Source: a virus. From it: a stretch of DNA of 29,993 nt. Location of the stretch: positions 1 through 29,993 of the IMG/VR virus record IMGVR_UViG_3300009285_008862. The stretch is one strand, 5' to 3'. This document shows, piece after piece, positions 1 through 29,993 of this stretch. Within the stretch, counting starts at the first letter, position 1. Each line of letters starts with the position of its first letter. A model generated the notes under the pieces. That model saw only the letters and a list, made by a program, of their open reading frames with translations, did no database searches and was not told where the DNA came from. The position numbers were made by a program, and so were the translations under genes.

Positions 1-599
1 AACAGTGTACGGGCGGAGGTCGCGTTTGTCGTGTTTGAGACAAGAACATTATCGTCTGCTCCCGCCGTTATCGCACCGGAGGAGAGAGTGCCGGGGCCAA
101 GATCAAGGTTTACATTCCAAACAGGAATTGTCCCATTAGACTGAAGAACGGTTTGGTTTGCTCCTACGGTGAGTCCTGTAATGGTATTTGCCGTTCCCGC
201 GTACAAAAGACCACCCTGAGTGTACGTGTCGGCAAACGTTGAGGTTGTCCATGCCGGGGCAGTCCCAGAAGAACGCAGAATTTTGCCCGCCGTACCGATT
301 GTGAGTTTTGATAAAACCGTTCCGGAGGCGTAGTAGGGTAAGTCCCCCGCAGCCCACGAGGAGAGTCCTGTGCCGCCGTAAGCGGTTGTCAGAGGATTGG
401 TAAGGGTAAGGGTTGCGAAAGAACCAATCCCACCAACAAGTAACCCGCCGGTGAAATGTCCTCCCCCCGTGACGGTGAAGGTGGAATCAAGCGTTGACCC
501 CACTTGGAGAGAAGAATCGGCTCGAATAGTCTTGTAGCGAATTTGCCCAAAGGAAAGGCTCGCGCAGAATAGGAGAAATATGACACTCAGTGTTTTCAT
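1..599 (-). CDS. Tail fibre-like protein with N-terminal signal peptide (3' part cut by window edge)
   Basis: The reading frame is open from the ATG at 599-597 to the window edge (about 199 codons seen), so the C-terminus is missing. The N-terminus MKTLSVIFLLFCASLSFGQ is a typical short Sec signal peptide with a likely cut before Q. The body is low in charge and rich in G, T and S. It carries the pattern common in phage fibre and structural proteins: TTAYGGTGLSSWAAGDLPYY, then LTIGTAGKILRSSGTAPAW, then a second round (QGGLLYAGTANTITGLTVGA, TVLQSNGTIPVW). I infer a trimeric beta-rich fibre stalk near the receptor-binding end. The start overlaps the stop of the giant protein by 4 bases (ATGA), so it is probably translationally coupled and late expressed. 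A signal peptide on a fibre is odd. A host-derived secreted protein is the alternative. Confidence 0.72.
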   Translation of the reverse strand, partial: MKTLSVIFLLFCASLSFGQIRYKTIRADSSLQVGSTLDSTFTVTGGGHFTGGLLVGGIGSFATLTLTNPLTTAYGGTGLSSWAAGDLPYYASGTVLSKLTIGTAGKILRSSGTAPAWTTSTFADTYTQGGLLYAGTANTITGLTVGANQTVLQSNGTIPVWNVNLDLGPGTLSSGAITAGADDNVLVSNTTNATSARTL

Positions 600-3500
600 T
601 GTGGTTGTATAAACCCTCTCATTCGTGCCCTCTGTTCTTGATTCATTCTCCGTAAGGCCTCTATTTGTTCCTTGCGCTTCATGGAGCGAAAACGCGATTC
701 ACTCATTTCCACACCCTGAGAAAGAACTGCTTTGAACGCCTGCCTCGTTTCGGGCTCCCTTTTCCCTTTCAAGGCATCGGAGGCAATCATTTTGATAAGC
801 CTCTGAAGTTCCTGTCCCTTTTCCGTTATTCCCCCATACTCTGATAAGTCCCTCAAGAGGAAAAGCGACTTCATGGCTTTGGCTGCATCTTCAAGGGTGT
901 CCCGATATTTCTTATCGGCGCTGTTCTCCACCTTCAGTCCTGAACGGGATTCCCTCTTTGCGCGCTGAAGTTCCTCATAGAATCTCTCCACCGTCTTTGA
1001 TCCCGTTCCTTCAACACCTCCCCTTCGGAACAGTCCGGGTCCAATAACGGGAAATTCTGACATGCCCTCACGCTTCTTCCGTTCATCGCCTGCAATACCC
1101 TCAACTGCCGAAATAAGGTCAGAGGAAGCCCCGCCTCCGAGTGCTCTCACCAAGTGATCGACCCTGCGGGGACTGATACTCTCTGGGAATTGCCTGCCTA
1201 GGAATTTCGCCACTTCGCTTGTGTAAGGCCCAAATTGTTCGCCGGGGGCAAGATCCTGCTCAGCTCGGGGCACAATCGGCTTATCGAAGAAATCAATACG
1301 GTTCTGCCATTGTTCCTTTACCGTCTGAAGGACATGGGGAAGGTCTGCTGGGTTCGATGTTTCAACGATATGCCCGATTGCGGCTTTGACTCCTTCGGGG
1401 TCTTTCCGGTACCACGAATCAAAAATAGCTTCCGGCATGACACTGAAGAAATTGCCCCATTCAAACGCACGGGGGATTTTGAGCATTTCATTCCCAACGG
1501 GAAAATGCCAGTAGAGAAACTTCTCCCTGTCCGGCATATCCTTGTACCATTCTTCATCCTTGTGTTGCCACCAGAGAAGAAGTGTTGGAATTGTAATGGT
1601 TGTCAAGGCACGAACACTGGCACGGGCTGGGTGATCGCGGAGCGTCCGGGCAAAGGAGCGCGTACCTTGGATATTGGCATTGAAAAAGGGAACCATCTGA
1701 TTGATAACTTTCCCCGCTCGCCCGCCGGCGGTGAAGTCCACCGTCACCTGTTTTCCTGCGAGTCCAAGTTCGACCGCCTGATCGAAGGTTAGGGGCGATT
1801 GTTTATCCCATCCGATCTTTTCAGCGATAAGGGAAATTTCAGCCACACGAGGAGCCGATTCAGTTACCGAGAGGAGTTCTCTCACCGCTTCAATGGGTGA
1901 AGAAACGATCCTCACGGCCTTCCCTTTGAAAAGTCCTTTGGCGACTTTCCGTGTAATGCCAATATCAGCTCCTAATGGCTGTGCCATATTTACACCCAAG
2001 CGGTAGAACACATCAAAATTATCCGTCTGTTTCCAGAGCCTTCTGGGGTTTGCCGCCTCTGCCATTGCCGAGGCCCATGCAGCGGCGAGTTTTGCAGGGT
2101 TCTTTTCCGAGCGCGTTTGCTGAATGAACGTCTGCACATCACGCGCCGGGTTCGTGACAAGCGAGAATGCAGCCCGGAGCCCCGTTGTGCCCAAGCGGAA
2201 AAGCCGCGTCGGGGCCGCAAGAAACATATCGGCAACCTTTGGCAGTCGGTACAAATCCACACCTTCAAGCACGCGGTAGAGTTCAGGATCGACTTGGAAC
2301 CACCGGAGTTTCCCCTCTTTCATTGCTGGAATAATCGGATCGCCACCACTGGGAGGCCGCTTCATGGGGCTAAAGAGCGTCATCAATCCATCCACTTCAA
2401 TCCCGCTTACATCGGCTCCTTTTTTCTCAAGTTGTCGGACAATCTCACTTAGTTCCTTACTCACAGGAACCATATCACGCGGGATTTCTTCAACGAATCG
2501 GCCCATGCCTTCCACATCGGAGAGTTTGATAACCGAGTCCAACACTTTCCGCTTGTGAGCCATCGAGATCATCTGTTGTGCATTGGCAATCATCTGGGGG
2601 AAAATGTCTTTGACACGAAGGCCGGAGCCTTTGAATTTCTTGAGTGCATTCCCCGCTCCTCCTTCTCCCGGTACTCTTTCAGATTCAAGAGCACGTTGCA
2701 GGGGCACGTAGTTATCAGATTCCGACATGATCTTTTCAATGGAAGGAGCAAGGTCGGGAACAGCCTCCTTCACATAGCGTAAAATCCCGTTGTTCCAGTC
2801 ATAGACTTTCTGAGCCGCGAGTTCAAATTCCGGACTTGCCAGTTTGGCAACGATGAAATCAGCATCGGCCTTTGTCATGCCAGGATTCATTCCCTTTGCA
2901 AGTCGTTCCTGCGACCGCCGGGCCCACAGGTACTTGGTAAAGTCTTCCTTCCTCCCGCGTACGATTGAAGAGATTTCCTCCAACGGCGGCCCTACTTTGT
3001 TCCGGGCAAAATCCAACATCCCGTCATAAACCATGTAATGAACCGTGGCCGGGGCATTGCCTCTCAGGTAACTTGCGACCTTAAAGGGATCCTCTGACGG
3101 CGTGAGTTTCACACCTCGCCTTTCGGCTGCTTCAACAAGTCTTTGAAGCGGTGTGAATTCGTCAACCATCTGATACCCTGTCTTCTCACGAATAGTCTGC
3201 CATACCTTGCTCAAGCGTTCAGTAACCGTCGGGCCTTTATCCAAGTTCGCCTCGGCTCTTTGAATTGCTCCCTCTTTTCGGTATGCGTCCGCGGTTTCCT
3301 TTGCCTTTGCAACGGCCTCGGCTATTTTTTCATTCTTCGCGAGAATCTCTTGAAAATGGCGGTACATATTCGGGGCAACCGTGGCCGCATCATCGCGGGT
3401 CAAATAGTGCCTCATGAATTCCGCGAAACCTTCGCTTGTGTAGTCGCCCGCGGGCTTTGAATCGCCGTAGAGTTTTCTCCCGAGCTTGAACAGTTCAGCC

Positions 3501-6187
3501 CTTACCTCACGGGGTGCTCCTCCGAGCGCCTTTGCCGTACTTCCTACTTCGCTGTAAAGAATCTTCTGAAGTGCATGAGCCGCTTCATGGGCAGCCGTTG
3601 GGATATTGTTCGATGCACGGAGGCGGATCACTTCCGGCTTAACCTTGAAAACACCCTCTGCCTTCTGGCGAAATCTCCCGGTACGAATTCTCACATCCCG
3701 GCCAGCGGCTTTCATAATGTTCGCAATGGAGGAAATAACGGCACTTGAGCTTACTTTTGTAGCCTCAAACCCCGTTACTGCCTCAGTTTCTAAGGGCATT
3801 CGCATTGCATCGCTGACCGTCGCTCCGTCAAAAACCTCTATCGCCTCCTTATCGCTTCGGATGGGGTCTGAAAGAGTTTTCCCCCAGAACTTCCCTGATT
3901 CTTCGGCTTCAAAAAGTTCCTCTTCCTTCGGCACTTCTGCCTTCTTCTCAAACATCGTCCCTTCAACTTGTTCCTTCAAAGGAATGTCAGACTTAATCCC
4001 GCCAAGTGCTTCCTGAGTTCTCTGCTCAGAAATCAATACGCCCTGTTCACCGGCTTTTGTTTTCTCGAATCTGACCGCTTCGCCCGCGGGTTTCTGGGAA
4101 AGGAATTCATCCAGCTTCCCACCTTTCCAAGCGTCGATCATTCCTCCGTAAATGTCTGACGGCGGTATCTGCCCTGCATCTCCCCTTTCGGCTCCAAAGA
4201 GAAGTTCCTCATGGAGTATCTTCTTTAGCCTTTCGACCAAAACACCCTTATCCTTGCCCTTGTCAATTTTGATCTTCTCAAGGGCTTCGATAATGCGCTG
4301 TTTGTTTGCCCCCACTTCTCCCCACCATGGGGGATAGGTATTGATCTGACCGCCTCCCAAATGGCCTACAACTTCGGACTCTGACGGGAATTCTCCCGTT
4401 CTGACAAGTTTCGATCCTACGAGTTCATTACTGAAGCCGGGTATTTCGCCTTGCACTTCATCGGCCTTTGCCCTGATTTCATCCGATACGGGCGTAGGAA
4501 TTTCATGTAATGGGCGTTCTGCAACCTTCTCGTCAACTGTGATTGGTCTCTGAAGGCGCTTTTCAATTCTCGCCGCGTCCATAGCCTCGTGGGGACGGCC
4601 TTCTTGCTTTGCCACATAGCCCTCAACCTGTTCTCTCAGGAGTTGCGCCTGAAATGCAGTCTTCATATCCTGCGCTTGAAGGGCTTTTGCGTTTTCCTGC
4701 TTGTACTCATCCCAAACCGCTTGAGACTGTTCCTGAGTGAATCCCTCGCCTAACTTTACGGCTTCTTGCGTATTCTTCACCTGATAGCTTTCAGCGGGGA
4801 TATTGGTAGGCTTGCCGACTTGGACTTCCTCTCCTGCCTTCGGAGCCGATTTTTGAGCAAGGTCAGGATAGTCTTCAAGAACTTCGGGCGGAACGAGTTT
4901 GCCTTCGGACAGGGCTTTTTTCACAAGATCGTGATGCCCCGTGCGAAGTTCCGGTTCACCCTTCAATGAAAAGTATTCGCCCCCCTTGTCAATAAACCCG
5001 CTTTCTGTCGGCAAGCCCCCACGTTGTGCTTTTTGCACAATCTCTGCCGGCACTTTTGACCAATCATGTATAGCTCCCGTTTTGTACACTTCGTTGCCAA
5101 TCTTGAATGCCGCTTCAATTCCAAGTCTTGTACGATTCTCAACTTGAAATTGCTCCCTTGTCATCTCCCACGGTTGTTTCTCACTCACTTTCGGCTTTGC
5201 TGTGAATTCCTCGTACGCCCTTGCAAGATCGGCCTCGGAGAGTTTCGATACCTCACCGAACCTCGTCATGGTATCGGGGCCGAGTTCCTTCACCATCTTC
5301 TTCTTGAAGGAGATAGGGATTTCCTGTAATTCCCCTGCCGTCCTGAGTCCTTCCGGTGCGGGAGTGGGAGGAACCTCTATGCTTTCCTGAACTTTGACTG
5401 GTAATGCCTCTGGCTGTGCCTTTCCGGTTTCTTTGACACCTTCACCTCGCCCGAGTGCAGTTCCGCCTTCAGGTTCGACTGCTGGGATGATGTCAGCGGG
5501 CTTGACGCGCTCAGTAAGTACCTCACCTGCTTTTGCGACTTCACCTTTGGCATGTTTGCCTCCGAATAGTTTTGCTCCTAACATTAACTGCGTCACGAGT
5601 TGTGTGAGATTGGAAACGCCTTGAAAAGCAGTAAGAGCATCCTGTTTCTGCTTCTCAGGGGCTTGTACAGATTCGATGATCGTCTTAATTGGATCAAGAG
5701 CCCTCTGCGTCAGTTCACCAACAGCCTTAAACGGAAGGGCGGCAACATCGGCGACATATTCCCCGCCAGGGATTTGTCTCGCCGCTAAATCAGCCATAGC
5801 AAAAGGAAGCGCCGCGAGTTCACCCAACCCCGTAAGAGTCCCCGCCCCCGTTTTGATCCCAGAAGCAATCGGAGAGCCAGGCATCGGCTTTTGTGCTTCG
5901 GCAATCGTTTTGATAGGCGTTGCCACGAGATCAACCAAAGGCATACGTCTATAAAAATCACGGGCGAAAATTGTTCCAGCGCCCGCGGCTCCCTTCATCT
6001 GCTCCGGAGAATAAGTCTGAGCAAGGATTTCCTCCGTACGATCCACCTCCGGCTCTTTCACCTGCGGCATATCAGAAAAGTCAAAGAGAACAGCCGTCTT
6101 TTTGGGCTTTTTCCCTTCCTTTTCCTGATCTTGGGAATTGAGATCGGAGAAGTCGAATACTGGTTTTTTCTTCTTTCCGCCGTTCAT
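596..6187 (-). CDS. Giant polyvalent / internal virion protein with zinc-peptidase motif
   Basis: This 1863-residue protein matches the design of phage polyvalent proteins that are packaged and injected with the DNA. The N-terminus has two copies of an FDFSD motif (residues 11-16 and 35-40) in Lys-rich sequence, followed by hydrophobic Gly/Ala stretches. Near residues 430-450 it has ALSEGKLVPPEVLEDYPDL, a segment recurrent in polyvalent proteins. H867-E-A-A-H871, with E919 or E923 in TSEGFAEF as possible third ligand, looks like a zincin metallopeptidase. From about residue 1325 it has LGTTGLRAAFSLVTNPARD and later VPFFNANIQG, resembling the LPD38-type domain of phage polyvalent proteins. The C-terminus is rich in Lys and Arg. 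Gene position after two small internal-protein candidates and before the fibre suits an ejection protein. Peptidase activity is inferred from the motif only. I see no lysozyme or transglycosylase motif I can defend. Confidence 0.8.
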   Translation of the reverse strand: MNGGKKKKPVFDFSDLNSQDQEKEGKKPKKTAVLFDFSDMPQVKEPEVDRTEEILAQTYSPEQMKGAAGAGTIFARDFYRRMPLVDLVATPIKTIAEAQKPMPGSPIASGIKTGAGTLTGLGELAALPFAMADLAARQIPGGEYVADVAALPFKAVGELTQRALDPIKTIIESVQAPEKQKQDALTAFQGVSNLTQLVTQLMLGAKLFGGKHAKGEVAKAGEVLTERVKPADIIPAVEPEGGTALGRGEGVKETGKAQPEALPVKVQESIEVPPTPAPEGLRTAGELQEIPISFKKKMVKELGPDTMTRFGEVSKLSEADLARAYEEFTAKPKVSEKQPWEMTREQFQVENRTRLGIEAAFKIGNEVYKTGAIHDWSKVPAEIVQKAQRGGLPTESGFIDKGGEYFSLKGEPELRTGHHDLVKKALSEGKLVPPEVLEDYPDLAQKSAPKAGEEVQVGKPTNIPAESYQVKNTQEAVKLGEGFTQEQSQAVWDEYKQENAKALQAQDMKTAFQAQLLREQVEGYVAKQEGRPHEAMDAARIEKRLQRPITVDEKVAERPLHEIPTPVSDEIRAKADEVQGEIPGFSNELVGSKLVRTGEFPSESEVVGHLGGGQINTYPPWWGEVGANKQRIIEALEKIKIDKGKDKGVLVERLKKILHEELLFGAERGDAGQIPPSDIYGGMIDAWKGGKLDEFLSQKPAGEAVRFEKTKAGEQGVLISEQRTQEALGGIKSDIPLKEQVEGTMFEKKAEVPKEEELFEAEESGKFWGKTLSDPIRSDKEAIEVFDGATVSDAMRMPLETEAVTGFEATKVSSSAVISSIANIMKAAGRDVRIRTGRFRQKAEGVFKVKPEVIRLRASNNIPTAAHEAAHALQKILYSEVGSTAKALGGAPREVRAELFKLGRKLYGDSKPAGDYTSEGFAEFMRHYLTRDDAATVAPNMYRHFQEILAKNEKIAEAVAKAKETADAYRKEGAIQRAEANLDKGPTVTERLSKVWQTIREKTGYQMVDEFTPLQRLVEAAERRGVKLTPSEDPFKVASYLRGNAPATVHYMVYDGMLDFARNKVGPPLEEISSIVRGRKEDFTKYLWARRSQERLAKGMNPGMTKADADFIVAKLASPEFELAAQKVYDWNNGILRYVKEAVPDLAPSIEKIMSESDNYVPLQRALESERVPGEGGAGNALKKFKGSGLRVKDIFPQMIANAQQMISMAHKRKVLDSVIKLSDVEGMGRFVEEIPRDMVPVSKELSEIVRQLEKKGADVSGIEVDGLMTLFSPMKRPPSGGDPIIPAMKEGKLRWFQVDPELYRVLEGVDLYRLPKVADMFLAAPTRLFRLGTTGLRAAFSLVTNPARDVQTFIQQTRSEKNPAKLAAAWASAMAEAANPRRLWKQTDNFDVFYRLGVNMAQPLGADIGITRKVAKGLFKGKAVRIVSSPIEAVRELLSVTESAPRVAEISLIAEKIGWDKQSPLTFDQAVELGLAGKQVTVDFTAGGRAGKVINQMVPFFNANIQGTRSFARTLRDHPARASVRALTTITIPTLLLWWQHKDEEWYKDMPDREKFLYWHFPVGNEMLKIPRAFEWGNFFSVMPEAIFDSWYRKDPEGVKAAIGHIVETSNPADLPHVLQTVKEQWQNRIDFFDKPIVPRAEQDLAPGEQFGPYTSEVAKFLGRQFPESISPRRVDHLVRALGGGASSDLISAVEGIAGDERKKREGMSEFPVIGPGLFRRGGVEGTGSKTVERFYEELQRAKRESRSGLKVENSADKKYRDTLEDAAKAMKSLFLLRDLSEYGGITEKGQELQRLIKMIASDALKGKREPETRQAFKAVLSQGVEMSESRFRSMKRKEQIEALRRMNQEQRARMRGFIQPQ

Positions 6188-7218
6188 TCTTCGTTCTCTG
6201 CTTCCTCTTCGTCAGGAGGAATAACTTCACCCGCCGTCTTAAACGCTGGAATATAGCCTTTCGGGAAGTTCCCGTACATGGTCAGGTGTTTGTACGCAAG
6301 TAACTGTACATCCAGATCATTCAAAGTTCCCTTTTTGTACTCTCCAATCACTTTCTTCCAAAAGTATTCCGGCGGAACGGTCTTTCCTTTCGCGGCCTTT
6401 GAGATTGCAGACATGAACGGCTCTGCGTTTTCAGCCGCGGGAAGGACTTGATTCACCCACGTATCGAGGTTGAGGCGGTTCGTCTCAACTGCTTTCCCCG
6501 CCGTTATTTTCGCTGCCGCGTACTTTTCACCCGTGAAGTCATCTTGAAATATCGTCTTCTCTCCCTGCTCAACCGCTTTCTGAGTTGCAAGGGATTTGAT
6601 ATAACTGGAGGCCATCTTGTTCAGGTTTTCCTGCAAGGCACTTGAGACACCTTTTCCCCCGGCTCCGCTTTTGCTTGTCTCAAAGAGTTTCCCCAGAGAA
6701 TTGACATCGGTGAGTATCTTCTTCCCCTCTTGATCTGTCTGCCATTCTCCTGTTCGCGGGTCGTACAATCCCTTCTGTTCCCAGAGTTTGTTTCCCTTCA
6801 CATCGGGGAGGATTTCGGCTCTCGGAATGTATTTCGGCACGTAGGAGGGATTCTTCACCTGTTCCCCTGTTGGACTGGGGATGAAGGGAACGGACTTCCG
6901 CGCTTCGAGAACCTTCCCATACATCGGTGCGAACTGGGTTCCCTTCGCTTGATCGAAGGAGGACATTTTCAAAAGGGCATCTTGTGGATTCACCGACGGG
7001 TCAAGGAGGCTTTTGAACAGTCCGGCCCCTTCGGCAACGTTTTTCATCCTTCGCTGGCGTTCCTTTTCTTCGCGCGCTTCCTGCTGCTCAATTCTTCGCT
7101 GGTATTCCTTTTCGCGATCCTGAGAGGCCCATTGATGCTGCTTCTGGCCGACGTAACCCGTCAGAAGTCCAGTCAAGAAAGATGCAACACCGGCAGTTGC
7201 GGGATCAGTTTGAGGCAT
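6184..7218 (-). CDS. Putative internal virion / DNA-ejection protein (coiled coil)
   Basis: This is a 344-residue protein. A Gly/Ala hydrophobic stretch (about residues 8-24, GVASFLTGLLTGYVG) is followed by a highly charged helix of Gln, Glu, Arg and Lys (about 26-65), which should form a coiled coil. The remainder is mixed and ends in an acidic tail (PPDEEEAENEE). A membrane-active helix plus long coiled coil directly upstream of a giant polyvalent protein is the layout of podoviral ejection proteins, so I infer that role; no family was recognised by sequence. It has a good ribosome site (AAGGAG about 8 bases before the ATG), and its stop overlaps the next start by 4 bases. Confidence 0.6.
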   Translation of the reverse strand: MPQTDPATAGVASFLTGLLTGYVGQKQHQWASQDREKEYQRRIEQQEAREEKERQRRMKNVAEGAGLFKSLLDPSVNPQDALLKMSSFDQAKGTQFAPMYGKVLEARKSVPFIPSPTGEQVKNPSYVPKYIPRAEILPDVKGNKLWEQKGLYDPRTGEWQTDQEGKKILTDVNSLGKLFETSKSGAGGKGVSSALQENLNKMASSYIKSLATQKAVEQGEKTIFQDDFTGEKYAAAKITAGKAVETNRLNLDTWVNQVLPAAENAEPFMSAISKAAKGKTVPPEYFWKKVIGEYKKGTLNDLDVQLLAYKHLTMYGNFPKGYIPAFKTAGEVIPPDEEEAENEE

Positions 7219-7233
7219 GAAACGTTCTCCTTG

Positions 7234-7971
7234 TTATGCGTAACCGCTTGCATTCGATCCACCGTAGTTGTAACTGCCCGCGGGATAGCCGCCACCACCT
7301 CCACCGCCTCCACCTGCAAAGCCTGCACCTGCGGCCTGTCCTGCGCTTCCCAAGAGACTTGACCAGAACTGCATTTCAGCCTGTCTCTGTTTCTGGTTGT
7401 AATCGAGCATGAACTCATTTGCCTGTTGCTTTGAGCCGTAGAGGTATTCAAGCGCGCCCAGGGATTGGCCTTTCTGATTCAGGCCGTAGCCTGCTTGGGC
7501 CTGTGAAAGCCCCAAAAGCTGAGCGATGGCATTCTGGCGGTAGTCTATATCTTGTGCGTTAATTCCTGCCGTCGCCTGATTGATAGCTCCGGATTCCTGA
7601 CCCTGTAACTGATTCTGGGCCACGAGTCCGACCCCAGATGAACCCAGACCCCGGCTGGAAAGCCTGTCTGAAAGGTTTCTCGAGGCGGTGTCATATTGGC
7701 CCCGGATGGTCCCCGTTGCAGTCTGAAGCAAGTCTGCCTTATAGGGCATTCCCTTTTCAGCCCCGCCTTTCAGATATTGTAGTAACCAGCCGTACTCCGG
7801 CAGGTCTTGGATGTCGGCGTTGATGTACTTGTCGAAGTTTTCTTCAAGCTGAGGGTTCTGGAGGTCGTACTGCCTCATCATTTGATTGATAAGGTCTTGC
7901 TTCACCGGAGAGTCCGGAATCCGCTGAATCATTTCAAGAAACTTCTGGCGATCCTGTGGGTTATAGGGCAT
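7234..7971 (-). CDS. Putative internal virion protein with Gly-rich tail
   Basis: This is a 245-residue protein. It has a helical, Gln/Asn/Ala-rich middle (about residues 80-205) with the phrase LSSRGLGSSGVGLVAQNQ. This is a common pattern in phage proteins sited between the tail nozzle and large ejection proteins. The C-terminus has a run of nine glycines followed by a Tyr/Gly/Ser tail. By position and composition I infer a virion-internal or DNA-ejection component. The ATG at 7971 lies 4 bases below the stop of the 166-residue gene upstream in transcription. Exact function is unknown. Confidence 0.58.
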   Translation of the reverse strand: MPYNPQDRQKFLEMIQRIPDSPVKQDLINQMMRQYDLQNPQLEENFDKYINADIQDLPEYGWLLQYLKGGAEKGMPYKADLLQTATGTIRGQYDTASRNLSDRLSSRGLGSSGVGLVAQNQLQGQESGAINQATAGINAQDIDYRQNAIAQLLGLSQAQAGYGLNQKGQSLGALEYLYGSKQQANEFMLDYNQKQRQAEMQFWSSLLGSAGQAAGAGFAGGGGGGGGGYPAGSYNYGGSNASGYA

Positions 7972-7974
7972 GGC

Positions 7975-8475
7975 TTAGTTCCTCATCATTGCGAAAACGT
8001 GAAGTGTACCTGCAAACTGTATTTCCGGGAACGTGATAGTCGAAGGCGTTTTGTTGGAATCTCCCGGGTCAATCACCACTTGAAAACTTGTCCCGTCAGT
8101 CAAAAAGGCGGCCACATTATACGGATTGTCTGTAAAGGGACTTGGGAACGGCGTCGGGATTGTGACAAGGATACTCACTCCCGCCACAACCGCCGTCGAA
8201 AATACTCTCGGAGGCTGTGATGTTGATGGTGTTGACGGCACAACGGGAGGCGAAGAAGGAGTCGCCCCTGCGATCACCGAGGAGGAGGAAAGCACGATCC
8301 AGTATTTCCCCGAGTTCATGTACACAACCTTCGAGAAAGGATTCGCCGGGTTTGTGACAATGACAATCCCATTTTTCGGCATACTGTTCACCGGAGGAAG
8401 CGCGGAAAGTTCCTGCACCGCAGGAGCGGCATACTCAAGCACTTCCTCTGCATCTGCCGAGGTGAACTTTTTCAT
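7975..8475 (-). CDS. Small virion-associated protein, function unknown
   Basis: This is a 166-residue protein with no signal peptide or membrane segment. The N-terminal half has short strands (GIVIVTNPANPFSKVVYMN, then KYWIVLSSSS). A Pro/Ser/Thr-rich linker (about residues 70-90, containing SSPPVVPSTPSTSQPP) follows, then a second beta-rich part. The start overlaps the stop of the nozzle-like gene by 4 bases (ATGA), so the two are translationally coupled. I infer a small tail accessory protein from that coupling only and do not recognise the family. Confidence 0.5.
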   Translation of the reverse strand: MKKFTSADAEEVLEYAAPAVQELSALPPVNSMPKNGIVIVTNPANPFSKVVYMNSGKYWIVLSSSSVIAGATPSSPPVVPSTPSTSQPPRVFSTAVVAGVSILVTIPTPFPSPFTDNPYNVAAFLTDGTSFQVVIDPGDSNKTPSTITFPEIQFAGTLHVFAMMRN

Positions 8476-10697
8476 ATCCTTCTCCCGCGGTTCAAGATCG
8501 TTCCCCCAAGTTCAAAGCCGTAGAATTTCGTGCAGTAGGTCCCTGTCAGGTCATAGTACAGTTTCCCCGCCGACTTGATGGCACTTGACATGCTGTCCGT
8601 GATATAGCGAACCACTCCGGTTTGCGTCGCGGCTTGGGCCACTGTCGCCGTTGCCGCCGCGTCCGGGTCCACAAGTGAATGCGTGATGGCAAAACTCGTT
8701 ATGACAAGAGCATTAATCCACAAAAACCGTGGACGCAGTAAGGGTATCCCATCGGGGAAAACGAAGGTCTTTGTCCTGAGTTGGCCGGAAATTGCGGCAG
8801 AAGCCGGGTAGGTATCGATCCCTGCCGTCCCTGTTGGCTCCGTGTACCATCCTGCGGTGATCGTCACAGAGAGGATCATCTTTCCCGCATCGGCCCCATA
8901 CTGACGGGAGAAAGCGGAAAAAGCACTCGCCGTTCCTCCGGTGGAGAAATTGTACCACGTATCGGCTTTCGTATCGTAGATCAAGAGGCGGTCTGCGGAA
9001 CTGATGACAACGGGAAAAACAACCCATTGATCGAATCCCTTGACCGGGCCTTCATGGTAGAAGGCTTGCATGAACGAACTCACTGTTCCGAGTGTGGACT
9101 GAAACAGCACCGACACATCCTCCGGCAGGGAATTCGTGCCCTTGTACTGGTAGATATGCCCCCGGTAGCCGAAGAAAACCCCTTTGGGTGAGGCAATGAG
9201 CGTATTCGGATCTGAACATCCCTTACCGATCACAATTTTCTGCACACTCCAGTTTTCAGGCTCCCCCCTGGTATAGAGTTTGTAGATATTATTCGTTTTG
9301 AAAATGAGTATTCCATCCCCGTCATCGACAAGTCCGGTAATCACATCCCCATCGTCGGGGTATACGTCGATGAAACTCAGAGCGAGGATAGTTGAAGGCT
9401 TCGCATTTTCCGACCACATGATCCTGCTTCCATACGTTGTCGCCGAAGCCGAGGGTAAGGCCGCGTTATTGATGATCGTCGCATCGCTGCATGTGCTGAC
9501 GAATAATACGGGATCAACAACAGTTGAATAGCCCTTGGGAACCGGGTTCGGCCAGTAGGTTGTGTAATCCAGATAGTAGGTCGATCCACCTGCAACCGTG
9601 CGATAGAATTCAATGCCGGTCACGTTGGAAATTCCCGTTGGGAACTTCGCCGTAATGTGAACATACATCGTACCGTCGCCGCCAACAGGAGTTGTGCCTG
9701 TAACGTGGGTAAAGAAATCCGAGGGTTCGCTCTTGGAACCGTCGCTGAAGACAAGAACCATTTTATACTTGTATGTGGAGCTGATGGTAAGTCCCGCAGT
9801 TCCCGCCACATCCAGAAACGTGATCTCCGCCGCATTCGACTGAAAGGTTGGGAAGTTGTAGGGTGTCAACTTCACGTTCCCCAAAAAGAGCCGGTCGTTT
9901 TTTATGAGAGGATAAAAAGCCGATGTCGGGACGCTGATGTAATTAACCGTATTTGAAAGGTCGAGCGAGGTATCACCTGCGGTATCGGTATAGGTCGTTG
10001 TCGTTGCCCCGATAACCGCTACAAGGTAGAACGTGCCATCTCCTACCTTCGTGCGGTAGAGATATTTGTCTGAAGTCGTGGGGAGGACTGCCAATGCCAC
10101 TGATCCCGCTACTCCGCTTGCAATGGTGGCATGAAGGCACTTGGAAGGCGGAGAGAAATTCCCGTTGGAATCCTTGTATGCAAGCGTGTAGTAGTATTCT
10201 CCCGCGGCCATGGAGCCGCCCGTAATCGCAGGTGTGACCGTCACCGCACTCACATCGGGCTTGGTGATGGCAAGATCGGCCGTTGTCGTAAGGTCCGTCT
10301 GAAAGGGGGCATCAAAACCGTTGACGCAGTAGAGTTTCCCGCTATACTGACAAATCCTCATGATCTTGCCTGAGGTAAGACTCCCTTTCACCGAGGACCA
10401 AGCACCCGTACCGGCGAGAGACTTGTAAAAGCTCGCCCCTTGAACACCGAGGATGTAATCACTTGAACCTATCAGAACATCCGTCATAGAAATGAGTGCC
10501 CCACCGAGTTCTGTATCGACGTTGTAATTCTGGAAAGGATTGCGAAGGCAGGGCACTCCACCGACTTGATCCAGGACGTAATTTTTCAGGATCGCAAGCT
10601 CAGACTCATCCAAAAGTTCGGGCGAGGCAAATTCATTCACCCGCTTGAAGCCTTTCACCGAAATTGTTGCCTTATTTCCATTCACGGAAACGCCCAT
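8472..10697 (-). CDS. Tail nozzle / stabilisation-like protein (beta-propeller type)
   Basis: This 741-residue protein is almost entirely beta-rich. The early segment resembles nozzle or packaged-DNA-stabilisation proteins of short-tailed phages (ELAILKNYVLDQVGGVPCLR; then repeated strands with SGKLYCVNGFDAPFQTDL). A fibronectin-like insertion at about residues 150-240 contains AAGEYYYTLAYKDSNGNFSP, and a second sits at about 290-375. The core LFLGNV, IMWSENAKPSTI, DDGDGILIFKTNNIYKL and ASPKGVFFGYRGHIYQYKG is the recurring blade pattern of these proteins. I infer that it forms the tail tube tip below the adaptors. No signal peptide is present, in contrast to the four genes just upstream in transcription. 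The ATG at 10697 lies five bases past the stop of the beta-helix gene. Confidence 0.68.
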   Translation of the reverse strand: MGVSVNGNKATISVKGFKRVNEFASPELLDESELAILKNYVLDQVGGVPCLRNPFQNYNVDTELGGALISMTDVLIGSSDYILGVQGASFYKSLAGTGAWSSVKGSLTSGKIMRICQYSGKLYCVNGFDAPFQTDLTTTADLAITKPDVSAVTVTPAITGGSMAAGEYYYTLAYKDSNGNFSPPSKCLHATIASGVAGSVALAVLPTTSDKYLYRTKVGDGTFYLVAVIGATTTTYTDTAGDTSLDLSNTVNYISVPTSAFYPLIKNDRLFLGNVKLTPYNFPTFQSNAAEITFLDVAGTAGLTISSTYKYKMVLVFSDGSKSEPSDFFTHVTGTTPVGGDGTMYVHITAKFPTGISNVTGIEFYRTVAGGSTYYLDYTTYWPNPVPKGYSTVVDPVLFVSTCSDATIINNAALPSASATTYGSRIMWSENAKPSTILALSFIDVYPDDGDVITGLVDDGDGILIFKTNNIYKLYTRGEPENWSVQKIVIGKGCSDPNTLIASPKGVFFGYRGHIYQYKGTNSLPEDVSVLFQSTLGTVSSFMQAFYHEGPVKGFDQWVVFPVVISSADRLLIYDTKADTWYNFSTGGTASAFSAFSRQYGADAGKMILSVTITAGWYTEPTGTAGIDTYPASAAISGQLRTKTFVFPDGIPLLRPRFLWINALVITSFAITHSLVDPDAAATATVAQAATQTGVVRYITDSMSSAIKSAGKLYYDLTGTYCTKFYGFELGGTILNRGRRI

Positions 10698-10702
10698 GAA
10701 AT

Positions 10703-12457
10703 TCAGTTCCTTTGTATAAAAATCACGCTTCCATTTCTTACCGCCGTCACGGTGATGTCGAGAGGACTGCCTTGGAGGGCTTCGTCGGCTGTGAATCTGA
10801 AAACATAGTTCCCAGTCTTCCCTCCGAGCCTCACTGTCGCGGTCAGCAGTCCAAATTCATCTGATGTACTCACGGTGTCGATGAATGTCTGTTCCCATGC
10901 ACCCGAAGGGACTGAGAAAACTGACCATACTCCATGATGCCCTGATTTCCTGATGTCTGCGCTATCGGTAATCGCGGTCAGGGTAATGCGCGAGAGAATT
11001 GTCTGTGTCACCCCGTTGCCGGAGAGGACACTGAGTGTGTCACCTGCGCCACCCGCCTCATTCATCGTTGAACCCGCCTCATATCCTTTCGCCGATTGAA
11101 ATTCCGCGAGTGTCGTATAGGTTGTTTCCGCAGGCCATTTACCGACATTGAATTTTTGCCCGGTTCCGAAAAAGGCATTGTCGATCGAGGTCGTCGTCCC
11201 TGACTCCTGAAAATCATCAAACCTCGTATTTGCCGCGCCCGTGCATGTCACCGTATTATTATGGAATGAAACCGTTCCCCCACCGGAAGAATTAAGAGCC
11301 GTTTGACCGCTTGCTATCGCTGTGACTGTATTGCTGTAAGCCTCGTTTGCTCCGACAAATGATGTGATTTGAATAGCCGAACCCCCCGCGATAGTCGTGG
11401 TCACAGTGTTATTATGAGCGACCCAGCCCTTCCCATTGAGCAAAATCCCAAACTGCGTCCCGTTGACCGTGCAATATCGAATCGTGTCATTGACGTTATG
11501 GTATGTATCAAGCCCGGCCTGCGTTACGTTTGTAAATTGGCAGTACTCAATCACCATCGAGGTGTCTTCTTGCACTCCAACCCCGGCCTGCTCTGAGCCG
11601 CCAAAGTTAATCCCTAAAATCGTGCTCACAACATTGGAAATAGTATCACGCCGAATAGCGTTGCCGGTACCATTCAGAAAATAAATGGATGTGTAACCCG
11701 CCGAATCAATCGTGCAGGAATCAACGATGCAGTTCGTATAGTTGCCCGTAAAGAAAATCGAAATCCCTGTTGTATTTTGTATCGTAACGTTGCGGACAAT
11801 CATATTGTTGACATTCCCCCCGCTTAAACCTTTGATCGCCGTCCCGATATTGCGAAATTCGATGTCCCTGATTGTGACGTAAGACCCTTTGATGAAATTC
11901 GCTTCAAGGAAAACATGAACTACTGGAGAAGCGCCGTCCGAGGTCTTCACCCATGTTGTGTCATTGCCCCAGCCGAAACTTGATGCTGTCATCCCATCCA
12001 AGAACTTGTCAAGGCTATCGGCGTTGTTCAGGTAGAAGTGAAGCTCACCCTGGTTGGCGTTTGTCATCGCAACAGCATTTTCATAACCGGAGGCAGTCGT
12101 CACCGAGCCTGAAAAGGTCTGCCAGATACTGTCGCGGCCCGGCGTTGCCGTCCATACCGCTCCAGTCAAGTCACCATAGATAATCGGCTTCTCACCCGTC
12201 CCGTAAGCACCGAAGACAATGCGGTCCGCCTCAGTTGCGGTCGTTATAGTCTTCGAAAGTTCGCCGTAGAAGCTGTCCCCCCTGTTGAACAGAATAGAAT
12301 CCCCCGCGACGAAATTCGATCCCGTAACTTTATTCGGTGTTTTCCATGAGGTTCCTGTTGAGGTTCCGTTTGCCGCATCGCTTCCCGCCGAAGAGACATA
12401 GTACGTCGTCTGCGCGTGAAGCAAGAAGGGGAATATCAGGGCAAGAATGAGTTTCAT
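10703..12457 (-). CDS. Secreted-type right-handed beta-helix protein (tailspike-like)
   Basis: This 584-residue protein begins with the signal peptide MKLILALIFPFLLHA before QTTYY. The mature start (YYVSSAGSDAANGTSTGTSW, then FVAGDSILFNRGDSFYGEL) is the usual opening of secreted bacterial right-handed parallel beta-helix proteins. From about residue 190 to 410 there are repeated Asn/Thr/Val/Ile turns such as NMIVRNVTIQNTTGISIFF and NCIVDSCTIDSAGYTSIYF. The last ~110 residues look like an Ig-like domain. Phage tailspikes and polysaccharide lyases share this fold, so surface glycan binding or cleavage is plausible, but I see no identifiable catalytic site. It sits between signal-peptide genes and the nozzle gene, with its ATG touching the preceding TAA. 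Capture from a host secreted protein is a real alternative origin. Confidence 0.72.
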   Translation of the reverse strand: MKLILALIFPFLLHAQTTYYVSSAGSDAANGTSTGTSWKTPNKVTGSNFVAGDSILFNRGDSFYGELSKTITTATEADRIVFGAYGTGEKPIIYGDLTGAVWTATPGRDSIWQTFSGSVTTASGYENAVAMTNANQGELHFYLNNADSLDKFLDGMTASSFGWGNDTTWVKTSDGASPVVHVFLEANFIKGSYVTIRDIEFRNIGTAIKGLSGGNVNNMIVRNVTIQNTTGISIFFTGNYTNCIVDSCTIDSAGYTSIYFLNGTGNAIRRDTISNVVSTILGINFGGSEQAGVGVQEDTSMVIEYCQFTNVTQAGLDTYHNVNDTIRYCTVNGTQFGILLNGKGWVAHNNTVTTTIAGGSAIQITSFVGANEAYSNTVTAIASGQTALNSSGGGTVSFHNNTVTCTGAANTRFDDFQESGTTTSIDNAFFGTGQKFNVGKWPAETTYTTLAEFQSAKGYEAGSTMNEAGGAGDTLSVLSGNGVTQTILSRITLTAITDSADIRKSGHHGVWSVFSVPSGAWEQTFIDTVSTSDEFGLLTATVRLGGKTGNYVFRFTADEALQGSPLDITVTAVRNGSVIFIQRN

Positions 12458-13153
12458 TTAATTTCCCTTGATCGGCACGACTGTTTCCGTTGCAACATTA
12501 TCGCCACTGAAAGTGAAAGCAAAGGCATTTGTGCCTTCGTCATCCCTGTAACCCGTAGCGATAAGGTTGATCTCGGAGAGTTTCGTTGTTGGCGCATCAG
12601 CCGTTGTCGTGACCGCCGCCCATTTCCTCACAATGGCCAGCCCATAATCATTCGCCGCAAGCGTTGCTGTCGCAGTGATAGTTGAGCCGAAGCCTTGACT
12701 CCCCGTTCCCACGGTTCCGGTTGGCGCTGCCTGGTTCACCCCGCTGAAACTTGCCGCGAAAAGAGAAACCGCAACACTCGACGCATTGTACATGTAAAAC
12801 TTATGTGAGCCTGAAGTTGGATTGACAAGTCGGAAAATGTAGATGTCACCTGTGTGGTCAACCAACGTCATCTTGACCGCCGAGCCAACCGCATCCCCAT
12901 AGTACACAGAGTCCATGAGAGCGCCCGCATTGGACATGACAATGGAAATTGTCAAGAGACCATTCGAAAGGCTTGAAGTTGTGAAGCTCACAGATGAATC
13001 CGGTAGGGTTGAGGGTGTTTCATCCACCGTCGCTGAGTCAACAAGGGCTACCTGCACAGCCCCTGATGCCCTTCTCGATACCGGGCTACTATTCTGCGCC
13101 TGAACTGAGGTTACTATCAGGCACATTATTAGAATTTTCTTAAGATGAGCCAT
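12458..13153 (-). CDS. Signal-peptide protein with Ig-like beta-sandwich domain
   Basis: This is a 231-residue protein with N-terminus MAHLKKILIMCLIVTSVQA and a predicted cut before QNSS. The body has the recurrent secreted-domain pattern in which a small-residue strand (LLTISIVMSNAGALMDSVYY) is followed by GDAVGSAVKM, a strand with LVNPTSGSHKFYMY and then FAASFSGVNQAAPTGT. I have seen this layout in bacterial surface proteins and some phage structural proteins. I infer a decoration or adhesin-like component. Its start overlaps the previous gene's end by 14 bases, and its TAA directly abuts the next ATG, so the genes are one unit. Specific function is unknown. Confidence 0.6.
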   Translation of the reverse strand: MAHLKKILIMCLIVTSVQAQNSSPVSRRASGAVQVALVDSATVDETPSTLPDSSVSFTTSSLSNGLLTISIVMSNAGALMDSVYYGDAVGSAVKMTLVDHTGDIYIFRLVNPTSGSHKFYMYNASSVAVSLFAASFSGVNQAAPTGTVGTGSQGFGSTITATATLAANDYGLAIVRKWAAVTTTADAPTTKLSEINLIATGYRDDEGTNAFAFTFSGDNVATETVVPIKGN

Positions 13154-13772
13154 AGTGATACCTGATAACGACGATGAATTTATTCGAGGCTGTTGTGACC
13201 GCGGTGAAGGTGAGCCAGATGAAGTTATTCACCGGGACTGTTGCATTGTTTAAGGTCGATTGCCACGCGCCGATATATTCGTCCGTCGTTGCCGCGGGCG
13301 ATGTAATGATTGCCGTTGCCGAGGCATCCGTCCACAAACTATCGTTGTAGTAGTAGGCTGCGGTCAGATTGACCGTTGTCGGGCCCCCTACGGTATGGAT
13401 GGAGTCAATCGTAATCGCACTTGGAAGCGGTCCTGCAATCCTTACCTGATGCCCTGCAAGTTGAAGAGTCGAATCAAGTTCCAATTCGATCTGCTCAGTC
13501 ACAGACCCCAGGCTATCTGTTGCACCCCAAAATGCTTTCTTCCCAAGAAGGCCATTTGTCTTGATTTCCCTCGCATCAAGGGAGTCTCCAATCTCAGTTC
13601 TGAGCACATCTGCCGTATCGTGGATCGTTGCCGTTGAGGTCATCTCAGCGCGCAGGACATTGGCCGTATCGGAGATCTGCTGGGCTGTCGCACTATTGGC
13701 TGAGGAGGTTGGCCACTGCGCATAGATAATCCCGGGAGAGAGAAGAACAAGCAAGAATAGGAGTTTTTTCAT
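13140..13772 (-). CDS. Signal-peptide protein with short coiled-coil repeats, virion module
   Basis: This is a 210-residue protein with N-terminus MKKLLFLLVLLSPGIIYA and a predicted cut before QWPT. Residues ~33-75 hold two repeats of the type DTANVLRAEM / DTADVLRTEI followed by GDSLDAREI, which should form an oligomeric coiled coil. The rest is beta-rich (ITIDSIHTVGGPTTVNLTAAY, then IWLTFTAVTTASNKFIVVI). A coiled-coil stalk plus beta head resembles a small trimeric fibre, which is an inference. The start overlaps the stop of the 181-residue gene by 4 bases, and the 3' end overlaps the next gene by 14. Confidence 0.58.
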   Translation of the reverse strand: MKKLLFLLVLLSPGIIYAQWPTSSANSATAQQISDTANVLRAEMTSTATIHDTADVLRTEIGDSLDAREIKTNGLLGKKAFWGATDSLGSVTEQIELELDSTLQLAGHQVRIAGPLPSAITIDSIHTVGGPTTVNLTAAYYYNDSLWTDASATAIITSPAATTDEYIGAWQSTLNNATVPVNNFIWLTFTAVTTASNKFIVVIRYHYGSS

Positions 13773-14314
13773 CGTCGGGCCTCTTCGATTTCAAGAACGA
13801 TCCTGAACCTCCCGGATACCTTCGGTTGGTAAGCCCCAGTTGCAACAAGTCTTCCCCATAACGCTTGCCAGACACCCAAACGCGAATTAGACGAAAAGGG
13901 CATCGGATGATCCACAATGTTCTGGTACGCGATTGTTGAGTTTGAACCGTTCCCGGTACTTGCCAAGGTGAAGTCTATTGTCCCAACAACAAGTGAGTCC
14001 AGAGTCATTGAATTCACAAAGGCCGCGTTATCCGCAACCTTCCCCGTGCCGATGGAATCCGACAACAAGATTAACCGGAATGTGGCATTTGTCGTATTGG
14101 CTGTATCCGCGGAAAGCCGAGCAGAGATAATCCTTCCCGATAAATACCTTCCTGCGGGGACAAGTAACCTCACAAGCGAGTCTGCTCCCGAGACGACATC
14201 TCCGGCCGCGTATGCCGTGGCATTGGCAGGCCGTGTGATCTCAGCGGCAAAGCGCGCAATCTGTGCATTGGCGCAGAAGACCGCAAGCACCATGAAAAGA
14301 ATGAGTTTTTTCAT
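13769..14314 (-). CDS. Signal-peptide virion protein with RPANATAYAAGDVV motif
   Basis: This is a 181-residue protein. N-terminus MKKLILFMVLAVFCANA precedes QIARF, a classic Sec signal peptide. The mature start contains ITRPANATAYAAGDVVSG, a motif recurrent in phage structural proteins of tailed phages, followed by beta-rich sequence ending in RFRIVLEIEE. That phage motif makes it unlikely that the signal peptide simply reflects a host gene: a virion domain appears to be fused behind an export signal. A strong ribosome site (AGGAG) lies 4 bases before the ATG, which overlaps the adaptor stop (ATGA). I infer a head or tail decoration protein. Confidence 0.62.
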   Translation of the reverse strand: MKKLILFMVLAVFCANAQIARFAAEITRPANATAYAAGDVVSGADSLVRLLVPAGRYLSGRIISARLSADTANTTNATFRLILLSDSIGTGKVADNAAFVNSMTLDSLVVGTIDFTLASTGNGSNSTIAYQNIVDHPMPFSSNSRLGVWQALWGRLVATGAYQPKVSGRFRIVLEIEEARR

Positions 14315-15009
14315 AAATCTCCTAAGTGATATGGTAAAGAATCATCAACCGTCACTCTCCGGTCCTGCTTGAGTTCGTGCATCAATTTCTCATACAGGAG
14401 GAGGCGGTCATCGAAAATCTTTGAGAGCATGTATTCATGCACCGCTCCCACATAGTCATCGGTCAAAACGAAGTTTCCGCTGAAGGCAAAGCCGTCGAAT
14501 GAGCCCCAATCCTGCGCCGCGACTCCCGCGGGCGAATACAAAAACCAGTTCTTGTAGTACCATATCCTTGGATTGACCGCGGGCGTTCCGTCGAAGCGGA
14601 TATAGGGTGCAGGAGCCGTTGTACCCTTGAAATACACCGCTCCCGCTGTGGCGGTAATGCCCGTTGTGGGATCGTACGATGGGCTGGAGGAACTTTGCTG
14701 CGCATTGCCGTTTTGTGCGCGCTGTTCAAGGTTTTCAATCGAAACGATGTCGAGCTTATCCCCTCCAGCAATTTCGATCATAATGATGGAGCCGAAATCC
14801 GCTGAAAGCGCGTACTCGAAGGTATCGGTGACAAGGGTAATATCCTGATACGTGGAGAGTTCCTTCACCTTGCGCTGAATGTCTTTCAGTGCTTGGGAGA
14901 GCCAGAGAGCCTCCATCTTTTTGCCCACGGCGATGGGGGTCTTCCCCCGCTTCAAGAATTCCAACTTCATCATCACTTCAAAACTATCGACAACCTCTTG
15001 GAGGGTCAT
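14311..15009 (-). CDS. Head-tail adaptor-like protein (third of three)
   Basis: This is a 232-residue protein. It has an N-terminal helical part (residues 1-55), strands with the adaptor-type step FEYALSADFGSIIMIEI, a central Ser/Gly loop, then WYYKNWFLYSP, and a C-terminal helical pair (AVHEYMLSKIFDDRLLLYEK). This helix-beta-helix layout matches gp4/gp11-like adaptor or tail-tube proteins of short-tailed phages. It lies in the connector block and overlaps both neighbours by 4 bases. The assignment rests on architecture and position rather than on clear sequence identity. Confidence 0.5.
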   Translation of the reverse strand: MTLQEVVDSFEVMMKLEFLKRGKTPIAVGKKMEALWLSQALKDIQRKVKELSTYQDITLVTDTFEYALSADFGSIIMIEIAGGDKLDIVSIENLEQRAQNGNAQQSSSSPSYDPTTGITATAGAVYFKGTTAPAPYIRFDGTPAVNPRIWYYKNWFLYSPAGVAAQDWGSFDGFAFSGNFVLTDDYVGAVHEYMLSKIFDDRLLLYEKLMHELKQDRRVTVDDSLPYHLGDL

Positions 15010-15692
15010 TGTGTGGCCACCTCATTTGCCTGTTGTGGGGCTGCCTTCTTCTCGGATTCCGTTTTCAGGAAGTCCTCGAACGTGCTGTTGATGGCCCCGG
15101 AAATCATCGCATCCATCTTGGAAATATCCAGTGTTGGGTCTTGAATAGCCTTCACGTCATTGATCGCTTTTTGAACGACGTACATCTCAAATTCCACGGG
15201 AAGGTCTGATGTGGCTGAATCTGAGGCAAGTTCAGCTAAGACAGCGAAGTAATGAATCACCGCGCCCGTGATCGTACTCGGGAAAAGATGGATGTAGTTA
15301 TTGAGCCGGGTATAGGCCGCCTGCCGTTCGGTCGGGGCTTCAAAGGTATTGGAACACACCTTTTCAAAGCGTTCGGGCTCAATTTCCCTATTTGTTGAGC
15401 CGTTGTTAGTTGCGCCCGTGCAATCCAGCATCTTGATCGCCCGTGGAGATTCGAGCAAGTCTGTGGGGATGGCCGCGCGCGTGGTTGTAATCGCTCCAAT
15501 CGTTGAGGCTGAAAGCGAAAGGCTTGCGCTCTTTTCCCATTTCTTGTAACCAAGCCCGTTCAGTTTCGACTGGACGAACTTCAGGGCTTGATTGATGACC
15601 AGATTGAGCCTTACGAAAGGCCAGTCCTGATGCCCTTCAACGTGAGCGCCGATGGAAACCAGATCCCGGTATTGAGCCAGTGTCAGGGCCAT
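15006..15692 (-). CDS. Head-tail adaptor-like protein (second of three)
   Basis: I chose the ATG at 15692 (228 residues, MALTLAQYRDLV). It has GGAGG about 8-10 bases upstream, whereas the longer frame (to 15749) adds an unlikely His/Tyr-rich stretch without a good ribosome site. Helices (LNLVINQALKFVQSKLNGLG) precede strands with AAIPTDLLESPRAIKMLDC and then a YTRLNNYIHLFP strand pair. A C-terminal helix follows (FEMYVVQKAINDVKAI). This is the layout of connector adaptors that bind beneath the portal. The C-terminal tail is Lys/Gln-rich. A 61-base gap before it (15693-15753) holds the ribosome site and nothing else I can name. Confidence 0.5.
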   Translation of the reverse strand: MALTLAQYRDLVSIGAHVEGHQDWPFVRLNLVINQALKFVQSKLNGLGYKKWEKSASLSLSASTIGAITTTRAAIPTDLLESPRAIKMLDCTGATNNGSTNREIEPERFEKVCSNTFEAPTERQAAYTRLNNYIHLFPSTITGAVIHYFAVLAELASDSATSDLPVEFEMYVVQKAINDVKAIQDPTLDISKMDAMISGAINSTFEDFLKTESEKKAAPQQANEVATQ

Positions 15693-15753
15693 GTTACTTC
15701 CCCTCCAATCGAAATCCATATAAGCATGTGAAGCATAGTGTCCATACATAAAG

Positions 15754-16740
15754 TCATGGTGATTGATGAATAAATTCCAAAAAGGGCATTTTGCCGGACG
15801 AGCTGAGAATCAATGCTCCTCCCGCTGTAAAGGGATCGGGGAGCGCACCGTACGCGTGTGCTACCGATATGCCCATATTGATACCATCCACCGTGGATGA
15901 ATGAAGCTGTCGCCCAAGAAAATTATCGAATGGGTAAGTAGCATCCAGAGCACCAAGCGAAATAGAATTTTGCAATACAATCCCCACCCAAAAGGCATCA
16001 TCGTAGGGAATTGTGTATGGGAAAGGGGATTCCGTGATAAGGGCTGTAACACTTGTTGCTGAGTGCGTCACATCCAGCAAGAGACTCCCCGCGTACGGAT
16101 TCTGCGAGTAATCATTCGCCCACATTCCAAAATGACAAGTGTTATTGGATGAGATATTACACCGGAATTTCGCTCCGTAGAGGACCGTTCCCTTCTTGAA
16201 AAAATGCCTTGTTGCAAAAATGGTGTCTGCTGCAAAGGAAAAGGCTGCGCTCCTCATTCCGTTACAGAGCCCGTACCCGACATAAGAACTGACATTGTAC
16301 GGAGCGGTAAATGTCATCACCTTTTGTTTGACTGCATCCTTGTACCCTACTTTGGCATAAAGGTCATCCTGAATCGTAGGAGAAAAAACAACCGTCAGAT
16401 AGTAGGTATGCCCGGGAGTGTTATGGGCAGCGGCGGATTTCCCATCCTGGCCTCGAACCACAACGGCAACCGTATCGCTTGACACCGCGTGAGAATCGAT
16501 CCTCAGTGGCTCCGCGTTCGGGTCTTGAAGCGGTCCGGCATAGAGGCCATCCCAGAGAATGCCCATCAGGTATCCCCCCGTATAGACTCCGGTATTGATA
16601 AGGCTTCGTGTCAGAGTGGAAAGGTTGGCTCCCTGCCCCGTGGCAAGGGAAATGGACGTATCGGCAAGAGCGACCCCGCCGGAAGCAATCTGGAGGTTGA
16701 CGAGGGCTTGGGCCTTGAAATAGTCGCTGAAGTAGCTCAC
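15754..16740 (-). CDS. Phage structural protein with RGQDG attachment-type domain
   Basis: This is a 328-residue protein without a signal peptide. Residues ~15-120 resemble the N-terminal attachment domain found on many phage fibre, spike and tail proteins: ADTSISLATGQGANL, DPNAEPLRID, then TVAVVVRGQDGKSAAAHNTPG. The rest is a beta-sandwich-like region with FGMWANDYSQNPYAGSLLLD and DAFWVGIVLQNS, resembling carbohydrate-binding modules in composition. It sits between two adaptor-like genes and overlaps the preceding stop by 4 bases. A head spike or connector-attached fibre is my inference. Confidence 0.55.
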   Translation of the reverse strand: MSYFSDYFKAQALVNLQIASGGVALADTSISLATGQGANLSTLTRSLINTGVYTGGYLMGILWDGLYAGPLQDPNAEPLRIDSHAVSSDTVAVVVRGQDGKSAAAHNTPGHTYYLTVVFSPTIQDDLYAKVGYKDAVKQKVMTFTAPYNVSSYVGYGLCNGMRSAAFSFAADTIFATRHFFKKGTVLYGAKFRCNISSNNTCHFGMWANDYSQNPYAGSLLLDVTHSATSVTALITESPFPYTIPYDDAFWVGIVLQNSISLGALDATYPFDNFLGRQLHSSTVDGINMGISVAHAYGALPDPFTAGGALILSSSGKMPFLEFIHQSP

Positions 16741-17390
16741 TGGATAACACCTTGAGTGAGCTTGATGAACTTAGAAAATGCCTCTTGAGACTCTTGGGTG
16801 CGTTGATCCTTGGACAAGCACCGTGCAAAGGCGAACTCCACGATTGCCTCAACTGCGCTGTCCGGTATGACCGATGCCTGGGATGCACCAATGTCCGTTG
16901 GTTGTGTCAACACTCCGGCGATCCAAGCCGCAGCGTTATTCGTTGAGGCTGTTTCAAAGGTGATGACCGGATTGGCGAAGCGAATGTAATACTCTCCCGA
17001 GGCTATTGTCGCTACGAGAAAGGAATTCGCCGCCTTGAATTCTGAGGCCGGGCTGTGAAATCTCACCCTTGCCGGATACAGTGGACTTCCCGCGGCAGAG
17101 TTGTATTTTACCCAAACAAGTTCCAGTACCGTCCCCGTCAAGGAAGCCGTTGAAGCCCCTGAAGCGACTGTTGCGGTCTGCGTGCTGTACAGAGTTTGAA
17201 GCAAGGGCGAAAGTGGAATATCCTGATTCGGTGTGGCAAACTTTTTAGCCCGATAGACCCCGAGAGCAAGCGCAATCACCGCATTCTGGCCATCGGCTAA
17301 GGCCGCGTAAGCCTCTGCATCAGTCCAGAACGAGGCTGAGGCTTCATCAAGGAGTGTCCTAAGCCGAGCTAAGAGATTCGGGCCTGTCAT
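16737..17390 (-). CDS. Head-tail adaptor-like protein (first of three)
   Basis: This is a 217-residue protein. The N-terminus LLARLRTLLDEASASFWTDA, followed by AEAYAALADGQNAVIALAL, is a pattern common among phage connector/adaptor proteins: a helix, a WTD step and a Gln/Asn-rich helix. A beta-rich centre follows (STASLTGTVLELVWVKY), then a C-terminal helical pair (AVEAIVEFAFARCLSKDQRT). It is the adaptor candidate nearest to the portal and capsid genes, and overlaps both neighbours by 4 bases. It probably docks on the portal ring, by inference from family layout and position. Confidence 0.58.
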   Translation of the reverse strand: MTGPNLLARLRTLLDEASASFWTDAEAYAALADGQNAVIALALGVYRAKKFATPNQDIPLSPLLQTLYSTQTATVASGASTASLTGTVLELVWVKYNSAAGSPLYPARVRFHSPASEFKAANSFLVATIASGEYYIRFANPVITFETASTNNAAAWIAGVLTQPTDIGASQASVIPDSAVEAIVEFAFARCLSKDQRTQESQEAFSKFIKLTQGVIQ

Positions 17391-17809
17391 TCTGCGCTCA
17401 CAGGCCTTTTGGCTGCCGTGTTGGATTCCGTGACGATCTTCTGAATCTCAGGATCAACGGGAAGTGGCTGAGGCTGGGTCAAGCTCGAACGCGGGCCCGA
17501 GACAATGGGCTTTGAGGAGCCTTTGAGTTCGCCGTTCACTTTCCAAACCTCCCCATTCGAGAAGGGCCTGGATTCTTCGATCTCTTTGACTTCGATATCA
17601 CTTTTGGCGATAAAGACTCCGACAATCCCATTGGAGTTAAACTGGATTTTCTTCTTTCCGCCTTCGACCCAGAGGGTCAAGGCTTTTCCGCGTGATGCGA
17701 AAACGATTGGTTCAAATGTTTTTTTCGGCTGCTCAGGCCGCGGTGCTTCAGGCGGAGCTACCTGGTTGACTATTTCACCTACAACGGGGACTTTCTTTGT
17801 GCGTGGCAT
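17387..17809 (-). CDS. Small phage protein, Lys/Pro-rich, function unknown
   Basis: This is a 140-residue protein. The N-terminal 30 residues are disordered, rich in Pro, Lys and Glu, followed by a short beta part (GKALTLWVEGGKKKIQFNSNG, GVFIAKSDIEVKEIEESRPF) and a Pro-rich tail. No signal peptide or membrane helix is present. The ribosome site AAGGAGG lies about 6 bases before the ATG. Its place between a small post-capsid gene and the first adaptor suggests a head-completion accessory protein. I do not recognise the family. Confidence 0.5.
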   Translation of the reverse strand: MPRTKKVPVVGEIVNQVAPPEAPRPEQPKKTFEPIVFASRGKALTLWVEGGKKKIQFNSNGIVGVFIAKSDIEVKEIEESRPFSNGEVWKVNGELKGSSKPIVSGPRSSLTQPQPLPVDPEIQKIVTESNTAAKRPVSAE

Positions 17810-17818
17810 AGTTCCTCC

Positions 17819-18037
17819 TTATGAATTTGGAATTACATCATCTACCGCGTCCGCCGCTATCCATGCCGCATTCCAAGCAATCGTCTTAAAGTGAACGGGC
17901 TTGGGCATCGGGCTTTTGGGATGGATCATTACTTTCGTGTTGTCCATCATGAAATTGTAGGTGGCGTTAAACACCTTCCGGGCCAGATCCGACCATTTCC
18001 GCCACTGTTTCTTGGGGACACGATAAAGGTTTCGCAT
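17819..18037 (-). CDS. Small conserved-type phage protein after the capsid block
   Basis: This is a 72-residue basic protein. The pattern VPKKQWRKWSDLARKVFNA, then MMDNTKVMIHPK, then AWNAAWIAADAVDD resembles small proteins I know from many phage structural modules next to capsid genes, of unknown role. It is helix-rich. It lies just past the terminator at 18051-18079, so its expression depends on read-through or on an unrecognised promoter. Confidence 0.58.
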   Translation of the reverse strand: MRNLYRVPKKQWRKWSDLARKVFNATYNFMMDNTKVMIHPKSPMPKPVHFKTIAWNAAWIAADAVDDVIPNS

Positions 18038-18050
18038 ACGTATTACTCCC

Positions 18051-18079
18051 GAAAAAGAAAGGGGCGAGCCTCCGCCCCT
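18051..18079 (-). terminator. Intrinsic terminator after the capsid/decoration genes
   Basis: On the minus strand AGGGGCG (18079-18073) pairs perfectly with CGCCCCT (18066-18060) around a 6-base loop, followed by TTTCTTTTTC. This is a GC-rich 7-bp stem with a T tract, 9 bases past the stop of the 159-residue gene. It is probably partial, so that capsid mRNA is enriched over the downstream connector genes. Confidence 0.7.
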
Positions 18080-18087
18080 AACGTGAA

Positions 18088-18567
18088 TTAATGACCCCGC
18101 TTGTGAGCCACCAAGTAGAGATTGACTATGGTGTCTTCTTCATTTGGGGTTGAAACATCTGATCCAGTCAGCGACAAACGCGCGGTTTTGACTCCGTTTG
18201 TAGCGATAACGCCTACATAGGTCAGAACCTCGAGTTTTGCTTGTGTCGTATCGTTCACCGTTCCCAGTGTTCCCGAGTAGTTTGAACCATTATCAAACGA
18301 GCCAACCAGGATGGTCTTAAACTTCGGCACACCGACAACGCTTGTCGAACGAACCCAGCAATAGATGCTGTCGTACGGTGCGACGGAAAACTTAACGCTC
18401 GTCACCGTTGCGGCTGAATCGGATGTGAACGGGCTCCATGCTGTGACTTGCAGGATGTCAACGGTCTGACTCAAATTGTCACCGTAATTACTTACGGCAA
18501 CCGTCTGAGCATTCACCGTCAACACCAGCGTCATCAGAAGGGCCAAAACAAACATGATGCGTTTCAT
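18088..18567 (-). CDS. Signal-peptide protein beside the capsid gene (possible decoration protein)
   Basis: This is a 159-residue protein. The N-terminus (residues 1-20) has K/R at positions 2-3, then a long Leu/Met/Val core, ending VNA before QTVAVS: a good Sec signal peptide. The mature part is beta-rich (VTSVKFSVAPYDSIYCWVRS, FKTILVGSFDNGSNYSG, KTARLSLTGSDVS). The ribosome site AAAGGA lies about 10 bases before the ATG, 21 bases past the capsid stop. Position would suit a head decoration or cement protein. The leader is hard to reconcile with cytoplasmic head assembly, so a phage-encoded exported protein is the alternative. Confidence 0.6.
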   Translation of the reverse strand: MKRIMFVLALLMTLVLTVNAQTVAVSNYGDNLSQTVDILQVTAWSPFTSDSAATVTSVKFSVAPYDSIYCWVRSTSVVGVPKFKTILVGSFDNGSNYSGTLGTVNDTTQAKLEVLTYVGVIATNGVKTARLSLTGSDVSTPNEEDTIVNLYLVAHKRGH

Positions 18568-18588
18568 TACTTTTCAGTCCTTTCTGAT

Positions 18589-19776
18589 TTATGCAGCGTA
18601 GAGGATGCCCTGTTTTTCTTCGTTCGGAATCTGGATGCCAACGTCCATGAGAATCTTGGTCGTTGACCCGTCCGTTCCAGGTGTCTCAACGTTTTCCTCG
18701 ACCCGGAATCTTCGCGAACCCTTCTTGTCGTTTGCCATGAAGCGCAAAGCGACATCATCGGGGTCAATGGAGAATCCGTAGTTCGTGTACTTCCCATCAA
18801 GCACCGGATCCCATACGACATCGACAACTCCCGTATCGGGATAAAGGCGTGTCATCTGGACTCCGAACTCGGTGGTAACGTTGTCTTTGAGCTGGACCTT
18901 TGCAGCAACCATCGCATTGATGTCGGATAACTGCTGAGAACCGACATAATGAATTCGGCGTTTCGATCCTCTGGCAAAGACTTTCAGCCAGTGAGCATTC
19001 CACTGGGCGAGCGTCATTCCGCCTGCCGTATAGGTGGAGAGATTGGTCGTAATCCGGCCCAAGGCTCCGTTACCATACGTCCAGAGATAGGAGGAAACAG
19101 TACGCGTTGCCGGTGTTGCGGTGGAGAGCAGGAAGAATCGCTCGACTTTGAGCTTCATCTCCTTGATCTTCTTTTCCACCTGTTCGTCGTGGGTTTCCCC
19201 ATCCGTCCAGGCTTCGCCCGCTTCATCGCGGCCGGTGGTGGCAACGGCATCCGTGAAGATGGTGAGGTAATTGTTTTTCTCAATCGCCTCAGTGGACATT
19301 GCCGTCGGTGTTCCGGCGTACTCGTTGTTCAGATTGCCGAGGATCTTGATGTTTGTTCCGTTTGCGGCGGCAAGCAAGTTCGTCGAAGCATCCAGAGAGC
19401 TGATTGCAACCGACGTGCTGGAAGGCGTGGCGGTTACATAGGCCATCTGGTCACTGTCTTCAATGAGAATAATATCATTCGCCTTGAAGTAGGTGTAGTT
19501 CGTGATGATGAGCGTGCCTGTCGCGGCACTGGGAGCGGCAAAAGCAGCTCCAAGCGCGGCCTGATGCGGGAAATACTCATCTTCAAACCATGAGAATTTT
19601 CCGGTCTTGTTGATAACCTTCTTCTGCTTGACCCCGGCAGAGAAGAACAAGAACTGAAGGAACGGCGTTTGATACGGCTCCAAAAGAAATAGAGCGCGTT
19701 CTATGTCCGGCTTCAGTTGCGCGGCTGGGTACGATTGGCTTGACCGTACGCCAGAGATGACGCCTGTTATTGCCAT
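18589..19776 (-). CDS. Major capsid protein, SU10-like (DUF5309 type)
   Basis: This is a 395-residue protein. After the N-terminal arm comes a typical SU10-like start, ALFLLEPYQTPFLQFLFF, then GKFSWFEDEYFPHQAALGAA. A central region follows with YFKANDIILIEDSDQMAYV and VKKKI-like helices around EQVEKKIKEMKLKVERFFLL. The C-terminal part has IHYVGSQQLSDINAM, TRLYPDTGVVDVVWDPVLDG and a TTKILMDVGIQIPNEE ending. The order and motifs match HK97-fold capsid proteins of the SU10 type. It lies directly after the scaffold gene, as expected. No prohead protease gene is apparent next to it, so scaffold removal may not need cleavage by a recognised enzyme. Confidence 0.82.
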   Translation of the reverse strand: MAITGVISGVRSSQSYPAAQLKPDIERALFLLEPYQTPFLQFLFFSAGVKQKKVINKTGKFSWFEDEYFPHQAALGAAFAAPSAATGTLIITNYTYFKANDIILIEDSDQMAYVTATPSSTSVAISSLDASTNLLAAANGTNIKILGNLNNEYAGTPTAMSTEAIEKNNYLTIFTDAVATTGRDEAGEAWTDGETHDEQVEKKIKEMKLKVERFFLLSTATPATRTVSSYLWTYGNGALGRITTNLSTYTAGGMTLAQWNAHWLKVFARGSKRRIHYVGSQQLSDINAMVAAKVQLKDNVTTEFGVQMTRLYPDTGVVDVVWDPVLDGKYTNYGFSIDPDDVALRFMANDKKGSRRFRVEENVETPGTDGSTTKILMDVGIQIPNEEKQGILYAA

Positions 19777-19795
19777 TTAGAATCTACGTCCTGTT

Positions 19796-20740
19796 CTATC
19801 CTCGAGTGCCCGGTTGGGGCATTTTGCCTTCGTTGCGCTCGATGATTTTTTGTATGGCCGGGGAAAGTTCAGAGTCCTCCGACTTGACCTTGACCGAAGC
19901 CTTTTCCTTCTCGGGAGCACTCTCGATCTTGCGTTTCAACGCCTCCATTGACGCTTTGGCCTCTTTACGCTTCTCTTCGGGTGTCCCTGCTGTAAGGCGC
20001 TTATTCTCCTGCATGTAATACCAGGCGGCAATATCGCTGGCTAACAACTCCGGCTTGCCGTGGTACATGGCGGGATTTTCAGCGACAACGGGAGCGATGA
20101 ATTCACCAAACCCCTTTTGGATAGCTGTCATATCCGCCCCTTCAGGGAGTTTTGAAGCCACAAGTTCTGTGGCCTTGATGATGTTCGCTCTCGCTTCTTC
20201 CGAGCGTTGACGTTCCTCGGCCACAGCCTGCAAGGGCTTGGTGTCGGCTTGCGACTGAAGTTTTGCAACCTTCGCCATGAGCTTCGCCAGTTCCTTCTTG
20301 TGTGCCTTCGGATCGTCAATGGGATCGGGGAGTTCGGTCTTCTCGATCAGTTCGTCGATCTCTTCCTCGACTGTTTTCGTAATTTGTGCATCAGCAACGG
20401 GCTTCTTCTCCGGCTCCTTCGCCTTTACAGGCGCGGTCTTCAGGGTGGAAAGCTCGTTTTCCGACTGGCTCAAACGCGTATTGAGCTGCCCGTAGCTTTT
20501 CAAGAGTTCCGTGACGGGTTTCCCCACCATGCTCTTTAAGCCGGGATAGTCTTTGACCATCTCTTCCGTGACTACCGGGACATCTGGTTTCGTCACTTCG
20601 CTTTGAGATGGAGCGAGTGGGCCTTCATTTCTGGCGACGATCTTGGCAACAACTCCCTCTTCCTCTTTCGGGGTTTCGAGAGCCGGGTCTTCCTTTTGAG
20701 GGGTTTCGACCTTCGGTTGTTCCTTTTTCTCTTCAGCCAT
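19796..20740 (-). CDS. Scaffolding-like protein
   Basis: I chose the ATG at 20740 (314 residues, MAEEKKEQPKVETPQ). AAAGGAG lies about 11 bases upstream, while the 43 extra codons reaching to 20869 overlap intergenic sequence and the 94-residue gene. The protein is strongly charged and helical, with an acidic, Pro-rich N-terminus. A predicted coiled coil spans about residues 80-165 (LKSYGQLNTRLSQSENELST; KELAKLMAKVAKLQSQAD). The C-terminus is basic (KASVKVKSEDSELSPAIQKI). Composition, coiled coil and position between portal and capsid are those of phage scaffolds, whose sequences vary too much for a firm family match. Confidence 0.68.
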   Translation of the reverse strand: MAEEKKEQPKVETPQKEDPALETPKEEEGVVAKIVARNEGPLAPSQSEVTKPDVPVVTEEMVKDYPGLKSMVGKPVTELLKSYGQLNTRLSQSENELSTLKTAPVKAKEPEKKPVADAQITKTVEEEIDELIEKTELPDPIDDPKAHKKELAKLMAKVAKLQSQADTKPLQAVAEERQRSEEARANIIKATELVASKLPEGADMTAIQKGFGEFIAPVVAENPAMYHGKPELLASDIAAWYYMQENKRLTAGTPEEKRKEAKASMEALKRKIESAPEKEKASVKVKSEDSELSPAIQKIIERNEGKMPQPGTRG

Positions 20741-20775
20741 GATTGTACAAACTCCTTTGAATGAATGATTGTTGG

Positions 20776-21060
20776 TTAAACTGCTGTGAGTTCTTTCATT
20801 GTCTCTTGTGCTCTCCTGGCGGCTTCCTTCGACTGTCTCAATCTCTCGCGCTCCTGAAACTTCTCCCATCCGCTCCTTTGGCCCGGTAAAGGCTTAACCG
20901 GCCTGCATGTGCCAAAGAACGAATGCCGAATGCCTGTCCGGTTCTGAGTCTTGACAAACTTCTGCATGGCCTTCGGTTCAGGCATCTTCACCGTGAATTT
21001 CTCCACCTTCGGCGCTTTCTTCGGGAAGAGTTTGCGGAAGAACTGTGAAAATCTCGTCAC
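20776..21060 (-). CDS. Small basic phage protein between portal and scaffold
   Basis: This is a 94-residue, strongly basic protein (FRKLFPKKAPKVEKF; then a C-terminal helix ERERLRQSKEAARRAQETMK). The start overlaps the portal stop by 4 bases. It has no signal peptide or clear motif. Possible roles are head assembly or nucleic-acid binding, but nothing in the sequence decides between them. A 35-base gap to the scaffold start contains that gene's ribosome site. Confidence 0.52.
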   Translation of the reverse strand: MTRFSQFFRKLFPKKAPKVEKFTVKMPEPKAMQKFVKTQNRTGIRHSFFGTCRPVKPLPGQRSGWEKFQERERLRQSKEAARRAQETMKELTAV

Positions 21061-22997
21061 TGCGCCGGTGCTCCTTTCATCCCATCCTGCAAGACTTTGG
21101 CCTTTTCGATGTTCAGTTTCTCCCGCTCCATATCCATTACCTGCTTCACTTGCTGTTGCTGTTGCTGAGCCTGTGCCTGATACGCTTCCCTGATCTTATT
21201 CTTCAGGGATGAATCCATTTTGATGAATTGAAGCACGACTTCAGACGGCAAGGGGGCTCCGGTGATCTTCTGGTAAGCAAGCAACTGATTGAGCTTTTGG
21301 TCTGCATCGATCTCCGTGAGCTCACCCTCGGAAATCACCAATTCCAGCCTTGCATCCTTCAGGTAAGAATCGGGATTGTCCTTCTGGTTGATATAGGCAA
21401 ATCCCGTCCCCGGCCTATTCTCTGACTGCTCATAGACCTTTTTCCGGGTCAAGAGCGCCTTCATCTGGTCATCCAACGAATCCCCGGCAACCTTCACCGT
21501 CCGTTCGGCGGTCTGATATATGCCGATCCAGTCAAGGACCACCTGCCCAACATGGCCCTTCCACCTCATCAGATTGTCGATGAAAAGCTCCGCCACCAGT
21601 TGACCCTGAGACTGCTTCAAAGCAATGGCCTTGCCGGATTCATTCGATTGGTCCTTCAATCCTGAGAACGACCTGCCGCCGGCCAAATCCTCCACAAAGT
21701 TCTGCATGATCGCCGCGAGCTGAAAATACTGCTGCTTTGCTCCTACGGATTCAATCGGAATGACAGCCCTTTCCGGCCCCCGTTTGAACACCGTTCCGCC
21801 CGACTTCGTGATCTTCCTCTGCGCTGATTCGGGGGTTTCATTTTGGGCCAGAGCCTCGACGTTGATCTCGTACGCGTTCTTTACATCCGTTCCGAGTGAG
21901 TAATCAATCTGACTGATAAGGCGGTCAAGGAACACTTGGGGATCCTTGAGCAAGTCCGTCATCGTCCACCAGTCATCCAAGAGGTGAAAGGCTCGGTACA
22001 CGATCAAGGGACATTGGTCAGCGTCAAGTTCAGTCTCTTCGTAGGCCAAAATGCCAACGTAGGTGAAGACATACTTATCCAGCTTGTCCTCAACCTTGCG
22101 AATGATTTCCGATTCACCCGGCCTCTGGCCGATGGAGAGATAGGGCACTTTCATCTCGAGAATCTTCTCTTCAGCCTCTTTCCGTGTTCGGTATTTCCCC
22201 ACAGCCCGGGAGGCCATCTTCCCGTTCAAATTCAAATAGTCATCGAACAGGGCGCAGAAGTACGTCCTTTTCACCCTCTGATAATGCGTGACTTCGGTAA
22301 TCAAGTCGTAATCAGTGTTACCTGATTTTGATACATTGACGAAGTAATTGTAGATCAGGCGGTCATTCGTAGAAAACGCATCCCCTACGGAAATCCTGTC
22401 CACAATCGCCCCGTACTCGTCCCTCATATCCTTCCGGTATCGCGGCCGTCTTTTGGCAATAAACAAGGCATCTCTCAGGAGATAGTCCCTTGCGTTCGCA
22501 TCCCAGATCACGAGCTTGTAATCAAGCGGCCTGCACATGACAACGGTATTGTAATCCTCATCATGGTCCAGATACACCTCCACTGCACCGTAATCGACTC
22601 CTACGCCTTGAGCGAAGGTTTCAGACTCCACGTATTTGAAGGAAGCCCGGCGTTCAAAGTCCTTCATTTCGATTGTGGCGAGTTCCGCCTTCACATCATC
22701 AGCCGGATCCTGAGCCGCATCCACTCTGAAGCCAGTCCTGGTATTCCTTTGCAGAGCGCAAATGGTATTGATCTTGTTCGCAATCAAGGCAAAGGAATAG
22801 GCTTGCCGGGTCTTCTCGATGTCCGCCTTCTGCTTCTTGCTCCAATGCTGATACTTGATATACCGCTCGTTCTCATCCCCTCTTTCCCATGAGGGGGAAA
22901 AGGTTGGGAGAATGTCGGTGTGGAGTTGCACCAAGTCCGAGTAGGAAATCGGTGTGCCGGTTATGAATTCAGCGGTCTTTGTAGTTTTCTTAGGCAT
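21057..22997 (-). CDS. Portal protein, P22-like
   Basis: This is a 646-residue protein, near the usual length of P22-type portals. The N-terminal part has the standard wording ERYIKYQHWSKKQKADIEKT, then INTICALQRNTRTGFRVDAA. CRPLDYKLVIWDANARDYLL and KRRPRYRKDM follow, as in the P22 family. The later LLDDWWTMTDLLKDPQVFLD and GSSG-free FVEDLAGGRSFSGLKDQSNE match the crown-proximal portion. The C-terminus is Gln-rich (QAQAQQQQQQVKQ) and helical, suggesting a barrel extension. It forms the ring through which DNA enters the head. The gene starts 8 bases inside the end of the small Cys/His gene and follows terL, the usual order. Confidence 0.85.
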   Translation of the reverse strand: MPKKTTKTAEFITGTPISYSDLVQLHTDILPTFSPSWERGDENERYIKYQHWSKKQKADIEKTRQAYSFALIANKINTICALQRNTRTGFRVDAAQDPADDVKAELATIEMKDFERRASFKYVESETFAQGVGVDYGAVEVYLDHDEDYNTVVMCRPLDYKLVIWDANARDYLLRDALFIAKRRPRYRKDMRDEYGAIVDRISVGDAFSTNDRLIYNYFVNVSKSGNTDYDLITEVTHYQRVKRTYFCALFDDYLNLNGKMASRAVGKYRTRKEAEEKILEMKVPYLSIGQRPGESEIIRKVEDKLDKYVFTYVGILAYEETELDADQCPLIVYRAFHLLDDWWTMTDLLKDPQVFLDRLISQIDYSLGTDVKNAYEINVEALAQNETPESAQRKITKSGGTVFKRGPERAVIPIESVGAKQQYFQLAAIMQNFVEDLAGGRSFSGLKDQSNESGKAIALKQSQGQLVAELFIDNLMRWKGHVGQVVLDWIGIYQTAERTVKVAGDSLDDQMKALLTRKKVYEQSENRPGTGFAYINQKDNPDSYLKDARLELVISEGELTEIDADQKLNQLLAYQKITGAPLPSEVVLQFIKMDSSLKNKIREAYQAQAQQQQQQVKQVMDMEREKLNIEKAKVLQDGMKGAPAQ

Positions 22998-23187
22998 TGG
23001 CGAGTAAGATCAACCTTCCCAGTGGCATGGCTCTATGAGATGCGCCCGGATGATGAAACGTGACGCTTTGCAAGTGCTTCTGACAATACTTCACCCCATC
23101 CAAGTCCCATACTGCGCGTTCATCGCAGCGGTGGAAATGCTTCTCTCCATTCTGCTTCTCGATCCATTGGCATTGATGCTTGTCCAT
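22990..23187 (-). CDS. Small Cys/His protein between terL and portal
   Basis: This is a 65-residue protein. Cys and His are spaced as in a small zinc-binding fold (C6 in HQCQWIE, H-x-C in KHFHRCDE, then YCQKH), followed by a His-rich segment TFHHPGASH. The ATG shares its A with the terL TGA, and the gene overlaps the portal start by 8 bases, so it is firmly embedded in the packaging operon. A zinc-knuckle accessory to packaging is an inference. Function is unknown. Confidence 0.55.
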   Translation of the reverse strand: MDKHQCQWIEKQNGEKHFHRCDERAVWDLDGVKYCQKHLQSVTFHHPGASHRAMPLGRLILLANA

Positions 23188-24692
23188 CAGAACCTCGCCC
23201 GGATGTCTTCAGCCTCTTCGGATTCAATAAGGTCGCGGGCACGCGGTGGCAGTGCAGGCGGACCCTTCTTGAGAGGCTTTCGTATTGCCATTGTGCAGTA
23301 TTTGGCTGCATCGTAGGGATCTTCAATGGTCTGACCTCGGATGAAATCAAGCCCTTCAACACTCTCCTTGTCCGATTGGAAAACAGGCATTGTCACACGC
23401 AAATGCTGACAGTTCCTTGTCACAAAGAAATGCGGACGCTTCTCGTATTCACCCTGTTTGTTCTTCCGCCAGTCCAGGAGTTCCCTCATCACCTCGTTTG
23501 TCACTGCCCGGTATCCCTTTTTGTCCGTTGAGGCTTTTGAAACCTTTATCATTTGCGGAGCGTTTTCGCCCATCTTCAGCTTGAATACGTCCCTGAAAAT
23601 CTGAGCCGGGGTCTTATCGGTCCCGTAATAGTTCTTCAGGTCGATGTCCATGTTGGTGTCGTAGTACATCCTCAGTTTCTTCAAGCCAGCATTTATCAGC
23701 ACATCGGCTATTTCATTGGCTCGCTCTGCCGGGCTCATGGCCTCAGTGTAGCATTCGAGGAAATTGACAATCGTGCCTTCGTGATCCATGAACTGAACCT
23801 CGAGCACCGTTCTCTCGCCGTAATCCAATCCGGCCACGACTTCAGCACCCTCCGGCGGGCTCATGGGGTCAATGATATGCAGATCACGCCTCCACATGGA
23901 GAAAAACTGCCCTTCAAACACATCGAAGTCCCCCAGAAGCTGGGCCTTGCGCTGAGATTCAGGCTTTGCATCCAAGTTCCTGCCGTAATCGCTTCTGGTG
24001 ATGAAATACTGAAAACGCCTGTCGCTATCCCACAAGTAGTATTCAGCCACCGTAAGATGATCCTGAATGAGTGCCTTCCTTACCCATTCCACATTGTCCC
24101 ACCCGTAGGCACGGATAAAGGCGTATTCCTCCGGTCGTTCGTAGGACTCATACTGCTTGTCAAGGAAAATTCGCTTGTGATACTGGTGGCCTGCATCCCC
24201 AGGATTGAAGGTCAATAACATTTTCGGGGTAATATCAAGGTTGGTTGTGCAGCGGTTGATGGTTTCGAGGAACTCAATCTGTTCCTGCGTGAATTGCTCG
24301 GATTGATCGACAATCACATCGGCAGCCTCTTTACCAATGAATCTGAAAATGTCATCGTAATTGTCACTGGAGATAAAACGGATATAAGAACCATTCGGAA
24401 ATTCGACAATCTTTTCCTGCTTCTTGAAATACTGCTCAAGAATCGGGTATTCTCGCATCATGGGTCGAATGTGGTTATCTCTCAAATCGTCCAATGTCTT
24501 GCGAATAAGATAACCTGGAGTGTTTGCATATTTCAACCGGCGAAGAATCATTACAGCCCTTGCACCATGGCTCTTTGCCCCGCCTCTGGAGCCCCCGTAG
24601 CCGAAGATCCTCTCCGGCCCTTGGTCATAACGCTCAAATAGTTCCCGTTGCTTTGGCTGAAGGGCTATGTCAATCGGGATTCGGTTGCTCAT
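23187..24692 (-). CDS. terL: Terminase large subunit (TerL)
   Basis: This is a 501-residue DNA-packaging motor and nuclease. The Walker A motif is G33-GSRGGAK-SH. The coupling motif is LLTFNPGD (about residues 159-166). The Walker B strand reads ADVIVD129-Q130, with Gln where terminases normally have the catalytic Glu. The codon is caa, one base from gaa. The RNase H-like nuclease part shows its acidic residues at D290 (AGLDYGE), D345 (YYDTN) and D458/D461 (EDPYDAAK). The gene overlaps the small subunit gene by 4 bases and abuts the small Cys/His gene. The protein is full length and unbroken, so it is presumably functional with E132 or another residue compensating, or the Gln is a sequence error. 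Confidence 0.9.
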   Translation of the reverse strand: MSNRIPIDIALQPKQRELFERYDQGPERIFGYGGSRGGAKSHGARAVMILRRLKYANTPGYLIRKTLDDLRDNHIRPMMREYPILEQYFKKQEKIVEFPNGSYIRFISSDNYDDIFRFIGKEAADVIVDQSEQFTQEQIEFLETINRCTTNLDITPKMLLTFNPGDAGHQYHKRIFLDKQYESYERPEEYAFIRAYGWDNVEWVRKALIQDHLTVAEYYLWDSDRRFQYFITRSDYGRNLDAKPESQRKAQLLGDFDVFEGQFFSMWRRDLHIIDPMSPPEGAEVVAGLDYGERTVLEVQFMDHEGTIVNFLECYTEAMSPAERANEIADVLINAGLKKLRMYYDTNMDIDLKNYYGTDKTPAQIFRDVFKLKMGENAPQMIKVSKASTDKKGYRAVTNEVMRELLDWRKNKQGEYEKRPHFFVTRNCQHLRVTMPVFQSDKESVEGLDFIRGQTIEDPYDAAKYCTMAIRKPLKKGPPALPPRARDLIESEEAEDIRARF

Positions 24693-24958
24693 TTCACGCT
24701 TCGGATAGTGATGTCAAAGCCTTCCGGTGCTGTGTGCTCGAGCGTTTGCGGAGCCTTGCCGATCTTCTGCTCTGCCACAAACTGAGCCGCAGAAATGGCC
24801 GCCTTCAGGTTCTTCTTCCGGTTCCCCATTGCATAGCGAAACGTCTCAAGGGCAAGGTCAAAATCTGCATCGGTAATCTTTTCACGGAGCCTGTTGACAA
24901 CTTCTGTCTCAAGTTTCGGCTTACGTCCTGAATTCGGTCTTTTGCCACCGTTCTTCAT
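24689..24958 (-). CDS. terS: Terminase small subunit-like protein (TerS)
   Basis: This is an 89-residue protein, short for TerS but with the typical parts. The start is NGGKRPNSGRKPK, the AT-hook-like basic motif common at phage TerS N-termini. A helical centre follows (LREKITDADFDLALETFRYA), then ISAAQFVAEQKIGKAPQTLE, the common TerS C-terminal phrase. It would recognise phage DNA and present it to TerL. It is the first gene after the terminator at 25002-25040 and overlaps terL by 4 bases. The region 24959-25001 should hold its promoter, but I see no convincing consensus there. Confidence 0.75.
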   Translation of the reverse strand: MKNGGKRPNSGRKPKLETEVVNRLREKITDADFDLALETFRYAMGNRKKNLKAAISAAQFVAEQKIGKAPQTLEHTAPEGFDITIRSVK

Positions 24959-24988
24959 CCAACTGGTTCCCTGATTTTATCACTTCCT

Positions 24989-25040
24989 AAAAATGAGAAA
25001 AGCCGCAAAGTGAGGACTTGATCTGTCCTTACCTTGCGGC
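24989..25040 (-). terminator. Strong intrinsic terminator between early-type and packaging genes
   Basis: On the minus strand GCCGCAAGGTAAGGAC (25040-25025) pairs with GTCCTCACTTTGCGGC (25017-25002), a 16-bp stem with one G-U and one A-C pair around a 7-base loop. A TTTTCTCATTTTT tract follows (25001-24989). It lies 35 bases past the stop of the 61-residue gene and 31 bases before terS, so it separates two transcription units. The rest of the 115-base gap shows nothing I can name. Confidence 0.75.
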
Positions 25041-25074
25041 CAGTTATTCTGGTACGCGCGTTATGTTTTTACAC

Positions 25075-25260
25075 TTACGAGCGCACGCCCGCTGTTTGTA
25101 GTTCCTTCAATTTCTTTTGGTCCGCCGGGAATGACGGAATGAGATCAACCACTTGCTTGTTGTGAATTGCGATGTTGATATTCCCGTAACCGGATTTCAT
25201 TACTTCCCTCAGGGTTGTGACAACCTGCGCCTCAATCGGGCTGAGAGACTTTTCGCTCAT
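25075..25260 (-). CDS. Small phage protein, function unknown (61 residues)
   Basis: I chose the ATG at 25260 (MSEKSLSPIEAQVV), which overlaps the previous stop by 4 bases. A longer frame to 25308 lies inside the previous gene and is not supported. The protein is a simple alpha/beta mix (VVTTLREVMKSGYGNINIAIHN, VVDLIPSFPADQKKLKEL). The first half could be a small helical DNA-binding or regulator fold, but I cannot assign a family. It is the last gene before a strong terminator. Confidence 0.45.
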   Translation of the reverse strand: MSEKSLSPIEAQVVTTLREVMKSGYGNINIAIHNKQVVDLIPSFPADQKKLKELQTAGVRS

Positions 25261-25493
25261 GCCTCCACCAACGAGAGTTCCCTGATTGCCCGGACTGCGA
25301 AGAGACAATGAACTCCAACAGCCGTATTCCCCTCACCTTGAACGACGTACTCCTGCGTTGACATGTCCTGATATTTCAGACCATGCTTGTGAACATACTC
25401 GAGGCATTCTCTCAGGTCTAGGCCGGAGATAATGACCTCTTCGATCTTTCGGGATTCAATCTGCAAGTCTGTGCCGGGTACGTTTGTTTTCAT
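25257..25493 (-). CDS. Small phage protein, function unknown (78 residues)
   Basis: I chose the ATG at 25493 (MKTNVPGTDLQIES). The longer frame to 25586 would begin right beside the promoter-like site at 25576-25606 and would add an unlikely Met/Trp/Tyr-rich start. The protein has helices around RKIEEVIISGLDLRECLEYV and a strand pair EYVVQGEGNTAVGVHCLFAV. If the promoter site is used, the mRNA leader is about 75 bases. The gene is coupled to the next by an ATGA overlap. No family was recognised. Confidence 0.45.
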   Translation of the reverse strand: MKTNVPGTDLQIESRKIEEVIISGLDLRECLEYVHKHGLKYQDMSTQEYVVQGEGNTAVGVHCLFAVRAIRELSLVEA

Positions 25494-25575
25494 TTTCTTT
25501 TTATCAATCAACCATGCGAGCGGGACGCCTTTGGATCTCACCCATCCCGCCCACATGAATTGGATCGGGTACATG

Positions 25576-25606
25576 CAAATATACACTTTTGCGCGATTGA
25601 AGCAAG
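25576..25606 (-). promoter_or_regulatory. Promoter-like site, Bacteroidota pattern
   Basis: On the minus strand CTTG (25606-25603) is followed after 19 bases by TATATTTG (25583-25576). This fits the Bacteroidota -33 TTG / -7 TAnnTTTG pattern, and TTGCTT with TATATT is also a fair sigma-70 type match. It lies in the gap between the 66-residue and 78-residue genes, about 80 bases before the likely start at 25493. Sequence match only. Confidence 0.5.
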
Positions 25607-25613
25607 AACAAAA

Positions 25614-25814
25614 TTAACTCCTCCGATGCCCCTTATCATCCCGGCAAAATGCCCTCATCGTTACCCATGGAAACCTCGGCTTCCATGAGTAGGATTTTCC
25701 CCTCGGGAAGTCCTCGACGTTATGATGCGTCACGTCTGAACAATGCTGGCAATACTTCCTGATACCACGCCTCGGCTTCTGTATGCGCTTCCCGCACCGC
25801 TTACAACGTTTCAT
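25614..25814 (-). CDS. Small CxxC zinc-ribbon-like protein
   Basis: This is a 66-residue, very basic protein. Two Cys pairs (KRCKRCGKRI and YCQHCSD) are spaced as in a small zinc ribbon, with further basic and aromatic residues behind (SYSWKPRFPWVTM). AAAGGA lies about 9 bases before the ATG. A nucleic-acid-binding or regulator role is plausible for such proteins in phage early regions. It follows the two-helix membrane protein gene and is the last gene before the promoter-like site. Confidence 0.55.
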   Translation of the reverse strand: MKRCKRCGKRIQKPRRGIRKYCQHCSDVTHHNVEDFPRGKSYSWKPRFPWVTMRAFCRDDKGHRRS

Positions 25815-25830
25815 TCACCTTGTTCCTTTC

Positions 25831-26163
25831 TTAACTGTCTTGTTTCTCCCTAAATTCCTTCCACTCCGCTTTGAACTTCTGCCACTCCGAGCTTGCACCC
25901 CAGCCTACATCCTGCTCCCCGGGTATGGCGTACTTCTTTTCGAAGATATAGGCGATAATCAAGGTGACCACAGCGAGCAAATACCACCACCTCCAGCCCA
26001 GAGCGACGACGAGAAGGACGGTGTTGAAGATGGTGACGTAACCCGCTAATCTCATGGCGCGGTATTTGAACTGACCGAGATAGCGGAGAAGACTGTCCCT
26101 CGTTGGATTGCCTTCCAGACCTGAGTGATGAATAAGGTTGTGCATGAGGGGGTCTTCGTTCAT
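25831..26163 (-). CDS. Two-helix membrane protein of unknown function
   Basis: This is a 110-residue protein. A soluble N-terminal part of about 38 residues is followed by two hydrophobic segments (about 40-56 GYVTIFNTVLLVVALGW and 59-75 WWYLLAVVTLIIAYIFE), with a charged C-terminal tail (SEWQKFKAEWKEFREKQ). It is coupled to the radical SAM gene by an ATGA overlap. It could be a holin-like or membrane-anchor protein, but it lies in the accessory module rather than beside an endolysin, and none is visible here. I do not assign a function. Confidence 0.55.
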   Translation of the reverse strand: MNEDPLMHNLIHHSGLEGNPTRDSLLRYLGQFKYRAMRLAGYVTIFNTVLLVVALGWRWWYLLAVVTLIIAYIFEKKYAIPGEQDVGWGASSEWQKFKAEWKEFREKQDS

Positions 26164-27140
26164 TTTTGGTACTTCCCCTTATTGGCAGCCTCAACGGGTT
26201 TTTCCTTCACCACCGGGTCGGCAAATATCAATGAGTAGTGTCCGACGCCCTTGGACTTACACGCCTTGCAGATCGGATTACTCATCACCTTTTTCCGAAG
26301 GTCTTTTAAGGGGGTTGTCAGGAAGTTCCCGATTGTGTATTCACGACGAAAAAGAAGCTGACACTGCTGCATATTCCCGCGGGTGTCAAGGGTAATCTCT
26401 CTTGATTGCATGTTGCAGTAATCATCTTCCCTGGGCTTTCGTTTTTGTCGGGCGATATTCTCCTCTGGCGTTTCAGGAAGCCAAGAGATGGTTTCCCGGT
26501 CTTCATCGGTATATGACCCGTAAATCATATGGTCATACATCATATGGGTCGCGGGGAATGCTTCAAATTCCAGTCCATACTTCTGGGCGAGCCTCTTCGC
26601 CGGCTCGTAATCCTCCCCGTTGTTCTTGTATATATGGAAGAACATAACATGCTTCGTCTCGGGATAGCGCGGATATTTCCTGTAGACTTCATCAAGCTTC
26701 TGAAGGAATCTCTCATGGTCTGAATTCTTTTGATACATCGCCATGTTTCGCCCTGAGTAACTCACCCGAAATTCCGCGGGGCGGGCGGCAAAGACTTTAC
26801 CAAAATCGCAGAGAGAGTACTGCATGATGGAGGAGGTAGCACACCGAAGGCCTCTCTTGTTGCACTCTTCGATGAAGAGATGGAGGTCTTTGTGCATCAA
26901 TGGGTCAGACCAGCGATAAAGCTGAACCTTTTTTACCCTTGTTTCCGATTGAGCTTTATCGAGGATCTGCCGGAACGTTTCTATCGACATCCTGTTGCCG
27001 TCACGCCGCGGGTCAACCCCTACGGCGCAAGTCGGACAAGCATACGGGCAGGAATCGACGAGTTCGACAAGTATTGTCAGACCCTTGAGCTTTACACCAG
27101 CCCAGCTACGCAATGCCTCATATTTTGCGTAAAAGTTCAT
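26160..27140 (-). CDS. Radical SAM protein with SPASM-like C-terminus
   Basis: This is a 326-residue protein. The radical SAM cluster motif CxxxCxxC is C31-PYA-C35-PT-C38, in VELVDSCPYACPTC. YRWSDPLMHKDL (residues 75-86) stands where the GGEP-type motif occurs. The C-terminal Cys set C242, C260, C291, C294 (with MQQCQLLFRREYTIGNFL, then NPICKACKSKG) resembles a SPASM/twitch auxiliary iron-sulfur site. It is therefore likely to bind one or two 4Fe-4S clusters and carry out a radical reaction on an unknown substrate. It overlaps the membrane protein gene by 4 bases and follows the methyltransferase gene. In phages such enzymes are candidates for nucleobase or peptide modification, which is speculative here. 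Confidence 0.8.
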   Translation of the reverse strand: MNFYAKYEALRSWAGVKLKGLTILVELVDSCPYACPTCAVGVDPRRDGNRMSIETFRQILDKAQSETRVKKVQLYRWSDPLMHKDLHLFIEECNKRGLRCATSSIMQYSLCDFGKVFAARPAEFRVSYSGRNMAMYQKNSDHERFLQKLDEVYRKYPRYPETKHVMFFHIYKNNGEDYEPAKRLAQKYGLEFEAFPATHMMYDHMIYGSYTDEDRETISWLPETPEENIARQKRKPREDDYCNMQSREITLDTRGNMQQCQLLFRREYTIGNFLTTPLKDLRKKVMSNPICKACKSKGVGHYSLIFADPVVKEKPVEAANKGKYQK

Positions 27141-27155
27141 TCCACTTTATTCCTT

Positions 27156-27821
27156 TCATTTCAGCCCCAGGGGGTTGATTTCAGCAAGAGATGGTTCAAT
27201 GGAATCATAACTCACCTTGCTTTTTCTCTTTTCAAATATCCAGAAATAGCTGTGGAATTTGCGCGCGTGCTCTTGTTCGCGGCCATCCGTCATTCTGCTT
27301 TTTGCAAGCAAAACAAAGAGGTCTTTAGGGTAGAAGCCAATTTCTGTCGCGCGGTTCATAATCCATACATGAGTGAAGTGGTTCTTGCCGCCGACAACCG
27401 CATCCTGACACTTGAAGATGAGTACACCGCCCGGCATCATCACGCGGTAGAGTTCTTTCATAGCCGCGAGATACATCGTCCTGAGTTCGTCCCAATCCTT
27501 GAACGAGGTGAACCTCCTGCCTATCAGTCCCGTTTTCTTCTCTTTGGGCTTTTTACTTTCCCCGTTCATGGTGAAGGGTGGATCGAACATTACCACACCC
27601 ACACTTCCACTCGTGAACCCGGTAAGATTCTTAACGTCGGCAAGCGCAACGCCGGGGGCTTGTGGGTCAATGTCCGATCTCAAAATGGGTTTGGGTATCC
27701 CCCGCTTATAGAAATTCCCCGTTGAATAGGTCGGATCAAGGTCAATCTTTCCCCCGCCGCAATGAAGCGCGAGAATATCACGGATCACCTGTTGTTCATC
27801 AAAGCCAATCGTCTTTATCAC
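27156..27821 (-). CDS. DNA methyltransferase-like protein (DPPF motif)
   Basis: This is a 221-residue protein. IDLDPTYSTGNFYKRGI (residues 26-42) is a known opening in a phage methyltransferase family. LRSDIDP follows (48-53), then the catalytic-type motif IV D80-PPF in VVMFDPPF. ELYRVMMPGGVLIFKCQD (residues ~125-142) is the usual downstream strand and loop. DPPF/DPPY points to amino-methylation (N6-adenine is most likely, N4-cytosine possible). No restriction endonuclease is next to it, so it looks like an orphan protecting phage DNA or part of the modification module with the radical SAM genes. It overlaps the previous gene by 4 bases. Confidence 0.72.
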   Translation of the reverse strand: MIKTIGFDEQQVIRDILALHCGGGKIDLDPTYSTGNFYKRGIPKPILRSDIDPQAPGVALADVKNLTGFTSGSVGVVMFDPPFTMNGESKKPKEKKTGLIGRRFTSFKDWDELRTMYLAAMKELYRVMMPGGVLIFKCQDAVVGGKNHFTHVWIMNRATEIGFYPKDLFVLLAKSRMTDGREQEHARKFHSYFWIFEKRKSKVSYDSIEPSLAEINPLGLK

Positions 27822-28252
27822 TTTATTCTCTCTCGCGCGATTCGCGCGGCTTCTTGGAGTTCGTTTTGCGGAATGCTAACGCGTTTGATGGGATGATTGG
27901 CAGGTTCCAATATGATTTTATTTTTGCGCTCCATCTTGTTCCTGTTTAACGCCGGAGATGCCCGCTTGCGATGCCATGCGGGTTTCTTCGGAAGATGAAA
28001 CTTGTCGGTAATCGGCAACCTATCCCAGAACTTGCCATTATCATCTTTTTGATATGCTTTGAGTGACCCGTCAACAAGGGATTCAACCTTGTCCGCCCAA
28101 CCCCATACGCAAATATATTCTGCGTTCTCACCCAAGTAATGCCATTCGCAACCGCCCTCAATTAGGGCGGCCAACAATGCTTCAAGGTTCTCACACTCAA
28201 CCTCGACGATTCGTCCCGGCAAAACTATTTTATGCACGCGCTTCACGTTCAT
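27818..28252 (-). CDS. Phage protein of unknown function (144 residues)
   Basis: I chose the ATG at 28252 (MNVKRVHKIVLPGRIVEVEC), with GGAG about 10 bases upstream. The frame extends nine codons further to 28279 without a ribosome site. An N-terminal alpha/beta part (residues 1-60, GCEWHYLGENAEYICVWGW) is followed by a basic, Pro-rich region (FHLPKKPAWHRKRASPAL) and a helical end. It has no membrane helix or known motif. It is coupled to the methyltransferase by an ATGA overlap. Confidence 0.5.
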   Translation of the reverse strand: MNVKRVHKIVLPGRIVEVECENLEALLAALIEGGCEWHYLGENAEYICVWGWADKVESLVDGSLKAYQKDDNGKFWDRLPITDKFHLPKKPAWHRKRASPALNRNKMERKNKIILEPANHPIKRVSIPQNELQEAARIARERIK

Positions 28253-28300
28253 CCTGTATCTTCTCCCATACCCTCTCATCTGATACGGAGCCGGGGAGGA

Positions 28301-29164
28301 TCACTTGTTCTCCTTTGGGGAGGCGAGGGGGAATTCGTGAATGATTTCGCCGTCAAGTTCTCTGCCGCCCCATGTGCCGTCTATCTTTTTGCTTCCACCG
28401 TGTTGCTTGTGGAAGAATGGGATGTCTGCTTTTTGGCATTGCTCGCGAATAGAACGCACCCATTCAAGGTTTGTTGGGCGCGGATTTTTGAAATCGGACT
28501 CTCCGCCCGTTACGATCCAATTCACTTTCGGCGCGCCTCCATATTCGATTCCCGATTTCGTGTACACGGTTCCATTCATCACATCGGTTTCCGTCGCGGG
28601 GTTCAAGGCAATACGTCCCCATTCATCCTTTTGTTCAACTGGCAGGACTATGCGCTCGAAATCTATACCACCCAGAAGCGGCTCTGCGCTTACCCAACGA
28701 ATCGCTGCGGGGGTCATCATCAAAAACGGTATTCGTTCATTCGCCTCTTTCTGTCTCTCTGCACTCACGCCAAGCCATACATTCGCGTATCCTTTACCCC
28801 AATCCTTCGGCAAATGTTCCTCGATTCTTTCGGGGCGTTTTGTCAGAATCAAATAGGTAAATTGCGGGGTTGCCTTGATAACCGCCCACGCCTCATCCCT
28901 CCATGTGTCCGCCTCCTCAATGAACCAATCGGAATAGGAACAGGTAAAGATTCTCCCGCCCGATCGTACCTTCCCGTTTTTCGCCCACGTCAAAGGCGCA
29001 CGGAATGTTGCCGCAGATGACCGCCACGGCTTGTTGGGATCCTTCCCATAACGGGTTAGGTCGCGGAACATGTAACACTTGGCACAGCCAGGACTCACCT
29101 TATGGCAACCTTGCCACGGATTCCAAGTTGCATCCGCCCATTCGATTCCTGTTCTCTCAGCCAT
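28301..29164 (-). CDS. Gp37/Gp68-type protein (DUF5131), Fe-S cluster candidate
   Basis: I chose the ATG at 29164 (287 residues, MAERTGIEWADATWNP). AAAGGAG lies six bases upstream, and the extra 14 codons to 29206 sit inside the preceding gene. TGIEWADATWNPWQGC, then KVSPGCAKCYMFRDLTR, is the signature of the phage Gp37/Gp68 (DUF5131) family. The Cys set is C20, C27 and C30, related to radical SAM-type enzymes. Other family landmarks are IFTCSYSDWF, YLILTKRPERI, VWLGVSAERQ, RWVSAEPLLG and NWIVTGGESDFKNPRP. The reaction is not established as far as I know. It occurs with a second radical SAM gene and a methyltransferase in the same operon. Confidence 0.85.
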   Translation of the reverse strand: MAERTGIEWADATWNPWQGCHKVSPGCAKCYMFRDLTRYGKDPNKPWRSSAATFRAPLTWAKNGKVRSGGRIFTCSYSDWFIEEADTWRDEAWAVIKATPQFTYLILTKRPERIEEHLPKDWGKGYANVWLGVSAERQKEANERIPFLMMTPAAIRWVSAEPLLGGIDFERIVLPVEQKDEWGRIALNPATETDVMNGTVYTKSGIEYGGAPKVNWIVTGGESDFKNPRPTNLEWVRSIREQCQKADIPFFHKQHGGSKKIDGTWGGRELDGEIIHEFPLASPKENK

Positions 29165-29453
29165 TGGTTTCTCCTTTTGCGAGGGCAAGGATTTCCCTGT
29201 ATGCAATTCTCTCTGCCGTATGCGGAGTGTTCTTCAGGTTCAACTCTGCTATCTCCGCTATCTTCCGTAGGCGGGATTCCAATGAATGGTATGAATCGCG
29301 AAGCCCTTCACCATCACATGCCCCGCAGGGTGCATACTCGTGACTATGAAACATTCCCTCCATTGAACGGTCGCCCGCATCAATAGCCATATCGCGCGTA
29401 ACGCGGTGTTCTCCAATTACTACCTTGCCCTCTCCCTGACAATCCGGGCATAG
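29157..29453 (-). CDS. DnaJ-like zinc-motif phage protein, 5' end lost at junction
   Basis: The real N-terminus is not visible. The open frame runs on to 29507 only through nuoN DNA in another frame, with no ribosome site or natural start near the motif. From the junction the protein reads CPDCQGEGKVVIGEHR, then CGACDGEGLRDSYHS, two CxxCxGEG elements like the zinc repeats of DnaJ. A helical C-terminus follows (ESRLRKIAEIAELNLKN). Small proteins of this kind are common in phage early regions, with unknown partners. Its 3' end overlaps the DUF5131 start by 8 bases, which shows that it belongs to the phage operon. Confidence 0.6.
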   Translation of the reverse strand, partial: LCPDCQGEGKVVIGEHRVTRDMAIDAGDRSMEGMFHSHEYAPCGACDGEGLRDSYHSLESRLRKIAEIAELNLKNTPHTAERIAYREILALAKGETNG

Positions 29454-29993
29454 TAATATAACGAGACCACGCCGTTCAGGACGCCGAGCACGGCCAGGAT
29501 ATACCACTTGGCGCTGATGACCGCGGCAAAGAGATAGAACTTACCGATGAATCCGGCCAGCGGCGGAATGCCGGTGAGCGACAACAGGAAAAACGTCAGG
29601 CTTGCTGCGAGAATCGGATTGCGGACGGAAAGGCCGTTGTACGCATCGATTTGGTTTGTCCCCACGTTTCGCTCGATCGCAAGAACGGTGAAAAAAGCGC
29701 CCAGATTTGTGAAAAGGTACGTGACCACGTAAACGAGCGTTGCTTCGAGCCCGAGTTTGGAGGCAACGGCAATTCCCACCAACATGTAACCGGCCTGTGC
29801 GATGCTGGAATATCCAATCAAACGTTTGACATCGGCTTGAACGATCGCAATTAAATTTCCAACCGTCATCGTTAAAATTGCAAGAACCGTTAACAAAAAA
29901 GTCCACTGGTGTGTCAGGTAAGGGAACGTGACCAGCAGGACTCTGGCCAAAACGGAAAACCCGAGCGCTTTGGGCGCGACGGTCAAGAACGCC
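29420..29993 (-). pseudogene. nuoN: Partial nuoN: NADH-quinone oxidoreductase subunit N (5' cut by window, 3' replaced by phage DNA)
   Basis: About 190 residues of an antiporter-like membrane subunit of respiratory complex I are present. IVQADVKRLIGYSSIAQAGY is the family hallmark (with the key Lys after D-V). Membrane helices follow, with ATLVYVVTYLFTNLGAFF and PILAASLTFFLLSLTGIPP, then AGFIGKFYLFAAVI and the last seen helix GVLNGVVSLYYYARIV. The frame stays open to the window edge at the 5' side (AFLTVAPKALGF). It ends at 29420 after only RERAR beyond the junction, whereas NuoN proteins usually continue by about two more helices. The last codons are therefore phage DNA read in the wrong frame. 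It looks like the host end of an insertion or an assembly chimera. Confidence 0.85.
29439..29453. other. Phage-to-nuoN junction with sequence suiting both frames
   Basis: On the minus strand CTATGCCCGGATTGT reads Y-A-R-I-V in the nuoN frame (continuing YYYARIV) and L-C-P-D-C in the phage frame (starting CPDCQGEG). Both are family-typical through this stretch, so the breakpoint cannot be placed more precisely than about 15-20 bases. Such shared sequence fits either site-specific or illegitimate recombination, or a false join during assembly. Confidence 0.6.

What the first reader, a model, noticed from the sequence alone, without database searches (positions are those of the whole stretch)
1..18567. 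Six virion-module proteins begin with Sec signal peptides ending in A-Q or G-Q
The proteins starting at 599, 12457, 13153, 13772, 14314 and 18567 all open with a short basic start, a hydrophobic core and a small-residue site followed by Q (SFG-Q, LHA-Q, VQA-Q, IYA-Q, ANA-Q, VNA-Q). The capsid, portal, adaptor-like, nozzle and ejection-type proteins between them do not. Virion parts are normally built in the cytoplasm, so six export signals in one late operon is unexpected, and the A-Q style is typical of Bacteroidota/Ignavibacteriota hosts. Options: exported or outer-surface phage proteins (receptor masking, superinfection exclusion), fibres assembled outside or anchored in membrane, or capture of host secreted-gene 5' ends. 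One of them (14314) has a phage-type RPANATAYAAGDVV body behind the leader, which argues against simple host gene capture.
Basis: partly seen in the sequence, partly recalled or inferred. Interest (0 to 1): 0.78.

Follow-up and report, generated by a model that had tools for sequence, protein, structure and literature searches.

The report
Phage surface proteins carrying export signals
Several proteins in this phage's particle-building operon start with the "send me outside" tag used by Bacteroidota-type hosts, and similarly tagged proteins are reported in purified particles of cultured marine phages, so some tailed phages may route their outer appendages through the host export pathway before adding them to the virus.

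Summary
Exactly six of 32 complete ORFs in the window score as signal peptides, all six with Q at the cut site; shuffled N-termini give 0.14 signal peptides and 0.003 with Q. They lie only in the virion operon. Terminase, portal, capsid, adaptor, nozzle and ejection-type proteins have none.

It is not host-gene capture. The 14314 domain occurs without a leader in other phages and with leader+Q in five relatives, two of them in a provirus of a Q-rule host.

It is not unique. In 16 of 24 terminase-related contigs 25 leader+Q proteins were called, 23 downstream of terminase. In four relatives a signal-peptide protein follows the capsid gene, across three capsid families. Cultured Cellulophaga phages phi10:1, phi18:3 and phiSM have eight leader+Q proteins recorded as virion proteins by MS/MS. 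Four other Bacteroidota phages lack the pattern, so it is optional.

Best reading: fibre and decoration-type proteins are exported by Sec, cut, probably capped as pyroglutamate, and join virions at or after lysis. Export, cleavage and docking are inferred. Prior art: Q-rule proteins of unknown function in Porphyromonas gingivalis phages; I found no paper linking them to virion parts.

The parts
3..599 (-). Leader+Q protein 1: fibre-like, YGGTG/TAG repeats; runs off the window
   Evidence: MKTLSVIFLLFCASLSFG|QIRYK; weak PHROG virion structural match; 43-residue stretch 58% identical to a phage protein next to stabilization/ejection genes
10703..12457 (-). Leader+Q protein 2: right-handed beta-helix, tailspike-like
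   Evidence: MKLILALIFPFLLHA|QTTYY; Pfam PF13229 Beta_helix E 2.7e-9, residues 213-376
12458..13153 (-). Leader+Q protein 3: 212-residue mature protein, low Lys, Thr/Ser-rich
   Evidence: MAHLKKILIMCLIVTSVQA|QNSSP; weak match to a minor tail PHROG; no INPHARED match; composition
13140..13772 (-). Leader+Q protein 4: helical-looking segment then Thr/Ser-rich domain, fibre-like by eye
   Evidence: MKKLLFLLVLLSPGIIYA|QWPTS; sequence inspection
13769..14314 (-). Leader+Q protein 5: RPAN(A/T)TAYAAGD domain, predicted jelly-roll-like
   Evidence: MKKLILFMVLAVFCANA|QIARF; leader+Q homologues in L002, L026, L179 and provirus L115; leaderless homologues in L182/L183 and Rhizobium phage TM30; AF2 pTM 0.71, pLDDT 69.5; best viral folds are tailed-phage proteins, TM about 0.64
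18088..18567 (-). Leader+Q protein 6: 139-residue mature protein directly after the capsid gene; decoration candidate
   Evidence: MKRIMFVLALLMTLVLTVNA|QTVAV; same position after the capsid gene in L002, L003, L026 and, less certainly, L179; homology between them unproven; fold model unusable, pTM 0.33
18589..19776 (-). Major capsid protein, no leader
   Evidence: phrog_1328 major head protein E 2.7e-15
21057..22997 (-). Portal protein, no leader
   Evidence: phrog_156 portal E 1.8e-38
23187..24692 (-). Terminase large subunit, no leader
   Evidence: phrog_2 E 6.7e-24; 24 IMG/VR relatives, 31-55% identity
8472..10697 (-). Nozzle/internal-virion-type protein, no leader
   Evidence: phrog_3287 and phrog_511 head and packaging, E about 1e-6
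596..6187 (-). 1863-residue polyvalent ejection-type protein, no leader
   Evidence: Pfam LPD38 E 2.9e-32; phrog_9854 E 4.5e-42

Best explanation
The six proteins are outer appendages of the virion (head decoration and tail fibre/spike types) that use the host Sec pathway. Made in the late operon beside core virion proteins, they are exported, cut by signal peptidase I before Q, and, as is usual in Q-rule hosts, capped as pyroglutamate, which protects periplasmic proteins. They fold outside the cytoplasm and meet DNA-filled heads and tails only when the inner membrane is opened at lysis, then dock on the finished particle. Shown: the leaders, Q at +1, operon position, leader+Q and leaderless versions of one domain, and deposited MS/MS labels for comparable leader+Q proteins in Cellulophaga phage virions. 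Inferred: export, cleavage, capping, docking after lysis, and that these particular proteins are in this phage's virion.
For: Only leaders in the window, all with Q. Leader+Q proteins recur in 16 of 24 terminase relatives, 23 of 25 downstream of terminase. 14314 family: five leader+Q homologues (L002, L026, L179, two in provirus L115) and leaderless homologues in the head/neck module of L183 and near tail-fibre genes of a Rhizobium phage; L026 (leaders) and L183 (none) even share one capsid family, phrog_1357. Cultured phages: phi10:1 gp091-gp094, phi18:3 gp085-gp087 and phiSM gp08 are leader+Q and labelled MS/MS structural proteins, whereas their capsid, portal and other MS/MS proteins lack leaders. 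Leader+Q is enriched among MS/MS virion proteins, 8/45 against 4/173 other CDS, Fisher p = 5e-4, though phiSM alone is not significant. The leader travels with the N-terminal domain between phages of different families (phi10:1 and phi18:3, 83% identical over 118 residues including the leader). Pyroglutamate stabilises exported proteins in P. gingivalis (PMC10653852).
Against: No experiment shows export or cleavage. The MS/MS labels come from GenBank notes, without N-terminal peptides, and secreted phage proteins could co-purify. Core particles form in the cytoplasm, so docking after lysis is a required and untested step. Some phages of Bacteroidota hosts manage without it: Cellulophaga phi14:2, Nonlabens P12024L, Flavobacterium 11b, Bacteroides B40-8. 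The window's host is not known. Four of the six proteins have no homologue of known function.
Confidence: 0.58

Rival explanations
1. They are exported to the host cell surface to mask receptors or exclude other phages, and are not, or only incidentally, part of the virion.
For: Leaders with Q imply true export; Q-rule proteins of unknown function in P. gingivalis phages were proposed to modify outer membranes (PMC10367356).
Against: They sit inside the virion operon next to capsid and neck genes; one domain occurs leaderless in the head/neck module of L183; eight comparable proteins are labelled MS/MS virion components; no lipobox or T9SS tail domain was found.
Confidence: 0.2
2. The leader is not removed: it anchors the proteins in the inner membrane or in the particle, and export is incomplete or absent.
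For: Would let assembly in the cytoplasm proceed; cleavage was not tested here.
Against: Q immediately after an A/G/S cut site in all six and in relatives is most easily explained if signal peptidase cuts there and Q becomes the N-terminus.
Confidence: 0.12
3. They are secreted depolymerases or adhesins that loosen the biofilm or capsule before lysis, working free in the medium.
For: 12457 is a beta-helix; several Cellulophaga relatives of phi10:1 gp093 are annotated pectate lyase; L026 has a Laminin_G_3 leader protein.
Against: MS/MS labels place such proteins (phi10:1 gp093, phi18:3 gp086) in virions; the small post-capsid and 14314 proteins show no enzyme domain.
Confidence: 0.06
4. Recent capture of 5' ends of host secreted genes; export is a by-product.
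For: Leaders look like host ones; Bacteroidota chromosomes encode many secreted proteins (general knowledge).
Against: Leader and mature domain are kept together across divergent phages; bodies match phage families and folds.
Confidence: 0.04

Closest known systems
Bacteroidetes Q-rule signal peptidase I substrates (Bochtler 2018, PMC5837995; Szczesniak 2023, PMC10653852)
   Same: Type I leader with Q at +1; Q-type also in Ignavibacterium album (77%)
   Different: Those are host periplasmic, outer-membrane and secreted proteins; here the carriers are phage virion-module proteins
Q-rule proteins of Porphyromonas gingivalis phages, proposed Nixviridae (PMC10367356)
   Same: Phage-encoded, leader+Q, five genes in one phage group
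   Different: Reported as of unknown function; here located in the virion operon, with MS/MS virion labels in cultured analogues
Cellulophaga phages phi10:1, phi18:3, phiSM (GenBank KC821618, KC821620, KC821616)
   Same: Leader+Q fibre/pectate-lyase-type genes recorded as virion proteins by MS/MS
   Different: No sequence homology shown to the window's six proteins; the leaders are not mentioned in the records seen
Filamentous phage coat proteins (Sec-dependent; general knowledge)
   Same: Virion proteins that pass through Sec with a cleaved leader
   Different: Those phages assemble in the inner membrane and extrude without lysis; this is a tailed dsDNA phage with cytoplasmic head assembly

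Membership tests
Bacteroidetes Q-rule Sec/SPI substrates | Basic n-region, hydrophobic core, small residues near the cut site, Q at +1 | tested here: met
   All six; only these in the window
Bacteroidetes Q-rule Sec/SPI substrates | Host uses the Q-rule | tested here: inconclusive
   Window host unknown; a relative's provirus lies in genome G250 with 44% Q at +1; Omnitrophota, suggested by the nuoN fragment, gives 4%
Bacteroidetes Q-rule Sec/SPI substrates | Cleavage by signal peptidase I and pyroglutamate formation | not testable with these tools
   Needs N-terminal mass spectrometry
Tailed-phage virion appendages (fibre, spike, decoration) | Located in the late virion operon among head/neck/tail genes | tested here: met
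Tailed-phage virion appendages (fibre, spike, decoration) | Recognisable appendage domain | tested here: inconclusive
   Beta-helix in 12457, fibre-like repeats in 599, jelly-roll-like model for 14314; nothing firm for 13153, 13772, 18567
Tailed-phage virion appendages (fibre, spike, decoration) | Present in purified particles | not testable with these tools
   No virions of this phage; analogues in Cellulophaga phages are labelled MS/MS structural
Lipoproteins (SPII) | Cys at +1 in a lipobox | tested here: not met
   Q at +1 in all six
T9SS cargo | C-terminal Por secretion/CTD domain | tested here: not met
   No Pfam CTD hit in the six; the C-terminus of the 599 protein is outside the window
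Superinfection exclusion / receptor-masking proteins | Blocks adsorption or entry of other phages | not testable with these tools
   Needs expression and plaque assays

The most novel reading that the evidence does not exclude
A class of tailed phages of Q-rule bacteria assembles its virion in two compartments: DNA-filled heads and tails in the cytoplasm, and the outer appendages (including the protein encoded right after the capsid gene) as cut, pyroglutamate-capped proteins outside the inner membrane, joined at lysis.
Probability: 0.4. Interest if true: 0.88.

Novelty: new variant of a known kind. Interest (0 to 1): 0.66.

Why it matters
Tailed phages are normally described as building every virion protein in the cytoplasm. 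If outer fibres and decorations pass through Sec first, assembly has a post-lysis step that can be tested in cultured Cellulophaga phages. It would also suggest a function for Q-rule phage proteins so far listed as unknown, offer a sequence mark (leader+Q in the late operon) for picking out appendage genes and Q-rule hosts in unannotated phages, and make host signal peptidase and glutaminyl cyclase part of phage maturation.

Tried and rejected
Capsid, portal, 18567 and A4-alignment scans of IMG/VR gave no new relatives. INPHARED tblastn of 13153 gave nothing; matches to 12457 came from unannotated gut scaffolds whose ORFs look cellular by eye, so were not used. Omnitrophota as host, from the nuoN fragment (81%), was rejected: Q at +1 is 4% there and the join shares a short sequence with a phage ORF. 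The 14314 family was not found in 193 Omnitrophota genomes and was found in 1 of 395 genomes of the Ignavibacteriae phylum. The fold of 18567 was unusable (pTM 0.33). A tree of the 14314 family could not say whether the leader was gained or lost; deep forks are weak. The idea that all Bacteroidota phages do this was rejected. The Cellulophaga proteomics paper was not held.

Full report
What was checked. The window is a complete IMG/VR record of 29,993 b. All main genes read on the minus strand. SignalP was not available, so I wrote a scorer for a basic n-region, a charge-free hydrophobic core and a small-residue cut site. With the Q bonus removed, five of six cuts still fall before Q. Shuffling the first 60 residues of the 32 complete ORFs gives 0.14 signal peptides and 0.003 with Q on average. 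Caulobacter, Vibrio and Rhizobium phages give 1 signal peptide and 0 with Q in 116 ORFs; P22 gives two calls, neither with Q.

What the neighbours are. Terminase, portal and capsid are identified by PHROGs; the nozzle/internal-type protein 8472-10697, the virion-type proteins 15006 and 16737, and the LPD38 polyvalent protein 596-6187 by PHROGs or Pfam. None has a leader. The six are the ones that look like surface parts or are unassigned: a beta-helix (12457), a fibre-like repeat protein (599), small Thr/Ser-rich proteins, and the protein directly behind the capsid gene (18567). Several genes overlap their neighbours by a few bases (coordinates), so leader and leaderless proteins are probably made from one operon.

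Relatives. A terminase scan gave 24 IMG/VR loci. Sixteen of them hold 25 leader+Q proteins, 23 downstream of terminase (counted by hand). Apart from terminase and the 14314 protein, no window protein matches these loci at E 1e-3, so the structural modules differ while the leader habit stays. In L002, L003 and L026 the gene directly after a PHROG-identified capsid gene, and in L179 a gene soon after the capsid-position gene, is again a signal-peptide protein of about 150-190 residues, cut before Q in most. These capsids fall into three groups: the window's (phrog_1328, weakly similar to L179, E 6e-5), L002/L003 (phrog_334) and L026 (phrog_1357). Whether the post-capsid proteins are homologues of 18567 is not shown (18-26% in an alignment of five).

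Homologues with leader+Q occur in L002, L026 and L179 (32-37%) and, as two tandem copies, near the end of a 320-kb chromosomal contig of genome G250, close to a tRNA-Leu and next to two more leader+Q genes, which looks like a provirus. Homologues without any leader occur in L182/L183, where the gene sits between the capsid gene (phrog_1357, the same family as in leader-bearing L026) and neck genes and no leader+Q protein was called in the whole stretch, and in Rhizobium phage TM30, where another N-terminal domain takes the leader's place. So the body is a phage domain and the leader is the variable part. An AlphaFold model (pTM 0.71, pLDDT 69.5) is jelly-roll-like; its best viral matches are tailed-phage proteins at TM about 0.64, and PDB matches are jelly-roll coats and lectins with low TM.

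Host. The Q-rule is typical of Bacteroidetes (mean 71%) and Ignavibacterium album (77%), with most Chlorobi below 9% (PMC5837995). My scorer gives 44% and 47% Q at +1 for G250 and an Ignavibacteriae genome, and 4% for an Omnitrophota genome. The window's nuoN fragment is 81% identical to Omnitrophota, but it ends inside a phage ORF at a short shared sequence and reads as a chimeric join. The host is therefore most likely a Q-rule bacterium, but not identified.

Are such proteins in virions? GenBank records of Cellulophaga baltica phages mark proteins found by MS/MS of virions. phi10:1 gp091-gp094, phi18:3 gp085-gp087 and phiSM gp08 carry that mark and begin with leader+Q; the other MS/MS proteins of these phages do not. 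Pooled, 8/45 MS/MS proteins against 4/173 others have leader+Q (p = 5e-4; phiSM alone not significant; counts taken by hand from the tables, over the stretches fetched). The N-terminal domain of phi10:1 gp093 with its leader is shared by many Cellulophaga phages, and Ingeline_1 has three leader+Q genes in a row. The trait is optional: Cellulophaga phi14:2 (no leader in the 17 MS/MS proteins scored), Nonlabens P12024L, Flavobacterium 11b and Bacteroides B40-8 show no leader+Q virion protein.

Mechanism. Q directly behind the cut site is only useful if the leader is cut; in P. gingivalis the resulting pyroglutamate protects exported proteins from degradation (PMC10653852). Heads and tails form in the cytoplasm (general knowledge), so exported appendages could join only when the membrane opens. 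I therefore favour export, capping and docking at or after lysis. The docking step, and cleavage itself, are inference. Surface masking, an uncut anchor and free depolymerases are the rivals.

Literature. The papers found that link the Q-rule with phages report five phage genes of unknown function in P. gingivalis (PMC10367356) and a later remark on them (PMC10653852); a search for both terms returned only these two. I found no paper in the held library that ties such leaders to virion proteins, but most subscription journals and preprints are not held, including the Cellulophaga proteomics paper.

Noticed in passing
29434-29993: Truncated nuoN fragment (81% to an Omnitrophota MAG) abuts phage sequence at a short stretch that also encodes a CPDCQGEGK-type phage ORF; probably a chimeric assembly join.
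   Followed up: partly
23187-24692 against 18589-22997: Terminase is up to 55% identical to IMG/VR relatives whose portal and capsid show no BLAST similarity to the window's: strong module exchange.
   Followed up: partly
L115:11594-15236: Likely provirus fragment at the end of a chromosomal contig, close to a tRNA-Leu, with four leader+Q genes including two tandem copies of the 14314 family.
   Followed up: partly
26160-27140: Radical SAM protein with a weak SPASM match in a phage, next to a methyltransferase-like gene; not studied.
   Followed up: no
L002:8958-9497, L003:16567-17028, L026:5860-6324, L179:6421-6990: The gene just after the capsid gene is a small signal-peptide protein in three different capsid modules; a possible exported head-decoration class.
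   Followed up: partly
L117 7154-10438 (phiSM gp09); L123 47388-48878 (phi10:1 gp095): Leader+Q pectate-lyase-type proteins not labelled as MS/MS structural in these records; could be free enzymes or missed by the proteomics.
   Followed up: no

What the first reader, a model, noticed from the sequence alone, without database searches (positions are those of the whole stretch)
29420..29993. Phage genome joined to host nuoN through a shared ~15-base stretch
NuoN is cut after YYYARIV and continues as a phage zinc-motif gene whose own start is missing. The stretch CTATGCCCGGATTGT is coding and family-typical in both frames. If real, a phage sits in a core respiratory gene, which would disable complex I unless the attachment site restores the reading frame. 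No integrase is in the window. An assembly chimera at microhomology is more likely, and either answer decides whether the host can be read from this contig.
Basis: partly seen in the sequence, partly recalled or inferred. Interest (0 to 1): 0.6.

Follow-up and report, generated by a model that had tools for sequence, protein, structure and literature searches.

The report
Three-piece assembly chimera ending in nuoN
The bacterial gene at the end of this phage contig is very probably an assembly mistake, stitched from two unrelated bacteria and the phage at short look-alike stretches, so it says nothing reliable about which bacterium the phage infects.

Summary
The last ~550 bases encode a 3'-truncated NuoN (PF00361, E 9e-42). 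NuoN likeness stops around YYYARIV. From there a start-less phage zinc-motif gene runs on in another frame, through the shared stretch 29439-29453.

New here: the nuoN flank is itself a mosaic. About 29543-29992 is Omnitrophota-type (89% aa identity to L003 over aa 1-150). About 29435-29543 is only 36-44% identical to all 6 members of that family (aa 161-186), but 64-80% to 9 Calditrichota genomes. Profile scores flip from 242/125 to 23/73 bits; 6 of 6 family members scored leave-one-out show no flip. The switch lies in the NuoN motif GIPPLAGFIGKFYLF. The two joins are ~50-115 bases apart, less than a typical short read.

Phage signal peptides look Bacteroidota-like: 6 of 6 carry A/G-Q, against 2 of 13 in Omnitrophota samples. 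No integrase, tRNA or known RNA was seen.

Best reading: a three-piece chimera (phage + short Calditrichota-like nuoN piece + Omnitrophota nuoN), made in assembly or library preparation. Reads were not available. A real phage/nuoN junction at the inner join is not excluded, but would rest on at most ~115 bases.

The parts
29543..29992 (-). Omnitrophota-type nuoN fragment (outer piece), open at the contig end
   Evidence: PF00361; 89% aa id to L003 over aa 1-150, 66-74% to 5 other members of that family; profile 241.8 vs 125.1 bits
29505..29550 (-). Outer join (nuoN to nuoN), in or just after the motif GIPPLAGFIGKFYLF; best point 29543
   Evidence: change point of DNA identity to L003, 85% before and 52% after, log-likelihood gain 25, range within 2 units
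29448..29543 (-). Calditrichota-like nuoN piece (middle piece), ~50-115 bases
   Evidence: 36-44% to 6 of 6 Omnitrophota family members, 64-80% to 9 of 9 Calditrichota loci compared (aa 161-186); profile 23.0 vs 72.8 bits
29439..29453 (-). Shared stretch at the inner join (nuoN to phage), codes YARIV and LCPDC in two frames
29157..29447 (-). Phage zinc-motif gene (CxxCxGxG ... RDMAIDAGD ... CxxCxGxG), start codon missing
   Evidence: relatives L108 60%, L109 56%
28301..29164 (-). DUF5131 phage protein, its ATG overlapping the zinc-motif gene by 8 bases; undisputed phage sequence next to the join
   Evidence: PF07505 1.1e-67, phrog_2045 1.1e-75; start position read

Best explanation
The right end of the contig is an artefact of assembly (or of template switching in library preparation). 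Three molecules are spliced: a phage with a P22-like portal up to about 29440; a piece of ~50-115 bases of nuoN from a Calditrichota-like bacterium; and the nuoN of an Omnitrophota bacterium. The inner splice sits on a chance ~14-21 base identity between nuoN and the phage zinc-motif gene. The outer splice sits on one of the most conserved motifs of NuoN, where nuoN genes of different phyla share the most DNA. Shown: the switch of family affinity inside nuoN, its position, the missing phage start, and the shared stretch. Inferred: that no real DNA molecule carries these joins.
For: Identity to the Omnitrophota family falls from 66-89% to 36-44% at the switch, while identity to Calditrichota rises from 44-48% to 64-80%. 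The same stretch is conserved within the family (15 of 15 pairs 64-88%), so it is not a fast-evolving region. Profile scores flip 241.8/125.1 to 23.0/72.8, and 6 of 6 leave-one-out family members do not flip. In 384 Omnitrophota genomes the match with the best E-value to the 48-aa middle piece is 60% identical (3e-16), against 85% (3e-22) in a Calditrichota genome. The change point lies at 29505-29550 in or just after a universal motif. The zinc-motif gene lacks the start its relatives have. Phage signal peptides: 6 of 6 with A/G-Q, against 2 of 13 in Omnitrophota samples. No tRNA, no Rfam family at gathering score, and no integrase family for the 22 phage ORFs scanned against Pfam and/or PHROGs (the other, mostly short frames were not scanned).
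Against: No reads or coverage were available, so neither join is tested directly. The middle piece is short (26 to 48 aa), and the Calditrichota loci compared were themselves picked by likeness to it. Few virus-bacterium chimeras were found in one simulation (PMC3901335, passages), and all chimeras were usually under 5% of large virome contigs in another (PMC5610896, passages). No parent sequence holding the shared stretch was found (the 14-mer is in 0 of the 176 loci other than the window's own L001; 0 viral contigs for a 20-base probe across it), so the overlap length is inferred.
Confidence: 0.87

Rival explanations
1. Only the outer join is an artefact. The inner join is a real phage/host junction: the phage, or a piece of it, sits in the nuoN of a Calditrichota-like or Bacteroidota-like host, by an integrase or by illegitimate recombination at microhomology.
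For: The middle nuoN piece is Calditrichota-like and the phage signal peptides are of a type found in that part of the tree (6 of 6; Calditrichota sample 5 of 13, Ignavibacteriae-phylum sample 3 of 9), so both could come from related hosts.
Against: Only ~50-115 bases of such host sequence exist, no longer than a read; no integrase was seen; the insertion would cut a core complex I subunit; the phage gene at the join has lost its start, which an ordinary attachment site at a genome end would not do; TerL has 0 of 40 matches in Calditrichota genomes at E 1e-20.
Confidence: 0.08
2. A genuine prophage in an Omnitrophota bacterium whose nuoN had earlier taken up a Calditrichota-like segment by recombination.
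For: One unbroken nuoN reading frame crosses the outer join.
Against: No recombinant of this kind among 6 family members, and none in 384 Omnitrophota genomes comes near the middle piece (best E 3e-16, 60%). Splices at a conserved codon stretch of two nuoN genes also keep frame. The phage signal peptides do not fit, and TerL has 1 of 384 matches in Omnitrophota, weak (31%).
Confidence: 0.03
3. The phage itself carries a nuoN fragment as cargo.
For: The fragment lies on the same strand as the phage genes.
Against: A two-phylum mosaic with no start or end that cuts a phage gene; the nuoN piece had no tblastn hit at E 1e-3 in any of the 59 viral-contig loci L083-L141 compared, which are distant relatives.
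Confidence: 0.02

Closest known systems
Interspecies chimeric contigs of metagenome assembly
   Same: Abrupt change of source at conserved or identical short stretches; described in benchmarks (PMC5610896 and PMC3901335, passages read).
   Different: Here two splices lie within ~115 bases and one of the partners is a phage; virus-bacterium chimeras are described as few (PMC3901335).
Prophage integrated in a protein-coding gene
   Same: A phage genome abuts a truncated host gene.
   Different: No integrase seen, no restoring 3' end seen, the phage gene is cut too, and the host flank belongs to two phyla.
NuoN (NADH-quinone oxidoreductase subunit N)
   Same: PF00361 and NuoN models match over about 186 residues.
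   Different: Truncated at both ends; affinity switches between phyla inside the piece.

Membership tests
Interspecies assembly chimera | Pieces of one contig belong to different organisms | tested here: met
   nuoN outer piece Omnitrophota, middle piece Calditrichota-like
Interspecies assembly chimera | Switch at a stretch that the sources can share | tested here: inconclusive
   outer switch in or just after a universal motif, inner at a stretch fitting both families; the parent DNA itself was not found
Interspecies assembly chimera | No reads, or few, span the join; coverage step | not testable with these tools
   no reads held
Prophage integrated in a host gene | Integrase or other recombinase | tested here: inconclusive
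   none among 22 phage ORFs scanned; the record may be a fragment, so it could lie elsewhere
Prophage integrated in a host gene | Host flank from one genome | tested here: not met
   only one flank, itself a mosaic
Prophage integrated in a host gene | Phage genes intact at the attachment site | tested here: not met
   zinc-motif gene lacks the start that relatives have

The most novel reading that the evidence does not exclude
The inner join is real: a phage of a Bacteroidota- or Calditrichota-like host recombined with, or integrated into, the 3' part of its host's nuoN through a ~15-base identity, silencing complex I in the lysogen; only the outward extension into Omnitrophota nuoN is an assembly error.
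Probability: 0.06. Interest if true: 0.5.

Novelty: not a real feature. Interest (0 to 1): 0.12.

Why it matters
It removes a false phage-host link: this record would otherwise tie a phage to Omnitrophota through a core respiratory gene. It also shows a cheap test for such flanks without reads: check whether the flank itself changes its closest family within a read length of the join.

Tried and rejected
Searches for the phage's own kin across the join: portal and radical SAM queries in viral contigs gave no confirmed relative. TerL gave 24 loci (best 55%), but by tblastn they share almost no other window protein, so no relative shows what normally lies upstream of the zinc-motif gene. A 20-base probe over the inner join found 0 viral contigs. 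TerL against phage records gave 212 records, all under 60% identity. The TerL search in host phyla was too sparse to name a host: 1 of 384 Omnitrophota, 3 of 395 genomes of the phylum of the Ignavibacteriae genome G003, 0 of 40 Calditrichota at E 1e-20.

Shared k-mers between the nuoN part and the rest of the contig are at chance level; this says nothing about the parents, which are not in hand. A count of YYYAR in nuoN loci failed (the pattern captured the wrong end of the match) and is not used. Some 20-aa identities exceed 1 because gap columns were counted; only the pattern there is used, not those values. A first regular expression for signal peptides misplaced the cleavage site; the rules replace it.

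Considered and rejected: a fast-evolving NuoN C-terminus as the cause of the switch (within-family pairs stay 64-88%); a chimeric L003 as the cause (5 other family members agree with L003 there).

Rows left out: alignments with gaps were skipped; L142 (same place as L003) and L163/L164 (same as L014/L007) were left out as duplicates; 3 of 9 genomes of the Omnitrophota family had no match at E 1e-50; the Calditrichota set is the 9 of 40 genomes that match the middle piece at E 1e-17, so its level is biased upwards, while its low likeness to the outer piece was not selected.

Full report
What is there. The window is a whole linear virus record of 29993 bases. The phage genes run on the minus strand: Terminase_3 large terminase (23187-24692), P22-like portal (21057-22997) and major head protein (18589-19776). 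Next to the right end lie DUF5131 (28301-29206) and an overlapping 96-codon zinc-motif frame (29157-29447) with no Pfam or NCBIfam match and no significant PHROG. The last ~550 bases are NuoN (PF00361, 9.1e-42; NuoN models), open at the contig end.

The inner join. NuoN reads ...SLYYYARIVRERAR and two stops; the phage gene reads ...LLCPDCQGEGKVVIGEHRVTRDMAIDAGD... in another frame. Relatives of the phage gene, L108 (60%) and L109 (56%), start a few codons before the first CxxC; here that place is nuoN. The stretch 29439-29453 fits both families.

The outer join, not seen before. Against the closest genome, a Candidatus Omnitrophota contig (L003, 81% over the whole piece), the DNA is about 85% identical up to about 29543 and 52% beyond (change-point gain 25 log units, range 29505-29550). 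The 6 family members agree with one another in the second part (15 of 15 pairs 64-88%), but the window is at 36-44% to them there. In that same part it is 64-80% identical to 9 Calditrichota loci, to which the outer part is only 44-48%. Profile scores say the same: 241.8 (Omnitrophota) against 125.1 (Calditrichota) for aa 1-140, and 23.0 against 72.8 for aa 152-187, whereas each of 6 family members left out in turn scores for its own family in both parts. Across 384 Omnitrophota genomes, 79 match the 48-aa middle piece at E 1e-10 or better, the best (3e-16) at 60%; a Calditrichota genome matches at 85% (3e-22). In 395 genomes of the phylum of the Ignavibacteriae genome G003, 2 match at E 1e-18 or better, at 69-71%. 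A Binatia genome matches at 77%, so the middle source is 'Calditrichota-like', not proven Calditrichota.

What it means. Two changes of source within ~50-115 bases, the outer one in or just after the motif GIPPLAGFIGKFYLF that recurs in NuoN of many phyla, are what splices through shared short stretches produce. A single short graph node or a chimeric read would give both at once (inference). The 'host' flank therefore cannot name a host.

Host fit. Six phage proteins have a signal-peptide-like N-terminus, and 6 of 6 have A/G-Q after the hydrophobic core. The same rule gave 2 of 13 in Omnitrophota stretches (9 + 4 from two samples), 5 of 13 in a Calditrichota genome and 3 of 9 in a genome of the Ignavibacteriae phylum (small samples, home-made rule). 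High Q after the cleavage site is typical of Bacteroidetes (average 71%) and was 77% in Ignavibacterium album (PMC5837995, passages). This points away from Omnitrophota and towards a Bacteroidota-like host, without naming one.

What is not settled. No reads are held. The inner join could in principle be real in a Bacteroidota- or Calditrichota-like host, since the middle piece and the phage could share such a host; I give this 6-8%. It lacks an integrase (no such family for the 22 phage ORFs scanned; the record may be a fragment), cuts a phage gene, and rests on at most ~115 bases. A listing search for nuoN as a prophage site (nuoN, prophage, attachment site, integrated; at least 3 of 4 terms) showed no occurrence of nuoN in its 10 listed papers; 734 papers held three terms, so this is not evidence of absence.

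Literature on chimeras. Passages of PMC5610896 give chimeric contigs as usually under 2.5% of assembled sets and under 5% of contigs of 10 kb or more. Passages of PMC3901335 suggest that chimeras arise from conserved functions or sequences, and say that few joined viruses with bacteria.

Noticed in passing
window 29157-29447; L108, L109, L110, L112, L114-L117: A short motif (R)DMAIDAGDxxLEG recurs in otherwise unlike phage proteins: zinc-motif proteins (window, L108, L109, L113) and other contexts; in L110 it lies within the stretch that matches DUF5131. The window's protein has no significant family in PHROGs, Pfam or NCBIfam.
   Followed up: partly
window 26160-27140: A phage-side radical SAM protein, weakly like tungsten cofactor oxidoreductase maturase (TIGR04317, 2e-11, far below cut-off) with a weak SPASM match.
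   Followed up: no
window 3-599, 10703-12457, 12458-13153, 13140-13772, 13769-14314, 18088-18567: Six phage proteins, among and around the virion genes, have signal-peptide-like N-termini with A/G-Q; so many exported-looking proteins seem unusual for such a phage (from general knowledge, not tested).
   Followed up: partly
window 28301-29206 and 29157-29447: The DUF5131 ATG (29164) overlaps the end of the zinc-motif gene by 8 bases, suggesting translational coupling.
   Followed up: no
L118: The closest TerL (55%) contig shares only TerL and one weak protein (32%) with the window, a strongly mosaic relation.
   Followed up: no
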